NCBI RefSeq assembly: GCF_014490485.1
Contig: NZ_JACTVA010000010.1
Span: 1 to 64,000 of the forward strand
From: Teichococcus aerophilus
Lineage (GTDB): Bacteria; Pseudomonadota; Alphaproteobacteria; Acetobacterales; Acetobacteraceae
DNA length: 64,000 bases
Direction of reading: 5' to 3'
The translations under genes were made by a program, and so were the position numbers. The first letter of the stretch is position 1, and each line of letters starts with the position of its first letter. Shown in pieces: positions 1-64,000 of the stretch. The notes under the pieces were generated by a model that saw nothing but the letters and a program-made list of their open reading frames with translations, was not told the origin of the DNA and did not search any database.

Positions 1-1
1 G

Positions 2-316
2 GGCACGGCGCCCGGCGCCACCGGCAGCACGACCGCAGCCCCGGGCACAGCCCCGAGCGCAGCCCCCGGCGCCGCCGCCCCGCGCACCGATGCGACGCCT
101 ACCACCGCCACCCCGGCCGCCGGCGCCAACAGCTTCACCGAAGGCCAGGCCCGCAGCCGTATCGAGGGCGCTGGCTATACCGACGTCCAGAACCTGCGGA
201 AGGACGACCAGGGCGTCTGGCGCGGCCAGGCCATGCGCAACGGCACCCGCAGCGATGTCGGCCTGGACTTCCAGGGCAATGTCGTCGTCGGCAACGCCCC
301 GGCCGCCAGCCGCTAG
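2..316 (+). CDS. C-terminal part of a secreted PepSY-like hypothetical protein (5' end outside window)
   Basis: The frame is open from base 2 to the TAG at 314-316, and the true start lies upstream of the window. The first ~40 visible residues are a low-complexity Ala/Pro/Thr/Gly linker. The last ~60 form a compact domain beginning NSFTEGQARSRIEGAGYTDV, with a conserved-looking core (W-R-G-x-A then D-V-G-L-D-F-Q-G-N-V). The helix-then-sheet arrangement resembles small PepSY/BON-like periplasmic domains that alphaproteobacteria place behind proline-rich linkers. The family assignment is by resemblance only. A role in the envelope is inferred from the linker composition; no catalytic residues are visible. 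Confidence 0.6.
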   Translation, partial: GTAPGATGSTTAAPGTAPSAAPGAAAPRTDATPTTATPAAGANSFTEGQARSRIEGAGYTDVQNLRKDDQGVWRGQAMRNGTRSDVGLDFQGNVVVGNAPAASR

Positions 317-442
317 GCCAAGCGCGGCCGCCTGAACGGCGGCCGCCCGCCTCGGCCGCAAGCCCGGCCCGCCGCCGGCACAGCGCCACGCCATAACCAC
401 ATCGGTGGCCGGACACGATCCGGCCCAACAAGGAACGCCCCC

Positions 443-1075
443 ATGCAACGCACCATCACCCGGATGTTCGATACGCGGGACCAGGCCATGGCCGCCATCG
501 CCGATCTGGAAGCCGCCGGCTTCGCGCATGACGATCTGGGCATCGTCGCCGCCAACCCGGAAACCAGCGCCGACCCCGCCACGCATCATGACCGTACCGA
601 AGCCACCAGCAGCGGCACCGGCATTGGCGCCGCGCTCGGCACCTTCCTCGGCGGCGGTGCCGGCCTGGCGGCGGCGCTCGGCGCCATCGCCATCCCGGGC
701 ATCGGCCCGCTGGTCGCGGCCGGCGCCCTCGCCACCACACTGGTCGGCGCCGGCACCGGTGCGGTCGCCGGCGGCCTCGTCGGCAGCCTGACCGGCCACG
801 GCGTCAGCGAGCGTGAAGCACCGATCTACGCCGAGGGCATGCGCCGCGGCGGCAGCATCGTCACCGCCCGCGTCGAGGAAGGCCGCTCTTCCGAAGTGGA
901 AGCCATCCTCGCCCGCCACAACCCGGTGGACATCAACGCGCGTGAGGCCGACTACCGCGCCAGCGGCTGGCAGGGCTACGACGAGGAAACCTCCGTCGAC
1001 ACCCGCACCCGCCGCACCGGCGGCATCAACGACCCGCTGGTCCCCGGCGGCCCGCTGGGCGACCGCCAGATCTGA
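443..1075 (+). CDS. General-stress-protein-17M-like protein with glycine-zipper centre
   Basis: A 210-residue protein. Residues 1-40 (MQRTITRMFDTRDQAMAAIADLEAAGF) look like the YflT/17M stress-protein fold that begins with a short beta strand and an Asp-rich helix. Residues ~53-115 are an uninterrupted Gly/Ala hydrophobic stretch with GxxxG spacing, typical of glycine-zipper membrane segments. The C-terminal ~60 residues are soluble and rich in Glu/Arg. The ATG follows AAGGA at a suitable distance. A dispersed terminator-like element lies 70 bp downstream. The precise function is unknown; a role in stress or envelope homeostasis is inferred from the family. Confidence 0.7.
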   Translation: MQRTITRMFDTRDQAMAAIADLEAAGFAHDDLGIVAANPETSADPATHHDRTEATSSGTGIGAALGTFLGGGAGLAAALGAIAIPGIGPLVAAGALATTLVGAGTGAVAGGLVGSLTGHGVSEREAPIYAEGMRRGGSIVTARVEEGRSSEVEAILARHNPVDINAREADYRASGWQGYDEETSVDTRTRRTGGINDPLVPGGPLGDRQI

Positions 1076-1146
1076 CGCCGACATCGCCGCCGGGGGAGGT
1101 CATCCCCTAGCGTTCTTCCTGCCGAAACCTCGCAGGAACCAAGAAA

Positions 1147-1196
1147 GGCCGGGGAAGGAATTCCCCGGCCCCATCTTCTTTTTTCAAATCTGGCGT
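1147..1196 (+). terminator. Dispersed hairpin element, copy A
   Basis: Perfect 10-bp stem (1147-1156 with 1161-1170), GGAA loop, then CCATCTTCTTTTTTC. It sits 71 bp after the stop of the 443-1075 gene on the same strand. It belongs to the eight-copy family described in the findings. Confidence 0.8.
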
Positions 1197-1203
1197 GGAG
1201 CCG

Positions 1204-1303
1204 GCGTGATGGCTTGGGGCGGAATCCCCGAGAGCTGAAGCACGCGGTCCCCCAAAGGCGTCGAGCAGGATGCGTGACCGAATGCGAACGCAGCAGGCTC
1301 GGG
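1204..1303 (+). repeat. R2 repeat (two-hairpin ~100-nt element), copy 1
   Basis: Begins GCGTGATGGC and ends in a long hairpin whose arms are 1262-1275 and 1288-1301. Related copies read on the minus strand at 24840-24936, 33850-33953 and 33954-34020. It lies directly behind element A and before the 3' end of the convergent polyprenyl synthase gene. Confidence 0.6.
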
Positions 1304-1333
1304 CTCACACCATCAGCGCAATACCTGCGGCCC

Positions 1334-2365
1334 TCAGTGCGCCCGGGCGATGCAGAACTCCACCACGCCCACCAACGCCCGCTTCTCCGCATTGTCCGGG
1401 AAGCCGTCCAGCGCCGCGATGGCCTTGTCGCCATACATGCGGGCCCGGCCGATCGTATCGGTGAATGCCTGGTGCTTCTGCATCAGCGCCAGCGCATGCG
1501 GCAGGTCAGCTTCTTCCTGCTGCTTCTCTTCCAGCACGCGGCGCCAGAACACCTTCTCGGCCTCGTCGCCGCGCTGGAACGCCAGCAGCACCGGCAGCGT
1601 GATCTTCCCCTCGCGGAAATCGTCACCCACCGTCTTGCCCAACTTCTCCTGCTGCGCGGAATAATCCAGCGCGTCGTCCACCAGCTGGAAGGCGATGCCC
1701 AGGTTGCGGCCATAGGCGTCCAACGCCTCGGCCTCCGCCACCGGGCGGTCGGCCACCACGGCACCCACGCGCGTCGCCGCCGCGAACAGCGCCGCCGTCT
1801 TGCCCTCGATCACGTCGAGATACTGTTCCTCGGTCGAGGACGTGTCGTTCTGGATCACCAGCTGCAGCACCTCGCCCTCGGCAATGGTGGCGCTGGCGCC
1901 GCACAGGATACGCAGCACCTCCAGCGATCCGTCCTCGACCATCAGCTCGAAGCTGCGGGCGAACAGGAAATCGCCGACCAGCACGCTGGCCTGGTTGCCG
2001 AACACCGCATTGGCGCTGGCCCGGCCGCGCCGCAGGTCGCTCTCATCCACCACATCGTCATGCAGCAGCGTGGCGGTGTGGATGAACTCCACGCACGCCG
2101 CCAGCCGCACATGCCGGTCGCCGCGATAGCCGCACATCCGCGCGGCGGCCAGCGTCAGCAACGGCCGCAACCGCTTGCCACCGGCCGCGATCAGATGTGC
2201 CGCCAGCTGCGGAATCAGCGCCACCGGGCTTTGCATCCGCTCGACGATCTGGCGATTGCAGGCCTCCAGATCCTCGCGCACCAACCCCACCAGGGCGGTG
2301 AGCGCATCTTCCCCGTTCGGGGCGGAAGCCTGGTCGGCGCGGGTCTGTACGGCGGGGGAGCTCAC
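1334..2365 (-). CDS. Long-chain (octa-/decaprenyl) diphosphate synthase
   Basis: A class I trans-prenyltransferase of 343 residues that elongates farnesyl/geranylgeranyl diphosphate with isopentenyl diphosphate to make the ubiquinone side chain. The two Mg-binding aspartate motifs are DDVVD (103-107) and DDALD (230-234). GGKRLRP (62-68) binds the diphosphate. Small residues precede the first motif, as in long-chain enzymes; Acetobacteraceae usually make Q-10, so decaprenyl is the likelier product. The GTG at 2365 was chosen because AAGAGG lies just upstream. The frame stays open to 2509 only through an artefactual Met-rich stretch made by a 12-bp tandem repeat. Divergent from the methyltransferase gene at 2527. 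Confidence 0.92.
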   Translation of the reverse strand: MSSPAVQTRADQASAPNGEDALTALVGLVREDLEACNRQIVERMQSPVALIPQLAAHLIAAGGKRLRPLLTLAAARMCGYRGDRHVRLAACVEFIHTATLLHDDVVDESDLRRGRASANAVFGNQASVLVGDFLFARSFELMVEDGSLEVLRILCGASATIAEGEVLQLVIQNDTSSTEEQYLDVIEGKTAALFAAATRVGAVVADRPVAEAEALDAYGRNLGIAFQLVDDALDYSAQQEKLGKTVGDDFREGKITLPVLLAFQRGDEAEKVFWRRVLEEKQQEEADLPHALALMQKHQAFTDTIGRARMYGDKAIAALDGFPDNAEKRALVGVVEFCIARAH

Positions 2366-2478
2366 GCGGGGATTGACCTCTTGCTGGCGCGCGCACCATA
2401 CCGGCCGGGCCCCGGCCCAGCAAGCCGACCGCCCCAATCCCGCCCGGCCCTTTCGCACCCGGCCCTGGACCATCCCCC

Positions 2479-2512
2479 AGGCCATCCCCAAGGCCATCCC
2501 CAAGGCCATCCA
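2479..2512. repeat. Short tandem repeat, 12-bp unit
   Basis: Unit AGGCCATCCCCA is present twice, plus a third partial copy, in the divergent promoter region between the polyprenyl synthase and methyltransferase genes. It ends at the AAGGAG ribosome-binding site of the methyltransferase gene. Confidence 0.85.
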
Positions 2513-2526
2513 AGGAGTAGCCCGGC

Positions 2527-3297
2527 ATGCCCCCGCTCCCGGACGCCACGGGCGACACGACCGAGGACACGCTGCTGGGCGGCCGCGTCCGCCTGCGCCA
2601 ACCCGTGCAAGGCCTGCGCGCCGGGCTGGATGCCGTCCTCCTCGCCGCCAGCATCCCCGCCCGCCCGGGCCAGACGGTGCTGGAAGCAGGCTGCGGCACC
2701 GGCGCCGTCTTCCTCTGCCTGCTGGCCCGCGTACCGGACCTGCACATCCTGGCCGTGGAGCGGGAACCGGAACTGGCCGAGCTCGCCCGCCACAACGCCG
2801 CCGCCAACAACGTGGCGGACCGCGTCACCATCCTGACCGGGGACATCACCGACCCCGCCCTGCTGCAGGAGAGGCGGGTCCACCACGCCTGCGCCAACCC
2901 GCCCTACTGGCCCGGCGGTACCCGCCCGCCCACCCGCCTGCGCGCCGCCGCCACGCATGAAGGCCCGCCGCATCTGGGCCACGGCCCGGCACTGGAACTG
3001 TGGGCCGCCGCCCTGGCCGCCCCGCTGGCCCACAAGGGCAGCCTCACCTTCGTGCTGCCCGCCGGCCGCCTCACCGAAGCCGCCCTGGCCCTGCATGCCG
3101 CCCGCTGCGGTGGCCTGGCCCTGCTGCCCTGCTGGCCACGCGCCGGCCAGCCCGCCCGCCGCATGCTGGTGCAGGCGCGCAAGCACAGCCGCCAGCCGGA
3201 CCACCTGCACCCCGGCCTCGCCTTGCATGACGACGCGGGCTGGAGCCCGCAGGCCAACGCCATCCTCCGCGACGCCGCCGCCCTACCGTTGCGCTGA
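2527..3297 (+). CDS. TrmN6-like SAM-dependent methyltransferase (tRNA1(Val) A37 N6 family)
   Basis: A 256-residue Rossmann methyltransferase. Motif I VLEAGCGTGA (51-60) binds S-adenosylmethionine, and NPPY (124-127) is the motif of amino-methyltransferases acting on adenine or glutamine. The N-terminal GGRVRLRQPVQGLRAGLDAV matches the characteristic start of the YfiC/TrmN6 family, where the enzyme methylates A37 of tRNA1(Val). The substrate is inferred from the family. ATG at 2527 follows AAGGAG. About 320 bp without a gene follow it. Confidence 0.82.
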   Translation: MPPLPDATGDTTEDTLLGGRVRLRQPVQGLRAGLDAVLLAASIPARPGQTVLEAGCGTGAVFLCLLARVPDLHILAVEREPELAELARHNAAANNVADRVTILTGDITDPALLQERRVHHACANPPYWPGGTRPPTRLRAAATHEGPPHLGHGPALELWAAALAAPLAHKGSLTFVLPAGRLTEAALALHAARCGGLALLPCWPRAGQPARRMLVQARKHSRQPDHLHPGLALHDDAGWSPQANAILRDAAALPLR

Positions 3298-3618
3298 CCG
3301 CGGCGCCTCGCCGGCCCGGCCCGCACCGCACCCGGGCACCCCATCCCGAACGGACGGCCCGCCGCGCATCCGCCCGGCGGCCGGGACCGCATCGAAATTC
3401 CCCAGCGCAGCCCAGGCCTTTCGCCTGCAAGAAGCTGAGCACCGATCCCCGCATTCCGGTACAACCTCCGGCTGCGGCCCGCCTCCGGTCTCCCGCGCTG
3501 CCCCGCGCCAGGCCGCGCACCGCCTCCACGCGGCACGGCTTGCCATTTGCCCTGCCCCACCGCCTGGCTTAGGACTGAACCCCCGTCCACAAGAAGACGC
3601 ACAGGCCCCCTGAACGAC
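3298..3618. other. Intergenic stretch without a gene
   Basis: 321 bp, GC-rich, no convincing ORF. It must hold the promoter of the glycosyltransferase-epimerase operon; no clear -35/-10 pair could be fixed by eye. Confidence 0.6.
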
Positions 3619-5874
3619 ATGGCATCCCCGATCATCGACCCGGATACCCTGCTGGCCAAGGCGGACGCTCACAGGCGGGACAAGGACTGGATGGGCGCCG
3701 CCGACGCCTACCGCCAATTCACCATCCTGCGCCCCAACGACTGGACTATCATCGTCCAGGAAGGCCACTGCCTGAAGGAAGGCGGCAAGGTCGCCGAAGC
3801 CCTGGCCCGCTACCGGGAGGCCGAGGCCCTGGCCCCGGACGACGCCGACCTCCAGGTCCAGATCGGCCACGCGCAGAAGGTGCTCGGCCGCTGGCACGAT
3901 GCCGCCCGCGCCTATCACCGCGCCCTGGCCATGAACCCCTCCAGCGCCGCCGCGCGGGTCGAGGCCGCCGCTACCGCCGAGTGGCTGACCGGCCCGGAGA
4001 TCGATGCAGCCGACCGCGCCGCCCTCTCGCGCGAACGTGATAAGGACCCGCGCTTCGCGCCGTTCCTGCCCGTTCCGCAACCGGCGGATGCGGCCATCGC
4101 CACGGTGTTCGACGTCACCGACCTGCTGCAATACTTCAACGACCGCCGCACCCCCACCGGCATCCAGCGCGTGCAGTCGGGCATCATCACCCGCGCCCTC
4201 ACCGCGCCCGCCGCCGGGATGGCCATCTCGCTCGCATACTTCGAACCCCGCCAGCGCGTCTGGAAGGCGGTGGACCGCCACGCCTTCACCCGCCTCTGCG
4301 CCCTCTCCGCCGCCGGCGCCGATACGCAGGACCCGGAATGGACCGGGATGCGCGATGCCGTCCGCCGCCTGCTGAACGCCACAGGCGCCATGCGCTTCCC
4401 GCGCGACGCCCTGCTGGTCAATCTCGGCAATTCCTGGAGCCTGACTGACTATTTCCGCGCCCTGCGCCAGGCGCAACGGGACCACGGCGTGCGCTACGTA
4501 CCCTTCGTGCATGACTGCGTGCCGCTGATCGTGCCGGAACACTGCCTCACCGGCCTGGTACATTCCTATGTCCGCTGGTTCAGCGCCCTCGGCCTGCACG
4601 CCCACGGCCTGCTCTGCAATTCGGAAAACACCCGCGACGACCTGCGCCGGCACATGGAAGCGCTGCGCCCCGGCCTGACGCCCCCCACCCACGTGGTGCG
4701 CCTCGATGCCGACCCGCGCGGCCTACTGCCCCCGCAAGGCAACGCCGCGCCGATGGAGGCCCTGCGCGCCCTCCGCCACGATGAAAGCTTCGCGCTGTTC
4801 GTCGCCACGCTGGAAAGCCGCAAGAACCACCTGCTGGTCTTCAACGCCTGGCTGAAGCTGCTGCGCGAGCACGGCGCCGAGGCCATCCCCCGCCTCGTCT
4901 GCGTCGGCAAGCCCGGCTGGCACGCCGATGCCGCCCTGAAGCTGCTGGAAACCTCGCCCGAACTGCAGCGCCACGTCCTGCTGCTCCCCCAGGTCTCGGA
5001 TCAGGAACTGGACGCGCTGTACGACCGCTGCGCCTTCACCGTCTACAACAGCCACTACGAAGGCTGGGGCCTGCCGATCACCGAGGCGCTGGCCCACGGC
5101 AAGGTCACCATCACCCCCCGCCACTCGGCACTGACCGAGGCGGGCGGGGACGTCGCCACCTACTTCACCCCGCAAAGCCTGCCGGAACTGACGGCAACGT
5201 TGGAGAAAGTCATCCTCGACCCCGCCTACCGCGCGGCGCAGGAAGCGCTGATCCGCGCCAAGGGCCAGCCCCGCAGCTGGGACGCGGTGAAGGACGAGGC
5301 GCTGGACGCCATTCGCGCCCTCGCCGCCCAGCCCGTCCGCCCGGTGGCGGAAGCGGCCACCGTCGCGCTCGGCCAGCACTACAAGCTGCGGCGGATGGAA
5401 AGCCCCACCCCCGCCCTCGCCCCCGCCATGGCCGAGCTGGTGCGCGAAGGCCCCGGCTGGTACCCGCTGGAGGAATGGGGCGTCTCCACCATGGCCGGCC
5501 TCGCCACGCTGCGCCTGCCGCTCCCCGCCGGCACCGACGCCCCCCTCCGCCTCTACCTGGAGATGCGCGCGCCCGCCGACATGGAGGTGGAGCTGCGCTT
5601 TCACTCCGAGGGCAGCCAGGCGCAGCCCTTCCTTGTCAGCCTGCCCGCCGGCGAGCCCCGCATCTGCCTGTTCGACCTGCCCGCCCTGCCCGGCACCAGC
5701 CTCAGCATCGAGCTGGACAGTGGTGACGGCCCCTATGCCTTGCAGTATGGGGAGGCGAGACGCCTCGGCGTCGGCCTGCTCGGCTTCATGCTCTGCCGGC
5801 TGGACGACCACGCCGCCCGCCTCGGCATGCTCGAAGAGCACAGCCTCAACCCCGTCTCCCCGGCCCTGACCTGA
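3619..5874 (+). CDS. TPR-containing GT4-type glycosyltransferase
   Basis: A 751-residue cytoplasmic protein with three parts. Residues ~10-110 are tetratricopeptide helices (e.g. ALARYREAEALAPDDADLQV). Residues ~160-600 are a GT-B glycosyltransferase related to family 4/group 1: ATLESRKNHLL starts the C-terminal Rossmann half, and EGWGLPITEAL (481-491) is the donor-binding E-x7-E motif. A C-terminal ~120-residue beta-rich segment of unknown role follows. The internal ATG at 3619 was chosen because upstream codons encode non-homologous basic sequence. It ends 2 bp before the epimerase, so the two probably form an operon building a uronate-containing surface polysaccharide. Acceptor and linkage cannot be deduced. 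Confidence 0.88.
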   Translation: MASPIIDPDTLLAKADAHRRDKDWMGAADAYRQFTILRPNDWTIIVQEGHCLKEGGKVAEALARYREAEALAPDDADLQVQIGHAQKVLGRWHDAARAYHRALAMNPSSAAARVEAAATAEWLTGPEIDAADRAALSRERDKDPRFAPFLPVPQPADAAIATVFDVTDLLQYFNDRRTPTGIQRVQSGIITRALTAPAAGMAISLAYFEPRQRVWKAVDRHAFTRLCALSAAGADTQDPEWTGMRDAVRRLLNATGAMRFPRDALLVNLGNSWSLTDYFRALRQAQRDHGVRYVPFVHDCVPLIVPEHCLTGLVHSYVRWFSALGLHAHGLLCNSENTRDDLRRHMEALRPGLTPPTHVVRLDADPRGLLPPQGNAAPMEALRALRHDESFALFVATLESRKNHLLVFNAWLKLLREHGAEAIPRLVCVGKPGWHADAALKLLETSPELQRHVLLLPQVSDQELDALYDRCAFTVYNSHYEGWGLPITEALAHGKVTITPRHSALTEAGGDVATYFTPQSLPELTATLEKVILDPAYRAAQEALIRAKGQPRSWDAVKDEALDAIRALAAQPVRPVAEAATVALGQHYKLRRMESPTPALAPAMAELVREGPGWYPLEEWGVSTMAGLATLRLPLPAGTDAPLRLYLEMRAPADMEVELRFHSEGSQAQPFLVSLPAGEPRICLFDLPALPGTSLSIELDSGDGPYALQYGEARRLGVGLLGFMLCRLDDHAARLGMLEEHSLNPVSPALT

Positions 5875-5876
5875 TC

Positions 5877-6893
5877 ATGAACCATACTCTCGCCGGCGCG
5901 CATGTGCTCGTCACAGGCGCCGCCGGCTTCATCGGCGCCGCCCTCTGCCAACGCCTCCTGGCGGAAGGCGCGCGCGTCACCGGCTGCGACAACATCAACG
6001 CCTATTACGACCCCGCCCTGAAGCACGCGCGGCTGGACCTGCTCCGCCCCAACCCCAACTTCGCCTTCCACCGCGTCGAACTCTCCGAAGCCGGCGCTCT
6101 CGCCAGCCTGTGGCGGGACAGCAAACCGGACTACGTCGTCCATCTCGGCGCCCAGGCCGGCGTCCGCCATTCGATCGAGCGTCCGCGCGCCTACGCCGCC
6201 GCCAATCTCGACGGCTTCCTGGAAGTGCTGGAAGCGGCGCGGGAAACGCCGGTGCGCCACCTCGTCTACGCCTCCTCCTCCTCCGTCTACGGCGCCAACA
6301 CCAAGGTCCCGTTCAGCGAGCGCGATCCGGTCGAACAGCCCGTCAGCCTCTACGCCGCCACCAAGCGCGCGAACGAGCTGATGGCCCAGACCTACGCGCA
6401 TCTCTACCGCATCCCCGCCACCGGCCTGCGCTTCTTCACTGTCTACGGCCCCATGGGGCGGCCGGACATGGCCTATTGGGGCTTCACCAGCGCCCTGTTC
6501 TCCGGCGCGCCCGTGCAGGTCTTCAACCACGGCAACGTCTGGCGGGACTTCACCTATGTGGACGAGATCGTCGAGGCCATCGCCCGCCTGACCCTGCACC
6601 CGCCCGCCGAGCCGGACGAGCCCGGCCGCGTCGCCCCCGCCACCCCCCACCGCATCTTCAACATCGGCAACGACACGCCCGTGAAGGTGGATGACTTCCT
6701 CAAAATCCTGGAGCGCCTGACCGGCCGCACCGCCAACCGCCAGGACGTCCCCATGCAACCCGGCGATGTGGAGCGCACCTGGGCCGACGTCTCCGCCCTC
6801 CGCGCCGCCATCGGCTTCGCTCCCCGCACGCCGCTGGACGAGGGCCTGAAGCGCTTCGTCGACTGGTACCGCGAATACCACCAGATCCGCTGA
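5877..6893 (+). CDS. NAD-dependent UDP-glucuronate 4-epimerase
   Basis: A 338-residue extended short-chain dehydrogenase that interconverts UDP-glucuronate and UDP-galacturonate. TGAAGFIG (13-20) is the NAD-binding glycine motif. The Ser cluster at 133-136 and Y159xxxK163 (LYAATKRANE) form the catalytic set. RFFTVYGPMGRPDMAYWGF is the signature of CapI/LpsL-type epimerases. It starts two bases after the glycosyltransferase stop (translational coupling). The pair suggests galacturonate-containing capsule, exopolysaccharide or LPS, though no flippase or polymerase gene is nearby. Confidence 0.9.
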   Translation: MNHTLAGAHVLVTGAAGFIGAALCQRLLAEGARVTGCDNINAYYDPALKHARLDLLRPNPNFAFHRVELSEAGALASLWRDSKPDYVVHLGAQAGVRHSIERPRAYAAANLDGFLEVLEAARETPVRHLVYASSSSVYGANTKVPFSERDPVEQPVSLYAATKRANELMAQTYAHLYRIPATGLRFFTVYGPMGRPDMAYWGFTSALFSGAPVQVFNHGNVWRDFTYVDEIVEAIARLTLHPPAEPDEPGRVAPATPHRIFNIGNDTPVKVDDFLKILERLTGRTANRQDVPMQPGDVERTWADVSALRAAIGFAPRTPLDEGLKRFVDWYREYHQIR

Positions 6894-6908
6894 ACCCGCC
6901 CCACCGTC

Positions 6909-7556
6909 ATGCCACCCATCCTGGCGCCGGCATTCGACGCCGCCTTCCAGTCCCAGTTGGATGCGCTGTTCCGCTGGCGGCGGGACGTGCGCCACTTCCA
7001 GCCCACGAAGCTGCCACCCGGCCTGCTGGATACCCTGCTGCAGGCGGCCGACCTTGCCCCCTCGGTCGGCCTCAGCCAGCCCTGGCGCTTCGTCCTGGTG
7101 CGGGACGCCGCCCGCCGTGCCGCCATCCGCGCCAACTTCACCACCGCCAACGCCCAGGCCCTCGCCACTCAGGCCAATGACCGTGCCGCCACCTACGCCC
7201 GGCTGAAGCTCGCCGGGCTGGACCAGGCCCCCTGCCACCTCGCCGTCTTCGCCGAACCCGACCCGCGGCAAGGCCACGGCCTCGGCCGCGCCACCATGCC
7301 GGAAACCACCGCCTACTCCGCCGCCATGGCCATCCACACGCTCTGGCTCGCCGCCCGCGCCCACGGGCTCGGGCTCGGCTGGGTCTCGATCCTCGACCCG
7401 ACATCCATCGCCACGACGCTCGACATTCCCGCCCATTGGGCCTTCATCGGCTATCTCTGCCTCGGCTACCCCGCCACGGCGGAACAGCAGCCGGAACTGG
7501 AACGCGAAGGCTGGGAACACCGCACCCCGGCGGAATCGCGCCTGCTGCACCGCTAA
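6909..7556 (+). CDS. bluB: 5,6-dimethylbenzimidazole synthase BluB
   Basis: A 215-residue flavin-destructase of the nitroreductase fold. BluB cleaves reduced FMN with oxygen to give 5,6-dimethylbenzimidazole, the lower ligand of cobalamin. Typical segments are WRRDVRHFQP near the N-terminus (FMN phosphate binding), APSVGLSQPWRFV, and GLGLGWVSILDP near the C-terminus. Length matches the family. It follows the epimerase by 15 bp and may be read from the same transcript, although the functions are unrelated. No cobalamin riboswitch was recognised upstream. Confidence 0.92.
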   Translation: MPPILAPAFDAAFQSQLDALFRWRRDVRHFQPTKLPPGLLDTLLQAADLAPSVGLSQPWRFVLVRDAARRAAIRANFTTANAQALATQANDRAATYARLKLAGLDQAPCHLAVFAEPDPRQGHGLGRATMPETTAYSAAMAIHTLWLAARAHGLGLGWVSILDPTSIATTLDIPAHWAFIGYLCLGYPATAEQQPELEREGWEHRTPAESRLLHR

Positions 7557-7996
7557 CCACCCAGCACCACGCCGATACACGCCTACGACGCCGCATCACC
7601 GCACCTGCGCGATACACGTCCGCCAAATCTCAGTGGGAAACACCGCGAGGGACCGGCATCGCAGGCGCACCTCAAGCTTCCGCAACCACTTCCGGCGCCA
7701 CTGCAGCACATCTCCATCGGGCGGACTCACCCGATGGCGTGAAAACGATCTCTAAAACAACAAACCGGAGCAGTTGAAGGAAGCCTGTGCGAACGGACAC
7801 TGCTCCAGCCGGACCAGGCAGCATAAAACGCCACCGCTGCGAAACCTTGCTGATTGCCGCAGCACCTCTTCAAAGCCGACCGCCGCGCCGCCCATCCGCC
7901 CTCAACCAACGCCTCAGCACCCATAAACAGGCCAGGGAGGACCCGCCTCTCAAGGCAAGCCCTCCCCCTTTCTCCAGCAGGAAGCCGGGGCGGAAC
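7557..7996. other. Gene-free region with a partial repeat
   Basis: 440 bp, no supported ORF. It contains an 8-bp inverted repeat (7714-7721 with 7730-7737) and a 16-nt sequence (7728-7743) that recurs in reverse complement at 61654-61669. Confidence 0.6.
7714..7743 (+). repeat. Partial R2-like repeat with hairpin
   Basis: CCATCGGG pairs perfectly with CCCGATGG across an 8-nt loop. CACCCGATGGCGTGAA (7728-7743) is an exact reverse-complement match to 61654-61669 and resembles the 5' end of R2 (GATGGCGTGA). Confidence 0.5.
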
Positions 7997-8485
7997 TTAC
8001 TCCGCCACCTGCTCCACCTCACCCACGGTCACGGTCGGGGTCCGGCCACCGCCGCCACCCCCGCCGCCGCCACCGCCACCGCCGGAGAACCCGCCGCCGA
8101 AGCTACCAAAGCCGCCGAAGCCGCCATCACCCACGAAGCCGCCGCCACCGAAATAGCCCGCGCCCGTGGTATGATCGATATAGATGGTCTCGGGCGTACC
8201 CACGCTCACCGTTGGCACCGGCTCGGCCTCTGCCGCCGCATGGGCCTCACCCGCGGCAAATCCCTCGGCAAGCGCCGCCCCGGCAAAGCTCAAATGCTCG
8301 CCATGGCTCAACAGGGGATCGAACGCCGTCTCGCGATACTGCGCGACCATGACCTCCTGGAAAGCCTCGTAGTCGAAATTGAACAACGGCTCGGCAGGGC
8401 CCCAGTCCGGCGCCGGCACCGCCGGGCTGCCAAAACCTTCCGCATTCCAAACCGTGATGGTGTCGCCGCCGTCTTCGAACAGCAT
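7997..8485 (-). CDS. Hypothetical protein with C-terminal polyglycine tract
   Basis: 162 residues. The ATG at 8485 follows an excellent GGAGG (GAAGGAGGAACC). The N-terminal ~70 residues are acidic and aromatic (MLFEDGGDTITVWNAEGFG). Next comes an Ala/Glu-rich helix, then VPTVSVGTPETIYIDHTTGAGY, then ~45 residues dominated by glycine with Phe spacers that end in a run of 13 glycines. The terminus TPTVTVGEVEQVAE echoes the earlier VPTVSVG. The glycines use mixed GGN codons, so this is not simple codon slippage. No known domain was recognised. No signal peptide is visible; a matrix or surface-associated role is conceivable but unproven. The upstream region holds inverted repeats. Confidence 0.7.
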   Translation of the reverse strand: MLFEDGGDTITVWNAEGFGSPAVPAPDWGPAEPLFNFDYEAFQEVMVAQYRETAFDPLLSHGEHLSFAGAALAEGFAAGEAHAAAEAEPVPTVSVGTPETIYIDHTTGAGYFGGGGFVGDGGFGGFGSFGGGFSGGGGGGGGGGGGGRTPTVTVGEVEQVAE

Positions 8486-8811
8486 GGTTCCTCCTTCCTT
8501 CGTTGTTTCCGACAACATGAAAAACATGTCAGGATCGGGCCAGCAAAGCCACGAAGACGTGAGGGCACCGAAACAGCGCTGATACTCTCGTGATCTCCAC
8601 ATCAAAGTATCACGCGGTACAGAAAGATCGTGCCAGCAAGAAGAACCAATCAAACTCTACCGTAAGGTGCACTTCAACGCTCACATTCTACCGACCACCG
8701 AACGAACCGACGTCAAGCGCCAGCATCGCAGCGCAAACCCAGCACGACGCACCCGCAACACGCACCCGGCCTACCATTCCTCCGCGAGCCCACCGCCCAC
8801 AACGCGAGTCA
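8486..8811. other. Low-GC leader of the polyglycine gene
   Basis: 326 bp, noticeably AT-richer than the neighbours, no supported ORF. It carries the promoter of the 7997-8485 gene and the 3' flank of the convergent-facing LysR gene. Confidence 0.55.
8502..8529 (-). promoter_or_regulatory. Overlapping inverted repeats upstream of the polyglycine gene
   Basis: GTTGT-N5-ACAAC (8502-8516) overlaps ACATG-N5-CATGT (8515-8529), 17-44 bp before the start codon. This is a possible operator; the cognate regulator is unknown. Confidence 0.35.
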
Positions 8812-9720
8812 TCAGAGTCCACCCTCCATCTCTGCCATCCGTGCCCGCAGCCGTGGTATGGTGAAGTCCAGGAAACTCCGCACCTTCAGCGGCAGAATCT
8901 CCGCAGGCGCATAGACCAGGCTGACCGGCAGCGGCTCCGGCGCGAACGCCTCCAGCACAACCCGCAGCCGCCCGTCCTTCACCTCCTCGGCAACCTGGTA
9001 GGACAGCAGACGCACGATGCCGACACCGGCCAACGCGGCCTGGATGGCGGCCTCCGTCGTATTCACCGCAAGCCTCGGCTTGGCTTCCATGACGCTGTGG
9101 CTGTCCCGCCGATACCGCCATTCCGGCGATGCCGCGAAGCCCTGGAAATTGATGCCGTCATGCCGCGCCAGGTCTTCTGGCATAAGCGGCACCCCGCGCC
9201 GCGCCAGATAGGCCGGCGATGCGCAGATCACCCGCCGCACCGTCCCCACCCGCGTCGCCACCAGCGCGCTGTCCGCCAGATGGCCGATGCGCAGCGCGAC
9301 ATCGATATGCTCGTCCGCCAGGCTCACTTGCTGGTCCGCCAGCATCAGCCGCAACGTGATCTCCGGCTGCTCGGCCAGGAAGGCCAGCGCCACCGGCAAC
9401 AGGTGCCGTTGCCCGAACAGCATCGGCGCCGTCACATGCAACTCGCCGCGCGGCGCGCGGTACTCGCCCGCCGCCTGCCGCTCCGCCTCCTCCACCTGTT
9501 CCAGAATGCGCCGCGTGGCAGCGACGTAAGCCTGCCCCGCATCGGTCAACACAACCCGGCGGTTGGAGCGGACCAGCAACTGCGTCCCCAGATGCCGCTC
9601 CAACTCCGCCACCTTGCGGCTCACCGTGGTCAGCGGAGCCCGCAGCCGCCGCGCCGCCGCCGAAAGGCTGCCCGCCTCCACCACCGCCAACAGCACCGCC
9701 ATCGCATCGAACCGGTCCAC
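8812..9720 (-). CDS. LysR-family transcriptional regulator
   Basis: A 302-residue LTTR. The N-terminal winged helix-turn-helix (residues ~1-60) includes the recognition region LSAAARRLRAPLTTVSRKVAELE, and a periplasmic-binding-fold effector domain follows. The GTG at 9720 was chosen because GGGAGGGAGC lies directly before it and the family usually starts MDRFDAM; an ATG at 9732 is possible. It is divergent from the flavoprotein gene at 9830 with a 109-bp shared promoter region, so it probably controls that gene and itself. The PLMPEDLARHD and WRYRR segments are typical of the CrgA/AaeR-like subgroup. Confidence 0.9.
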   Translation of the reverse strand: MDRFDAMAVLLAVVEAGSLSAAARRLRAPLTTVSRKVAELERHLGTQLLVRSNRRVVLTDAGQAYVAATRRILEQVEEAERQAAGEYRAPRGELHVTAPMLFGQRHLLPVALAFLAEQPEITLRLMLADQQVSLADEHIDVALRIGHLADSALVATRVGTVRRVICASPAYLARRGVPLMPEDLARHDGINFQGFAASPEWRYRRDSHSVMEAKPRLAVNTTEAAIQAALAGVGIVRLLSYQVAEEVKDGRLRVVLEAFAPEPLPVSLVYAPAEILPLKVRSFLDFTIPRLRARMAEMEGGL

Positions 9721-9829
9721 GCTCCCTCCCATTTTCCGGCAGGAACACTCCCACCTTCCCACGGTACCGCGCAGAAACCGGAAGGCCTAGCTTCCCATCC
9801 GCCAACGACCCCTTGGCAGGAGGACCCCC

Positions 9830-10480
9830 ATGCGCCACCGCTATCTGGACATCGCCACCACCCCTGCGGTGACGGCCGCCCGCGAGCATTACGGCAGCGC
9901 CCCCCAATGGGCCCGCGCGACCGAAGGCGCGGGCGAACCCGCCAGCCACGACCGCCTCACCCCGGCCGAGGCACAGTTCATCGCCGCACGGGATGGCTTC
10001 TACCTCGCCAGCGTCTCGGAGGCCGGCTGGCCTTACGTCCAGTTCCGTGGCGGCCCGTCCGGCTTCCTGAAGGTGCTGGACGACCGAACGCTCGGCTACG
10101 CCGACCTGCGCGGCAACCGGCAATACCTGACCGTCGGCAACATCCAGGCGGAGGACCGGGTCTCCCTGTTCCTCATGGATTACGCCCACCAGCGCCGCCT
10201 GAAGATCTTCGGCCATATGCGCGTCATCGACGCCCGGGCGGACCCGGCCCTCGCCCAGCAACTCGCCATGCCGGGCTACCCCGCCCGGGTCGAGCGCGCC
10301 GCCCTCATCACGGTCGAGGCGTTCGACTGGAACTGCCCGCAGCACATCACGCCACGCTTCACCCAGTCCGAACTGGACACCGCCCTCGCCCCCGTCCGGG
10401 ACCAGATGGCCGCGCTGAAGGCGGAGAACGAACGCCTCCGCCGCCAGTTCCACCCTGAAGCCACCACCCCCAAGCCCTGA
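9830..10480 (+). CDS. Pyridoxamine 5'-phosphate oxidase-family FMN protein
   Basis: A 216-residue split-barrel flavoprotein. LTPAEAQFIAARDGFYLAS, GWPYVQFRGGPSGFLKVLDD and LGYADLRGNRQYLTVGNI cover the FMN-binding beta-barrel. IFGHMRVIDA and FDWNCPQHITPRFT are typical of the subgroup annotated as PPOX-class oxidoreductases of unknown substrate. The C-terminus (~185-216) is a charged helix. GCAGGAGG precedes the ATG. Divergence from the LysR gene suggests inducible expression, possibly in redox or xenobiotic response (inference). Convergent with the MBL gene beyond a hairpin. Confidence 0.88.
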   Translation: MRHRYLDIATTPAVTAAREHYGSAPQWARATEGAGEPASHDRLTPAEAQFIAARDGFYLASVSEAGWPYVQFRGGPSGFLKVLDDRTLGYADLRGNRQYLTVGNIQAEDRVSLFLMDYAHQRRLKIFGHMRVIDARADPALAQQLAMPGYPARVERAALITVEAFDWNCPQHITPRFTQSELDTALAPVRDQMAALKAENERLRRQFHPEATTPKP

Positions 10481-10533
10481 CAGGCCACCACCGGCATCCG
10501 CCGCCCCAACCCCACCAGGCCCGCAACGCAAGA

Positions 10534-10559
10534 CGGCCGGGAAGTCCCCTCCCCGGCCG
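10534..10559. terminator. Bidirectional hairpin between convergent genes
   Basis: CGGCCGGG (10534-10541) pairs with CCCGGCCG (10552-10559). It lies between the stops at 10480 and 10588 and has no strong T-tract. Confidence 0.5.
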
Positions 10560-10587
10560 CCCGTCACGCCGGTGGGGCGATTGCCCG

Positions 10588-11583
10588 TCACCCCGTGCCG
10601 GTCAGGTCCATCGGCTCCGGTATCCAGCCATAGCCTTCCCCCGCCTTCACCACATGCCCCAGCCCCGGCCATGGAAAGTGGTAGGACAGCACGGCAAACT
10701 TATCCGTCGCCAACTGGTCGAGCATGCGGGAGCGGGACTGCGCCGACAGCTTCGGGTCCGTGTCGAAGGAGAATTCCCACATCGGCCGCTGCAGCAGCAG
10801 GATGTGGTGGTGCGCCAGATCCCCCGTATAGACCATGGTCTGCCCGGCGGAAGTGATGGCATAGCAATGGTGCCCCACCGTATGCCCCGGCGTCGCCAGC
10901 GCCACGATCCCTGGCGCCACTTCCGCCTTGTCCCGCACCATGATCATCCGGTCGCGATAGGCGGAGAGGTTCTTCTTCGCCCCGTCGATGAAGGTGGTCA
11001 TGAAGGCCGGGCCACGCTTGTTGGCGTCGTCCGTCCAGTACTTCAGGTCGGCTTCGCTGACGGCCACCTGCGCGTTGGGGAAATTCCGGTTGCCGGCGGC
11101 ATCCACCAACGCCCAGCAATGGTCGCTATGCGCATGGCTCAGCACCACCAGGTCGATCTGCTCGGGCTGGATGCCGGCGGCGCGCAGATTGCCCATCAGC
11201 CGCCCGGTGGTCGGGCCGAACATCTTGCTGTCCGCCCCCATGCTGTCGCCCATGCCGGTATCGAACAGGATCAGTTGCCGCCCGGTATTCAGCACCAGCG
11301 CGTTCTGCTCCAGCGTCGCCGCATCCGGCGGCAGGAAATTGGCGCGCAGCAGCCCGACGATCTCATCGGGCGGCGAAGCCGGGAAAGCCGGCTCCGGCTT
11401 CCCCAACGGCAACCGGCCGTCGGATACGATGGTCGCCTCGTACTCGCCGAAGCGGAACCGGTACCAGGCCGCCGGCACGGCGTTCTGGAAAGGCGCCGCG
11501 GCCAGCGCCGGGCGTTGCAGGATGGCGGCACCGGCAGCAAGGCCGGCGCCCGCACGGAACAGGGCGCGTCGTTGCAGGCTCAT
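10588..11583 (-). CDS. Exported MBL-fold metallo-hydrolase
   Basis: 331 residues. A Tat-like leader (QRRALFRAGAGLAAGAAIL, ending ALAAA at ~30) directs export. The metallo-beta-lactamase motif HAHSDH is at 150-155. ATPGHTVGHH carries the third-site histidine, and YTGDLAHHH supplies the bridging Asp. The overall type resembles periplasmic lactonase/hydrolase-like MBL proteins. It sits 146 bp after the TctC gene and may be the last gene of the 17.7-10.6 kb operon. The substrate is unknown. The ATG has GAGGAGG upstream. Confidence 0.9.
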   Translation of the reverse strand: MSLQRRALFRAGAGLAAGAAILQRPALAAAPFQNAVPAAWYRFRFGEYEATIVSDGRLPLGKPEPAFPASPPDEIVGLLRANFLPPDAATLEQNALVLNTGRQLILFDTGMGDSMGADSKMFGPTTGRLMGNLRAAGIQPEQIDLVVLSHAHSDHCWALVDAAGNRNFPNAQVAVSEADLKYWTDDANKRGPAFMTTFIDGAKKNLSAYRDRMIMVRDKAEVAPGIVALATPGHTVGHHCYAITSAGQTMVYTGDLAHHHILLLQRPMWEFSFDTDPKLSAQSRSRMLDQLATDKFAVLSYHFPWPGLGHVVKAGEGYGWIPEPMDLTGTG

Positions 11584-11729
11584 GGTCGATCCTCCTCGCC
11601 GGTCCCGTGCCGCGTCTCTCGCGCACGCATCGGGCCGGCGGGGTGGAGCCTAGCTGTTCCGCCCCCGCCACTCCATCACCAAGATGACGGAGATTCTTGT
11701 CAAAACCACACGTTTCGCGGATCGCGGCC

Positions 11730-12704
11730 TCACTCCGGCTCCACGCCCACCTCGCGCGTCAGCGCCCCCCAACGGGCGATCTCGCGCACCATCAACGCCC
11801 GCTGCGGCTCCGGCCCGCGCTCCTCCTCGGGCGGGATCTGGATGGCCATGTCGGCAAAGCGCTCCTTCACAGCTTCATCGTCCAACACGGCGTTGATCGC
11901 CTCCGTCAACCGCCGCGTCACCGCCTCCGGCGTGCCACGCGGCGCCACGGCGGCGTTCCACACGGTGATGTCGAAGCCCGGCAGCCCGGCCTGCGCCGCC
12001 GTGGGTACGGCGGGCATCTGGTCCAGCCGCTGCGGCACCGTCACCACCAGCGCCCGCAACGTGCCCCCCGTCGCATGCGGAATCACCGTGACGGCCTGGT
12101 CGACGATCGCATCCGTCACGCCATTCATTGTGTCCTGCAACGCCGGCCCGGCACCGCGATACGGCACCAGCGTCGCCTGTGCCCCCACCGCCCGGTCGAA
12201 CAACAACGCCCCGAGATAGGAGACCGACCCCGTCCCCGCCGTCGCGATGGTCAGCCGCGCCGGGTTACGCGCGATCCACTGCCGCATCTCCGCCAGGTTG
12301 CGCCCCATGCCCGGCCGCACCGCCAGCACCATCGGGTTCACCGCGAACAGCCCCAGCGGCTCGAAGCTCTCCAGCGGGTCATACGGCAACTGCTTGTAGA
12401 AGGCGGTGTTGGCGGCCAGCGTGCCCATGTGCCCCAGGCCGAACGTGTAGCCATCCGGCTCCGCCCGCGCCGTCCGCTGCGTGCCGAGGATACCGCCCGC
12501 ACCGCCGATATTCTCCACCGGCACCGCCTGCCCCAGCACATCGCCCAGCTTCTGCGCCATGATCCGCGCCATCACGTCAGTCGGCCCACCGGCGGCGAAC
12601 GGCACCTGCATCGTCACCGGCCGCTCCGGCCAGGTGGAGGCCCGCACCAGCGAAGGCGCCGCCAGCAGCGCCACCCCCGTCATCAAACTCCTGCGCCCGA
12701 TCAT
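11730..12704 (-). CDS. Bug/TctC-family periplasmic solute-binding protein
   Basis: 324 residues with an N-terminal signal peptide (MIGRRSLMTGVALLAAPSLVRAS). Family hallmarks are VPFAAGGPTDVMAR, ENIGGAGGILGTQ, PDGYTFGLG, LPYDPLESFEPLG and VPYRGAGPALQD. Bug proteins bind carboxylates such as citrate, tartrate or aromatic acids in the periplasm, usually for TctAB-type transporters; neither TctA nor TctB is in the window. It lies 54 bp downstream of the MaoC gene in a CoA-dependent acid-catabolism operon, so its ligand is probably the operon substrate. AGGGAGGAACAGG precedes the ATG. Confidence 0.93.
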   Translation of the reverse strand: MIGRRSLMTGVALLAAPSLVRASTWPERPVTMQVPFAAGGPTDVMARIMAQKLGDVLGQAVPVENIGGAGGILGTQRTARAEPDGYTFGLGHMGTLAANTAFYKQLPYDPLESFEPLGLFAVNPMVLAVRPGMGRNLAEMRQWIARNPARLTIATAGTGSVSYLGALLFDRAVGAQATLVPYRGAGPALQDTMNGVTDAIVDQAVTVIPHATGGTLRALVVTVPQRLDQMPAVPTAAQAGLPGFDITVWNAAVAPRGTPEAVTRRLTEAINAVLDDEAVKERFADMAIQIPPEEERGPEPQRALMVREIARWGALTREVGVEPE

Positions 12705-12758
12705 CCTGTTCCTCCCTGGTCTCTTCCTGGTTGGACGATGTGGCGGCGGGCTTCTGCC

Positions 12759-13619
12759 TCAGCCGATGCGTGCCTCCGCCCGCATGGCCAGCCCGCCGCC
12801 GGGGTTGGTGGCCCAGAGCGCGACGCGCCCCTCCGCATCCGGCGGTTGTCCGTGCAGCGTCACCGGCGCCCCGTCGAACAGGGGAGACACCGCGCGGAAG
12901 GAAAACCCCGTCACCCGTGCCTGCGGCATCTGGCGGCGCACCAGGTCCAGCAGCAACGTTGCCACCAGCGGCCCATGCACGATCAGGCCAGGATATCCCT
13001 CTTCACGCGTAACGTAATCGCGGTCGTAATGGATGCGATGGCCGTTGAAGGTCAGCGCGGAATAGCGGAACAGCATCACCGCATCCGGCACCAGGCTGCG
13101 CTGCCACGCCCCCGGCGGCGGTGCCTGCGGCGCCGCCTTGGCCGCCACCGTGTCGGCGGAGCGGTAGACGATGTCATGCTCCTCGGTCAGCAGCAGCGCC
13201 TCCTGCCCGCTCTCCCGCACCTCGTGCCGCACCGTCACGAACACCAGCTCCCCGGTGCCGCCCGTCCGCTGCGTCACGTCGGCGATGGTGGAACGCCGCG
13301 TCACCGCCATGCCGGCCCGCAGCGGCGCATGGAAGCGCAGCCGCCCCCCCGCCCACATGCGGCGCGGCAGATGATGCACCGGCGGCAGAAACCCGCCCCG
13401 CGCCGGGTGCCCATCCACCCCCAGCGCCGAATGCCGCGCACCGGGCAGGAACAGGATCCAGTGGCTCAAGGGCGGCGCCGCATCGCCCGCCGCCACCGGC
13501 GGGTCATCGCGGTCCAGCGTCGCCGCCCAGCGCTCCAGCGCCCCGGCGGAGACGGTGTCGTGCTGCTCCTCCGCCCGTCCCACCCAGGCGGCATAACTGC
13601 CCACGCCATCCTCATTCAT
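12759..13619 (-). CDS. MaoC-type (mesaconyl-/itaconyl-CoA-like) hydratase
   Basis: A 286-residue double-hotdog protein of the FAS1/HTD2-type MaoC group. The second half carries the hydratase signature: FRYSALTFNGHRIHYDRDYV followed by YPGLIVHGPL, with the expected active-site His/Asp region. Members hydrate mesaconyl-C4-CoA, itaconyl-CoA or similar enoyl-CoAs. The ATG at 13619 was chosen because GGAGGA precedes it; an upstream in-frame start lacks one. Position between MmgE/PrpD and TctC genes and downstream of a CoA-transferase fits hydration of the CoA ester made by that transferase. The exact substrate is inferred only. Confidence 0.82.
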   Translation of the reverse strand: MNEDGVGSYAAWVGRAEEQHDTVSAGALERWAATLDRDDPPVAAGDAAPPLSHWILFLPGARHSALGVDGHPARGGFLPPVHHLPRRMWAGGRLRFHAPLRAGMAVTRRSTIADVTQRTGGTGELVFVTVRHEVRESGQEALLLTEEHDIVYRSADTVAAKAAPQAPPPGAWQRSLVPDAVMLFRYSALTFNGHRIHYDRDYVTREEGYPGLIVHGPLVATLLLDLVRRQMPQARVTGFSFRAVSPLFDGAPVTLHGQPPDAEGRVALWATNPGGGLAMRAEARIG

Positions 13620-13692
13620 CGCCGATCCTCCGTCCACGCACGCCTATCCAGGCCCCTTCGCGCCCGACTATCCCAGCCAGGCGCCCACTGCC

Positions 13693-15087
13693 TCACGCCG
13701 CCTCGCTGCGCCCACCAGCGGGCGCGGATCGCCGCAACAACCCCGCCGCATCGTTCAGCCGGTCCAGCCGCAACACTTCCTCCGCCAGCGCGGCGGCCGG
13801 CCCCGCCCCCAGCACCGCATCCGCCAACCCGGCGAACTTCGCGCGCAGTTCCGCCTCGTCCGGGAAGTTGGCCGGCTCGCCCTTCGGTACCACCACCGTG
13901 CGCACGAAGGTCTGCCCGCGTGCCCGCAGCGTCAACTTCCCCGCCATATTCATGGGAAACTCTGCCTCGATCTCATCGTCATGCGCGCAGCCGATGCGCG
14001 GCAGCAGCCCGCGGATGCCAGCATCGTCCAGCAGCCGGTAGCTGTCCCAGTCCATCCGCCCCGTGGCCAGCGCACAGGCTATCACGAAGGGCCCGCTGAA
14101 CTGCGCGTCCACCACATTGCGCGGGTCCGCCTTGCGCGCGGCCGGCTCGCCCACCAGCAACAGCCCGGCACGGGAAAGCCCCAGCGTGGCGCTCTCGATC
14201 TCCTCCGCCCGCAGCCCCAGCTCCTCGCGCAGCGCCAGCGCCGCGTCGATCCCCGCATGGCCCCAGCGGCAGGAGGGATAGGGCTTCACCCCCGTCGCCA
14301 TCAGCTCATACACCTCGCCCAGGTCCCACAGCACCCGCTCGGCGCGCGGCGCGGGCGCATAGGCGTTCAGGAAGCCATGCTTTCCCTCCACCGCCTCGGC
14401 GGCGCCCTTGAAGCCCTCCCGCGCCAAGGTCGCGGCCGTCAGCCCGGCCATGCCCGCCCAGCCCACCTGGAACCGCTTGGTCCACGCGCCATTGGCCAGG
14501 AACTGCAGGCTGCCCGCGCACTGGCTCAGCGCGATCCCCAGCGCCGAGGCCACCGTATCCGCATCCAGCCGCATCACCCGCGCCGCCGCCGCCGCCGCGC
14601 CAAAGGCACCGCAAGTGGCCGAAGGGTGGAAGCCACGGTCGTAATGTGCGCCCGCCGGCAGCGCCAAGGCCAGCCGCAATCCCACCTCGTACCCGGCCAC
14701 GATGCCCGCCATCACCTCGGCGCCCGAAGCCCCCACCATCTCGGCGGCGGCCAGCGCGGCAGGGATGACCGGCGCCCCCGGGTGCAGCACCGCCTCCGCA
14801 TGCGTGTCGTCGAAATCCAGCGAATGGCCCAGCGTCGCATTCACCAGCGCGGCACCGGCCGGGGAATACCCTTCGGTATCGGCGAACACCCGTGCCTCGC
14901 CCCGCGCCATCCCCAGCGCGCGCACGGCGGCCAGCAGCGCCGGCGTGCTCTCCGCATCCTGGCGCGCCCGCACGGCATTGCCCACCAGGTCCAGCACCAG
15001 CAGCCGCGTGCGCGCCACCACCTCCGGCGGCAACGCCTCGATCTGCAAACCAGCGACGAAAGCCGAAAGCTCGGCGGTGACGGTCAT
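13693..15087 (-). CDS. MmgE/PrpD-family protein
   Basis: 464 residues. Family features include HSLDFDDTHAEAVLHPGAPV near residue 90, HPSATCGAFGAAAAAARV, and GVKPYPSCRWGHAGIDAAL. The family contains 2-methylcitrate dehydratase PrpD, cis-aconitate decarboxylase and other lyases or isomerases of tricarboxylates, so the exact reaction cannot be read off. It starts 14 bp after the CaiB gene stop, clearly in one operon with it. Because Bug binding proteins and a CoA-transferase accompany it, di- or tricarboxylate catabolism is the most reasonable role. Confidence 0.88.
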   Translation of the reverse strand: MTVTAELSAFVAGLQIEALPPEVVARTRLLVLDLVGNAVRARQDAESTPALLAAVRALGMARGEARVFADTEGYSPAGAALVNATLGHSLDFDDTHAEAVLHPGAPVIPAALAAAEMVGASGAEVMAGIVAGYEVGLRLALALPAGAHYDRGFHPSATCGAFGAAAAAARVMRLDADTVASALGIALSQCAGSLQFLANGAWTKRFQVGWAGMAGLTAATLAREGFKGAAEAVEGKHGFLNAYAPAPRAERVLWDLGEVYELMATGVKPYPSCRWGHAGIDAALALREELGLRAEEIESATLGLSRAGLLLVGEPAARKADPRNVVDAQFSGPFVIACALATGRMDWDSYRLLDDAGIRGLLPRIGCAHDDEIEAEFPMNMAGKLTLRARGQTFVRTVVVPKGEPANFPDEAELRAKFAGLADAVLGAGPAAALAEEVLRLDRLNDAAGLLRRSAPAGGRSEAA

Positions 15088-15101
15088 GGCATCATTCCCC
15101 T

Positions 15102-16265
15102 TCAGGCCGAAAGCTGCACGGCGAACTCACTCCGAATGGCCTGGCTGTGCTGCCCGATGGACGGCACCGCCCCCAGGCTGGGCGCCGCCCCATCGTGCAA
15201 GGCCGGCGGCGCGACGATCGAGGCCACACCCCCCGGCGTCTCCACCACCACCCGCCGCAGCGCCGGGTGGCTTGGCAAATCCGCCACCTCATTCACAAAA
15301 CCATAGGCGGTGCCGGCCGCATCCAGCCGCGCCGCCGCCTCCGCCCGCGTCAGCCGGGCGAATACCTGGCCCACCAGCGCATCCACCGCCGGCCGGTTGC
15401 CCACCCGGGCATTGTTGCTCTCGAAGCCCGGGCGCTGCGGCAACTCCGGCTGCTCCAGCACCCCGGCACAGAATCTGTGCCACTCTCGCTCGTTCTGGAT
15501 CGAGAGCAGCACCAGCGACTCATCGGCGGTCTCGAAGGCGCCGTAAGGGCAGATGGAAGGATGCGCCAACCCCACCCGCTTCGGCGCCTGCCCGGTGCCC
15601 TCGAAATACAGCAGCGGCACGTTCATCCAATCGGCCATGCCATCGAACAGGCTGACCGCCAGCTGCCGCCCCCGCCCGTCGATCCCACGGCCGATCAGCG
15701 CCTCCAGCACCGCCGCATGCGCCGCCATCCCGCAACCGATATCGCAGACGGAAACCCCCACCCGCCCCGGCCCCGCCGGGTGCCCGGTAATCGCCGCCAG
15801 CCCGCTCTCCGCCTGCACCAGCAGGTCGTAGGCCTTCATCCCCGCATAGCTGTGCCCGGCCCCGTAGCCCGAGACATCGACGGTGATCAGCCGCGGATAC
15901 CGCCGCCGCAATTCCGCCGAGCCGAACCCCGCCCGCTCCGCCGCCCCCGGCGCCAGGTTCTGGATGAACACATCCGCCCGCGCCAGCACCCGGTGCAGCA
16001 GCGCCGCGTCGTCCGGGTCCTTGATGTCCGCCACAAGGCTTTCCTTGCCCCGGTTCAGCCAGACGAAGTAGCTGGAGAGCCCATGCACGCTGGCATCGTA
16101 GCCCCGCGCGAAATCTCCCTCCGGCCGCTCGATCTTGATCACCCTTGCCCCCGCATCCGCGAGGCGGGAGGAGCAATAGGGCGCCGCCACCGCCTGCTCC
16201 AGCGACACCACCAGCAACCCCGCCAGCGGCCTGCGCGCATCCCTGCTGTTGCCGGCTGCATCCAT
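15102..16265 (-). CDS. CaiB/BaiF-family (type III) CoA-transferase
   Basis: 387 residues. The entry motif GLLVVSLEQAVAAPYCSSRLADAGARVIKIERP is diagnostic. LNRGKESLVADIKDP and the region VSVCDIGCGM, with the probable nucleophilic Asp175, follow the type III pattern in which a carboxylate attacks the acyl-CoA. These enzymes move CoA between succinyl-CoA (or another donor) and carboxylic acids such as itaconate, mesaconate, citramalate or oxalate. The ATG at 16265 was preferred over the in-frame TTG at 16271; GGGAG lies upstream. Second gene of the operon, 119 bp after the ABC binding protein. Confidence 0.9.
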   Translation of the reverse strand: MDAAGNSRDARRPLAGLLVVSLEQAVAAPYCSSRLADAGARVIKIERPEGDFARGYDASVHGLSSYFVWLNRGKESLVADIKDPDDAALLHRVLARADVFIQNLAPGAAERAGFGSAELRRRYPRLITVDVSGYGAGHSYAGMKAYDLLVQAESGLAAITGHPAGPGRVGVSVCDIGCGMAAHAAVLEALIGRGIDGRGRQLAVSLFDGMADWMNVPLLYFEGTGQAPKRVGLAHPSICPYGAFETADESLVLLSIQNEREWHRFCAGVLEQPELPQRPGFESNNARVGNRPAVDALVGQVFARLTRAEAAARLDAAGTAYGFVNEVADLPSHPALRRVVVETPGGVASIVAPPALHDGAAPSLGAVPSIGQHSQAIRSEFAVQLSA

Positions 16266-16384
16266 GCTCAAGGCACTCCCATCTCACCAGGTCACGCGGC
16301 GGCGGCACCCATGCCCCCGCCGCCTTTCGCGCGCACCGGAATCAGGCGTTCCCGCCGCCGGCGCGCGCAGGCCAGGCCACCGGC

Positions 16385-17749
16385 TCAGCGGAAGGCGACA
16401 GGCGCCGCCATCCGCTCCAGCGCGTCGGGCTTCAGCGTCTTCAGCCAGTCCAGGCTCTTCTGCCCCACCGGGGTCGTCACGCTCTCCGCCGGAAACACCA
16501 CCATGTCGGTCATCACCGGGAAGGGGTAGCGGTCCGTATGCAGCGTCGTGCCGATCAGCTGGTTCTCCAGCCCCTGCCCGTCCTGCCGGATGGTCACGGA
16601 CGATGTCAGCGACGGGAAGGTCAGCCCCCGGAACGCCGCCGACAGCTCGGCATCGTTCGGCCACTGCCCGCCCTTCGCCGCCAGCGCCTTCTCGTATCCC
16701 GCCTTCATCGCATACACCGCCTGCGCCATGTGGTGCGCCGAGTAGATCGGGTAGGCATTGAAGCGCTTCCTGTAATTTTCAGTGAAGTTCTTCAACAGCG
16801 CCGGGTCCGCCGGCGACGGGTGCAGGAACCAGTGATCGCCGCGGGAGCCGATGATATGCCCCGCCGGCAACACCTTCCCCACCCGCTCCAGCGACGATTC
16901 CGCCAGCGGCAGCACGAAGGTGCTCCGCTCGAACAGCTTCCGCTCCGCCGCCTGGCGGATGAAAGTATCCAGGTCGCCGCCCCAGGAGGTGGAAAGCACC
17001 ACATCCGGCCGCAACGCCAGCAGCCGCGTGATCTCGCTGGAGAAATCCGTGGCGCCGAAGCGCGGGAACAGCTCCGCCGCCACCCGCACGCCCGGCTTCA
17101 GCGTCTGCAACCCGGTGCGGAAGATGTCCCAGGAATCGCGGCCCCAGGCGTAATCCTGGTTCACCACCGCCATGCTGCGGAAATCCGGCTTCACCTTCAG
17201 CAGGTACAGCAGCGCGGAGAGAATCTCCGGCGTCGCATTGCCCTGCGTGCGGTGCGCGTAATCGTACTTGCCGTCCTCGAACACGCGCTGCGTGCCGCAA
17301 TCCCACAACAGCGTCGGCCGCTTCATCTCGTCCGCCAGCGGCGCGCAGGCCAGGCAGTCGGCCGAGGAAATCGCCGAGAAGATCAGGTTGACGTTCTCGC
17401 TCTGCACCAGCCGGCGGTACTCGCCGACGAAGTGGTCCACGCCCGGCCCCTCATCCACGAAGATGGGCCGCACCTTCACACCGCCGATGCCACCGGCGGC
17501 ATTCACCTCGTCGAACAGCAACTCCGCCGCCTGCCGCCCCGGCACCCCGAAGACGCTGGAAGGGCCGGACAGGAAGGTCGCGATGCCGACCTTGATCTCG
17601 GCCGGCTTCTGCGCCGGCGCCTGCGCCCAGGCAGGCCGTCCGGCCGCCAGCAGGCTGCCGGCGCCAAGCCCGGCCTGCAGCAGGCCACGGCGGGAAACAG
17701 GACGGCGGGAAACAGGGTTGGTCGATTGTGGCGGGGTGGGACGCGTCAT
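16385..17749 (-). CDS. ABC-transporter substrate-binding protein (branched-chain amino-acid/amide type)
   Basis: 454 residues, LivK/peripla_BP_6 fold. A twin-arginine leader (SRRGLLQAGLGAGSLLAAG) is cut near AWAQA. The leader contains a short tandem duplication (PVSRR twice). IKVGIATFLSGPSSVFGVPGR begins the mature domain. No permease or ATPase genes follow, so it either serves a distant transporter or works with the downstream CoA-dependent enzymes as a sensor-feeder. First gene of a five- or six-gene operon divergent from the LysR gene at 17860. ATG at 17749 follows AGGAG. The ligand is probably a carboxylate rather than an amino acid, judged only from context. Confidence 0.9.
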   Translation of the reverse strand: MTRPTPPQSTNPVSRRPVSRRGLLQAGLGAGSLLAAGRPAWAQAPAQKPAEIKVGIATFLSGPSSVFGVPGRQAAELLFDEVNAAGGIGGVKVRPIFVDEGPGVDHFVGEYRRLVQSENVNLIFSAISSADCLACAPLADEMKRPTLLWDCGTQRVFEDGKYDYAHRTQGNATPEILSALLYLLKVKPDFRSMAVVNQDYAWGRDSWDIFRTGLQTLKPGVRVAAELFPRFGATDFSSEITRLLALRPDVVLSTSWGGDLDTFIRQAAERKLFERSTFVLPLAESSLERVGKVLPAGHIIGSRGDHWFLHPSPADPALLKNFTENYRKRFNAYPIYSAHHMAQAVYAMKAGYEKALAAKGGQWPNDAELSAAFRGLTFPSLTSSVTIRQDGQGLENQLIGTTLHTDRYPFPVMTDMVVFPAESVTTPVGQKSLDWLKTLKPDALERMAAPVAFR

Positions 17750-17828
17750 TGGGCACTCCTCCTCCGAGACGGCCGCTTCAGCGGCTCTGCGATCAGACTG
17801 GCACCCTGCATCCCTCAGGTCCAATATA

Positions 17829-17856
17829 TGGAACCGCCACCACCCCCACGGTTCCA
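17829..17856 (+). promoter_or_regulatory. Probable LysR operator
   Basis: Perfect inverted repeat TGGAACCG (17829-17836) and CGGTTCCA (17849-17856), 12-nt spacer, ending 3 bp before the LysR ATG and 80 bp before the divergent operon start. The placement suits autoregulation and control of the divergent operon. Confidence 0.6.
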
Positions 17857-17859
17857 GAT

Positions 17860-18765
17860 ATGGATCTCCGCCACCTCCGCTACTTCGTCGCCGTCGCCGA
17901 GGAGCTCAGCTTCACCCGCGCCGCCCGCCGCCTCGGCCTCAACCAGGCCCCGCTCAGCCAGCAAGTGCAGCAACTGGAACGGGAAGTCGGCGCGCCGCTG
18001 TTCCAGCGCCTCCCCCGCGGCGTCGCCCTCACCGAGGCCGGCCAGCGGATGCTGGAAGACGCGAAGGACATCCTGGCCCGCACCCGCCAGGCCGTGCTCA
18101 ACGCCCGCCGCGCCGCCAGCGGCGAGCTCGGCACGCTGCGCATCGGCTTCACCGCCTCCGCCTCCTTCAACCCCTTCGTCACCGCCAGCATCCGGGACTA
18201 CCGCGAAGCCTTCCCGGACGTCCGGGTGGAGCTGATGGAAGCCAACACCGTCCAGCTGCTGGAACGCTTCCAGTCCCGCCAGCTCGACGCCGCCTTCATC
18301 CGCCCCGCCCCCGGTGAGGCCGGCCACCTCCCCTGCCGCCTGCTGCAGCGGGAAGACATGCTCGTCGCCCTCCCTGCCGGCCACCCCCTGGCGGAACGCC
18401 GCCTCATCCCCCTCACCGCTTTGCGGGACGAGAGCTTCATCCTCTACCCCCGCCGCAACGGCCGCGCCCTCTACGACGCCATCATCGACGCGTGCGAGGC
18501 CGCCGGCTTCAGCCCCCGCGTGGCGCAGGAAGCCCCGCAAATGGCCTCCACCGTCACCCTCATCGCCAGCGGCATCGGCATCTCCGTCGTCCCCGCCTCC
18601 ATGGGCCAGCTCCTCGCCCAGGGCGTCACCTACCGCCGCCTGCGCGGCCCCGCCCCCTTCGCCGAACTCAGCCTGGTCCACCAGACCGAGACCGCCCAGG
18701 AAGTCACCACCGCCTTCACCCAACTGGTCCTGGACCGCGCCGAGCGCGAAGGCCTCCTGCCGTGA
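17860..18765 (+). CDS. LysR-family regulator of the CoA-transferase operon
   Basis: 301 residues. The classic LTTR start MDLRHLRYFVAVAEELSFTRAARRLGLNQAPLSQQVQQLE forms the winged HTH, and the inducer-binding domain spans ~90-295 (CbeA/BenM-like subgroup: GFTASASFNPFV, LPAGHPLAERRLIPL). The ATG at 17860 directly follows the inverted-repeat operator. Divergent arrangement with the 17749-10588 operon makes it the likely activator, with a pathway carboxylate or its CoA-derived intermediate as co-inducer (inference). Followed by a terminator-like dispersed element. Confidence 0.93.
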   Translation: MDLRHLRYFVAVAEELSFTRAARRLGLNQAPLSQQVQQLEREVGAPLFQRLPRGVALTEAGQRMLEDAKDILARTRQAVLNARRAASGELGTLRIGFTASASFNPFVTASIRDYREAFPDVRVELMEANTVQLLERFQSRQLDAAFIRPAPGEAGHLPCRLLQREDMLVALPAGHPLAERRLIPLTALRDESFILYPRRNGRALYDAIIDACEAAGFSPRVAQEAPQMASTVTLIASGIGISVVPASMGQLLAQGVTYRRLRGPAPFAELSLVHQTETAQEVTTAFTQLVLDRAEREGLLP

Positions 18766-18779
18766 GGGCGTGGAGAAAA

Positions 18780-18828
18780 GCTGGGGAAGGAATTCCCCAG
18801 CCCCCATCTTCTTCCTACGAGTCTTCAG
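18780..18828 (+). terminator. Dispersed hairpin element, copy B
   Basis: 9-bp stem (18780-18788 with 18793-18801), GGAA loop, then CCCCATCTTCTTCC and a GAGTCTT trailer. It starts 15 bp after the LysR stop. Confidence 0.75.
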
Positions 18829-19019
18829 GTTGTTCTCGTGGAGCGCACGGTCTTTTCAAACCATCGCTGCGCGTCATCTCAGGACGCCCGGGCAACTTGG
18901 GCGTGCGCGACACGCCCCGTCGTCTGGCCGCTACTCACGCCGTCCGCTGCGCCCACCTCAGCCGGCCACGCCCCGGAAGCCCACCCGGATGGCCAGGCAA
19001 TCCGTAGGCCCGGGCCCCG

Positions 19020-19065
19020 AAGACCAGAAAGGAGATGGGCGCCAGGGGAACTCCTTCCCCTGGCG
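19020..19065 (-). terminator. Dispersed hairpin element, copy B' (reverse)
   Basis: 11-bp stem (19040-19050 with 19055-19065). Read on the minus strand the loop is GGAG, followed by CCCATCTCCTTTCTGG. It starts 36 bp after the M28 gene stop on that strand. Confidence 0.7.
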
Positions 19066-19100
19066 TTTCTCCACCCTCGCCTACAGCGAACGGCACCGCA

Positions 19101-20732
19101 TCACAGCGCCGCCATCGCCTGCCGCACCGCATGCGCCACCCGGTTCCCGGCCCGCCGGGCGGAGACGGTCAACAGATGCACCGCCTCGCTGCCCTCTTCC
19201 GCCCGCGCCAGTTCCCGCAGCGGCTCCAGCACCGGCCAGGCCGGCTGCGGCAGCGCCGGGTCGTGGCTGAAGCGGTCGCCCTGGGTGTAGTCCAGCGGCA
19301 CCAAGGCGCGGGACACCCGCATCGACGCCGCGTCCGCCAGCACCGCCCCGTCCAGCCGGTCCCGCAACGCCTCCACCTCGGCCAGCAGCGCATCCAGCGG
19401 CAGGGCGGGGCTGCGGTAGCGCTGCAACTCGCCCAGCAGCGCCGTGGCCGTCGCCGCGTGGTCCAGCGGCAAGGCGGCATCGGTCAGCAGCCGCCAGATG
19501 GCGTGGGCGTAAACCCGCGTGTCCCGCGCCAGGAAGTCGGGGTCGATCTTGTCCAGCAGGTCCTGCGGCGTGTGCCACCACCAGCCCAGCGGGTTGCGCA
19601 TCGCCACCGGTCCCGGCGGCTGGTGGCTCAACGTGCTGAACAGGCTCGGCAGCCCGATCCCCCAGAAGGAGGCATCGCCATTCCGGCCATGCCGCTTGCC
19701 CTCATGCGCCACGCCCAGCTCGTCCCGCAGCACCGCCCCTGCAAACCCGGCCAGCGCCCCATCGCTCGGCGCCTCGCCTAGCACCGTGGCGCCCGCGCCG
19801 CCGGTGGAATCCACATTCACATGCACCGCGCAGCGCTGCTCCAGCTCCGCCCAATGCGTGTCCGCATACCAGGCCGAGCTCGCATACCGCCCCTGCGAAT
19901 GGCCGGACCAGAAGCAGAACCGCAGCCCGCGCTTCCACGCGTCGCGCCGCGCCGCCGCCAGCCGCGCCACCTCCATCATCGTGGCGTTGGCGGCGCCATT
20001 ATCCATCACGCCCTCATACCAGGTGTCGTGATGCCCGCTGAACAGGATGAACGGCGCATCCTCCTCCGGCGCCGGCAGCTCAGCCACCAGCAGCGGGATC
20101 GGCCGCCAGCCGGTATCCACCTCGGCGTGCAGCACCACCGCCGGCAACTCCCCCGCCGCCAGCCGCGCCCGCAGCGCCATCCCATCGGCGTGGCATACCG
20201 TCACCGCCACCGCCGCCGGCAGGTTCCCCGCCGTCTCGGCGGAAGGGCTGCCCCACACGGGCGAGATGCACATCTCGTGGATATGCTCGTGCGGGCTCAC
20301 ATGCAGCGTCCCCGCCGCCCCCACCCGCGCGGCGCGCGTCGCCACCGCCGGGCTGGCAATGCCATCCACCAGCAGGATCGCCCCACGCAGGTCGCGCCCG
20401 CCGGCAAAGGCGGCCTCGTCGCCCGCCCCCATATCCACCACCGGCCCGGTCACGCCGCCAGCCGGCGAGGCCAGCGACATCGCGTGCGTGATCGCTCGCA
20501 ACCGCTGCCCGTCCACCGTCACCTGCGCCGCGCCCGGCAGGCTGACATACGCTTCGTGCATCAGCATCGTGGTGCGGTAACCATAGGCATCCATCCTCGC
20601 CTGGATGAAGCGGATGCTCTCCAACTCCTCCGCCGTACCCGCCAGCTTCCGCCAGCGCGCCAGCGCGGTAAGATTCTCCATCAGCGCCCCGGCATCGACC
20701 CCGGCGGCGAACGCCTTCGCATCCCCCGCCAT
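19101..20732 (-). CDS. M28-family peptidase-like protein lacking the catalytic Glu pair
   Basis: 543 residues. N-terminal half has a PA-like insert (~90-210). The M28 zinc-hydrolase core begins at ~225: FSGHHDTWYEGVMDNGAANA gives His234, Asp236 and Asp244. VNVDST (~306-311) and WWWHTPQD give later ligands. Where active M28 peptidases have Glu-Glu, this protein reads WSGHSQGRYASSAW (275-288), so the general-base Glu is absent. It may be a non-peptidase hydrolase or inactive binder. The ATG at 20732 overlaps the upstream ketopantoate reductase stop by one base (TGATG), so the two are translationally coupled. Confidence 0.82.
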   Translation of the reverse strand: MAGDAKAFAAGVDAGALMENLTALARWRKLAGTAEELESIRFIQARMDAYGYRTTMLMHEAYVSLPGAAQVTVDGQRLRAITHAMSLASPAGGVTGPVVDMGAGDEAAFAGGRDLRGAILLVDGIASPAVATRAARVGAAGTLHVSPHEHIHEMCISPVWGSPSAETAGNLPAAVAVTVCHADGMALRARLAAGELPAVVLHAEVDTGWRPIPLLVAELPAPEEDAPFILFSGHHDTWYEGVMDNGAANATMMEVARLAAARRDAWKRGLRFCFWSGHSQGRYASSAWYADTHWAELEQRCAVHVNVDSTGGAGATVLGEAPSDGALAGFAGAVLRDELGVAHEGKRHGRNGDASFWGIGLPSLFSTLSHQPPGPVAMRNPLGWWWHTPQDLLDKIDPDFLARDTRVYAHAIWRLLTDAALPLDHAATATALLGELQRYRSPALPLDALLAEVEALRDRLDGAVLADAASMRVSRALVPLDYTQGDRFSHDPALPQPAWPVLEPLRELARAEEGSEAVHLLTVSARRAGNRVAHAVRQAMAAL

Positions 20733-21760
20733 CACGCGGCCTCCCGCACCACGGCGGAAAGCGCATCCGCACTCTCCGGCCCGATCGCGCGCCGCCCCGC
20801 CTCCACTTCACCGATCAGTTCCACCAACCGGTCCGCGATCGGCGTCGCCAACCCATGCCGCCGCGCCGCCGCCCGCACCGGCGCCAACTGCGCCGCCACG
20901 TCGCTCTGCCGCTTCCGCACCGCCAGGTCCCGCCAGATCCCGCTATGCGACTTGGCCGAGCCGCGATTGAACACCTCCATCCGCTGCATGGACGCCGCGA
21001 TGGCCGCCTCGTCCCCGCGCGCGAACCCCTCCGGGTCGAAGCCGTTGAAGCCCAGCACCCGTACCTTCTCGGCCGCCGCCACCGCCAGGATCTCCCGCAC
21101 CAGTGCCACGATCAGCGCCCGCCGCTCCGGTGCCGCGATGAAGTCGGCAATCGAATCATTATCCAGCGCCGAGGCCTTCAGGATCGACCCGTACCCCGCC
21201 TTGCCCCACAGGTAACCGAAGATGTTGTCGCTCAGCACCGCATCCGGCTCGAACACCTGCAACTGCGCGTGCAGCTCGGCAATCCGCGGCGTCGCCGCCC
21301 CATCCAGCTCCCCCACCACGACGGAGCCCCGGTTGCCGAACAGGATCTTCCCCGGCTCGATGTAATCCGCGCCGAAATTCACGAAGGAACCGATCGTCCG
21401 CTCCCGCCCGACAATGTCGGCGATCACCAGCTCATTCAGCCCGTTCTGGCAGGAAACGACGATGCCATCCTCGGCCAGGAACGGCGCCAGCGCCCGCGTC
21501 GCCGCCTCGGTATGGTGCGCCTTCACCGCCAGCAGGATGCAAGCGTGCTTCCCGCGCATCCCCTCCGGCGTCACCGCCTCGCCGCCCGTGGTGAAATCGT
21601 CCACCGGCCCCTCGATGCGCAGCCGCCCGGCGCCGATCTCCGCCACATGCTCCGGCACCACGTCGACGAACAGCACCTCCTGCCCCGCCCGCGCCAGATA
21701 CGCGCCGATCGTCCCGCCAATCGCCCCCGCACCCCAGATCACCACCGGCTTCGCCATCAT
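20732..21760 (-). CDS. Ketopantoate reductase-family (ApbA/PanE-like) oxidoreductase
   Basis: 342 residues with an N-terminal NADP-binding GAGAIGGTIGAYLARAG motif, VDVVPEHV for the ribose phosphate, and C-terminal ApbA_C helices (LWGKAGYGSILKASALDN). The WGK lysine region matches the catalytic Lys site of ketopantoate reductases. It probably reduces a 2-oxo acid; clustering with a GntR regulator, SDR and TctC suggests catabolism rather than pantothenate synthesis. AGGAGAG precedes the ATG pair at 21760/21757. First gene of the leftward operon divergent from the GntR gene. Confidence 0.88.
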   Translation of the reverse strand: MMAKPVVIWGAGAIGGTIGAYLARAGQEVLFVDVVPEHVAEIGAGRLRIEGPVDDFTTGGEAVTPEGMRGKHACILLAVKAHHTEAATRALAPFLAEDGIVVSCQNGLNELVIADIVGRERTIGSFVNFGADYIEPGKILFGNRGSVVVGELDGAATPRIAELHAQLQVFEPDAVLSDNIFGYLWGKAGYGSILKASALDNDSIADFIAAPERRALIVALVREILAVAAAEKVRVLGFNGFDPEGFARGDEAAIAASMQRMEVFNRGSAKSHSGIWRDLAVRKRQSDVAAQLAPVRAAARRHGLATPIADRLVELIGEVEAGRRAIGPESADALSAVVREAA

Positions 21761-21803
21761 CCGCTCTCCTGGTTCCTCGGTCAGCAGACTTCATGATGCC
21801 AAA

Positions 21804-21824
21804 TTGTCTGTCAATACAGTTGAC
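21804..21824. promoter_or_regulatory. Probable GntR/FCD operator in divergent promoter
   Basis: TTGTCTGTCAA (21804-21814, near-palindromic) overlaps GTCAA-TACAG-TTGAC (21810-21824, perfect 5-bp arms). It is AT-rich for this region and lies between the divergent starts at 21760 and 21856, typical of FCD-type GntR sites. Confidence 0.55.
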
Positions 21825-21855
21825 GATTGCCCGAAACCCCTGCCAACCTCCCGCT

Positions 21856-22572
21856 ATGCAGCACGCCGATGCCCCCTCAACCCCCACTGTCCGCCACGCG
21901 GCGGAGGAGCGCCTGCGCAGCGCCATCGTCTCCGGCGAGCTCCAACCCGGCCAGAAACTCACCGACCGCAGCCTGTGCGAACTCACCGGCGCCGGCCGCA
22001 CCACCGTGCGCGAAGCCATCCGCCAGCTGGAATCCGAGGGCCTCATCGCCACCGTCCCGCATCGCGGCCCCACCGTCGCCCTGCTGACGGAAGCCGAGGC
22101 GCGGGACCTCTACGAACTCCGCGCCATGCTGGAAGGCCAGGCCGGCCGCCTCTGCGCCCTGCGCGGCCAGCACGCCCACGCCGCCGCCCTGCACGACGCG
22201 GTCGATGCGCTGGATGCCGCCCGCCGCGCCGGCAGCATGCTCGGCGTCCTCTGCGCCAACAGCGGCTTCTACGACGCGCTGAACGACGGCGCGGGCAATG
22301 AGGCGCTGCGCCAGGCCATGCTCGGCGTACAGAACCGCCTGGCCTTCTTCCGCTTCAGCTCCACCCGCTGGCCCGGCCGCAGTGAGCGCAGCGTCATCGA
22401 ACTCCGCGCCATCGCCGATGCCGTGCAGCAGCGGAACCCCGCCGCCGCCGAGGCCGCCTGCATCCACCACATCGAAGCCGCCGCCGAACTCGCCCTCATG
22501 GTCCTGGCGGAGCGCGCCCGCGGCGCCGCCCTGGCCCCCCGCGCCCGCCGGCGCGTCCTGGAAAAGGTGTAG
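21856..22572 (+). CDS. GntR-family regulator, FadR/FCD subgroup
   Basis: 238 residues. Winged HTH at ~10-75 (AAEERLRSAIVSGELQPGQKL, GAGRTTVREAIRQLESEGLI) and an all-helical FCD effector domain after it (LYELRAMLEGQA, HHIEAAAEL with metal-binding His). The ATG at 21856 was chosen over an upstream in-frame ATG at 21793 because the upstream residues do not fit the family and would cover the operator. Probably represses both its own operon (with SDR and TctC) and the divergent reductase-M28 operon, released by a carboxylate ligand (inferred). Confidence 0.92.
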   Translation: MQHADAPSTPTVRHAAEERLRSAIVSGELQPGQKLTDRSLCELTGAGRTTVREAIRQLESEGLIATVPHRGPTVALLTEAEARDLYELRAMLEGQAGRLCALRGQHAHAAALHDAVDALDAARRAGSMLGVLCANSGFYDALNDGAGNEALRQAMLGVQNRLAFFRFSSTRWPGRSERSVIELRAIADAVQQRNPAAAEAACIHHIEAAAELALMVLAERARGAALAPRARRRVLEKV

Positions 22573-22576
22573 CCGT

Positions 22577-23335
22577 TTGTCCCTGGATTTCACTGGTCAG
22601 ATCGTCGCCGTCACCGGCGCCGCCACCGGCTTCGGCCGCGCCATCGCGCGCCGCTTCGCCCAGCACGGCGCCCGCGTCTTCGCCACCGATATCGATCCCA
22701 CCGGCCTCGCCGAGACAGCCGACCACCCCAACATCACCCAGCATGTGCTGGACCTGACGGACCGCCCCGCCGTCGGCGCCTGGATCGCCCAGGTGGAACA
22801 CGCGGCCGGCGCCTCCATCGGCATCCTGGTCAACAATGCTGGCGGCGTCATCGGCCGCACCATGCAGCCGATCGAGGATACCCCCTTCGGGGACTGGGAC
22901 GCGGTGCTCCGAATCAACCTCGATGCCGGCTTCACCGTCACCCGCGCTGCCGTCCCGGGCATGAAGCGCGCCGGGCGCGGCCGCATCATCAACATCAGCT
23001 CCGGCGCCGGCCTCAAGGCATCCCGCACCGGCGTGCAGGCCTATACCAGCGCCAAGCACGCCGTCATCGGCCTCACCCGCCAACTGGCGCAGGAACTCGG
23101 CCCCTTCGGCATCACCGTCAACGCCATCGCCCCCGGCCTGTTCCCCGTCGCCCCCGGCCCCATCGCACAATGGGAAGGCTACGGCCCCGAAGGCCAGCAA
23201 CGCGTGCTGGACGGCATCGCCCTGCGCCGCATGGGCAGCGCGGACGACATCGCCAAGGCCGCCCTGTTCTTCGCCTCGGACCTCGCCGACTACGTCACCG
23301 GCCAGGTCCTGCCCGTCAACGGCGGCTCATCCTGA
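22577..23335 (+). CDS. Short-chain dehydrogenase/reductase (SDR)
   Basis: 252 residues starting at a TTG, 4 bp after the GntR stop, with AAAGGTG upstream; no ATG or GTG fits before the nucleotide-binding motif. TGAATGFG (~13-20) binds NAD(P); NNAGG, ISSGAG and the catalytic YTSAK follow in classical order, and the C-terminus YVTGQVLPVNGG is typical. DIDP after beta-2 suggests NAD preference. It likely oxidises a hydroxy-acid or hydroxy-acyl substrate in the GntR-controlled pathway. Confidence 0.9.
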   Translation: MSLDFTGQIVAVTGAATGFGRAIARRFAQHGARVFATDIDPTGLAETADHPNITQHVLDLTDRPAVGAWIAQVEHAAGASIGILVNNAGGVIGRTMQPIEDTPFGDWDAVLRINLDAGFTVTRAAVPGMKRAGRGRIINISSGAGLKASRTGVQAYTSAKHAVIGLTRQLAQELGPFGITVNAIAPGLFPVAPGPIAQWEGYGPEGQQRVLDGIALRRMGSADDIAKAALFFASDLADYVTGQVLPVNGGSS

Positions 23336-23379
23336 TCCCCGCCCGCCATCCGCCCCGCAACCCGCAGGACCTGAACGCC

Positions 23380-24417
23380 ATGAGCAAGACCCCGCCGTCA
23401 CCGGCCCATCCGCCCGCCCCCGGCCGCCGCCAGTTGCTGGGCCTCACGGCGGGCGCCCTCGCCCTGCCGGCCCTGGTCATCCCCGGCCGCGCCCAGGCGC
23501 AGCGGGATGCCGCCTGGCCCAACCGCCCCATCCGCATGGTCGTCCCCTTCGCCACCGGCGGCGGCACGGACGTCACCATGCGCCTGCTCGCCCCCAAGCT
23601 CGGCGAGATCCTCGGCCAGTCCGTGGTCATCGAGAACCGCCCCGGCGCCGGCAGCACCGTCGGCACCGACTCCGTCGCCAAGTCGGCACCGGATGGCTAC
23701 ACCTTCGTCCTCGCCACCCTCTCCTCCACCGGCATCGCCAAGGGCCTCTACAGCAACCTGCCCTATGACCCGGTGAAGGACCTCACCGCCGTCGCCCCCA
23801 CCGTCTTCATCCCCATCAGCTTCGCCATCACCCAGCGCGGCTGGAACGTGAAGACCTACCCGGAACTGGTGGAAACCCTGCTGGCCAAGCCCAACGGCTA
23901 CTCCTACGGCAGCAGCGGCTCAGGCTCCACCGGCCACATCGCCAGCGCCAACTTCCTGCGCCAGGTCGGCGCCAAGGCCGAACACGTCCCCTATCGCGGC
24001 GCCGGGCAGAGCTTCACCGCCCTCATCGCCGGCGAGACGCAGTTCACCCACGACATCCCCTCCCTGCTCAAGCCCTTCCACGAATCCGGCCAGGCCCGCG
24101 TCCTGTTCGTCAACGGCGACAAACGCTCGCCTCTGCTGCCGGACGTCCCCGCGCAGACCGAGCTCGGCATCCCCGACTACAAATCCTATTCCTGGTACGG
24201 CATCTTCGGCCCCGCCAACCTCCCGCCCGAAATCACCGCCAAGATGGCCGCCGCCATTGAAGCCACGCTGGCCGACCCCGCCATGGAAGCCAAGCTCAAC
24301 GAACTCGGCACCCCCGCCATGCGCGGCTGGAGCCCGGCCCGCTTCGCCCAGTACGTGAAGGAAGAAATCGACACCTGGGTGCCCCTCGTCCACGCCTCCG
24401 GCGCCAGCGCCGGCTGA
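23380..24417 (+). CDS. Bug/TctC-family periplasmic solute-binding protein
   Basis: 345 residues. Tat-like leader (GRRQLLGLTAGALALPAL) ending near RAQAQ, then the full Bug signature: VPFATGGGTDVTMRL, ENRPGAGSTVGTD, PDGYTFVLATL, LPYDPVKDLTAV, VPYRGAGQSFTALIAGE. Carboxylate binding in the periplasm is the family role; no TctAB partner is nearby. It lies 44 bp after the SDR in the same operon, so the ligand is probably the substrate of the SDR/ketopantoate reductase-like enzymes. Followed by dispersed terminator-like element C. Confidence 0.93.
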   Translation: MSKTPPSPAHPPAPGRRQLLGLTAGALALPALVIPGRAQAQRDAAWPNRPIRMVVPFATGGGTDVTMRLLAPKLGEILGQSVVIENRPGAGSTVGTDSVAKSAPDGYTFVLATLSSTGIAKGLYSNLPYDPVKDLTAVAPTVFIPISFAITQRGWNVKTYPELVETLLAKPNGYSYGSSGSGSTGHIASANFLRQVGAKAEHVPYRGAGQSFTALIAGETQFTHDIPSLLKPFHESGQARVLFVNGDKRSPLLPDVPAQTELGIPDYKSYSWYGIFGPANLPPEITAKMAAAIEATLADPAMEAKLNELGTPAMRGWSPARFAQYVKEEIDTWVPLVHASGASAG

Positions 24418-24439
24418 GCAGAGACCGGGGAGAGGAAAG

Positions 24440-24488
24440 GCTGGGGAAGGAATTCCCCAGACCCCATCTTTCGTTTTCAAGTTTGGCG
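24440..24488 (+). terminator. Dispersed hairpin element, copy C
   Basis: 8-bp stem (24441-24448 with 24453-24460), GGAA loop, tail CCCCATCTTTCGTTTTCAAG. It starts 23 bp after the TctC stop. Confidence 0.75.
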
Positions 24489-24754
24489 TCCTGGCGGGGA
24501 GGCCGGCGCATCGCGCGATGGCGCTGCGGATGCACGGCCGCGGGCGAATACCGCAGCTGCACCCAGCGTTTTATCCGATCGCGTTTCTCTCGCTCGTGGC
24601 TGGTTCAGCCTGCGGCGCGTCCGCTCCCGCACCAGCGCAACGCGGCACCCTTCGCCCGGGCGAAGCCAATACAAAATCCCAAGCCAAACACGCCTGGCAT
24701 CCAAACCAACAGCGCGCCAGCACCGCCGTGCCCGAACACCCTCACCACCGCCCG

Positions 24755-24812
24755 CCCAAAAACTCGAAAAAAGAAAAGAAGGGGCCCGGGGAATTCCTTC
24801 CCCGGCCTTCAT
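24755..24812 (-). terminator. Dispersed hairpin element, copy D (reverse)
   Basis: Stem 24786-24793 with 24798-24805. On the minus strand the tail reads CCCCTTCTTTTCTTTTTTCG followed by AGTTTTTGGGCG. Faces copy C. Confidence 0.75.
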
Positions 24813-24839
24813 CCTCGCCAAAGCCAGGAAGCCCCCCGA

Positions 24840-24936
24840 AGCAAGATGCGTTCACCTTCGCTCACACACCATGCTCTATGCCTGCGTCGGGTCGCGTGAT
24901 TCAGGCTCCCAGTGATGTCACCTCAAGCCATCACGC
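24840..24936 (-). repeat. R2 repeat (two-hairpin element), copy 2
   Basis: On the minus strand it starts GCGTGATGGCTTGAGG two bases after the GntR stop. A first hairpin pairs GCGTGAT with ATCACGC; a second hairpin ends ACGCATCTTGCTTC. Strong match to the copies at 33850-34020. Confidence 0.75.
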
Positions 24937-24937
24937 T

Positions 24938-25639
24938 CTAACCCTTCTCCCGCTCCCGCAAGATCCGCAGCGCCACCTCCGCCGCGTGGCGCACATGCCG
25001 CCGGCAGGCGTCCCAGGCGGCGGCGGGGTCGCGCGCCTCCACCGCTTCCACCACCTGGCGCAGTTCCGCCACTGTCTGCGGCAGCCGCCCCGGTTCGGCC
25101 AGGGATGTCGCGCGCAGTTGCATGTTGCGGTTGATGGTGGCGTCGAACATGCGGGCCACCATCGGGTTCCGGCAGCCGCGCATCAGCACGTCGTAGAAGT
25201 CGCGCTTCAGGGCCAGCAGCGCCTCGCGGTCCGCCGCCGGCTGCAACTGCGCCAACTGCTCGTACACGCGCCGCAACTCCGCCCGCTCCTCATCCGTGGC
25301 GCGCACGGCGAACCCCTCGCCCGCCAGCGCCTCCAGCACGCCGCGTACCTCATAGGTCTGCTCCGCCTCAGTGGAGGACAGGAAGGCGACGAACGGCCCG
25401 CGGTTAGGGATGGTCGTCACCAGCCCCTCGGCTTCCAGCAGCCGCACCGCCTCGCGCACCACACTGCGGCTGGCGCCGAACAACTCGCACAACATCCGGT
25501 CCGGCAGGTGCTGCCCGGGGCCGAAGCGGCCGGACATGATGGCGTTGCGCAGCCCGTCTTCCACCAGCTTGCGCATGGGCTTCGGCACCACCCGCAGCGC
25601 CGCGTCATCCATCATTCGCAGTCCGCCCGTCTCTGTCAT
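24938..25639 (-). CDS. GntR-family regulator, FCD subgroup
   Basis: 233 residues. HTH region KLVEDGLRNAIMSGRFGPGQ and FGASRSVVREAVRLLEAEGL (~25-85), then FCD helices (YEVRGVLEALAGEGFAV, RDFYDVLMRGCRNPMVARMF, HVRHAAEVALRIL). The start is uncertain: ATG at 25639 (GGGGTGGA upstream) is given, and ATG at 25615 is the main alternative. Monocistronic by position, and no divergent target gene is evident; the P1 peptidase gene ending at 25712 is upstream on the same strand. Confidence 0.88.
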   Translation of the reverse strand: MTETGGLRMMDDAALRVVPKPMRKLVEDGLRNAIMSGRFGPGQHLPDRMLCELFGASRSVVREAVRLLEAEGLVTTIPNRGPFVAFLSSTEAEQTYEVRGVLEALAGEGFAVRATDEERAELRRVYEQLAQLQPAADREALLALKRDFYDVLMRGCRNPMVARMFDATINRNMQLRATSLAEPGRLPQTVAELRQVVEAVEARDPAAAWDACRRHVRHAAEVALRILREREKG

Positions 25640-25711
25640 TCCACCCCGGCACCTATCCTGCCGCGTCTCTTTGTCTGACGATATGGAAATCATCGGCCAC
25701 TGCCCGCGCCG

Positions 25712-26877
25712 TCAGCCCTGGGCGGGACGGTACCGCTCCACCACCGCCCGCACGGCGGCGGTATCGATGGCCTCGCCCTTGCGCCTGCGCCCGGTCGCCG
25801 GGTCCCGGCTCTCCACCGTCACAGCCCGCAGCATGGAGTTCAGCACCGCCTCCTCCACTGCCTCGGCGGCAGCGACGAACAACGGCGACATCCGGTCATT
25901 CGGCCAATCGGGCAAGCTGGCATCCCCGGCCCGGTGCGCCGCCCCGCGCCGCACCCCCGCATGGGTGGAAAACGCGATGGCATAGTCCCCCGACCCGTCG
26001 GAAAACGCCGCGCCCGTCCGCGCCAAGCCCGCCATCGCCCGCAACGCCAGCCGCTGCAGATTGCGGTCGGAGAGCGGCGCATCGGTGGCAATCACCACCA
26101 TCACCGACCCATCCACATCGCCCTGGTCCGCATGCTCGCGCAGGTAGAACTTCCCCAGTTCCCGCCCGACCGGCACGCCGTCCATCACCAGCGCGCCGCC
26201 GTAATTGCTCTGCACCAGCGCACCGATGGCGAAGCCCCCCAGCGCCGTCGGCAACAGGCGGGAAGACGTGCCGATGCCGCCCTTCCAGCCGAAGGCCATG
26301 GTGCCTGTCCCGGCCCCCACGCTGCCTTCCTCCACGGGCCCAACCACGGCACCATCCAGCGCCGCCAGCACATCGGCCCCGGTCACGCCCCGGGCGCGGA
26401 TATCGTTCAGCCGCCCGTCATTGGTCTCGCCGACCACGGCGTTGACGGACCGCGCATCGGCATTCCGCGCCAGCGTCCAGTCCACCACCGCCTCCACCGC
26501 CCGGCCGACGGCCAGGGTGTTGGTCAGCACGATCGGCGTCTCCAGCTCCCCCAGCTCCATCATCTGGGTGGCGCCGGCCAGCTTGCCGAAGCCGTTCATC
26601 ACCGCCAGCCCGGCCGGCACCCGCTCGGCGAACAGGTTGCCGCCATGCGGGCGGATGGCGGTCACGCCGGTGCGGATGGTCTCGCCCTCCACACGCGTCA
26701 CCTGCCCGACCAGAACGCCATCCACGTCCGTGATGGCGTTCAACGCCCCGGTCGCGAACTGCCCCGGCCGCAGGCCGATCTCCCGCGCCCGTACCGGCTG
26801 GCCGCGCTCCGGCCCGGCCGGGCCGCCACCAGCGGGCGCCCCGTCCGTTGTGCCAGGAGGCACCAGCCCGCCCGCCG

Positions 26878-26881
<4 letters not shown>
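25712..26881 (-). CDS. P1-family (DmpA/S58-type) peptidase
   Basis: 389 residues. The start [26 protein letters not shown] and the later [20 protein letters not shown] are hallmarks of the DmpA/L-aminopeptidase family, N-terminal-nucleophile enzymes that self-cleave before the catalytic Ser/Thr. [24 protein letters not shown] is the conserved C-terminal helix. They release N-terminal residues from peptides or amides. The GTG at 26881 overlaps the alaS stop in a GTGA junction, implying coupling with alaS; the first ~35 residues are Gly/Pro-rich and a GTG at 26863 is possible. Confidence 0.88.
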
Positions 26882-29526
<2,645 letters not shown>

Positions 29527-29627
29527 ATTCCGTCGTTTCGCCCGAGAAGAGGGAAATTCGGGCGCTGACGTAGCGCGGATGGCCCAAGGCTGGGAAGCCC
29601 CGCCCGTTCCGCCCTATATGAAGGGCA

Positions 29628-31070
29628 ATGCCCCGCAAAGCCGCCCCCGTCGCCCAGGACGCCACGACCCCCGCCGGAAACGAGGACCTCTTCGCCCCGC
29701 CGCCCGGCGCCGCCGTGGCCCAGCTGGAGCGCCAGGGCCCCGACACCCGCCCCCTGGCGGACCGCCTCCGCCCCACCACCCTGGCCGAGGTCGCGGGCCA
29801 GGACCACCTGCTCGGCCCCGGCGCGCCCCTGGCCCGCATGGTCGCCGCCCGCGCCATCGCGTCCATGATCCTCTGGGGCCCGCCCGGCACCGGCAAGACC
29901 ACCATCGCCCGGCTGCTCGCCGGCGCCACGGACCTGCATTTCGAAGCCGTCTCCGCCATCCAGGGCGGCGTCGCCGACCTCCGCAAGGTGTTCGACGCCG
30001 CGAAGCTGCGCCGCCGCATTGGCCAGGGCACCCTGCTCTTCGTGGACGAGATCCACCGCTTCAACCGCGCCCAGCAGGACGCCTTCCTGCCCTATATCGA
30101 GGACGGCACCATCGTCCTCGTCGGCGCCACGACCGAGAACCCGTCCTTCGAGCTGAACGGCGCCATCCTCTCCCGCGTCCGCGTCCTCATCCTCAACGCG
30201 CTGGACGAACCGGCCCTCCGCACCCTCCTGTCCCGCGCCGAGGACCATCTCGGCGCCCCCCTCCCCGTCACCCCCGAAGCCCGCGACGCACTGATAGAAA
30301 TGTCCGGCGGCGACGGCCGCTACATGCTCAACATGGCCGAGCAGATCGCCACCCTCGCCGGCCACGGCGCCGCCGCCAGCCCGGCAACGGATGCGGGCGA
30401 AGACGGCGACGAAAGCGCCCCCCCGGCGGCGCTGGACATCCCCGCCATGGGCCAGCTCCTGCAACGCCGCATGCCCAGCCACGACAAGGCGGGCGACGGC
30501 CATTACGACTTGCTCAGCGCCTTCCACAAATCCCTGCGCGGCTCGGACCCACACGCGGCGCTCTACTACGCCGCCCGCATGGTCCATGCCGGGGAAGCGC
30601 CGGAAGCGGTGTTCCGCCGCCTCGCCTGCGCCGCCTCGGAAGATGTCGGCATGGCGGACCCGCAGGCCATGGTGCAGGTCCTCACCGCCTGGCAGGCCTT
30701 CGACCGTATCGGCTGGCCGGAAGGCCGCCTGTTCCTCGCCCAGGCCATCAACTACGTCGCCACCGCGCCCAAATCCAATGCCAGCTACAATGGCTGGAAC
30801 GCCGCCATGGCCGCCGCCCAGCGCAGCGCCCACATCCCACCGCCGATGAGCATCCTCAACGCCCCCACCAAGCTGATGAAGCAGATCGGCCGCCACGCCG
30901 GCTACCAGTACGACCACGACCACCCGGACGCCTTCTCCGGCCAGCAATTCCTGCCCGACGACCTCGCCGACGCCACCTTCTACGCCCCCAACGAACGCGG
31001 CTTCGAACGCGACATCCGCAAGCGCCTCGACTACTGGTCCACCCTCAAATCCCGCCGGCGGGAGGACTGA
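29628..31070 (+). CDS. rarA: Replication-associated recombination protein A (RarA/MgsA)
   Basis: 480-residue AAA+ ATPase related to clamp-loader subunits and eukaryotic WRNIP1. Walker A GPPGTGKT (84-91), Walker B LLFVDEIHRF (136-145), sensor 1 GATTENPSFELNGAILSR. The C-terminal tetramerisation region includes HYDLLSAFHKSLRGSDPHAALYY and YQYDHDHPDAFSGQQFLPDDL. It acts at stalled forks. The segment ~245-275 is an Asp/Glu/Ala insertion. Divergent from alaS; the rarA-crcB order with rluC further on is common in alphaproteobacteria. Confidence 0.95.
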   Translation: MPRKAAPVAQDATTPAGNEDLFAPPPGAAVAQLERQGPDTRPLADRLRPTTLAEVAGQDHLLGPGAPLARMVAARAIASMILWGPPGTGKTTIARLLAGATDLHFEAVSAIQGGVADLRKVFDAAKLRRRIGQGTLLFVDEIHRFNRAQQDAFLPYIEDGTIVLVGATTENPSFELNGAILSRVRVLILNALDEPALRTLLSRAEDHLGAPLPVTPEARDALIEMSGGDGRYMLNMAEQIATLAGHGAAASPATDAGEDGDESAPPAALDIPAMGQLLQRRMPSHDKAGDGHYDLLSAFHKSLRGSDPHAALYYAARMVHAGEAPEAVFRRLACAASEDVGMADPQAMVQVLTAWQAFDRIGWPEGRLFLAQAINYVATAPKSNASYNGWNAAMAAAQRSAHIPPPMSILNAPTKLMKQIGRHAGYQYDHDHPDAFSGQQFLPDDLADATFYAPNERGFERDIRKRLDYWSTLKSRRRED

Positions 31071-31178
31071 GCCCCGCCCGCTACCGGTGAACCTGAACGC
31101 CCGATGTCCAAGCTTTCATGCACCGCGCGCCGCCACCCGCGCGTTGAACAGGACACGGACAGCAGGAGACCCCGTCCC

Positions 31179-31433
31179 ATGCGTGCCATCCTCACCGCCG
31201 CCCTCCTCGCCACCGGCCTGGGCCTCGCCACAATCCCCGCGGAAGCCAAGACCGGCGGCTGCGTGCGCGATGGTGCCGTCGGCGCCGTCGCCGGCCATTT
31301 CGTCGGCCATGGCCACGCGGTCGCCGGTGCCGCCGCCGGCTGCGCGGTCGGCGTCCACCGCCGCCACGCCGCCGAACGCCGCCAGCAGCAGGACCAGCAG
31401 CCCCAGCCGAGCCAGGAGACGCCGGCCCACTAA
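31179..31433 (+). CDS. Small exported glycine-zipper protein
   Basis: 84 residues. Signal peptide MRAILTAALLATGLGLATIPAEA, mature Gly/Ala/His segment (GAVGAVAGHFVGHGHAVAG) with GxxxG pattern, and a Gln-rich tail. Resembles small 17-kDa-antigen/glycine-zipper periplasmic proteins. ATG at 31179 has AGGAG upstream. Function unknown. Confidence 0.72.
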   Translation: MRAILTAALLATGLGLATIPAEAKTGGCVRDGAVGAVAGHFVGHGHAVAGAAAGCAVGVHRRHAAERRQQQDQQPQPSQETPAH

Positions 31434-31532
31434 AACCACCACGGCCGGGGCCCCAGCCCAGGCCCACCCCACCATTTGCCCCGGCCCGCCCGCCGCGCCA
31501 CTCTCCCCGGCGCCACCACCGCGCAGGCCCGC

Positions 31533-31925
31533 ATGAACCCTTTCGCCCCCAGCCTCATCGCCCTCGTCGCCCTCGGCGGCGCCACCGGCTCGGTGCTGCG
31601 CTACGCCGCCGGCCTCTGGTGCGCCCACTGGTTCGGCACCGCGCTGCCCTGGGGCACGCTGGCGGTCAACGTCATCGGCAGCGCCGTCATCGGCCTGCTC
31701 GGCGGCCTCATCCTCGGCGGCCTGCAGCTCTCGCCGGAGATGCGCGTCTTCCTCATCACCGGCATCCTCGGCGGCTTCACCACCTTCTCCGCCTTCTCGC
31801 TCGATGTCGGCACGCTGTTCCTGCGCTCGCCCGCGCTGGGCGCCGGCTACCTCGCCCTCACCCTCGTCGGCGGCCTTGGCGCCTTCGCCCTCACCTTCGC
31901 CCTCGGCCGCACCCTCATGCACTGA
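31533..31925 (+). CDS. crcB: Fluoride channel CrcB/Fluc
   Basis: A 130-residue membrane protein with four predicted helices. GGATGSVLRY starts helix 1, NVIGSAVIGLLGGL is helix 2 with the conserved Asn, and GGFTTFSAFSLDVG in helix 3 holds the Phe-box and the Thr/Ser pore residues. It exports fluoride as a dual-topology dimer. ATG at 31533. No fluoride riboswitch was recognised in the 99 bp upstream. Confidence 0.94.
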   Translation: MNPFAPSLIALVALGGATGSVLRYAAGLWCAHWFGTALPWGTLAVNVIGSAVIGLLGGLILGGLQLSPEMRVFLITGILGGFTTFSAFSLDVGTLFLRSPALGAGYLALTLVGGLGAFALTFALGRTLMH

Positions 31926-31955
31926 AGCAGCCGCGCCACTTTTCTCGCGCCGCCC

Positions 31956-31982
31956 CGTCACACCCGCCCCCGCCATCTCGTC
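31956..31982 (+). promoter_or_regulatory. ECF41-type promoter
   Basis: CGTCACA (31956-31962), a 16-nt spacer, then CGTC (31979-31982). The published ECF41 consensus, as recalled, is TGTCACA-N16-CGTC, so this differs at one base. The -10 lies 30 bp before the AhpD-like start, and the ECF41 sigma gene lies just downstream of that gene. Confidence 0.75.
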
Positions 31983-32012
31983 TTACCGGCACACAACCAC
32001 GACGAGACCGCG

Positions 32013-32465
32013 ATGACCCAGAGACTGAACTACGCCAAAGCCGCGCCGGACCTGCTGCAAGCCATGTACGCGCTGGAAAAGGCCGTCGCCTCCTCCGGCC
32101 TGGACCACAGCCTGCTGGAACTGGTGAAGACCCGTGCCTCGCAGATCAACGGCTGCGCCTTCTGCATCGACATGCACACCAGGGACGCCCGCAAGGCCGG
32201 CGAGACCGAGGCCCGCCTCTACCTCCTCAACGCCTGGCGCGAAGCCCCGCACCACTACACCCCGAAGGAGCGCGCCGCCCTGGCCTGGACGGAGGCCCTG
32301 ACCCTCGTCGCCACCACCCACGCCCCGCAGGCGGATTACGACGCCCTGGCTCCGCATTTCGCGGATGCCGAGACAGTGGCCCTCACCCTGGCCATCACCA
32401 CCATCAACGCCTGGAACCGGCTCTCCATCGGCTTCGGCAGCGTCCCGCCCGCCCCGCGCGCCTGA
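32013..32465 (+). CDS. Carboxymuconolactone decarboxylase/AhpD-like protein
   Basis: 150 residues. The thiol motif NGCAFCIDMHTRDAR places Cys48, Cys51 and His55 as in AhpD-like peroxidase/reductase components. WREAPHYYTP-like and ERAALAWTEALTL segments match the group called alkylhydroperoxidase AhpD family. In the ECF41 system, genes of this kind (with oxidoreductases or epimerases) are the usual sigma target, and this gene has an ECF41-like promoter 30 bp upstream. A role in thiol-based peroxide or ROS defence is inferred. A strong hairpin terminator follows. Confidence 0.92.
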   Translation: MTQRLNYAKAAPDLLQAMYALEKAVASSGLDHSLLELVKTRASQINGCAFCIDMHTRDARKAGETEARLYLLNAWREAPHHYTPKERAALAWTEALTLVATTHAPQADYDALAPHFADAETVALTLAITTINAWNRLSIGFGSVPPAPRA

Positions 32466-32470
32466 CCACC

Positions 32471-32506
32471 TGGCCAGGGGCGCCGCCACACCCCCGCCCC
32501 TGGCCA
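32471..32506 (+). terminator. 12-bp hairpin after the AhpD-like gene
   Basis: TGGCCAGGGGCG (32471-32482) pairs perfectly with CGCCCCTGGCCA (32495-32506). It starts 5 bp after the stop codon. No T-tract. Confidence 0.6.
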
Positions 32507-32772
32507 TCCCACCCTGGCAAAAGCCACAACCCCACGCCCCGTCGCCGCCTTCATCCCCCCGCTTTCACCGCCCCAGCGTTTCACCAGCCCATCGTCCCAT
32601 CGGCCCAGCGCTCCACTGACCCAGCGCCTCACAAGTCAGAGGAATGTCCACCACCGCCAAACACGGCCATGGTCCAACCCGCTCCCCGCTTCACGCTGCC
32701 CACCTCAGCCACCCCCCCCCGTTGCCACCCCCCGGTTGCCACCCGCCCGAACACCCGCAAGGCCACCCCACC
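32507..32772. other. Leader of the ECF41 gene
   Basis: C-rich DNA without a supported gene (together with the terminator, ~300 bp from the AhpD-like stop). No second ECF41-type promoter was found in front of the sigma gene. Confidence 0.5.
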
Positions 32773-33684
32773 ATGCCGCCAGAGGCCCCGAACCCCGATC
32801 TCGACAGCTTCACCGCCGTCCGCCCGGACCTGGTCGGCCTCGCCTATCGCATGACCGGCTCCCTCGCGACGGCGGAGGACATCGCCCAGGACGCCTTCCT
32901 CCGCTGGCGCGCCACCCCGCGCGAGCAGATCGAGACCCCCCGCGCCTACCTGCTGAAAACCGCCGCCCGCCTCAGCCTGGACCACCTCAAATCCGCCCGG
33001 GTGCGGCGCGAACGCTATGTCGGTCCCTGGCTGCCCGAACCGGTGGTGGAAGATGCGGAAGCCCCGCAACAGGCCGCACTCGCCCGCGCCCAGGACGTCT
33101 CGGTGGCCATGCTGCTCACCCTGCAACGCCTCTCCCCGGCCGAGCGCGCGGTATTCATCCTGCACGACCTGTTCGACACCCCGTTCCCCGAGATCGCCGC
33201 CCTGCTCCGCCGCACGGAACCCGCCTGCCGCAAGCTCGCCAGCCGCGCCCGCAGCCACCTCGAACAGCACGAACCACGCTTCGCGGTGGATGACGCGGAA
33301 GCCACCCGCATCGCCACCGCCTTCCAGCGCGCCACCGCCGCCGGCGACCTCGCCACCCTGCGCGGCCTCCTGGCCGAGAACGCCAGCTTCCACTCCGATG
33401 GCGGCGGCATCCGCCCGGCAGCGCTCCGCGTCGTCACCGGCCTGGAGAAATGCCTGCGCCTGATCGCCGGCATCGCCCGCAAGCGCCCCGCCCCACCGCA
33501 GTTGCTCCACGCCGGCCGCATCAACGGCCTGCCCGGCTATGTCACGCTGGAACATGACGGCCTGCCCCAGACCACGGCGCTGGAGGTCGAGGACGGCCGC
33601 ATCACCGCCATCTACGTCATGCGCAACCCGGAAAAGCTGGAAGCCATCCGCCACCGCTTCCAGCAGCCCACCCCGCCCGCCTGA
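32773..33684 (+). CDS. ECF41-family RNA polymerase sigma factor (SigJ-like)
   Basis: 303 residues. Sigma-2 region ~10-75 (RPDLVGLAYRMTGSLATAEDIAQDAFLRW), sigma-4 ~105-160 (LQRLSPAERAVFILHDLFDTPFPEIAALL), and a C-terminal SnoaL-like domain (~175-295) that replaces an anti-sigma factor. ECF41 signatures are present: DGGG at 209-212 and NPEKL at 285-289 (usually NPDKL). The C-terminal domain modulates activity in cis. ATG at 32773 was chosen from an ORF open much further upstream. The adjacent AhpD-like gene with a matching promoter is the expected target. Confidence 0.94.
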   Translation: MPPEAPNPDLDSFTAVRPDLVGLAYRMTGSLATAEDIAQDAFLRWRATPREQIETPRAYLLKTAARLSLDHLKSARVRRERYVGPWLPEPVVEDAEAPQQAALARAQDVSVAMLLTLQRLSPAERAVFILHDLFDTPFPEIAALLRRTEPACRKLASRARSHLEQHEPRFAVDDAEATRIATAFQRATAAGDLATLRGLLAENASFHSDGGGIRPAALRVVTGLEKCLRLIAGIARKRPAPPQLLHAGRINGLPGYVTLEHDGLPQTTALEVEDGRITAIYVMRNPEKLEAIRHRFQQPTPPA

Positions 33685-34021
33685 CCCACGCATCCGTTCG
33701 CCATGGCCCGGCGGCACCAGAAACGCGAAGCAACCAGCCAGGCCAACACGCCAAACCACGCCCGCCGCTTCCCTCAGCGACGGGCATCCCCCCGCGCGTG
33801 ACCGTCCCGGGCCGAAGCAGCCGGAACCCGGATCACCAACCCGGCCCTGGAGCACGATGCGTCCACATCCGTTCATGCACCCTGCTCCATGCCTTTGCTT
33901 GATCGCGTGATTCAGGCTTCTCGGTGCTTCCACCTCACGCCATCACACTCCGGAGCATGATGCGTACCGTTCACGTACCCCGCTCCCTGCCTGTGTCTGG
34001 TCGCGCGATTCAGGCGTTTCC
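33685..34021. other. Convergent intergenic region with two tandem R2 repeats
   Basis: 337 bp between the ECF41 stop and the hydrolase stop. The right-hand ~170 bp consist of two head-to-tail R2 copies; the left part shows nothing recognisable. Confidence 0.7.
33850..33953 (-). repeat. R2 repeat, copy 3
   Basis: Best-preserved copy. On the minus strand it starts GTGATGGCGTGAGG, with CCTGAATCACGCG closing the first hairpin; the second hairpin has arms GGAGCAGGGTGCAT and ACGCATCGTGCTCC. Confidence 0.8.
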
Positions 34022-34027
34022 TCACGG
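33954..34027 (-). repeat. R2 repeat, copy 4, overlapping a stop codon
   Basis: Tandem to copy 3. On the minus strand GATGCCGTGAGG at its 5' end contains the TGA of the hydrolase gene (34022-34024), so the repeat forms the gene's 3' end. Second hairpin ends ACGCATCATGCTCC. Confidence 0.75.
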
Positions 34028-35983
34028 CATCAGCCGCGCCAGCTGCCCCTCCCGCGCCGCCCGCACGGCCGCCTCGGCATCCATCGGCAGCAACAGCCGC
34101 TCGGCCACCATGCGGCTCGCCGCCGCCTGCACCGCCGCCACATACGCCTCAGCCGTCGGGTACAACTCCTCCAGCGACGGCCTCGGGTCCCGCGCCGCCT
34201 CGCGCGCTGCCCGTGTCGCCGCCAGCGGAACCACGCCGCCCACCTGCGTGCACAGCTCCTGCGGCCCCTCGGCCCCCGCCTGCGCGTTCCAGCCGACATA
34301 GGTGGCCCGGGGCGCCGCGATCACCGGCAGCCGGATGCCGGAGATCATGTTGCCGTCCAGCCCTGCCCGCGGCAGGAAGATCGGGTAGCTCCCCCGCGCC
34401 ACCGGCACCGGCGCCGCGGTCTCGATCCGCTCGGCCCGCACATACTGCCCCCGGTAAGGCAGGCCCGGAATCTCCGGGTACACCGCCGCCGCCGGCACCA
34501 GCGTGCCCTGCGCCAGCATCGGGTAGCGGCTGGCGGGCGGCTCCACGCCATCGCGCATCCAGCGCTCCATCGCCACCAGCAGCGCGCGCAGCGCCGGCCC
34601 CTGGCTGATCGGGTTCAACGGCATCACGCAGGCCGGTGTCTGGCGGGAAGCCGCGTTCCACGGATTGCCATGCGGCGCACCCGCCACCGCGTAGGCCCGC
34701 ACATTCGCCGGCAGGTCGATATGCCGGCCCTGTGGGTCCGTCACCACCAGGCTGGCCTGGGAGCCCCAGAACTCGAACTCGGAATCCATCTGCATGACCA
34801 CGGGGCAGCTATTGGTCAGGCGGCAACGCAGCAGCAGCCCATCCCGCCGCCCGCTCAACGGGTCGTCCAGCACCTCGTAGGTGAAGGGGAATTGCAGCAC
34901 CGGGTACAGCCGGTCGTATTGCGGCCCCGGGTTGCGCCCCGGCTGGCCGAACCGCGCATTGGTGAAGCTGCGCCGCGCCCCGGGAATGATCGGCATCATC
35001 CCCTCGAAGACGATCCGCCCCGCCTCGTCCTCGTTCATGCCGTAATACAGCACGTCCCGCAGCACCCGCCCGGATTGCGAGATCCCGAACCCGATCGCCC
35101 GGTCCAGCCCGGACCGCCCATCGGCCGCCAGCGGGTTGGCCGCACCCCCTTCCCGCCGCAGGAAGCTGGAGACATCGCGGATCGCGGCCAGCGCCATGCC
35201 CGTCACCTTGGGGTCGCGCGCCGTGTAGGTCAGCTCATACAGCGCGCCCTCCGCCATCCCGGCCGGGCGGTCGATCTCGATGGTGTTGTCGTCGATGAAG
35301 CGGAAACTGCCTTCCGCCAGCGGCTGCCGCTCCTGGTCCGTGCGTGCCCGCACCGTCATGCGGGCGGAAGCGCGGTCGGCAACCGGGTAGCTCAGCACCG
35401 CGCGCTTCGGGCTCGCCGCGTCGGTGAAGGTGAACTCGTCGCGGGAAGGCCCGGTCACCCCCGCCGCCACCGGCAGGTCGATCCGCAGCAAACCTTGCCC
35501 GGCCGGCAGGTCATGCTGCCACCCGGCCCAGACCAGAGTGTAGCCCTGCTCCAGCAGGAAGCCGTTGCCGGCATCCTCCGCCCGCTCCAGCCGGATCGCC
35601 GGCGCCGCATCCGTATCCTGCGCCCAGCCGGTCACCAGCTTGCGCCCGCGGTTCAGCACCTCGAACAGCAGCGTGCCGTTGGTCTGCGCCGGGCGCAGGA
35701 TCACCACCTCCGTGGTCGCCTCCACCCGCCCCTCGGCATTGCGCGGCGCCCGGTCGAGATCGGCGATCACCGCATTGCGCGGGTCGGCCGGGTCCAGCGC
35801 GATCGTCGCCCGCGCCGTGATCTTCTCCGCCTGCCCCCCCCGCGCGCCAAACGCCCGTCCGCCCAGCGCCGCCGCCTCGCGGGAGAGCACCTCGAACCGC
35901 GTCACCTCCGCCAGGGCCGGGGCGGCGCAACCCAGCGCCCCCAGGGCCAGGGCCGAACCCAGATAGAGAGACTTCACCGACAT
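34022..35983 (-). CDS. Exported alpha/beta-hydrolase-domain protein (PF20091-like)
   Basis: 653 residues. Signal peptide VKSLYLGSALALGALGCAAPALAE. The large hydrolase-like body includes VVILRPAQTNGTLLFEVLNRGRK, then the probable nucleophile elbow GFGISQSGRVLRD, and MPIIPGARRSFTNARFGQPGR. This matches the family annotated alpha/beta hydrolase domain-containing protein, whose substrates are mostly unknown (ester or lactone hydrolysis expected). ATG at 35983 has GGAGGGA at ideal spacing; a second ATG six bases upstream does not. Its 3' end lies in an R2 repeat. A TetR-operator-like motif lies ~150 bp upstream. Confidence 0.85.
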   Translation of the reverse strand: MSVKSLYLGSALALGALGCAAPALAEVTRFEVLSREAAALGGRAFGARGGQAEKITARATIALDPADPRNAVIADLDRAPRNAEGRVEATTEVVILRPAQTNGTLLFEVLNRGRKLVTGWAQDTDAAPAIRLERAEDAGNGFLLEQGYTLVWAGWQHDLPAGQGLLRIDLPVAAGVTGPSRDEFTFTDAASPKRAVLSYPVADRASARMTVRARTDQERQPLAEGSFRFIDDNTIEIDRPAGMAEGALYELTYTARDPKVTGMALAAIRDVSSFLRREGGAANPLAADGRSGLDRAIGFGISQSGRVLRDVLYYGMNEDEAGRIVFEGMMPIIPGARRSFTNARFGQPGRNPGPQYDRLYPVLQFPFTYEVLDDPLSGRRDGLLLRCRLTNSCPVVMQMDSEFEFWGSQASLVVTDPQGRHIDLPANVRAYAVAGAPHGNPWNAASRQTPACVMPLNPISQGPALRALLVAMERWMRDGVEPPASRYPMLAQGTLVPAAAVYPEIPGLPYRGQYVRAERIETAAPVPVARGSYPIFLPRAGLDGNMISGIRLPVIAAPRATYVGWNAQAGAEGPQELCTQVGGVVPLAATRAAREAARDPRPSLEELYPTAEAYVAAVQAAASRMVAERLLLPMDAEAAVRAAREGQLARLMP

Positions 35984-36128
35984 CCCCATTCCCTCCGTTC
36001 TTGCTTCTTATGGCCGTCATCGCCCCGGCGGGTGTTCCCGTCCGGCACCGGCACCGCGAAGTTCGCGGGCAGACGCACCATCCTGCCACCCCGCGCCCGC
36101 CGCCACCGGAAAGCGGCCGCGGCGCTGA

Positions 36129-36142
36129 ACGTACCAGTTAGT
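36129..36142. promoter_or_regulatory. TetR-operator-like motif shared with 52528-52541
   Basis: ACGTACCAGTTAGT matches ACGTACTAGTTAGT at 52528-52541 in 13 of 14 positions. It lies upstream of the exported hydrolase gene (start 35983). Confidence 0.5.
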
Positions 36143-36250
36143 TAACAAGGAACGTCACACAGCCCGCCCCCGTCAACCACCTCCTCCTCGCTGCCGCCCA
36201 CACCCCGGCCCGCCGACGCCCCCGTGCCACGCAGCCCCGCCACCCGAAAA

Positions 36251-36264
36251 GAATATATTCCTTT
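36251..36264. promoter_or_regulatory. Palindromic AT-rich site at the 3' end of the AbrB gene
   Basis: GAATATATTCCTTT, identical to 36502-36515. It overlaps the stop codon region of the AbrB-type gene. Confidence 0.5.
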
Positions 36265-36463
36265 ACTTTGCCCGCGTCGCCGCGCTAACCTCCCCTCCAT
36301 CAACCGCCCGGCCCGCATCCGCCGCGCTGACCATCTTCCCAGGCCACAACAGCAACACTCCATCATGCACCTGCACGCGGAAATGCGTCGGCGCCCCTAG
36401 CGCCTCGACCACCGCCTTCGGCAGGGTCAGCTGGTTCTTGCTGGTCATCTTCGCCATCCGCAT
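36263..36463 (-). CDS. AbrB/MazE/SpoVT-fold DNA-binding protein
   Basis: 66 residues. The swapped-hairpin AbrB fold is seen in MAKMTSKNQLTLPKAVVEALGAPTHFRVQVHDGVLLLWP. The signature is T/S-x-K-N-Q-L-T-L-P-K. The ATG at 36463 follows GGAGG at good spacing. Such proteins are either antitoxins or stand-alone regulators; no toxin-like gene (PIN, MazF, RelE) follows on the same strand within 279 bp. Identical palindromic sequences lie at both ends of the gene and probably are its binding sites. Divergent from the rluC-like gene. Confidence 0.85.
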   Translation of the reverse strand: MRMAKMTSKNQLTLPKAVVEALGAPTHFRVQVHDGVLLLWPGKMVSAADAGRAVDGGEVSAATRAK

Positions 36464-36498
36464 CGCCGCGCCTCCACCCGGTAAGGAAGTAAGATAGT

Positions 36499-36514
36499 AA
36501 GGAATATATTCCTT
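36499..36514. promoter_or_regulatory. Perfect 16-bp palindrome upstream of the AbrB gene
   Basis: AAGGAATATATTCCTT, in the 105-bp divergent region between the AbrB-type and pseudouridine synthase genes; the core recurs at 36251-36264. Striking AT-rich island in ~70 % GC DNA. Confidence 0.65.
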
Positions 36515-36568
36515 TCCGTCAAGCGAATTTACCTCGACGCCGCGCGCCGCTCCGGCTAATCCGCGCGC

Positions 36569-37549
36569 ATGACCATCCAGCACCGCACTGTGCACGCGGC
36601 GGACGCCGACTCCCGGCTGGACCGCTGGTTCCGCCGCTATTTCCCGCAATTGACCCAGGGCGCGCTGCAGAAGCTGCTGCGCACCGGCCAGATCCGCGTG
36701 GATGGCAAGCGGGCCGAAGCCAATACCCGGCTCGATCGTGGCCAGGAAATCCGCATCCCCCCCATCCCCGAGGGCCCCGCCCCCGACATGGGTCCCAAAA
36801 TCCGCGAAGTGTCCCCCGAGGACGTCAAGATGCTGGAGCGCGCCATCCTCCACGTCGATGACAGCATCATCGCGCTGGACAAGCCCCACGGCCTCGCCGT
36901 GCAGGGCGGCCCCAACATCAAGCGCCACCTCGATGGCATGCTGGACGCGCTGCGCTTCGGCCACGAGGAACGCCCCCGCCTGGTCCACCGGCTGGACCGG
37001 GATACCTCCGGCGTCATCCTCCTGGCGCGGGACCAGCGCGCCGCCTCCTTCCTCGCCCGCGCCTTCCGCTCGCGCGATGCGAAGAAGACCTACTGGGCTA
37101 TCGTCGTCGGCCAGCCGCAGCACGAGGCCGGGCGTATCGACATGGCCCTGGCCAAGCAGGGCGGCGGCCCGATGGGCGAACGCGTCGTCCCCGCCGAAGG
37201 TAAGGACGGCGCCTTCGCCGTCACCGAGTACGTGACGCGCGACGTCGCCCGCCGCCACGCCTCCTGGCTGGAACTGCGCCCGCTGACGGGCCGGACCCAC
37301 CAGCTGCGCGTCCACTGCGCCAGCGCGCTGGAATGCCCCATCCTGGGCGACGGCAAGTACGGCGGCCAGGCCGCGCATCTGGAAGGCATGTCCCACAGCC
37401 TCCACCTGCACGCCCGCAACCTGAACATCCCGCACCCGGAAGGCGGCACGCTGGACGTCACCGCCCCCCTGCCGCCGCACATGCTGGAAAGCTTCGCCAC
37501 GCTGGGCTTCGACAAGCCGCGCAACGCGGCGCCCAAGCGCACGGCCTGA
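36569..37549 (+). CDS. RluA-family pseudouridine synthase (RluC-like)
   Basis: 326 residues. N-terminal S4 RNA-binding domain (SRLDRWFRRYFPQLTQGALQKLL, ~12-70) and catalytic domain with LVHRLDRDTSGVILLARD, whose Asp is the nucleophile. LRPLTGRTHQLRVHCASALECPILGDGKYGG completes the family pattern. RluC isomerises uridines 955, 2504 and 2580 of E. coli 23S rRNA; the target here is inferred. The AsmA-like gene starts 4 bp after its stop, probably in the same operon. Confidence 0.93.
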   Translation: MTIQHRTVHAADADSRLDRWFRRYFPQLTQGALQKLLRTGQIRVDGKRAEANTRLDRGQEIRIPPIPEGPAPDMGPKIREVSPEDVKMLERAILHVDDSIIALDKPHGLAVQGGPNIKRHLDGMLDALRFGHEERPRLVHRLDRDTSGVILLARDQRAASFLARAFRSRDAKKTYWAIVVGQPQHEAGRIDMALAKQGGGPMGERVVPAEGKDGAFAVTEYVTRDVARRHASWLELRPLTGRTHQLRVHCASALECPILGDGKYGGQAAHLEGMSHSLHLHARNLNIPHPEGGTLDVTAPLPPHMLESFATLGFDKPRNAAPKRTA

Positions 37550-37553
37550 CGCC

Positions 37554-40190
37554 ATGGCGACGCCTCCCTCCCGTCTCCGGACGGCGGCCCCGCCCACCGG
37601 CCTGCGGGCAGCCGCCCCGCCACCCCGCCGCCGGCGCGGCCGCCGCGCCCTGGTGGTGCTGGCCGTGCTCGTCGCCATCCCGGCGGCGGGCTACGGCACC
37701 CTGCGCTACCTGTTGCGGGACGACGTCCTGCGCCCCCGCCTGCTCGCGGCGGTGGAGCAGGCGACGGGCCGCAGCCTGACCCTTTCCGGCCCCATCGGCC
37801 TGAAGCTGTCCCTGGTCCCGACCGTGACGCTGGATGGCGTCGCCTTTGCCAACCCGCCCGGCGCCAGCCGGCCGGAGATGCTGACCGCCCGCCGGGTGGA
37901 AGCCAAGCTCGCCCTCCTCCCCCTGCTCTCCCGCCACGTGGCGTTCGAGCGGGTGACGCTGATCGAGCCCGACCTGCTGCTGGAGACGGACGCCGAAGGC
38001 CGCGGCAACTGGCGCTTCACCCCCGCCCGCCCGGCTTCCCCCGCCCCGGCCCCTACCACCACGGCGGAACCCGCCGCCAACACCCCGCTGGCCCTCTCCA
38101 TCGCCGCCATCGGCATCGAAGGCGGCCGCATCGGCTGGCGCGACCCCCGCTCCGGCCGCATCGAGACTCTGGAAGTCCGCGAACTCGCCCTCACCGCGCC
38201 CGAGCCGACGGCGCCGATCGACTTCGAAGGCCAGTTCACCCTGCGCGGCGTCGCCCTGGCCGCACGCGGCCAGGCCGGCCCGCTGCCGCGCCTGCTCGGC
38301 ACCCAGGCCGAGCCCGCCGATTGGCCCCTGCGCCTGACCCTCGCCGCCCCTGGCATCCAGGCGGTGCTGGATGGCGCCATCGCCCACCCGGAAACCGCCT
38401 CCGGCTGGCGCATCGCCCTCAACGCCACCGCCGACCGGGCGGACCGCCTTTCCCCCTTCCTGCGCCCCGGCACCACCCTGCCGCCACTCTCCGGGCTGGA
38501 CCTGCAGGCCCGCGTCGCCGATGCCGGCCCCGGCGCCCCGCCGGATGTGCAAAGCCTGCGCCTGCACACCGCCGGCGGCGACCTCGGCAGCCTGCAACCC
38601 GGTCTCCGCCTCGGCGCCAGCACAGTCGGCATCGCCGGCAGCGGCCAGCCCGTCACCCTGGCCAGTGCCCTGACCCTGAACGGCCAGGCCTGGCAGGGCG
38701 AGGCCAGCCTGCCACCGCTGCCCGTGCTGCTCTCCGCCGAGCCCTGGCCCATCACCGCCGCCCTGCGCGGCGAAGGCACGGCGGCCCAGGCGCGGGCCAC
38801 GCTGGCCGGCCCGCGTCGCGCCGCGCTCTCCGGCCGTCTGTCTGTCCAGGCAGCCGATACGCTGTCGCTATCGCGCTCCCTGGCCCTGCCGTTGCCGCAG
38901 CTGCAGGACCTGCGGCTGGACAGCAACCTGGCGCGCGACGGCAACCGCATCGCCGCCAGCGACCTGCACCTGCAGGCCCGCGGCATCGCGCTGGAAGGTG
39001 AGGCCAGCCTGGTCCTCGCCCCCCGCCGCACCGTCACCGCCCGGCTGAACGCACCACGCATCAACCTGGACGAGCTGACCGCCGCCGCCCCGGTCTCCGC
39101 CGCGCCGCAAGCCACCACGCCGCCCGCTACTCCTGCGATCCCCGCCACGCCCGCGACACCGGCGGTGCCCGCCACCCCGGCCACGCCCTCGGCCCCACCG
39201 CCGGGGCTGATCCCCGCCATCCCGCTGCCGGTGGCGGCGCTGAAGACGCTGGATGCCAACATCCAGCTGAATGTCGGGGACTGGATCGCCGACGGCATCC
39301 TCTATCGGGACCAGCGCATCACCCTGGCGCTGCTGGACGGTCGGCTGGCGCTGGACCCCGTCTCGCTCGGCGTCCCGGGCGGCCGCATGGCCATGGTGCT
39401 ACGCGCCGATGCCAACGCCACCCCGCCCAGCTTCGCCCTGAGCGCCCGGCACGAAGGCGCCGGTATCGACCTGCGCCCCCTGCTGCAAACCTACCGCCTG
39501 CCCGCCCAGAGCAGCGGCCGGGTAGAAATCGAAACCGACCTGACTGGCGCGGGCGCCGATCTCCGCGCGGTCGCCGCCTCCCTCACCGGCCCCTTCGCCG
39601 TGGCGATGGCGAACGGGCAGATCGACAACAGCCTGCTGGACCGCTTCGCCGGCGACCTGCGCCGCCTGCTGGTGCCCAACGCACCGCGGGAGGGCAGCAC
39701 GGCGCTGCGCTGCCTGGCGCTGCGCCTCGCCTTCCGCGACGGTATCGGCCGGCCGGAAGCGCTGTTGCTGGAAACCAGCCTGGCCAACATCACCGGCAGT
39801 GGCGAGATCGACCTGAAGCAGGAGCGGCTGAACCTACGCCTGCTGCCGCAGGTAAGGATCGCCGGCGTCGGCATCAGCGCGCCGGTGCGCATCACCGGCA
39901 CCTTCGCCAATCCGGGCTATCGGCTGGACCAGGGCGGCGCCGCCCAGGCCGCCGCCAGCATCCTGGGCGACCTCGCGGCGCGGCAGCGCGAATCCAGCGT
40001 CTCCGCCCTCGGGCAGCTGGCACAGGAACTGGCGGGCCGCCCGGCTGGCAGCCTGCCGGATTGCGCGCAGCAACTGGCGGTGGCACGCGGCGGCCGCAGC
40101 GGTCCCGTGCCTGCCGCGGAAGCGCGTCCGCAGCAGGAACAACGCCGCGTCAACCCGGCCGACCTGCTGCGCGGCCTGCTGGGCCGGTAA
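37554..40190 (+). CDS. AsmA-family envelope protein
   Basis: 878 residues. One N-terminal membrane helix (RALVVLAVLVAIPAAGYGTLRYLL) anchors a long periplasmic beta-groove protein. SGPIGLKLSLVPTVTLDGVAFANPPGASRPEML and the C-terminal LTGAGADLRAVAASLTGPFAVAMANGQIDN are the AsmA N- and C-terminal signatures. Residues ~520-550 are a repetitive ATPATPAVPATPATP linker. AsmA-like proteins are thought to move phospholipid between the membranes. A start 4 bp after the pseudouridine synthase stop suggests coupling. Confidence 0.92.
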   Translation: MATPPSRLRTAAPPTGLRAAAPPPRRRRGRRALVVLAVLVAIPAAGYGTLRYLLRDDVLRPRLLAAVEQATGRSLTLSGPIGLKLSLVPTVTLDGVAFANPPGASRPEMLTARRVEAKLALLPLLSRHVAFERVTLIEPDLLLETDAEGRGNWRFTPARPASPAPAPTTTAEPAANTPLALSIAAIGIEGGRIGWRDPRSGRIETLEVRELALTAPEPTAPIDFEGQFTLRGVALAARGQAGPLPRLLGTQAEPADWPLRLTLAAPGIQAVLDGAIAHPETASGWRIALNATADRADRLSPFLRPGTTLPPLSGLDLQARVADAGPGAPPDVQSLRLHTAGGDLGSLQPGLRLGASTVGIAGSGQPVTLASALTLNGQAWQGEASLPPLPVLLSAEPWPITAALRGEGTAAQARATLAGPRRAALSGRLSVQAADTLSLSRSLALPLPQLQDLRLDSNLARDGNRIAASDLHLQARGIALEGEASLVLAPRRTVTARLNAPRINLDELTAAAPVSAAPQATTPPATPAIPATPATPAVPATPATPSAPPPGLIPAIPLPVAALKTLDANIQLNVGDWIADGILYRDQRITLALLDGRLALDPVSLGVPGGRMAMVLRADANATPPSFALSARHEGAGIDLRPLLQTYRLPAQSSGRVEIETDLTGAGADLRAVAASLTGPFAVAMANGQIDNSLLDRFAGDLRRLLVPNAPREGSTALRCLALRLAFRDGIGRPEALLLETSLANITGSGEIDLKQERLNLRLLPQVRIAGVGISAPVRITGTFANPGYRLDQGGAAQAAASILGDLAARQRESSVSALGQLAQELAGRPAGSLPDCAQQLAVARGGRSGPVPAAEARPQQEQRRVNPADLLRGLLGR

Positions 40191-40252
40191 TCAACCAGTC
40201 AGTCGGCCCGGCTGGCGCCGGGAGATGGCCGGCAGTGCCGCGCCGCAGGCAT

Positions 40253-40277
40253 AAAAAAAGGGAGCCGTGAGGCTCCC
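40253..40277 (-). terminator. Intrinsic terminator of recA
   Basis: On the minus strand GGGAGCC (40277-40271) and GGCTCCC (40266-40260) form a 7-bp stem with a 4-nt loop, followed by seven T residues. It starts 26 bp after the recA stop. Confidence 0.9.
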
Positions 40278-40302
40278 TTCTTCGTTTCGTGGTGTCGCGG
40301 CC

Positions 40303-41343
40303 TTACTCGGCCGCGGCGTCCTCGGTCTCGGCATCCGGGCTGGTCAGCATCGCCTCGGCGACGAGGCCGGACTGGGCGCGGATGCGCTTCTCGATGCTGT
40401 CGGCCATCGCCGGATTGTCGCGCAGGAACTGCTTGGCGTTCTCGCGGCCCTGGCCGATGCGCTGGTTGTCGCAGCTGAACCAGGCGCCCGATTTCTCGAC
40501 CACGCCGGCCTTCACGCCAAGGTCGATCAGCTCGCCGACCTTGGAGATACCCTCGCCGTACATGATGTCGAACTCCAGCTGGCGGAACGGCGGCGCCATC
40601 TTGTTCTTCACTACCTTCACGCGCGTCTGGTTGCCGACGACGTTCTCGCGGTCCTTGATCTGCCCGATACGGCGGATCTCCATGCGGCAGGAGGCGTAGA
40701 ACTTCAGCGCGTTGCCGCCCGTCGTCGTCTCCGGGTTGCCGAACATGACGCCGATCTTGAGCCGGATCTGGTTCAGGAAGATCAGCAGCGTGTTGGAGCG
40801 GGAGACGGTGCCGGTCAGCTTGCGCAGCGCCTGGGACATCAGGCGGGCATGCAGGCCGACATGGGTGTCACCCATCTCGCCTTCCAGCTCGGCACGCGGC
40901 ACCAGGGCGGCGACGGAGTCGACCACCACGACGTCGATGGCGCCGGAACGCACCAACGTGTCGCAGATCTCCAGCGCCTGCTCACCGGCATCGGGCTGGG
41001 AGATCAGCAGGTTGTCCACGTCCACGCCCAGCTTGCGGGCATAGCCGGGGTCGAGCGCGTGCTCGGCGTCGATGAAGGCGCAGGTGCCACCCTTCTTCTG
41101 CGCCTCGGCGATGGCATGCAGCGCCAGGGTGGTCTTGCCCGAGGATTCCGGGCCGTAGATCTCGATGATGCGGCCCTTCGGCAGGCCACCGATGCCCAGC
41201 GCCAGGTCGAGGCCCAGCGAGCCGGTGGAGATAACCTCCACCTCATCGGATTGCTGCTTGGCGCCCATGCGCATGATAGAGCCCTTGCCGAAGGCCCGTT
41301 CGATCTGGCTGAGCGCGGCGTCGAGCGCCTTGTTCTTGTCCAT
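40303..41343 (-). CDS. recA: Recombinase RecA
   Basis: 346 residues. [27 protein letters not shown] opens the N-terminal polymerisation domain; Walker A GPESSGKT, Walker [13 protein letters not shown], loop L2 [30 protein letters not shown]. Forms filaments on single-stranded DNA for strand exchange and LexA cleavage. A GTTC-N7-GTTC SOS box lies 159 bp upstream and an intrinsic terminator downstream. The cckA-like gene is immediately upstream on the same strand. Confidence 0.98.
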
Positions 41344-41501
41344 GGTAAGGACCCCTTCTGGCGTCGCTGGTCGTAGTGAGTTGGCTGGTATGGGCCGGGC
41401 AGGCCTGTGCGAACAAGAGCCCGGGTTAAGTTCACGATTTCGCGATCCATAATGCCCCTGTTCGGGCGCCGCACCAAGCGGCGGTTCGTCATGGATCTTT
41501 C

Positions 41502-41516
41502 GTTCCCTATATGTTC
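41502..41516 (-). promoter_or_regulatory. Alphaproteobacterial SOS (LexA) box of recA
   Basis: GTTC-CCTATAT-GTTC, the direct-repeat GTTC-N7-GTTC form used by alphaproteobacterial LexA. It is 159 bp upstream of the recA ATG, in the recA-cckA gap. Confidence 0.75.
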
Positions 41517-41547
41517 ACACTCAGGCCGTTCCGCAAGCGCTTTCGTA

Positions 41548-43059
41548 TCAGGCCGGGCGGATTTGTTCCGCGACGGCGTCTACGAGTCCGGACGGGCTGT
41601 AAGGCTTTGCGAGATAACGGATATTGGCCTCCGCCAGTTGCGCTTCAACCACTGCGTTGGCGTAGCCGCTGACCAGGAGGACGGGCAGGCCCGGCAGGTC
41701 CCGCCGCAAGGCCTGGGCCAGGGCGACGCCGTCCATACCGGGCATGGCGACGTCCGACACCAGCAGCGCCGGCACCAGACCCCCGGCCACCAGTTCAAGC
41801 GCCGATTCGGCATCCTCGGCCACCACCACTTCATGTCCGGCGCGGCCGAGGGCGCGTTCGGCCAGGCGGCGCAGCGGTGCCTCGTCCTCCACCAGCAGGA
41901 TGGGGCCCTGGGGTACGGGATGAGGGATGGCGGCTTGGGGCGTAGGGCGCGGGGCCTCCGGCGGTGCCTCCACGCGCGGGAGCAGGATGCGGAAGCGGGT
42001 GCCCTGCCCTGCCGCGCTCTCCACCACCATGTAGCCGCCGGACTGGCGGACGATGCCATGCACCGTGGCGAGGCCGAGCCCGGTGCCGCCCTGGTCGATG
42101 CGCGTGGTGAAGAACGGCTCAAAGATCCGCGGCAAGATGTCGGCGGGGATGCCGGGGCCGGTATCGGCGACTTCCAGCACCGTCCAGCGGCCGGCGGGGA
42201 CCGTGTCCGGCACGCCTGGCATGGCGGAGAGCAACACCAGCCGGCCGGTGCCGAGCTGCAGCCGGCCGCCCTGTTGCATGGCCTGGCGGGCATTCATCGC
42301 CAGGTTCATCACCACGCGGTCCAGCTGCGACGGGTCGATCAGCACCTGGCGGCCGGGGTCGTCCAGCGCCAGTTCCAACGTGACACCCTGGCGCAGCACC
42401 GTGCGTTCCAACAGGCGGGCGATGCCTTCGACGGCGCCGTTCAGCTCCACCAACCGGGGGGCCAGCACCTGCTGGCGCGCGTAGGCGAGCAATTGTCGCA
42501 CTAGCAGCGCGCCCCGTTCCGCCGCCTGCCGCACCTGCGCCAGTTCCGCCGCCAGGGCCGGGTCGGGCGCCGGGCCGGCGAGGCGCAACGCGTCCTCGCT
42601 GGCACCCAGCACCACCGTCAGCAGGTTGTTGAAGTCATGCGCGATGCCGCCGGCCAGCGTGCCGAGGGTTTGCAGGCGGTCGGCTTCCGCCGCGTTGTCC
42701 CGGCTGGCGACCTGGCGCAGCAGCAGCAGCGATTCGCCGTGCGGAAGCGGGATGCGGTGTGGCAGGACCGGTTGCTCCGCGATGCCCTGCGGCGCGGCCA
42801 GGCGGAGTTGCCCCGGTGCCCGCCCGCCCTGCAGCCAGGACAGCGCCGCCGTACGATCCGCCGCCGCGAAGAGCTGGCTGGCCGGCATGCGGCGCCGCAC
42901 CGGCTGGGCGGGGCCGAGCGCCTGCCGCAGCGCGGCGTTGGAGGCCAGGATGCAACCGACATCGTCCAGCCACGCCGCTGCATCCGGCAGGCCATCGAGT
43001 ACGGCCTGGGACAGGCGTGCCTCCGCCTGCCGCCGCCATGGGAAGCGCCACCATTTCAT
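41548..43059 (-). CDS. CckA-like hybrid sensor histidine kinase
   Basis: 503 residues. Order: short PAS-like region (~15-110), HisKA with TLAGGIAHDFNNLLTVVLGAS (phospho-His), HATPase with N-box NLAMNARQAM, G1 DTGPGIP and GTGLGLATV, and a C-terminal receiver starting ILLVEDEAPLRRL with VSDVAMPGMDG (phospho-Asp) and AKPYSP. The H-box, REC fusion and place next to recA fit CckA, the ChpT-CtrA phosphorelay kinase. Unlike Caulobacter CckA it has no transmembrane helices and is short. CckA assignment is therefore by synteny and domain order; another hybrid kinase cannot be excluded. Confidence 0.82.
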   Translation of the reverse strand: MKWWRFPWRRQAEARLSQAVLDGLPDAAAWLDDVGCILASNAALRQALGPAQPVRRRMPASQLFAAADRTAALSWLQGGRAPGQLRLAAPQGIAEQPVLPHRIPLPHGESLLLLRQVASRDNAAEADRLQTLGTLAGGIAHDFNNLLTVVLGASEDALRLAGPAPDPALAAELAQVRQAAERGALLVRQLLAYARQQVLAPRLVELNGAVEGIARLLERTVLRQGVTLELALDDPGRQVLIDPSQLDRVVMNLAMNARQAMQQGGRLQLGTGRLVLLSAMPGVPDTVPAGRWTVLEVADTGPGIPADILPRIFEPFFTTRIDQGGTGLGLATVHGIVRQSGGYMVVESAAGQGTRFRILLPRVEAPPEAPRPTPQAAIPHPVPQGPILLVEDEAPLRRLAERALGRAGHEVVVAEDAESALELVAGGLVPALLVSDVAMPGMDGVALAQALRRDLPGLPVLLVSGYANAVVEAQLAEANIRYLAKPYSPSGLVDAVAEQIRPA

Positions 43060-43120
43060 GCCCGCAGTATAGCCTCACGGAAACGTGAGTCAGGCATGAA
43101 ACATGCGCGGGCGGGCGGCG

Positions 43121-43324
43121 CTAGCGTAACAATGCCAGGGTACGGTTCAGCACATCCTGGCAGGCGCGCAGCGTGGCTTGATTGTCCGGCGGTTGGCCGG
43201 CGCGCGGGCCTGGCCGGCCGCCGCTGGTTGGGCCGGGGCGAAGCAGGCGTTCGGCGGTGGAGAGGATGGCATCCGGCTCCGCCGCCGGGCCGGCGGCGAC
43301 CCTCAGGGCATGGTCCATTTGCAT
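43121..43324 (-). CDS. Small hypothetical protein
   Basis: 67 residues (MQMDHALRVAAGPAAEPDAI, ending ACQDVLNRTLALLR). The ATG follows AAGGAG at 8 bp, which supports translation. Pro/Gly-rich centre and helical C-terminus; no recognised domain. Divergent from another small gene at 43448, sharing a 123-bp promoter region. Confidence 0.5.
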   Translation of the reverse strand: MQMDHALRVAAGPAAEPDAILSTAERLLRPGPTSGGRPGPRAGQPPDNQATLRACQDVLNRTLALLR

Positions 43325-43447
43325 CGCCTTCGCTCCTTCCTGTGGCGGGGACAGGCGGCATTGTGCCAGCGGTCAGTAAAGAGACGGTCAATGCGGCGTG
43401 GCGCGGCAAGGATCTGTTAGGGAGCGGGCCTGTATCGTCCCGGTGCC

Positions 43448-43720
43448 ATGACCTCTCCGCAGAACCCGGCCGTGCTGGCCCGCATCGAAGCGATGGATTC
43501 CACCCTGGCGGTTGCCACCGCCCTGGCCACGGCCGGGCGCTGGCTGGACCTGGATGGGCTGGAGGCCGAGATGAACCGGCTGTGCGGCGCCGTGCTGATG
43601 TTGCCGGAGGAGGACGGCAAGGCGCTGCGTCCGGCCATGGCCGGGTTGCTGGTGCGGCTGCAGGGACTTTCCAGCGCCCTGCTGAAGGAGATCGATTCGC
43701 CGTTCGGGCCGGCGGAATAG
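43448..43720 (+). CDS. Small helical hypothetical protein
   Basis: 90 residues, almost all alpha-helical by composition (ARIEAMDSTLAVATALATAG, LRPAMAGLLVRLQGLSSALLKEID), without signal peptide. The shape recalls small flagellar export chaperones (FlgN/FliT-like) but no motif proves it. Ribosome-binding site weak. Followed by a perfect 13-bp hairpin. Confidence 0.5.
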   Translation: MTSPQNPAVLARIEAMDSTLAVATALATAGRWLDLDGLEAEMNRLCGAVLMLPEEDGKALRPAMAGLLVRLQGLSSALLKEIDSPFGPAE

Positions 43721-43755
43721 CCGGAGGCCGGCGCATCCCGGGCCTGGAATCAGAC

Positions 43756-43785
43756 GCGCGGCCCATGCCGGAGCATGGGCCGCGC
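43756..43785. terminator. Bidirectional hairpin between convergent genes
   Basis: GCGCGGCCCATGC (43756-43768) pairs perfectly with 43773-43785 across a 4-nt loop, between the 43448-43720 gene and speE. Confidence 0.7.
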
Positions 43786-43848
43786 TGCCTGAAGGCCAGC
43801 AGGTTGGCCATGGCCGGGCGCCTGGGGCGACGGCCATGGCGGCAGGGC

Positions 43849-44718
43849 TCAGCCCTGCGGCAGGTGCTTGGCGATATAGGGCGGCAGGTGGAAGGCGCCG
43901 GTGTGGATCTCCGGCGTCCAGTACTGCGTCTGGCCCAGGATGCCGGCGGCTTCCGCGCGGGCGCGGATGGTGGCGGTGTCCACCTGGCGCAGCGTGGCAT
44001 CCTTGGCGGACCAGCCCAGCGTCATGAAGCCGCCCACATAGGTGGGGACCGCGGCGACATAGGCGAAGATGTCGCTGAAGGACTTGGCGCGGCGCAGCGA
44101 GGTGTCGTGCAGCTCGTCCGCCTGCATGGCGGGGACACCACACTGGTTGACGATGACGCCCTTGTCCGTCAGCAGGCGGGCGACATTGGCGTAGAACTCA
44201 TCGGTGAAGAGCACTTCGCCGACGCCGATCGGGTCGGTGCTGTCCACGATCACCACGTCGAAGCTGCCATCGGCGGCCTTGCGGACGTAGTCGATGCCAT
44301 CGGCCACCAGCACTTCGGCGCGCGGGTCGTTCCAGGCATCGCCGGCGATGCCGGGGAGGAATTCCTTGGAGAGGCGGATGACCTCGCCGTCGATCTCGAC
44401 CATCACGGCCTTCTCGACATTCTTGTGCTGCAGGACGCGCTTCAGCACGCCGCCGTCACCGGCGCCGATGATCAGCACGCGCTTGGCATCGCCATGCGCC
44501 AGCAGCGGCACGTGGGTCAGCATCTCCTGGTAGACGAACTCGTCGCCTTCCGTGATCTGCACGACGCCGTCGAGCAGCAGGACGCGGCCGTGGGTGTAGC
44601 TTTCGAACACCACGATGTCCTGGAAATCGCTCTGCACACGGGCGAGTTCCCGCTTCACCATGAAGCGCTGGCCCCATTCGGGGTAGAGGGTCTCGTTGAT
44701 CCAGGAATCGGTCGGCAT
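43849..44718 (-). CDS. speE: Polyamine aminopropyltransferase (spermidine synthase)
   Basis: 289 residues. WINETLYPEWGQRFMVKRELARVQSDFQDIVVFES is the N-terminal domain, VLLLDGVVQITEGDEFVYQEMLTHVPLLAHG the substrate gate, VLIIGAGDGGVLKRVLQH the dcSAM-binding loop and DVVIVDSTDPIG the catalytic Asp region. Makes spermidine from putrescine and decarboxylated SAM. ATG at 44718 with AGAGGA; 85 bp after speD, whose product supplies the decarboxylated SAM. Confidence 0.95.
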   Translation of the reverse strand: MPTDSWINETLYPEWGQRFMVKRELARVQSDFQDIVVFESYTHGRVLLLDGVVQITEGDEFVYQEMLTHVPLLAHGDAKRVLIIGAGDGGVLKRVLQHKNVEKAVMVEIDGEVIRLSKEFLPGIAGDAWNDPRAEVLVADGIDYVRKAADGSFDVVIVDSTDPIGVGEVLFTDEFYANVARLLTDKGVIVNQCGVPAMQADELHDTSLRRAKSFSDIFAYVAAVPTYVGGFMTLGWSAKDATLRQVDTATIRARAEAAGILGQTQYWTPEIHTGAFHLPPYIAKHLPQG

Positions 44719-44803
44719 GGGATGGGTATCCTCTGGCGATGCACGAAAAGAGGGCGGGGTCATATGGACCCCGCCCTCCATCAAATCACGTGAAAGGCTG
44801 GTG

Positions 44804-45253
44804 TCAGCCGATCAGGCCGCGCTTGTGCTCGGCGAGCTGCACGCGCTCGGGCAGGAAGCCCTTCTTCAGCACGGGCACCGCGTTGTACGGGTTGCAGTCC
44901 CCGCACACGAAGATGTCCAGCGCCGCGTAGGAACGCTCCGGCCAGGTGTGGATCGAGACATGGCTCTCGGCCAGCACCAGCACGCCAGACACGCCACCAT
45001 TCGGGGAGAAGTGGTGGAAGTGGCCGTGCAGGATGGTCGCACCGGTCTTGATCGCGGCTTCGCGCAGCACGGCATCGATATGGGCAGGGTCGTCCAGGTT
45101 AGTGGCTCCCCACAGATCCACGATCAAATGCGTACCGGCGAAACGCACGCCATCGCGCTCGACGAAGTAATCCTTCGCCTCAGCGGCATCGAAAGTCTGG
45201 GCTTCGCTCGGGGATTCCGAGACCATCCCCAGCGGAGAGATATGAGAGTCCAT
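44804..45253 (-). CDS. speD: S-adenosylmethionine decarboxylase proenzyme
   Basis: 149 residues, prokaryotic class 1B type. LAESHVSIHTWPE (94-106) contains the self-cleavage site Glu96-Ser97; Ser97 becomes the pyruvoyl cofactor. DIFVCGDCNP is the C-terminal active-site segment. Residues 1-25 extend the usual N-terminus. The ATG at 45253 was chosen for AAGGAG upstream. A GATCGA-ACA-TCGATC palindrome lies 35 bp before the start. Confidence 0.95.
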   Translation of the reverse strand: MDSHISPLGMVSESPSEAQTFDAAEAKDYFVERDGVRFAGTHLIVDLWGATNLDDPAHIDAVLREAAIKTGATILHGHFHHFSPNGGVSGVLVLAESHVSIHTWPERSYAALDIFVCGDCNPYNAVPVLKKGFLPERVQLAEHKRGLIG

Positions 45254-45624
45254 GTGGGGCTCCTTTCCACCAGCAGATGACCAGGGTGATCGAACATCGA
45301 TCGGGGTCAACGGCGCCGCATATGAGGCATATTTTCCCCTTCCTCAAGAAAAATCGGGACTTTGAGGCCGAAAGAATCGCGTGTCCCCCCCGCGTTGGAC
45401 GCGCATCTCATCGCGTAAGGGCTGGAATGGCCCGCAATGGCTCCAGCCACGGCGCAATGTTACGGAAAAAATATCGGGTCGGATTGGTGGGAAAGCCGGT
45501 GCCGTGGCGGTGCCGGGGACGGGTGGCGCGAAAAAACCGGGGATGGACGAAAAAACCGTCCCATTTCCGTCATAGAGACGCTTGCCGAGGCGCGGCGGCG
45601 TGATTATACCCCGCCTCCTGAGAT
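45254..45624. other. speD upstream region
   Basis: 371 bp between speD and the tRNA, locally AT-richer, no supported gene. Holds the speD promoter and a 15-bp palindrome; the part nearest the tRNA shows only short spurious ORFs. Confidence 0.55.
45288..45302 (-). promoter_or_regulatory. Palindrome upstream of speD
   Basis: GATCGA-ACA-TCGATC, perfect 6-bp arms, centred ~42 bp before the speD start. Possible operator or leader hairpin. Confidence 0.4.
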
Positions 45625-45715
45625 GGACGGGTGGCCGAGCGGTCGAAGGCGCACGCCTGGAAAGTGTGTATACCTCAAAAGGGTATCGTGGGTTCGAATC
45701 CCACCTCGTCCGCCA
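45625..45715 (+). tRNA. tRNA-Ser (anticodon GGA)
   Basis: 91 nt including encoded CCA (45713-45715). The acceptor stem GGACGGG pairs with CTCGTCC (one G-T), the D-arm is GGCCGAGCGGTC, the anticodon loop CTGGAAA gives GGA, a long class II variable arm (GTGTATACC...GGGTATC) follows, then the T-loop GGTTCGAATCC. Reads UCC/UCU. Confidence 0.96.
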
Positions 45716-46067
45716 GAACCCCCTTCCGATGAAATCCTAGCAGTTCGATGTCCGGTACGGTTGAAGGGTTTGTGCCCTGCCGGGCGTATCGCCGTGTCCG
45801 GTCGAGACCCATTTAGCGTTGCGCTGTGTGGGACACGACGGAGCCGAGGTGGGTAGGAGCAGGAATCCAGGCTTGCGCGCCGAACTAGAGGGTGTTTTGC
45901 CGAGGACCCGCCTACGCGCATCCAGGTAACTGCGCTCATTCCAATATAGGCGTTCCGACACCGCCTGCCGTTTCCTCTCAGCGCTCTTCCCTGCTTCGTC
46001 GCGAGCGGTTGCCACGATGGGACGGCGTGCTATCCGGCTAAGGCAGTGCCCGGGAGGGATACCAAGG
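45716..46067. other. Gene-free DNA downstream of tRNA-Ser
   Basis: 352 bp, lower GC and different base use from neighbours. No integrase and no repeat of the tRNA 3' end was found. Confidence 0.55.
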
Positions 46068-46322
46068 ATGCGCGACTTCGTGGTGCAAGCACTGCCCTGG
46101 GTGATCGGTATCGCGAGTGTCGGTGCCTTTCTGGCGGTGGGCGGCGCGGAGACATCAGCAGGCCGGACGATCGCCGCCGTCATCTTGGGGCTCGGCGTCG
46201 TGGCGATTGCAGCCCTGCCACTCGTGCTGCGGTGGGCCCGTCGGAACGCCGCAGCAACGCGACGAGCGTTGGAGCGGGATCTCGATCAACGACATCGCGA
46301 GAGGCAAGAGGAAGACCGCTGA
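46068..46322 (+). CDS. Small two-helix membrane protein
   Basis: 84 residues. Two hydrophobic segments (FVVQALPWVIGIASVGAFLAV and TIAAVILGLGVVAIAALPLVL), then a strongly basic/acidic tail (RNAAATRRALERDLDQRHRE). GGAGGGATACCAAGG precedes the ATG. No known family recognised. Confidence 0.6.
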   Translation: MRDFVVQALPWVIGIASVGAFLAVGGAETSAGRTIAAVILGLGVVAIAALPLVLRWARRNAAATRRALERDLDQRHRERQEEDR

Positions 46323-46841
46323 TCGTCTGCCGCTGAATGGCGAGAAGGATCGGGGCCCAGTGGCGGTTATGTCTGGGAGCCGCTTTCCAGACGCATGCCC
46401 TGAAAAGGCGGCTTGCCTGATGGATACTCTTGATCACGAAACAGACAGACGCTTCACATGCGTTTTGTTGCTCTGTTTGCCGGCGCCGTGACCGGGCACC
46501 CGGTACTGATCTGGGAACAGGTTGAACGGAGCCTACTAGATGCAGGGGCAAATATGCTGACAGGCGTGACCGGCGAGCGCGAGGCGCTCGAAGTGCCTTT
46601 GCAGACGGAGGCTTACCGGAACCAAGGTGCGTACCAGTCTGCCTCAGGCTGATGGCCGCTTAAGAGTGGCAGCCATGAAGGCATGGTGCGCGGGTAGCTG
46701 CTTGTGTCAGGGCCGGCGATGAGCGATGGGACCCGCTTCTGCTCAAGATGGACAGTTCGGGTACAGCGTGCCTCGGGCGGCCAAGATTAGAATGGCAGTG
46801 GGCCGCGCCGGCCCTTTATGTGGGCCGGCGCGGGATCAGGC
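46323..46841. other. Sparse region before the DUF4214 gene
   Basis: 519 bp. A 64-codon ORF at 46458-46652 (MRFVALFAGAVTGHPVLIWE) lacks a clear ribosome-binding site and is not called. The right edge holds the terminator of the DUF4214 gene. Confidence 0.5.
46803..46833 (-). terminator. 12-bp hairpin after the DUF4214 gene
   Basis: CCGCGCCGGCCC (46803-46814) pairs with 46822-46833, loop TTTATGT; 8 bp after the stop codon. Confidence 0.7.
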
Positions 46842-48326
46842 TCAGGCGGAGCCGAGGAAGACCCAGCTATCGTGGGTGGCGTCGGCGGTCAGGACGCGGG
46901 CTTCCAGGCTGTCGGAGAAGCCGACCAGAACGTCCGCCCGATCTCCGCCGTTCTGCAGGAAGCTGTTGTAGAAGTCGCGCCCGACCTGATCGGCCGGACG
47001 GTCGAGCACGTTCTGGTAGAGCTGCTCGATGAAGTTCGCGTTGTCCAGGCTGCCATAGAGATTGGCGAATTCAGGTGAATCGATGAAGCCGCGCGCGACG
47101 GAGCTAAGCGATTCACCGCCTTCAAGGCGCAGGTACCAGAATTCGAGGCCAGCGGCCTCGGGGGCGCGGTTCAGCGCCGCTTCGTAGAGGCGGTAGGCGC
47201 TGCCGTATTCGCGGTCTCCGGTGAAGGACAGCGAGTTCTGGATGTTCTCGATGCTGTCGGAGAATGCCATCAGCACGTTATCGCGCCCGAGGGTGCCGGC
47301 GTTGAGCTTGTCGACGTAGAAGGACACGCCGCTGGCTTCGCCAGGCCGGTCCAGGATGTTCTGATAGAGGGCGGAGACGTAGCCGAAATTATCGAGATTG
47401 CCGTAGCGGGCGAGGAACTCGGGCGACTGGCTGAAATAGGTCGCGACGTTCAGCTCGGTAATCGCGCCGGCTTCCAGCCGTTCGGTGTAGAATTCGAGGC
47501 CGGCGACCTCGGGCCTGCGGTCGAACGCCGCCTGGTAGATGTGGGTGACGTCCTGCGCCGCGCCGGTGGGATCGAAGCGGCCGACGCCGTCGGTGAACAG
47601 GATGTACTTGGCGTCCGTTAACGTGGACGTGCCGTCACGGCCTTCGACCTTGTCCTGCAGATAGAGTTGGCCGAGGCCGGTTTGCGCGATGATGTAGTCG
47701 GTGTGCAGGCCGGAGAGGAATTCGTCGTTCGGCAGGCCGCCACCATTGCCGAGGCCGACGCCGACATTGATGCCGCCCTGCCCGTTCGACTGGAAGCCGA
47801 GCTGGTCGCCGTCGAAGGAGCCGCTGACGGTGGCGCTGGCGACCAGCGTGTTGCCGTTGAAGACCTGAATCTGGCCTCCTTCGTAGCGAACATCGGTGGC
47901 GGTGGAAACGCCGGCGAAGGACAACACGTCGTCCGAGTTAAAGCCGGTGACGTTGCTAAGCAGGTTGACGTTCAGGCCTGGGTTCAGCACCAGCAGGCCG
48001 CCGACGCCGGTGAAGTTGATCGGCGACAGCAGGTTCACGCCGAGGGTGGAGGAGAGGTCCAGCTTGCCGGCGTCGCCGATGTTGAAGGTCGTCAGCGCAT
48101 TGACGTTGGCCAGGCTGTCGATGGCGAGGCTGGCGTTCTGTACCTGGATGGTGGAGAGCAGGCCGATTGTCACGGTGTCGAAAGTGACGTTCACCGGGTC
48201 TCCGGCTGGCGAGGTGCCGTTGCGCTCGACGATGATGCGCGAGCTGAGGCCGAGGGTGACATCGTAGGAACCAGATGCGTTGAGGGTTTGAGTGCCGAGA
48301 ATCGGGACGTTGACAGGGGTGCCCAT
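46842..48326 (-). CDS. DUF4214-domain protein, probably secreted
   Basis: 494 residues. N-terminal ~230 residues are Asn/Gly/Val-rich beta repeats (LANVNALTTFNIGDAGKLDL). The C-terminal half (~255-470) holds four units of the form YQAAFDRRPEVAGLEFYTERL, YQNILDRPGEASGVSFYVDKL, YEAALNRAPEAAGLEFWYLR and YQNVLDRPADQVGRDFYNSF, i.e. two DUF4214 domains. Such domains occur in large extracellular or type I-secreted proteins of alphaproteobacteria. No N-terminal signal peptide; an aromatic C-terminus (DSWVFLGSA) would suit type I secretion, but no RTX nonapeptides or secretion genes are present. Composition is less GC-biased than neighbours. Confidence 0.88.
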   Translation of the reverse strand: MGTPVNVPILGTQTLNASGSYDVTLGLSSRIIVERNGTSPAGDPVNVTFDTVTIGLLSTIQVQNASLAIDSLANVNALTTFNIGDAGKLDLSSTLGVNLLSPINFTGVGGLLVLNPGLNVNLLSNVTGFNSDDVLSFAGVSTATDVRYEGGQIQVFNGNTLVASATVSGSFDGDQLGFQSNGQGGINVGVGLGNGGGLPNDEFLSGLHTDYIIAQTGLGQLYLQDKVEGRDGTSTLTDAKYILFTDGVGRFDPTGAAQDVTHIYQAAFDRRPEVAGLEFYTERLEAGAITELNVATYFSQSPEFLARYGNLDNFGYVSALYQNILDRPGEASGVSFYVDKLNAGTLGRDNVLMAFSDSIENIQNSLSFTGDREYGSAYRLYEAALNRAPEAAGLEFWYLRLEGGESLSSVARGFIDSPEFANLYGSLDNANFIEQLYQNVLDRPADQVGRDFYNSFLQNGGDRADVLVGFSDSLEARVLTADATHDSWVFLGSA

Positions 48327-48681
48327 AACTCAGTGATCTCCCGCTTTTTCTCTTGGACGCCAAGGCCCAGGCATTCGCTGCGCCCTGTTCTGGTCACGTT
48401 GAAAAGCGGCAATACTTCCGTAAAATAAAATAAATGTGTTCTGAAGGTAAATTCTGCGGAAGTTCTTTTCTCAAAGGGAGATTTCGCGGACGTGAGGAGG
48501 TTGCCGGCCCTGCCATGCCGCTATGCCGTGAAACTTTCCTCTTGCACGGAGAACCGGCTTGGCATGGCTGTAGAATTGCCGAATTCCGGCCAAGCCCTGG
48601 CTTTGCTAGGCGCCTCATGGCGCTTCGGTCTCGGTCGATGCGGGAGGCGGGTCTGGGAATCGCCTCGCTGGCCGGATGCTG
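48327..48681. other. AT-rich intergenic region
   Basis: 355 bp, the most AT-rich part of the window (48405-48500, e.g. TAAAATAAAATAAATG). Probably the promoter of the DUF4214 gene; CTTCCG and CGGAAG flank the AT-rich core. No gene supported. Confidence 0.6.
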
Positions 48682-49425
48682 TCAGCGGCGCGGGAGGCCT
48701 GGGTCGAAATCGATGCCGTCGCCGATCTCGCCCAAGCTGAGCAAGGGGCGGGCGGGAATGGTGAGGCGGCGGGTCTTTTCCTCGTCGTTCTCGATGCTGC
48801 CGGTCGTCACGGTGGCGCGGTGGGTACTGTAGTTGATGCTGACGGCTTCCGTGTCGCCGCTGCCGCGGTTCACGGAAAGGCTGTCGTAGCCGATCAGCTC
48901 GAACCGGCTGTTCTGCCAGCGGAAGGTGAAGGTCGGGCGCAATGTGCCGTAGGAGCCCGCGTTGGCGAACAGGTGCTGCGTGACACGCAGGGTGCCACGC
49001 TGGATGGCGACGTCATCCGGGGAGGTGATCGCGTCTTCCAGGGTCGGGCTCACCGGGCGGCGGACCAGGGTGTGGTCCTGCAGGGCCAGGCGGTAGCCGC
49101 CTTGTTGGCCGAAGGCGATGGCGAGGATGCGGGGGTTGGTGTCGAACCGCCTCGGGCCGAGGCCGCGATTGTCCAGCACGCTCTCCGGCGCCTGGTTGCG
49201 CAGGAGGAGGGCGAGGTCCTCGACGCCGTCGCCGTTCAGGTCGCCCTTGGCCAGAATCTCCTGCCGCCAGCCGGTGGGGGTGAAGCCGTCGGCGCTGGCG
49301 GCCTGGGCCGGCAGGGTGGGATAGGTGACATCGGGGATGCTGAGAGGCTGTGCCAGGGAAGTGGTGGCGGCCAGCAGGCTGGCTGCGCAGCCGGCGAATG
49401 CGGCGTGGATCCAGGATGACGTCAC
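48682..49425 (-). CDS. Exported protein with an FG-GAP/EF-hand-like calcium loop
   Basis: 247 residues from a GTG (GAGGACAG upstream). Signal sequence WIHAAFAGCAASLLAATTSLAQP. KGDLNGDGVEDLALLLR (60-76) is a D-x-N-x-D-G-x-x-D calcium loop as in FG-GAP/VCBS repeats. The rest is beta-rich (QQGGYRLALQDHTLVRRP, FTFRWQNSRFELIGYDSLSV), similar to secreted proteins of unknown function that compare a numerical record with a display. Function unknown. Confidence 0.75.
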   Translation of the reverse strand: MTSSWIHAAFAGCAASLLAATTSLAQPLSIPDVTYPTLPAQAASADGFTPTGWRQEILAKGDLNGDGVEDLALLLRNQAPESVLDNRGLGPRRFDTNPRILAIAFGQQGGYRLALQDHTLVRRPVSPTLEDAITSPDDVAIQRGTLRVTQHLFANAGSYGTLRPTFTFRWQNSRFELIGYDSLSVNRGSGDTEAVSINYSTHRATVTTGSIENDEEKTRRLTIPARPLLSLGEIGDGIDFDPGLPRR

Positions 49426-49586
49426 AGCTCTGTCCTCGCAGTTGCGGTAGCCCGCGATACGTCCCTGGCGCGGCGGATGCCAACGACAAGTTCTTGATGA
49501 GCGGACGGCGTGGCGTGGGCTGGGCGCTGCAACTGGCCAGGCTGCCGCTGGTTAGAATCGCATCAAGGATCGCGAAGGAGCGAGCG

Positions 49587-49859
49587 ATGGAAACGCCGGA
49601 CGACAAGACGGACCTGCAGAGCAGCCTGCAGGACGGGTTCAGCCGCCTGGACGAGACCGCCAAGCGGCTGGGCGACGAGACGCGGGACACGATGGAGACC
49701 GTGGCCGACCAGGCGGAGGGCTATGTGCACCAGGGCATGGCCAGCCTGAACAAGGCGGGCAACGCGGTGGCGGGCGCCATTCGCGGGCGGCCGTTCACGG
49801 CGCTGCTGGTGGCCGGGATCGGCGGTGCGATGGCGGCACTGGCGCGGCCGCACCGTTAA
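49587..49859 (+). CDS. DUF883/ElaB-like tail-anchored protein
   Basis: 90 residues. A long amphipathic helix (SLQDGFSRLDETAKRLGDET, then MASLNKAGNAVAGAIRGRP) is followed by one C-terminal membrane helix (FTALLVAGIGGAMAALARP). Architecture fits the DUF883 family, which tethers ribosomes or stress factors at the membrane in E. coli (ElaB, YqjD). GAAGGAG directly precedes the ATG. Confidence 0.75.
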   Translation: METPDDKTDLQSSLQDGFSRLDETAKRLGDETRDTMETVADQAEGYVHQGMASLNKAGNAVAGAIRGRPFTALLVAGIGGAMAALARPHR

Positions 49860-49910
49860 GCCTTCGTTGACGATTCTCCCGCAGGCTGAGGCGTCGGTAG
49901 AGAGGACGCC

Positions 49911-50231
49911 ATGCGGAGGATCAGGTGGATGGTGGCGGCACTGCTGATCGCGGTGCCGCCGGCGAACGGTGTTGCCTGGGCGCAGAACCAGTGGAGCCGG
50001 CCGCAAGGCCGGCAGGACTCCAACCAGCAATATCGGCAGCCGCGCGCATACCGGCATGACGGGTACGTGGAGCGGCAGGGATCGACCCGGCGCTATTACG
50101 ACTGGCGTGGCGAGTATGAGGGGCGGTCGGAACGCTCGGCCGGTGGCGGCGTGCGACGGTTCTACGATGAGGATGGGCGGTATCTGGGGCGGGAGGATGT
50201 GCAGCGCGACTTCCGCCAGCGCCGCTGGTGA
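49911..50231 (+). CDS. Small exported Arg/Tyr/Gly-rich protein
   Basis: 106 residues. Signal peptide MRRIRWMVAALLIAVPPANGVAWAQ; the mature part is rich in Arg, Tyr, Gln and Gly (QGSTRRYYDWRGEYEGRSE, VRRFYDEDGRYLGRE). YDEDGRYLG resembles short repeats of bacterial secreted proteins. Ribosome-binding site GAGGA. Function unknown. Confidence 0.7.
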   Translation: MRRIRWMVAALLIAVPPANGVAWAQNQWSRPQGRQDSNQQYRQPRAYRHDGYVERQGSTRRYYDWRGEYEGRSERSAGGGVRRFYDEDGRYLGREDVQRDFRQRRW

Positions 50232-50483
50232 GAAAATGCGCCTCATCGCAGGAATTTCGCCGGTTGTTTGCCGGGCGTGAACTATTCCCCGCCATCATGC
50301 CCTGGCCCGAAGGCAAGAAGCCTTGGGAAAAACGGCGACAAAAGGCGCCGTCTGGCTTGACTGGACCTGTCATCCGGGCGCGACCGCGAAGCGGCGCGCC
50401 CGGATGCACGTTGTGTGGGGCTCAGATAGATGCCGGGGCCGGAGGATGGCGCCTCTGTCGAAGCTCGCACCGTGAAGCGGCGT

Positions 50484-50504
50484 GGCCGCGCGAATCGCGC
50501 GGCC
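50484..50504 (-). terminator. Hairpin after the TetR gene
   Basis: GGCCGCGCG (50484-50492) pairs with CGCGCGGCC (50496-50504), 7 bp after the TetR stop; no T-tract. The DNA between here and 50232 shows no gene. Confidence 0.55.
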
Positions 50505-50511
50505 TGGCATC

Positions 50512-51204
50512 TCAGCCGCGCGGTGCAGGCGTGGCGGGCGTTTGCAGGAAGCCCAGCACCGCATCGGTCAGCATGTGCTTGTGGTGCTGCTTGGTCTCCG
50601 CCGATTGCAGCTCCCGCCGGAACAGCCGGCTGAAGGTATGGCGGTTGGAGACGCGGTAGAAGGAGAAGGAGCTGATCAGCATGTGGACGTCGACCGGGTC
50701 GGCGTCCTGGCGGAACAGGCCTTCCTGCTGGCCGCGGCGGATGATGTCCGCCAGCATCTCGATAACCGTGACGTTGAGGTTCTGGATGACCTCGGACTGC
50801 GCGACGTAGCGGCCGTGGTGGATGTTCTCGATGCTGACGAGCCGGACGAAATCCGGATGCTCGTCATGGTAATCGAGGGTGAATTCCACCATGCGGCGCA
50901 TCGCCTCACGCGGCGGCAGGGCGTGCAGGTCCAGCTCGCGCTCGATGGCGCGGATGCGGCCATAGGCTTCTTCCAGCACCGCCAGGTACAGGCCGTCCTT
51001 GCTGCCGAAATAGTAGTAGATCATCCGCTTGGCGGTCTTGGTGCGGGCGGCGATGGCATCCACCCGCGCGCCGCTCAGCCCGTGCAGGGCGAATTCCTCA
51101 CGCGCGACCGCCAGAATTTCCTGCCGGGTACGATCCGCATCGGGACGGCGAAGGCGGGCGGGCGGCGCCTTGGCGGGCTCCTTGGTGATCGACACGTGTT
51201 CCAT
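50512..51204 (-). CDS. TetR-family regulator of the quinate/protocatechuate island
   Basis: 230 residues. HTH in RQEILAVAREEFALHGLSGARVDAIAARTKTAKRMIYYYFGSKDGLY (~28-75), then a TetR_C ligand domain with many His/Asp/Glu residues (IENIHHGRYVAQSEVIQNLN). AcrR/PsrA-like length. It lies 232 bp downstream of the TctC gene on the same strand. A TetR-operator-like motif occurs upstream of that TctC gene (52528-52541), so regulation of the island is a reasonable inference, with quinate, shikimate or protocatechuate as ligand. Confidence 0.9.
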   Translation of the reverse strand: MEHVSITKEPAKAPPARLRRPDADRTRQEILAVAREEFALHGLSGARVDAIAARTKTAKRMIYYYFGSKDGLYLAVLEEAYGRIRAIERELDLHALPPREAMRRMVEFTLDYHDEHPDFVRLVSIENIHHGRYVAQSEVIQNLNVTVIEMLADIIRRGQQEGLFRQDADPVDVHMLISSFSFYRVSNRHTFSRLFRRELQSAETKQHHKHMLTDAVLGFLQTPATPAPRG

Positions 51205-51436
51205 TCATCCAGCAGCGGGAGGCGCGAAGCCCGGGCGCGGGAAGCCTAGCACCGACGGCCCGGCTTGTCGCGGCGCGGGATGGCGGGCGTGGCGGGCACG
51301 GTGCCGGAGCGCTTCGGCAATGGTTGTGCGACGCGGGCGGGATGGCCGCCCATGCGGATGCATGGACGGCCCTGCCCTGCTGCCCGTGCCTGGGCGCCGC
51401 CCTGGCCGGCGGCGCCCGGGGTGCGGGAGAGGCCTG

Positions 51437-52444
51437 TTACTCGGCGGTGATGCCGCGGCTGCGGATGACCTCGGCCCACTTGCCGCTCTCGGTGGCCAGG
51501 TAGGCGGGGAATTCCTCCGGCGTGCCGACGGTGGGGAAGTTGGACGCGGCACGGAGGCGGGAGAGCACGCTCTCATCCTTCATGGCGTTGACCAGGGCGG
51601 TGTGCAGGCGGCGCACCACCGGCTGCGGCGTGCCGGCCGGGGCCAGCAGCGCGAACTGCGAGGAGCATTCGAAGCCCTGCAGCCCGGATTCGGAGATGGT
51701 GGGGACATCCGGCGTGAGCGGATTGCGCTGCAGGCTGCTGACGCCGATGGCGACGACTTCCTTGGCGGCGATCAGCGGCAACGCCGTCACGGCATCGACG
51801 AAGGCCATTTCGACGTCGCCGGCCAGCATCGCCTGCACGGCGGGGGCGCCGCCGCGATAGGTGACGTTCATCACCTGGATGTCGGCCATCTTGAGGAACA
51901 GTTCGGTCGCAAGGTGGGCGGAGGAGCCGGCGCCGGAGGAGGCGTAGCTCATCTTGCCCGGCTGGGCCTTGGCGCGGGTGATCAGTTCCTGCACCGACTT
52001 GATGCCGGTCTGCGGCCGGACGCAGAGGAAGATCGGCGTCTCCGCGATGCGGCCGACGGGGGTGAAGCTGCTGGCGTCGTCATAGCCCTTCTGGGGGAAG
52101 AGATGCGTCGCCATGGCGTAGGTGCTGTTGACGCCCATGAGCAGCGTGTAGCCATCCGGCCGCGCGCGGGAGACGTACAGGTGGCCGATGGTGCCGGAGG
52201 CGCCGGCGCGGTTTTCCACCACCATGGGCTGGCCGAGCTCCTTGGCCATCTGCTGCGCCAGGAGGCGGCCGACGAAGTCGGTGGAGCCGCCCGGGGCCCA
52301 GGAGACCACCAGGGTCACGGTATGGTCGGGGAACACGCCGGGGGTGGCGGCGGGCGCGGTCTGCGCCTGGCCGGCGCGCGGCAGGAGGCCGGCGGAGGCC
52401 GCGAGCACGCCGAGGCTGGCGCAGCCGAATTGGCGACGATTCAT
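51437..52444 (-). CDS. Bug/TctC-family periplasmic solute-binding protein
   Basis: 335 residues. Leader NRRQFGCASLGVLAASAGLLPRAGQAQ; mature signature VSWAPGGSTDFVGRLL, ENRAGASGTIGH, PDGYTLLMG, and VTYRGGAPAVQAMLAGD. Divergent from the quinate/shikimate dehydrogenase gene with a 148-bp shared region, so its ligand is probably quinate, shikimate or an aromatic acid (inferred). ATG at 52444 with GGAAGGA. No TctAB genes nearby. Confidence 0.93.
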   Translation of the reverse strand: MNRRQFGCASLGVLAASAGLLPRAGQAQTAPAATPGVFPDHTVTLVVSWAPGGSTDFVGRLLAQQMAKELGQPMVVENRAGASGTIGHLYVSRARPDGYTLLMGVNSTYAMATHLFPQKGYDDASSFTPVGRIAETPIFLCVRPQTGIKSVQELITRAKAQPGKMSYASSGAGSSAHLATELFLKMADIQVMNVTYRGGAPAVQAMLAGDVEMAFVDAVTALPLIAAKEVVAIGVSSLQRNPLTPDVPTISESGLQGFECSSQFALLAPAGTPQPVVRRLHTALVNAMKDESVLSRLRAASNFPTVGTPEEFPAYLATESGKWAEVIRSRGITAE

Positions 52445-52527
52445 GGTAGATCCTTCCCGAGACATCTCTTCCCGGTGCGCTTCGAAGGGCGCACCTTGGC
52501 GTGCGGCGCGATGCCGCATTGACCTTT

Positions 52528-52541
52528 ACGTACTAGTTAGT
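52528..52541. promoter_or_regulatory. TetR-operator-like motif in divergent promoter
   Basis: ACGTACTAGTTAGT, between the TctC (52444) and shikimate dehydrogenase (52593) starts. 13/14 match to 36129-36142. Confidence 0.55.
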
Positions 52542-52592
52542 CCATGAACATAGCAAGAGCAAAAGCCACGCGCATTGCAGGAGAGTCGTCCT

Positions 52593-53489
52593 TTGACCAC
52601 CCAGAGTCCCGCCCCCTCCCCCACCGGCTCCGCCGTGGGGCGCCGCCCGCATCTGCTGCTGGGGCTGGTGGGGGCCGGCATCCAGCTGTCCCGCACGCCG
52701 GCGATGCATGAGGCGGAGGGCGCAGCGCAGGGTTTCCTGGCGCTGTACCGGTTGATCGACCTGGACGTGCTGGGGCTAGGGGTGGAGGCGCTGCCGGAGC
52801 TGCTGACGGCGGCCGAGCGGATGGGCTTCGCCGGGCTGAACATCACCTATCCCTGCAAGCAGGCAGTGATCCCGCATCTGGATGAGTTGTCGGATGCCGC
52901 GCGGGCGCTGGGGGCGGTGAACACCGTGGTGTTCAGGGACGGCAAGCGGATCGGCCACAACACCGATGCGCCGGGCTGGGCGGAGGGCTTCCGCCGGTTG
53001 CTGCCGGACGTGCCCATGCAGCGCGTGGTGCAGATCGGCACCGGCGGGGCCGGCGCCGCCGTGGCGCATGCGGCGCTGGAGCTGGGCACCGGCACGCTGA
53101 CGCTGTTCGACCAGGACAAGGCGCGGGCGGAGGCGCTGGCGGCCTCGCTGTGCGAGCGGTTCGGCGCCGGGCGCGCCGTGGCCGGCACCGACCTGAACGC
53201 CGCGGTGGGTACCACGGACGGGCTGATCAACGCCACGCCGATGGGCACCGCCAAGCACCCCGGCATGCCCCTGCCCGCCACGCTGCTGCGGCCGGAGATG
53301 TGGGTCTCCGACGTCGTGTACTTCCCGCTGGAGACCGAGTTGCTGCGGACCGCCCGCGCGCTGGGCTGCCGGGTGGCGCATGGCGGCGGCATGGCGGTAT
53401 ACCAGGCCGTCGAGGCCTTCCGGCACTTCACGGGGCGGTCACCGGACGCGGCCCGGATGACCGAGACCTTCCTCTCCTTCGACCGCTGA
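52593..53489 (+). CDS. Quinate/shikimate dehydrogenase (AroE/YdiB family)
   Basis: 298 residues from TTG 52593 (AGGAG upstream). LVGAGIQLSRTP (25-36) and NITYPCKQAVIPHLD (Lys89 catalytic) bind the substrate, Asp125 in GHNTDAPG is the catalytic partner, and GTGGAGAAVAHAAL (149-162) binds the dinucleotide. FDQD with Asp173 after beta-2 favours NAD over NADP, as in catabolic quinate/shikimate dehydrogenases rather than biosynthetic AroE. The cluster (PcaDC fusion, QuiC) supports a catabolic role: quinate or shikimate to the 3-dehydro acid. First gene of the rightward operon, 13 bp before the PcaD-PcaC gene. Confidence 0.9.
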   Translation: MTTQSPAPSPTGSAVGRRPHLLLGLVGAGIQLSRTPAMHEAEGAAQGFLALYRLIDLDVLGLGVEALPELLTAAERMGFAGLNITYPCKQAVIPHLDELSDAARALGAVNTVVFRDGKRIGHNTDAPGWAEGFRRLLPDVPMQRVVQIGTGGAGAAVAHAALELGTGTLTLFDQDKARAEALAASLCERFGAGRAVAGTDLNAAVGTTDGLINATPMGTAKHPGMPLPATLLRPEMWVSDVVYFPLETELLRTARALGCRVAHGGGMAVYQAVEAFRHFTGRSPDAARMTETFLSFDR

Positions 53490-53502
53490 GGCAGCACCGC
53501 GC

Positions 53503-54657
53503 ATGTTCGTGACCGTGCAAGACCTGACCATCCATGTGCAGGTGGAGGGGCCGCCGGGCGCCGACGCGGTGCTGCTGCTGCACTCGCTGGGCACCAACCT
53601 GCATGTGTGGGACGAGCAGGCGCGAGTGCTGGCGCGCCAGTACCGCGTGATCCGTCCCGATCTGCGCGGCCATGGGCTGACGACGGTGACGCCCGGCCCC
53701 TACGCGATCGACGCGCTGGCGCGGGATGCGCTGGGCGTGCTGGACGCGCTGGGGGTGGAGGTGGCGCATGTCGCCGGTATCTCCATCGGCGGGATGATCG
53801 CGCAGTCCCTCGCAGCGCAGGCGCCGCAGCGTGTGAAGCGGCTGGTGTTGGTGGACACCGCGCTGGCGATTCCACCCGCGCAGAGCTGGACCGATCGGGC
53901 CGCGCTGGTGCGGGCGCAGGGCATGGGCGCGGTGGTGGAGGCGGTGGTCGCCCGTTGGGTGACGGCGCCGGCGTTGCAGGGCGCGGCGGCGCATGGCCTG
54001 CGCGCGATGCTGCGGCGTACCGATGCGGAAGGCTATGCGGCGGCTGCCGAGGCGATTGCCGCTGCCGACCTGACCGCCGCTACGCGCGGGCTGGCGGTGC
54101 CGACGCTGGTGCTGGTGGGGGACCAGGATGCGGCGACGCCGGTGGCCTCGGCCGAGGCGCTGCGCGATGCCATTCCCGGCGCGGTGCTGGAGGTGCTGGC
54201 GGATGCCGCGCATATCCCGACGGTGGAGCGGCCGGAGGCGGTGACCGCCGCGCTGGTGCGCTTCCTGGCGCCGGATGCGGTCGCGGACCCGCTGGAGGCC
54301 GGCATGGCGGTGCGCAAGGCGGTGCTGGGTGCCGCGCATGTCGCCCGCGCCAGCGCGGCGGCGACGCCGATGGACGCCGCCTTCCAGGACTACATCACCC
54401 GCAGCGTATGGGGCGGCATCTGGACCCGGCCGGGCCTGTCGCGTCACACCCGGTCCCTGCTGACGCTGGGGCTGATGGCGGCGCTGGGGCGGGAGGGCGA
54501 GTTCGTGCTGCATGTGCGCGCCACCCGCAACACCGGCGTGACGCCGGAGGAGATTGCCGAGGTGCTGTTGCAGGTGGGCGCCTATGCCGGCGTGCCCGCC
54601 GCCAACCACGCGCTGAAGCTGGCCAAGCAGACCCTGGCCGAGATGGACGCGGCCTGA
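53503..54657 (+). CDS. pcaL: Fused 3-oxoadipate enol-lactonase / 4-carboxymuconolactone decarboxylase (PcaD-PcaC)
   Basis: 384 residues, two enzymes in one chain. Residues 1-255: alpha/beta hydrolase with GISIGG elbow (Ser94), LVGDQDAATP acid and AAHIPTVERPEAV His region, as PcaD. Residues ~280-380: carboxymuconolactone decarboxylase (YITRSVWGGIWTRPGLSRHT, LTLGLMAALGREGEFVLHVR, AEVLLQVGAYAGVPAANHAL) as PcaC. The fusion, called PcaL where known, carries the last two beta-ketoadipate lactone steps. Same operon as the dehydrogenase. Confidence 0.94.
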   Translation: MFVTVQDLTIHVQVEGPPGADAVLLLHSLGTNLHVWDEQARVLARQYRVIRPDLRGHGLTTVTPGPYAIDALARDALGVLDALGVEVAHVAGISIGGMIAQSLAAQAPQRVKRLVLVDTALAIPPAQSWTDRAALVRAQGMGAVVEAVVARWVTAPALQGAAAHGLRAMLRRTDAEGYAAAAEAIAAADLTAATRGLAVPTLVLVGDQDAATPVASAEALRDAIPGAVLEVLADAAHIPTVERPEAVTAALVRFLAPDAVADPLEAGMAVRKAVLGAAHVARASAAATPMDAAFQDYITRSVWGGIWTRPGLSRHTRSLLTLGLMAALGREGEFVLHVRATRNTGVTPEEIAEVLLQVGAYAGVPAANHALKLAKQTLAEMDAA

Positions 54658-54942
54658 AGGCTGCGCCGACCCCGTGCCGGCATGCAGCAGGCCGAGACGG
54701 CCGACGCTGAAACGCTGGGGTGCCGGCACCAGTTGTAGCGGTGCCGATGGACGATCCGGGACCCGGTGGCCCTGGATGGACCGCTGGCTTCCCGGCATGA
54801 TGGCGGACCCCTGCCCGCATGTTCGGCATGGCCGCCCCGTGGTGGCCGTGCTGCCGGATTTGATTGATCGCGTGGTTCACGACCCGGGCCGCAACTTCAG
54901 GCGGGGACCACGTTCCAGACGCGCATCGACGAGGACGCCCGC
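54658..54942. other. 285-bp gap before quiC
   Basis: No gene supported. The segment ~54796-54886 faintly resembles R2 (TTGATCGCGTGGTTCA) but is too degraded to call. Confidence 0.45.
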
Positions 54943-56793
54943 ATGTTGAACCTGCCCCGCCTGCCCCGCTCGATCGCGACCGTCTGCCTCAGCGGCCATT
55001 TGCTGGACAAGCTGGAAGCGGCCGCCGCCGCCGGCTTCGACGGCGTGGAGATTTTTGAGAACGACCTGCTGACCTATGAGGGCTCGCCGGCGGAGATCCG
55101 GCGGCTGGCGGAGGATCTTGGCCTCGCCATCACCATCTTCCAGCCGTTCCGCGACTTCGAGGCGATGCCGGAGCCGCAGCGGGCGCGGAACATGGACCGG
55201 GCGGAGCGGAAGTTCGACGTGATGCAGGCGCTGGGCACCGACCTGGTGCTGGTGTGCAGCAACACGCAGGAGGTGGCGATCGACGACGACGCGCGCGCCG
55301 CCGCCGACCTGGCGGAGATGGCGGAGCGCGCGGCGAAGCGCGGCTTGCGCGTGGGCTACGAAGCGCTGGCCTGGGGGCGGAATGTCAGCCGCTGGAAGCA
55401 TGCCTGGAAGATCGTGCAGATGGCCGGGCATGATTCGCTCGGGCTGATCGTGGACAGCTTCCACACCCTGTCGCTGGGCGACGAGCATGCCGGTATCGCC
55501 GAGCTGCCGGGCGAGAAGATCTTCTTCGTGCAGTTGGCGGATGCGCCGCGGCTGAGCATGGACGTGCTGTCCTGGAGCCGGCATTTCCGTAACTATCCTG
55601 GCCAGGGCGACCTGGATGTGGGCGGCTTCCTCGGCTCGGTGATGAAGTCGGGGTATCGGGGACCGATCTCGCTGGAGGTGTTCAACGACGATTTCCGCGA
55701 GGCACCGGCGCGGTTGAATGCGCGGGATGCGCTGCGTTCGTTGATCCTGGCGGAGTCGCAGGCGGGCGTGGCGGAGTTGCCGGCGCTGGCGAAGTGCGAG
55801 GGCGTGGCCTTCCTGGAATTCGCCGTGGACGTGGCGGCACGCACGCGGCTGGGCGGGTTCCTGGAGACGCTGGGCTTCCGGCTGTGCGGGCGGCACCGGT
55901 CCAAGGACGTGCTGCTGTACCGGCAGGGCGGCATCAACCTGGTGCTGAACGCGGAGCAGGACAGCGCGGCGGCGGAGCATTTCCAACTGCACGGACCCTC
56001 CGTCTGCGCCATGGCGCTGAAGGTGGACGATGCCGCGCGGGCGCTGGCGCGCGCCCGGGCGTTGCAGTGCTCCGAATGGCAGGAGCATCGCGGCGTGGAT
56101 GAAAAGGCGCTGCCCGGCATCCGCGCGACCGATGGCACGCTGATCCTGTTGATCGGGCCGGATGGGGACGGCGACAGCAGCCTGTCCTGGCAGAACGACT
56201 TCCATATGCTGGAGGACGCGCCGGAGGGACCGCTGGCGCAGATCGACCACGTGGCGCAGGCGTTGCCGACGGGCAGCATGGACAGCTTCGTGCTGTTCTG
56301 GCGCGCCGTGTTCGGGCTGGAGCCGCAGCAGGCGTTCGAGATCGCGGACCCGCAGGGCCTGATCCGCAGCCGGGCGATGATCAGTCCGGATGGGGCGCTG
56401 AGGCTGCCGCTGAACATTTCCGAAAGCCGCAAGACCTCCACCGGGCGCTTCGTCACCGCCTTCGCGGGCGCGGGCGTGCATCACGTGGCGTTCGATACGC
56501 AGGACATCTTTGCCGCGGTGCAGGATTTCCGCGCGAAGGGGCTGCGGACGTTGCAGATTCCGCCGAACTACTACGACGATCTGGGCGCGCGCTGGGGGCT
56601 GGAGGACGACATGCTGGCGCGGCTGCGCGAGCATGACGTGCTTTATGACCGCGATGCGGGCGGGGAGCTGTTCCAGTTCTACTCGCATGCCTTCGACAGC
56701 CGCTTCTTCTTCGAGGTGATCGAGCGGCGGGGGGCACAGGGCTTTGGCGCGGCGAATGCATCCGTGCGGATGGCGGCGCAGGCGCGGGGGTAA
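54943..56793 (+). CDS. quiC: 3-dehydroshikimate dehydratase, two-domain QuiC type
   Basis: 616 residues. N-terminal TIM barrel (1-280) of the sugar-phosphate-isomerase type with metal ligands Glu140 (GYEALAW), Asp171 (LIVDSFHTL), Gln197 (FFVQLADAP) and Glu245 (ISLEVFND); the spacing is the same as in characterised QuiC. The C-terminal ~300 residues are HPPD-like VOC modules (QIDHVAQALPTGSMDSFVLFW, GVHHVAFDTQDIF, GELFQFYSHAF). It dehydrates 3-dehydroshikimate to protocatechuate. ATG with GAGGACG upstream. Protocatechuate dioxygenase (PcaGH) and PcaB are not in the window. Confidence 0.94.
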   Translation: MLNLPRLPRSIATVCLSGHLLDKLEAAAAAGFDGVEIFENDLLTYEGSPAEIRRLAEDLGLAITIFQPFRDFEAMPEPQRARNMDRAERKFDVMQALGTDLVLVCSNTQEVAIDDDARAAADLAEMAERAAKRGLRVGYEALAWGRNVSRWKHAWKIVQMAGHDSLGLIVDSFHTLSLGDEHAGIAELPGEKIFFVQLADAPRLSMDVLSWSRHFRNYPGQGDLDVGGFLGSVMKSGYRGPISLEVFNDDFREAPARLNARDALRSLILAESQAGVAELPALAKCEGVAFLEFAVDVAARTRLGGFLETLGFRLCGRHRSKDVLLYRQGGINLVLNAEQDSAAAEHFQLHGPSVCAMALKVDDAARALARARALQCSEWQEHRGVDEKALPGIRATDGTLILLIGPDGDGDSSLSWQNDFHMLEDAPEGPLAQIDHVAQALPTGSMDSFVLFWRAVFGLEPQQAFEIADPQGLIRSRAMISPDGALRLPLNISESRKTSTGRFVTAFAGAGVHHVAFDTQDIFAAVQDFRAKGLRTLQIPPNYYDDLGARWGLEDDMLARLREHDVLYDRDAGGELFQFYSHAFDSRFFFEVIERRGAQGFGAANASVRMAAQARG

Positions 56794-56813
56794 TCTCTAC
56801 GTCGATCGTGGTT

Positions 56814-56850
56814 AGGAGGGCCGGGGAAGGAATTCCCCGGCCCTCCTTGT
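56814..56850 (+). terminator. Dispersed hairpin element, copy E
   Basis: 15-bp stem (56814-56828 with 56833-56847), GGAA loop; starts 20 bp after the quiC stop. The T-rich tail is degenerate in this copy. Confidence 0.75.
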
Positions 56851-56993
56851 ATTGGCCGCGCGCGGTGGTGGGCGATTGATTGTGGCTTGAGCTTTGCAAA
56901 AATCTTGGCGGCCAGAGGGGTGGCGTCGCGCCTGTGCCGCTGCCGCGCCCACGCTGAGAAGTCCGGCTTATCGAATTCGCAGCTGGAGTTATT

Positions 56994-57014
56994 TGAGAGT
57001 TACTCGCAGTTGCA
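56994..57014 (+). promoter_or_regulatory. Fur-like box before the TonB receptor
   Basis: TGAGAGTTACTCGCAGTTGCA closely resembles the extended Fur box TGAGAATNATTCTCAATTGCA. It lies 49 bp before the receptor ATG at 57064. Confidence 0.65.
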
Positions 57015-57063
57015 CTAAGGAGCCGCTTTACCCTGCGGGGCGCGGGACCGATGGGTGGCTGAG

Positions 57064-59223
57064 ATGACGGTGAGACGCGCGCTGCGGCGCAAGGAGATTC
57101 CGCTGGCGGTGGCGGCCGCGCTGGTACCAGGCCTGGCCTGGGCGCAGGGCGCGGTGCCGGAGGGCACGGTGCAGTTGCCCACCGTCAATGTCGAGGCCAC
57201 CGGGCAGACGGCGACCTCCCCCGTGCGGGGCTTCGTGGCGGAGCGCGCGGCGAGCGCCACCAAGACCGACACGCCGTTGCTGGAGACGCCGCAATCCATC
57301 AGCGTCATCACCCGCGACCGGATCGACGCGCAGGCGATCCGGAGCGTGAGCGAGGCGTTGCGCTACACGCCGGGCGTGCTGAGCGAGATGTCGGGCTTCG
57401 ACCCGCGCTTCGATTCCGTGATGATCCGTGGCTTCAACGCGCGGCCCAGCCAGTACCTGGACGGCATGCGTCTGCTGCGGACCTTCGGTCCCACCGCGAT
57501 CGAGCAATACGGGCTGGAGCGGCTGGAGGTGGTGCGCGGCCCTTCCTCCGTCCTCTACGGGCAGACGGTGCCGGGCGGGCTGGTCAACATGGTCAGCAAG
57601 CGGCCGACGGAGACGTCGTTCGGCGAGGTGAACCTTTCCGCCGGCAGCCATGACCGCTTCCAGGGCGGCTTCGACCTGGGCGGGCCGCTGACCGAGGACG
57701 GCACGCTGCTGTACCGGGTGACCGGCCTGGTGCGGAACAGCGATACCGAGATCGACCATGTGGGCGACGACCGTTATTTCATCGCCCCTGCCCTCACCTG
57801 GCGGCCGACGGCGGATACCAGCCTGACGCTGCTGGGGCGCTTCCAGTATGACCAGAACAGTTCCCCCATCGGGCTGCCGGCGCAGGGCACGCTGCTGCCG
57901 AACGTGAATGGCCGCATCCCGCGCAGCCGCTTCGCCGGGGAGCCGGACTACAACCGCTCCGACGTGACGCAGACCAGCATCGGCTGGAACTTCGAGCACC
58001 AGTTCGACGACGTATGGACCGTGCGGCAGAACAGCCGGTACATGCACAACACGGTCAAGTACAACAGCCTCTACGTCTCGGCGCTGGAGGCCGACCAGTT
58101 CACGATACGTCGCGGCAGCCTGGTGCAGCGGGAGACGTCCGACACGCTGAACCTGGACAACCAGGTGCAGGCGCGGTTCACCACCGGGCCGTTCGAGCAC
58201 ACGGTGTTGGCGGGGCTGGAGTACCGGCAGTTCTGGGGCAATACGCAGAGCTATTTCGGCACGGCGCCGACGCTGAACATCTTCAACCCCGGCTATGGCG
58301 CCTTCGTGCCGGATTCACGGCTGACGGCGGTGGGCGGGCTGCGCACCAACAACAACCAGCACCTGGCGCAGACCGGCCTCTACCTGCAGGACCAGCTGCG
58401 CTACGGCAACTGGCTGCTGACGGTGGGCGGGCGCCAGGACTGGGCGGAATCCCGCACCGTGGGCCGCGTGACGCGGGCCCGTACCAGCCAGGATGACGAC
58501 GCCTTCACCGGGCGCGTGGCGCTGATGTATGTCTCCGACATCGGGCTGGCGCCGTATGTCAGCTACTCGACCTCCTTCGACCCCGTCGTCGGTTCCTACA
58601 ATGCCGGGCGTGGCGGCGGCGCGTTCCAGCCGACCGAGGGCGAGCAGTACGAGGCCGGCATCAAGTACCAGCCGCCGGGGATGAACAGCTTCATCACCGC
58701 CTCCGTCTTCCAGCTGACGCAGACCAATGTCTCGACCCGCGACCCGCTCTTCCCCAACTCCTCCGTGCAGACTGGCGAAGTGCGGGTGCGCGGCGCGGAG
58801 CTGGAGGCGGTGGCGAGCCTGGCGCGGGGGCTGAACGTCATCGGCGCCTATACCTATCTGGATGGCGAGATCACCAAGGCCAATGACGGCACGGTGGGCA
58901 ACCGCCCGGGCCTGGTGCCGCAGCATGCGGCCAGCCTGTGGGCGGATTACCGGATGGGCGAAGGCACGGTGTTGCCGGGCCTCGGCTTCGGCGCGGGCGT
59001 GCGGTACACGGGCTCGCTGTATGGCGACAATGCCAATGTCTATCGCTCGCCATCCGTGACGCTGGCGGATGCGTCGGTCAGCTACGAGTTCGGCAATTAC
59101 CGGTTTTCGGTGAACGGCAGCAACATCTTCGACAAGCGCTACGTCGCGTCCTGCACCGGGGCCACCTATTGCTATTACGGCACCGGGCGGACGGTGATCG
59201 GCACGCTCGCCTACCGCTGGTGA
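57064..59223 (+). CDS. TonB-dependent siderophore receptor
   Basis: 719 residues. Signal peptide RRKEIPLAVAAALVPGLAWAQ, TonB-box-like LPTVNVEA, plug domain (TKTDTPLLETPQSISVITRDRI, RGFNARPSQYLDGMRLLRTFG, EVVRGPSSVLYGQTVPGGLV) and a 22-strand barrel ending GTLAYRW with terminal Trp. FhuA/FpvA-like group taking ferric hydroxamate or related chelates. ATG 57064 was chosen over the in-frame GTG at 57055. A Fur-like box upstream indicates iron repression. The binding protein at 61676-62836 is its likely partner. Confidence 0.93.
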   Translation: MTVRRALRRKEIPLAVAAALVPGLAWAQGAVPEGTVQLPTVNVEATGQTATSPVRGFVAERAASATKTDTPLLETPQSISVITRDRIDAQAIRSVSEALRYTPGVLSEMSGFDPRFDSVMIRGFNARPSQYLDGMRLLRTFGPTAIEQYGLERLEVVRGPSSVLYGQTVPGGLVNMVSKRPTETSFGEVNLSAGSHDRFQGGFDLGGPLTEDGTLLYRVTGLVRNSDTEIDHVGDDRYFIAPALTWRPTADTSLTLLGRFQYDQNSSPIGLPAQGTLLPNVNGRIPRSRFAGEPDYNRSDVTQTSIGWNFEHQFDDVWTVRQNSRYMHNTVKYNSLYVSALEADQFTIRRGSLVQRETSDTLNLDNQVQARFTTGPFEHTVLAGLEYRQFWGNTQSYFGTAPTLNIFNPGYGAFVPDSRLTAVGGLRTNNNQHLAQTGLYLQDQLRYGNWLLTVGGRQDWAESRTVGRVTRARTSQDDDAFTGRVALMYVSDIGLAPYVSYSTSFDPVVGSYNAGRGGGAFQPTEGEQYEAGIKYQPPGMNSFITASVFQLTQTNVSTRDPLFPNSSVQTGEVRVRGAELEAVASLARGLNVIGAYTYLDGEITKANDGTVGNRPGLVPQHAASLWADYRMGEGTVLPGLGFGAGVRYTGSLYGDNANVYRSPSVTLADASVSYEFGNYRFSVNGSNIFDKRYVASCTGATYCYYGTGRTVIGTLAYRW

Positions 59224-59229
59224 GGGTGT

Positions 59230-59259
59230 GGCCCGCCGGTGCCAGGGCGCCGGCGGGCC
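59230..59259. terminator. Bidirectional hairpin between convergent genes
   Basis: GGCCCGCCGG (59230-59239) pairs with CCGGCGGGCC (59250-59259); between the receptor stop and the NTF2-like stop. Confidence 0.65.
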
Positions 59260-59271
59260 GCTTGCGTCGCA

Positions 59272-59670
59272 TCAGGCGCTGGGCAACAGGGCCTGCTGCA
59301 CCATGGCGGAATCGACATACTGGGTCATGCGCAGAATCTTGCCGTCCCGCAGCTCGTAGAGATGGGCGAAGGACGCGCGCATGAAGCGGCCGGTGGCGCG
59401 GTAGGTGCCGCTGTAGACGCCGAAGGCGGCGATACGGTCGCCATCCTCCAGAAAGGTGTGGGTCTCGGCGCGGTAGCCGATCCACTCGGTGCCCAGGCGG
59501 TGGAACACGCCGGCCATGATGGCCTCCGCGCCCACATAGGTGCCGGCATAAGGGAAGCCCGCCGCCTCCGTCCATTCGGCATCGGGGGCGAGTGCGGCCA
59601 GCAGGTTGCGGCCGTTCTCCTCCGACGATCCCTCATAGGTGGAGCGGATGAGAGCCAGGTTGCGGCCCAT
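59272..59670 (-). CDS. SnoaL/NTF2-like protein
   Basis: 132 residues: MGRNLALIRSTYEGSSEENG, ALAPDAEWTEAAGFPYAGTYVG, RFMRASFAHLYELRDGKILR. Cone-shaped fold of polyketide-cyclase/ketosteroid-isomerase relatives; substrate unknown. ATG two bases after the stop of the MBL gene, so one operon with it. Confidence 0.88.
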   Translation of the reverse strand: MGRNLALIRSTYEGSSEENGRNLLAALAPDAEWTEAAGFPYAGTYVGAEAIMAGVFHRLGTEWIGYRAETHTFLEDGDRIAAFGVYSGTYRATGRFMRASFAHLYELRDGKILRMTQYVDSAMVQQALLPSA

Positions 59671-59672
59671 GC

Positions 59673-60569
59673 TCAGCCCCAGCTCATCTCGCCCTTGGCC
59701 ACCTTGGCGCCGATATCCAGCGCCACTTCCATGCCGAGGCCGGGGAAGCGGGCCTTCATCGCGGCGATCAGCGCGGCGGAGTTGGCGGCCTTGGGCACCT
59801 CCTCCTCGAAGGCGAGCAGGTAGGCCCGGGTGTGCTGGACGGCGGAGATGTCGGTCGGAGCGGCCGCGGTCATGTGCCCCGGCACGACGACGGCCGGCTT
59901 GCGGGCGATAATGGCATCGAGCGTGGCGACCCAGGCGGCACGGGCTTCTGCGCTCTGCGTATCCGCCGTCCAGACATGCACGCCGGCGAAGACCAGCACG
60001 CCGCCGAACACCGCCTGCAGGGACGGCGACCAGAGGTAGCGGCGGTTCGGCAGGCCGGTGGCGTCGACGATCTCGATGGCCTGGCCATCGACCGACAGGG
60101 CCGGGCCGTCGAACGCATCGGGGAAGACGATGTCGGCCACGGCGCGGGGGCCGTTCTCCTTCAACTGCGGGCCCCAGGCGCCGATCTTCTTCTCCACGCT
60201 GGCGCGGATGGCGGCGATGGTGGCGGAGGCCGCGATGACGCGGGCCTGCGGGAAGGCCTCATGGACCGGGCGCAGGCCAAAATAGTAGTCGGGGTCGCTC
60301 TGGCTGACATAGATGGTGGTGAGGCGCTTGCCGGTCGCCTTGATCGCCTCCGCCAGGGCCTTGCCGTCGGAGAGGGTGAAGCCGGCGTCGATCACCACCG
60401 CCTCGGTGGCGCCGGAGACGAGCACGGGCGCGCGGAAGAAGCCGTTGGGCCCGGCGGGGAAGTGCCGCCAGGTGAGGCCGGCGGCCACGGCGCGGCCGAT
60501 GCCGGCGGGGGCCAGCGCGGCGGCGGTGGCGGTCAGGGCGGTCTTCACGGCGGTTCTCCTGGTGAACAT
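59673..60569 (-). CDS. MBL-fold protein with a substituted metal motif
   Basis: 298 residues. Tat-like leader FTRRTAVKTALTATAAALAPAG. Beta-lactamase-like body (GATEAVVIDAGFTLSDGKAL, RLTTIYVSQSDPDYYFGLRP, VVPGHMTAAAPTD). The usual HxHxDH is replaced by SQSDPDYYFG (89-98), leaving only the Asp, while a His in VVPGHM is kept. This looks like a conserved divergent subfamily rather than decay, because the rest is intact. Operon with the NTF2-like gene; divergent from the LysR gene at 60744. Confidence 0.88.
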   Translation of the reverse strand: MFTRRTAVKTALTATAAALAPAGIGRAVAAGLTWRHFPAGPNGFFRAPVLVSGATEAVVIDAGFTLSDGKALAEAIKATGKRLTTIYVSQSDPDYYFGLRPVHEAFPQARVIAASATIAAIRASVEKKIGAWGPQLKENGPRAVADIVFPDAFDGPALSVDGQAIEIVDATGLPNRRYLWSPSLQAVFGGVLVFAGVHVWTADTQSAEARAAWVATLDAIIARKPAVVVPGHMTAAAPTDISAVQHTRAYLLAFEEEVPKAANSAALIAAMKARFPGLGMEVALDIGAKVAKGEMSWG

Positions 60570-60743
60570 GGGGGCTCTCCTTCGGCAAGCGGGGTGCGTG
60601 GCGGTGCTGGTTTGGGCGGGACTGCCGCCCGCCGTTCGACCGGGAGGATGCCACGCTGGTGTCGTACGAATTAGTCGAATGAATCGGACAGAATGTCTGC
60701 CAGTGGTTGACAATCCAGCGCGGCGCGGCGTCCGCTGGCCGGC

Positions 60744-61637
60744 ATGAACCTGAACCGGCTGGTCTATTTCGCGGCGGTGGTGGACACCGGCTCCTTCACC
60801 CGGGCGGCGGAGCGGCTGCGGGTAACCAAGGCCGTGGTAAGCCAGCAGGTGGCGGAGCTGGAGAGTGAGCTGGGCACGACGCTGCTGACACGCACCACCC
60901 GGCGCGTGCAGCCAACCGAGGCCGGACGGCTGTTTCACGCCCGCTGTGCCTCCATCCTGCGCGAGGCCGAGGACGCGTTCGGCGAGTTGGCGCAGGTGGC
61001 GGCGGAGCCCACGGGCACGCTGCGCGTCACGGCGCCGTATGATTACGGCATCGCCTCCGTCGTTCCGGTAGCGACCGAGTTTGCCGCCCGTTACCCGGCC
61101 TGCCGGCTGGAGCTGATGCTGGCGGACCGGACGGTGGACCTGGCCTCGGCCGGGATCGACATGGCGATCCGCGTCGGCTGGCTGGAGGATTCCAGCCTGC
61201 AGGCACGGCGCATCGGCGGCTTCCGGCAGGTGCTGGTGGGCAGCCCGGCGATGGCGGCGCGGATCGCCGCCGTGCAGGAGCCGGAGGAGCTGGCGGCGCT
61301 GCCCTTCGTCGCCAACATGGCGTTGCGGGAGCCGCTGCTCTGGCCGTTCACCCGTGCCGGGACGGAGAAGCGCCTGGTGCGGATGCGCTCCGCCCTGGCG
61401 ATCGACACCACGCCGGCGGTGCTGGCGGCGGTGCAGGGCGGTGGCGGGCTCTCCGTGCTGCCGGATTTCCTGGTTGGGACGTTGCTGGCGGCGGGACAGC
61501 TGGTCGAGGTGCTGCCGGCGTGGCATTTGCCGTCGGGCGGCATCCACGCGGTGTATCCGGCGGCACGCTTCCGCCCGGCCAAGGTCACCACCTTCCTGGC
61601 CATGCTGGTTGCGGCGGAGGCCGCCCGGGGGCGGTGA
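60744..61637 (+). CDS. LysR-family regulator
   Basis: 297 residues. HTH MNLNRLVYFAAVVDTGSFTRAAERLRVTKAVVSQQVAELE; effector domain of the CrgA/AaeR-like group (GTLRVTAPYDYGIASVVPVA, GIDMAIRVGWLEDSSL). It is divergent from the MBL-NTF2 operon across 174 bp that contain AT-rich TCGTACGAATTAGTCGAATG, so it is their likely regulator. Confidence 0.93.
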   Translation: MNLNRLVYFAAVVDTGSFTRAAERLRVTKAVVSQQVAELESELGTTLLTRTTRRVQPTEAGRLFHARCASILREAEDAFGELAQVAAEPTGTLRVTAPYDYGIASVVPVATEFAARYPACRLELMLADRTVDLASAGIDMAIRVGWLEDSSLQARRIGGFRQVLVGSPAMAARIAAVQEPEELAALPFVANMALREPLLWPFTRAGTEKRLVRMRSALAIDTTPAVLAAVQGGGGLSVLPDFLVGTLLAAGQLVEVLPAWHLPSGGIHAVYPAARFRPAKVTTFLAMLVAAEAARGR

Positions 61638-61653
61638 CGGCGCCTGGCACGGC

Positions 61654-61669
61654 TTCACGCCATCGGGTG
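61654..61669 (-). repeat. 16-nt partial repeat matching 7728-7743
   Basis: TTCACGCCATCGGGTG, the exact reverse complement of 7728-7743; in the gap between the LysR stop and the binding-protein stop. Confidence 0.5.
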
Positions 61670-61675
61670 GTTGCT

Positions 61676-62836
61676 CTAGCGGGAGGGGGCGTCGTCCGCC
61701 GGGTCCAGGCTGGTCCAGTAGGTGCCTTCGAAGGGCACGGCGGCGAAGCGGCGGTTGATCTCGGCCAGGGTGGCGGCGGGGTCGAGGTCCGCGAACAAAT
61801 CGGGGCGGACCCAGCGGGCCAGAACTTCCGCCCCCACCACGTTGATCGCGGTGCCGGAGAAGTAGTTCCACAGCCCGTGGGCGCGGCCGGCACGCACGGC
61901 ATCCAGGTTGGATAGCGCCGTCTCCTGCGTCACAGCCTGCAGGCTGCGGTGGGCGGTGGCGGCGTCCACGCCGGTGCCCAGCAGCAGGCCGGTATGGTCG
62001 CCCGGGCGGTACAGGCCAGTGCCGATGAACAGGTCGGGCGGGTCGCTCAGCACCTGTTCCAGCGAGATCTGGCCGCCGGGGCGGTTGCCCAGCACGGGCG
62101 TGGCGGCGTTGCGGCCGCCGACCAGGGCGAGGAATTCGCCGCTTCCGCCGGTGCCGGCGGCCCAGCAGCAGGGCCAGCGGCCGGGGAAGGCGTTCAGCAG
62201 CACGCGCGGCGCGGCGCCTTGCCCGGCCGGGGACGGGTTGGCGGCGACGCGGCTGCGGATGCGCTCCATCCGTTCCTCGTGGAAGCGGATGAAGGCGTCG
62301 GCTTGTTCGCGGCGGTCCAGCGCCTCGCCCAGCAGGCGGATGGTGGGGGCGGTGTTGGTCAGCGGCTTCTGGAACACGTCCACGAACAGGACCGGCACGC
62401 CGGATTGCGCGAACTGTTCCAGCAGCGGCCTGGATTCCGCCGAGTTGGCCTGCCAGGCGCTGAGGATGACCAGGTCCGGCGCCAGGGACAGGCCGCGCTC
62501 GATGGAGAAGGTCTGGCCGACATTGGTGGTCAGCACCGGCACGGCGTCGATGGCGGGAAAGCGGCGCTGGAAGGCGACGTAGCTCTGTGGGTCCGCCCGC
62601 CGCATGTCGCCCCCCATGCCGACCAGCAGGGAGACGGGGTCCGGGTGGATGAGGGACAGGGTGAGGAGCTGCATGCTCTCCCCCAACAGCAGGGTGGCGG
62701 GCTTGTGGGGCAGCGTGACCTGCCGGCCCAGCACGTCGGTGACGGTGCGGGGCCACTGCGCCCAGGCGGGGGTGGCCAGCAGCAGCAGGGGCGCCGCCAG
62801 CAGCGGGGCCAGCAGGGCCCGGATGCGCTTGAACAT
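61676..62836 (-). CDS. Periplasmic iron-chelate/cobalamin-type ABC binding protein
   Basis: 386 residues, helical-backbone (FepB/BtuF-like) binding protein. Signal peptide RALLAPLLAAPLLLLATPAWAQ; mature domain starts WPRTVTDVLGRQVTLPHKPATLLLG, then SLAPDLVILSAWQANSA and WNYFSGTAINVVGAEVLARWVRPDLF. Delivers a ferric chelate or corrinoid to an ABC importer; no permease or ATPase gene is adjacent, only the TonB receptor 2.4 kb away. ATG 62836 with GGAGG. Confidence 0.88.
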   Translation of the reverse strand: MFKRIRALLAPLLAAPLLLLATPAWAQWPRTVTDVLGRQVTLPHKPATLLLGESMQLLTLSLIHPDPVSLLVGMGGDMRRADPQSYVAFQRRFPAIDAVPVLTTNVGQTFSIERGLSLAPDLVILSAWQANSAESRPLLEQFAQSGVPVLFVDVFQKPLTNTAPTIRLLGEALDRREQADAFIRFHEERMERIRSRVAANPSPAGQGAAPRVLLNAFPGRWPCCWAAGTGGSGEFLALVGGRNAATPVLGNRPGGQISLEQVLSDPPDLFIGTGLYRPGDHTGLLLGTGVDAATAHRSLQAVTQETALSNLDAVRAGRAHGLWNYFSGTAINVVGAEVLARWVRPDLFADLDPAATLAEINRRFAAVPFEGTYWTSLDPADDAPSR

Positions 62837-63031
62837 GACGGTGGCCTCCGCAGCCGCATGAGAGGGCTTCGGCATAGCGGCGTGCCCGGGGCCAGGACAA
62901 GGCGCGGGGTGGGTTGCCGGCCGCCATGCTGGCGGCCTCGTGTTGGCTTGCCGCGCGGGCGGCGGGCCGGGCCACTGGTGGTGGGGCCTGGGCGGGGCCA
63001 TCTGCTGTGCCGTTGTCCCGCCGGAGGTCCG

Positions 63032-63709
63032 ATGCACGCCGTTTCCACCAGCCTGTTGCTGCCGCTGCGGCAGATCACCGAGCCTGGCTTCCGCTGGCCG
63101 CTGCTGAAGGGCGTGCTGGGCGCCCTGCTGGCCTTTGGCGGGCTGATCTGGCTGGCGGATTGGGGCGTGTCCTCCCTGGTCGGCGGCGAGGGGTGGCTGG
63201 CTACCCTCGCCGGGGTGTTGGGCGGGGTGCTGGTGCTGGTTTCCGCCGTGTGGCTGTTCGTGCCGGTGATGCTGGGCATCGCCAGCCTGTTCCTGGACGA
63301 GGTGGCCGAGGCGGTGGAGCGGCGATACTACCCTGCCCTGCCGCCCGCCGTGGGGTCCGGCCTGCATTCGCAGGTCTGGGCCGGCGTGGTGCTGGGCCTG
63401 AAGATGCTGGCGCTGACGATCGTGGTGATGCTGCTGACATTGTTCGCGCCGCCGCTGGGGGCCGTGTGCTTCTGGGTGCTGGCTGCCATCTCGCTCGGCA
63501 ACGGGTTGTTCGAGGGGGTGGCGCAGCGCCGCATGTCCGTGCCCGAGGCCAGCGCGCTGCGGCGGCGGCTGCGCTGGCCGGTCTGGGCCGTGGGCGGCGT
63601 GCTGGCGGCGGCGGCGCTGGTGCCGGTGCTGAACCTGGCGGTGCCGGTATGGGGCACGGCGGCGATGACGCACCTGATGCAGCGGGTGAAGCAAGGGGCG
63701 CCGGGCTGA
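63032..63709 (+). CDS. EI24/CysZ-like membrane protein
   Basis: 225 residues with at least four hydrophobic segments (GVLGALLAFGGLIWLADWGV, LAGVLGGVLVLVSAVWLFVP, GLKMLALTIVVMLLTLFAPP, WAVGGVLAAAALVPVLNLAV). FLDEVAEAVERRYYP after the second helix and LNLAVPVWGTAAMTHL near the end are typical of the EI24 domain family (CysZ sulfate channels and relatives). Sulfate transport is not proven. GGAGG precedes the ATG. Confidence 0.86.
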   Translation: MHAVSTSLLLPLRQITEPGFRWPLLKGVLGALLAFGGLIWLADWGVSSLVGGEGWLATLAGVLGGVLVLVSAVWLFVPVMLGIASLFLDEVAEAVERRYYPALPPAVGSGLHSQVWAGVVLGLKMLALTIVVMLLTLFAPPLGAVCFWVLAAISLGNGLFEGVAQRRMSVPEASALRRRLRWPVWAVGGVLAAAALVPVLNLAVPVWGTAAMTHLMQRVKQGAPG

Positions 63710-63746
63710 CGGGCGGGCTTGCTTGGTGAGAAGGAAGGAAGGAAGG

Positions 63747-63796
63747 CCGGGGAAGGAGTTCCCCGGACCCCTTATTTTCTTCTTCGAGTTTTAGCG
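63747..63796 (+). terminator. Dispersed hairpin element, copy F
   Basis: Stem 63747-63754 with 63759-63766, GGAG loop, tail CCCCTTATTTTCTTCTTCG then AGTTTTAGCG; starts 37 bp after the EI24 gene stop. Confidence 0.75.
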
Positions 63797-63881
63797 GGCG
63801 GTGGACATGCCGAATGATGTGACAGCCGTCGCCGCCGGATTTTGGATTTATCCAGGGGCCAACTGGCAAACGTGAGGCATC

Positions 63882-63936
63882 ACGAAAAACTCGCAGAAAA
63901 AAGATGGGGTCCGGGGAATTCCTTCCCCGACCTTCC
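63882..63936 (-). terminator. Dispersed hairpin element, copy G (reverse)
   Basis: Stem around 63912-63918 and 63923-63929; on the minus strand the tail reads CCCCATCTTTTTTCTGCGAG then TTTTTCG. Faces copy F and follows the minus-strand gene that enters from the right edge. Confidence 0.75.
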
Positions 63937-63942
63937 CTCCGA

Positions 63943-63974
63943 AGCCCCGCCGGCGCGTCCCGGCGGGGCTTTTT
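63943..63974 (+). terminator. Intrinsic terminator hairpin
   Basis: AGCCCCGCCGG (63943-63953) pairs with CCGGCGGGGCT (63960-63970), followed by TTTTT: a classical intrinsic terminator on the plus strand. Confidence 0.85.
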
Positions 63975-63977
63975 GCG

Positions 63978-64000
63978 TCAGGCGGCGAGCTTGCGCGCGA
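63978..64000 (-). CDS. 3' end of a minus-strand gene entering from the right
   Basis: Only 23 bp are visible, read as ...ARKLAA then TGA (63980-63978). Supported by its position directly before two terminator-like elements oriented for the minus strand. Product unknown. Confidence 0.35.

What the first reader, a model, noticed from the sequence alone, without database searches (positions are those of the whole stretch)
1147..63936. Eight-copy dispersed terminator-like element centred on GGGGAAGGAATTCCCC
Copies at 1147 (+), 18780 (+), 19065 (-), 24440 (+), 24812 (-), 56814 (+), 63747 (+) and 63936 (-) share the stem, GGAA/GGAG loop and, in seven of them, a tail close to CCCCATCTTCTTTTTTC; five of these also carry a trailing GAGTTTT/CAAATTTGG-like segment. 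Every copy lies just after a stop codon in the orientation of that gene. Ordinary terminators do not share loop and flank sequence, so this is a spreading or selected sequence family serving as terminator. Stem lengths vary (7-15 bp) with base-pair changes that keep pairing.
Basis: seen in the sequence. Interest (0 to 1): 0.7.

Follow-up and report, generated by a model that had tools for sequence, protein, structure and literature searches.

The report
Paired-terminator repeat spread through Roseomonas genomes
The repeated 'terminator' is mostly one end of a roughly 250-letter non-coding element that has been copied many times between genes in one group of bacteria, and its two inward-facing ends look like ready-made stop signals for transcription.

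Summary
In detail: eight near-identical hairpin copies lie after genes. The genome, from the Roseomonas/Pseudoroseomonas group, has 452 exact cores. The reading changes. In an 817-kb sample (14% of the genome, chosen from contigs with copies) a profile finds 172 ends; 132 form 66 inward-facing pairs, 32 of them 244-260 bp long. Interiors are often shared: 32 of 63 pairs carry one core, and 23 of the other 31 match the 257-nt model. So the hairpin is mainly the terminal inverted repeat of a MITE-like dispersed element. Copies are lineage-specific: absent from 12 of 12 relatives at bamB-der and 14 of 14 at the window's 1151 site, with species-specific bursts. They avoid genes and divergent gaps. 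Of predicted 3' hairpins with at least 8 T in 10, 64 of 67 belong to the family. No target duplication, Y1 transposase in this genome or uptake-sequence signal was found. Termination and mobility are inferred, not measured. Closest precedent: pneumococcal SPRITE. New variant of a known kind.

The parts
1141..1198 (+). Unpaired element end (hairpin, T-tract, CAAATCTGG tail) in the convergent gap between 443-1075(+) and polyprenyl synthetase 1334-2365(-); absent downstream of the orthologous gene in the 14 relatives examined
18772..19071 (.). Head-to-head pair (ends 18772-18829 + and 19020-19071 -) between LysR gene 17860-18765(+) and M28 peptidase 19101-20732(-); beyond the ends only 18830-18861 matches the element model; core profile gives no hit
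24432..24814 (.). Head-to-head pair (ends 24432-24490 + and 24755-24814 -) between TctC gene 23380-24417(+) and GntR gene 24938-25615(-); interior longer than usual, core profile gives no hit
56814..56852 (+). Truncated or decayed unpaired end: hairpin intact, T-tract tail absent; core starts 29 nt after 54943-56793(+)
63738..63939 (.). Short element: ends 63738-63797 + and 63882-63939 -, with 63812-63938 matching positions 127-255 of the 257-nt model (core profile gives no hit); between the EI24-domain ORF ending at 63709(+) and 63978-64880(-)
1151..1166 (+). Hairpin core GGGGAANGARTTCCCC, example copy (others start at 18783, 24443, 56823, 63749 on + and 19045, 24788, 63913 on -)

Best explanation
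The hairpin is usually the end module of a non-coding, MITE-like dispersed repeat of about 250 bp. Each end is about 55 bp: AAGG, a GC hairpin with an NGAA/NGAG loop, CCCC[A/T]TC, a T-tract and a CGAGTTT-like tail. The two ends are inverted relative to each other with T-tracts facing inward; between them lies a core with a palindrome. The element has been copied, largely separately in each lineage, into gaps downstream of genes. Shown here: the anatomy, the homology of interiors, lineage-specific presence at the sites that could be compared, species-specific bursts, and avoidance of genes and divergent gaps. Inferred: each end works as a Rho-independent terminator for transcription entering the element, so an insertion after a gene is harmless or useful and may be kept as that gene's terminator; copying is done by an unidentified trans-acting enzyme or by recombination between repeats; unpaired ends are remnants or recombinants.
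For: 172 end matches and none in the reversed control at E 0.01; 132 in 66 inward-facing pairs, 29 of them 247-257 bp long. Of 23 pairs with spacing 205-235 bp most interiors align end to end, many at 75-90% identity. 32 of 63 pairs carry the core and 23 of the 31 others match the 257-nt model over more than 150 nt. Occupancy: 43 of 94 convergent, 42 of 274 tandem, 4 of 87 divergent gaps; 3 of 170 merged ends overlap a called gene. bamB-der: element only in G000 (gap 364 nt); 12 of 12 relatives with the same neighbours have 71-130 nt without it. Of 100 G000 sites 6 could be compared: family absent in 18 of 19 site-relative comparisons. Window site 1151: absent in 14 of 14 relatives, 4 of them with both neighbours. 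Tree of 61 elements: 9 species changes against a mean of 25.1 (minimum 18) in 200 shuffles. Terminator features: T-tract in 123 of 130, median hairpin -18.4 kcal/mol; 64 of 67 strongest predicted 3' hairpins belong to the family; covariation. Longest ATG ORF inside 28 elements 36 aa.
Against: No target-site duplication (34 pairs; 63 pairs, mean longest shared flank word 5.21 against 5.18 in controls) and no transposase with matching ends: the only two + - spacings of 420-4500 bp in the sample held no called gene. End profiles reach more genera and genomes than the interior, so the end hairpin may be an older terminator that the element captured. Near flanks align poorly at several compared sites (66, 68, 69) and the bamB-der breakpoint is unclear. 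Some sites are shared between species: 3 of 8 comparisons with G000 and 11 of 56 among relatives, duplicates included. Within tandem pairs the hairpin core is intact at 22 of 26 sense and 16 of 26 antisense ends, but the T-tract is no richer at sense ends (7.4 against 7.9 T in 10), so selection for termination is at most weakly indicated. The mntH locus was uninformative. No transcript data.
Confidence: 0.77

Rival explanations
1. The hairpin is simply the group's ordinary intrinsic terminator, its sequence held by selection (loop, foot and T-tract all functional). Pairs are two terminators of convergent genes and the shared interior is a side effect of local recombination.
For: Model matches in 16 of 17 genus genomes and in 22 of 102 sampled genera of the family, with a similar foot in other genera; in E05 and P. 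ludipueritiae loci tight end pairs occur without a long match to the element model; exact-core copies have a same-strand gene upstream in 73 of 86, an opposite one in 10, 1 is inside a called gene and 2 are at block ends; sense ends keep the core more often (22 against 16 of 26).
Against: Interior sequence shared between unrelated loci; 28 of 66 pairs lie in tandem gaps and 2 in divergent gaps; unpaired ends in tandem gaps show no orientation preference, 10 to 11; orthologous gaps in relatives hold no copy, some an unrelated hairpin.
Confidence: 0.12
2. REP/REPIN (BIME-like) element mobilised by a RAYT tyrosine transposase: paired inverted hairpins at gene 3' ends.
For: Inverted hairpin pairs, high copy number, extragenic, modular ends.
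Against: No PF01797 match in the window's genome or in 16 of 17 genus genomes; one 36-position match (E 3.7e-4) in G159. Ends carry T-tracts and enclose a long shared interior.
Confidence: 0.05
3. DNA-uptake sequences arranged as inverted pairs and co-opted as terminators, as in Neisseria and Pasteurellaceae.
For: Hundreds of near-identical copies forming terminator-like hairpins; Kingsford et al. 2007 (PMC1852404, passages) describe that arrangement.
Against: Six ten-letter pieces of the core occur outside ends 0-3 times each in 817 kb against 0.6-1.6 expected; the largest count of the eleven pieces tested was 11 against 5.9 for AAGGCCGGGG. No excess of free single motifs comparable to uptake sequences.
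Confidence: 0.02
4. A structured regulatory or small RNA: the whole element is transcribed and processed or bound as RNA.
For: Both strands of a typed consensus fold into a long structure (-157 and -152 kcal/mol, no shuffle control); the core palindrome is strongly kept.
Against: Inverted ends fold well by construction; no Rfam match to the window copies; compared positions mostly differ between species; both ends would stop transcription entering.
Confidence: 0.04

Closest known systems
[quoted passage not shown]
   Same: Interspersed repeat resembling a Rho-independent terminator, enriched between convergent genes and near gene 3' ends, no IS with similar ends, no duplication established, co-option as terminators proposed (PMC3049150, passages)
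   Different: SPRITE is a single 18-bp duplex plus U-rich tract with AAAA/TTTT ends and 30 copies in the genome studied; here there are two inward-facing terminator-like ends, a shared interior, hundreds of copies, another phylum, and orthologous sites without the element
BOX elements (pneumococcus)
   Same: Modular intergenic repeat with terminal inverted repeats (PMC3049150, passages)
   Different: BOX is reported to cause target duplications; here none was found, and the ends carry T-tracts
REP/BIME/REPIN and CGTC REPs
   Same: High-copy extragenic palindromes that form dimers (PMC3733652, passages)
   Different: No RAYT in the genome; that paper reports CGTC repeats missing from Acetobacteraceae; hairpins here are followed by T-tracts
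Correia elements and other bacterial MITEs
   Same: Short, non-coding, terminal inverted repeats, dispersed (Correia as described in PMC3049150 passages)
   Different: No target duplication or parent IS found here; ends are terminator-like hairpins
USS/DUS terminator pairs
   Same: A repeated motif serves in many terminators (PMC1852404, passages)
   Different: No single-motif excess

Membership tests
MITE | Terminal inverted repeats, short, non-coding, high copy | tested here: met
   66 inward pairs, 32 of them 244-260 bp; longest ATG ORF 36 aa in 28 elements
MITE | Presence/absence differences at orthologous sites | tested here: met
   Between species only:
MITE | Target-site duplication | tested here: not met
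   Searches (34 pairs; 63 pairs): no excess of shared flank words
MITE | Autonomous IS with matching ends | tested here: inconclusive
   None in the 817-kb sample or phage records; two plasmid records of P. cervicalis with partial end matches only; the rest of the genome was not examined for this
Rho-independent terminator | GC hairpin followed by T-rich tract | tested here: met
   123 of 130 hairpins with at least 6 T in 10 nt
Rho-independent terminator | Location at gene 3' ends in sense orientation | tested here: inconclusive
   117 of 159 ends sense, but paired inward ends and a preference for convergent gaps produce this in part; unpaired ends in tandem gaps 10 sense, 11 antisense
Rho-independent terminator | Transcripts end in the T-tract | not testable with these tools
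   Needs Term-seq or reporters
REP/REPIN | RAYT (Y1) transposase in the genome | tested here: not met
REP/REPIN | GTAG or CGTC tag at the hairpin foot | not tested
   The alignments show GAAGG and CCCC[AT]TC around the hairpin, but no count was made
DNA uptake sequence | Large excess of single copies outside hairpins | tested here: not met
SPRITE | Sequence homology to SPRITE | not tested
   Only passages of the published description were seen

The most novel reading that the evidence does not exclude
A self-insulating mobile repeat, closed at both ends by its own terminators, has become the main source of intrinsic terminators in its host. In burst lineages of this bacterial group copying rebuilds where transcription stops, even cutting into gene pairs that are close neighbours or overlapping in relatives (bamB-der, and an ATGA-overlapping pair), while end hairpins are swapped between elements.
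Probability: 0.4. Interest if true: 0.75.

Novelty: new variant of a known kind. Interest (0 to 1): 0.56.

Why it matters
Where terminators come from is rarely traceable. Here sites without the element, unrelated terminator-like hairpins in the same gap of sister species, and fresh copies in one lineage can be compared directly, so terminator birth by insertion can be tested with Term-seq. If the ends work, and the 817-kb sample is representative, most strongly T-rich intrinsic terminators of a 5.7-Mb GC-rich genome come from one dispersed element. It would also give a marker for recent genome change in this group.

Tried and rejected
Tried without result: target-site duplications; Y1/RAYT transposase; an autonomous longer copy in the sample; plasmid and phage records (two P. 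cervicalis plasmids with partial end matches, no phage match); Rfam (only a tRNA in the window); the mntH locus (neighbours differ, uninformative; none of the relatives' gene copies had the family in 550 nt downstream).

Considered and rejected or weakened: free-standing terminators under selection (shared interiors, sites without a copy); uptake sequence; REPIN (no RAYT). An early reading that 63749 lies upstream of a minus-strand gene was wrong: my caller missed the EI24 gene. An earlier count said 7 comparable sites; the recount is 6.

Limits. Gene calls come from my own codon model, not a standard annotator, and contain errors. The 817 kb of G000 (14% of the genome) were chosen from contigs among the first 100 listed of 452 exact cores, so densities are high: 86 of 452 cores fall in 14% of the bases. 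G107 and G155 regions were chosen around copies. Hairpin counts at low T thresholds are noisy: at 6 T, scanning the reverse complement of the same 3' regions, which also holds family copies, still gives 75 genes against 129; no such control was run at 7 or 8 T. The genome search scored only a capped number of candidates per genome (150, 26, 17 or 40), so counts are lower bounds. Comparisons include reciprocal pairs and one locus held twice. The core profile came from other species' elements (13 seeds), so core-less counts for G000 are upper bounds. The long listing was cut in the output.
Full report
What was checked. The eight copies are real and far above chance: 11 matches at up to 3 mismatches against 0.80 expected, eight of them with at most one mismatch. 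They share stem and NGAA/NGAG loop, and seven of eight share the CCCC[AT]T foot and T-rich tail; 56823 lacks the tail. All eight follow a same-strand gene. Across 68 aligned copies the pair just outside the fixed core is C-G in 35, and G-C, U-A or A-U in 29; 4 are broken or gapped.

How many and where. The window's genome (G000, 5.66 Mb, 140 contigs) holds 226 + 226 exact GGGGAAGGARTTCCCC, with none for the reversed pattern. In a family sample of 150 genomes, own included, 6 had an exact match; the highest other count was 23, in the congener G107, and the congener G016 had none. A covariance model found matches in 16 of 17 genus genomes, 35 of 200 family genomes in 22 of 102 genera, and 51 of 299 genomes sampled from the order; every matching row is in the same family, though the list does not show whether other families were in the sample. 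That is an inference from lengths.

The turn in the story. I took stretches of the genome, 817 kb with the window. Copies come in inward-facing pairs: 39 pairs and 44 unpaired among 122 near-exact cores, spacing median 218 bp. A profile of the end finds 172 ends at E 0.01 or better and none in the reversed sequence; 132 lie in 66 pairs, 29 of them 247-257 bp long and the rest between 162 and 416. Interiors match each other: many pairwise alignments run the whole 250 bp at 75-90% identity, others are weaker or partial. A shared core with a palindrome (CGCCGGAGGTC..GACCTCCGGCG) lies in 32 of 63 pairs, and 23 of the remaining 31 still match the 257-nt model over more than 150 nt. The unit is therefore a dispersed non-coding element with terminal inverted repeats, each end a terminator-like hairpin facing inward. 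Scaling 172 ends by exact cores (86 of 452 in the sample) suggests about 900 ends genome-wide; this is an estimate.

Modularity. The interior query matched 10 of 17 genus genomes, own included. In the loci viewed from G156 (9), G163 (4), G157 (2) and one from G107 the same core is flanked by different hairpins, typically a GGGGTGACAGTGTCACCCC type on the left and a GGGGTGGAAAGTCCACCCC type on the right. In the G000 sample, with T the end described here and A and B those other hairpins, the architectures were: T-core-T 30; T-T without detected core 26; single T 33; T-T-T 5; B and A combinations 5; and seven single examples of others, including one A-core-T mixture.

Evidence of spread. At bamB-der the G000 gap is 364 nt with a whole element. 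Twelve of 12 relatives with the same neighbours have 71-130 nt and no match to the end, core, A or B profiles. Four more relatives lack bamB there: G161 and G153 carry a tight end pair beside another gene, G159 an A/B-type hairpin, G016 nothing. Of 100 sites in the sample, 6 had both flanks in fetched relatives; in 18 of 19 comparisons the family was absent, and one site was occupied in G153 as well. Near flanks align poorly at sites 66, 68 and 69. One site lies between genes that overlap as ATGA in G107 (the ATGA reading is mine). At the window's own 1151 site, 14 of 14 relatives with the polyprenyl synthetase gene lack it within 400 nt downstream; two of the 17 genus genomes had no match to the protein at the threshold. 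Four keep both neighbours, the second beginning 31-124 nt after the stop against 262 in G000, and three of these (G163, G155, G157) carry an unrelated hairpin with a short T run there, by eye. Starting from relatives' sites, 5 of 8 comparisons with G000 and 45 of 56 among relatives show absence (duplicates included); the others show presence. A tree of 61 whole elements needs 9 species changes against 25.1 in shuffles (minimum 18 of 200), with one large G000 cluster, one large G107 cluster and an older mixed set. That means largely separate bursts.

Placement and terminator character. Ends lie in 43 of 94 convergent, 42 of 274 tandem and 4 of 87 divergent gaps; 3 of 170 merged ends overlap a called gene. 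For the 117 sense ends the median distance from the stop is 23 nt. Of 159 ends, 117 have a same-strand gene upstream and 42 do not. Unpaired ends in tandem gaps are 10 sense, 11 antisense, so placement alone does not show selection for termination. In tandem pairs the core is intact at 22 of 26 sense and 16 of 26 antisense ends, while T content is 7.4 against 7.9 in 10: at most a weak hint. The hairpin is stable (median -18.4 kcal/mol) and 123 of 130 have at least 6 T in a 10-nt stretch, against 37 of 310 random intergenic pieces. In the CCCCTTC form GAAGG can pair with CCTTC, putting the T-tract directly at the stem base; the CCCCATC form folds without that. Of genes with a predicted 3' hairpin having at least 6, 7 and 8 T, 90 of 129, 81 of 94 and 64 of 67 have a family hairpin in sense. 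At 6 T the reverse-complement control, which also holds family copies, still gives 75 genes. In regions chosen around copies the numbers are 49 of 70, 46 of 54 and 38 of 39 for G107, and 9 of 10, 8 of 8 and 4 of 4 for G155. In the der regions of eleven other relatives, not chosen for copies, they are 5 of 18, 5 of 7 and 1 of 2. Dominance is therefore shown for burst-lineage samples only.

What was not found. No target duplication; no Y1 transposase in G000 and one short match in 17 genus genomes; no excess of single core pieces, so no uptake sequence; no Rfam family for the window copies. In the held literature, searches listed no paper whose title or abstract start describes such an element in this group; one search listed 8 of 19 papers. 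I saw passages of four papers and no whole text. RepRanger (PMC12306157) reports 1,369 REPs in Lichenicola cladoniae, an Acetobacteraceae member, and its main text does not contain the word Roseomonas; I did not test whether those REPs are this family.

Interpretation. The best reading is a MITE-like element that carries its own terminators at both ends. Dispersal and anatomy are shown; termination and the copying mechanism are inferred. It works like SPRITE in being a terminator-like interspersed repeat, but it is not shown to be related to it. It meets the structural tests of a MITE and fails the target-duplication test, so I do not file it as a proven member.

Noticed in passing
L291-L300 (G000; e.g. 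C51:55917-55938 and C51:56202-56221): Two perfect palindromes, ATCAAACCTATAGGTTTGAT and GCGTAAACGTATACGTTTACGC, replace the hairpin foot in some ends, each tied to its own hairpin type. The shared centre occurs 18 times in the genome; ten of the 18 were viewed and all ten lie in element ends.
   Followed up: partly
G000 contig C1 (284,896 bp): Only 2 of 452 exact cores lie on this contig, where about 23 would be expected by length (inference); it may be a plasmid or recently acquired.
   Followed up: no
L194-L208, L213: Other species use the same core with different end hairpins and further GC palindromes outside them; a repertoire of modular intergenic repeats seems to exist in this genus.
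   Followed up: partly
G016 (same genus): The only one of 17 genus genomes with no covariance-model match.
   Followed up: no
G000 C49:9829-9991: An end pair separates two same-strand genes that overlap as ATGA in G107.
   Followed up: partly
Element flanks, G000 sample: The last 7 nt outside the left end are purine-rich (0.76-0.90 against 0.49 in controls), fading outward, with the mirror image on the right and no other conservation.
   Followed up: partly
L041, L267, L268 (G107): Runs of 20 N inside or beside element ends in this assembly, as if the repeats broke it.
   Followed up: no
window 45625-45715: tRNA-Ser (GGA), the only RNA gene found in the window.
   Followed up: no
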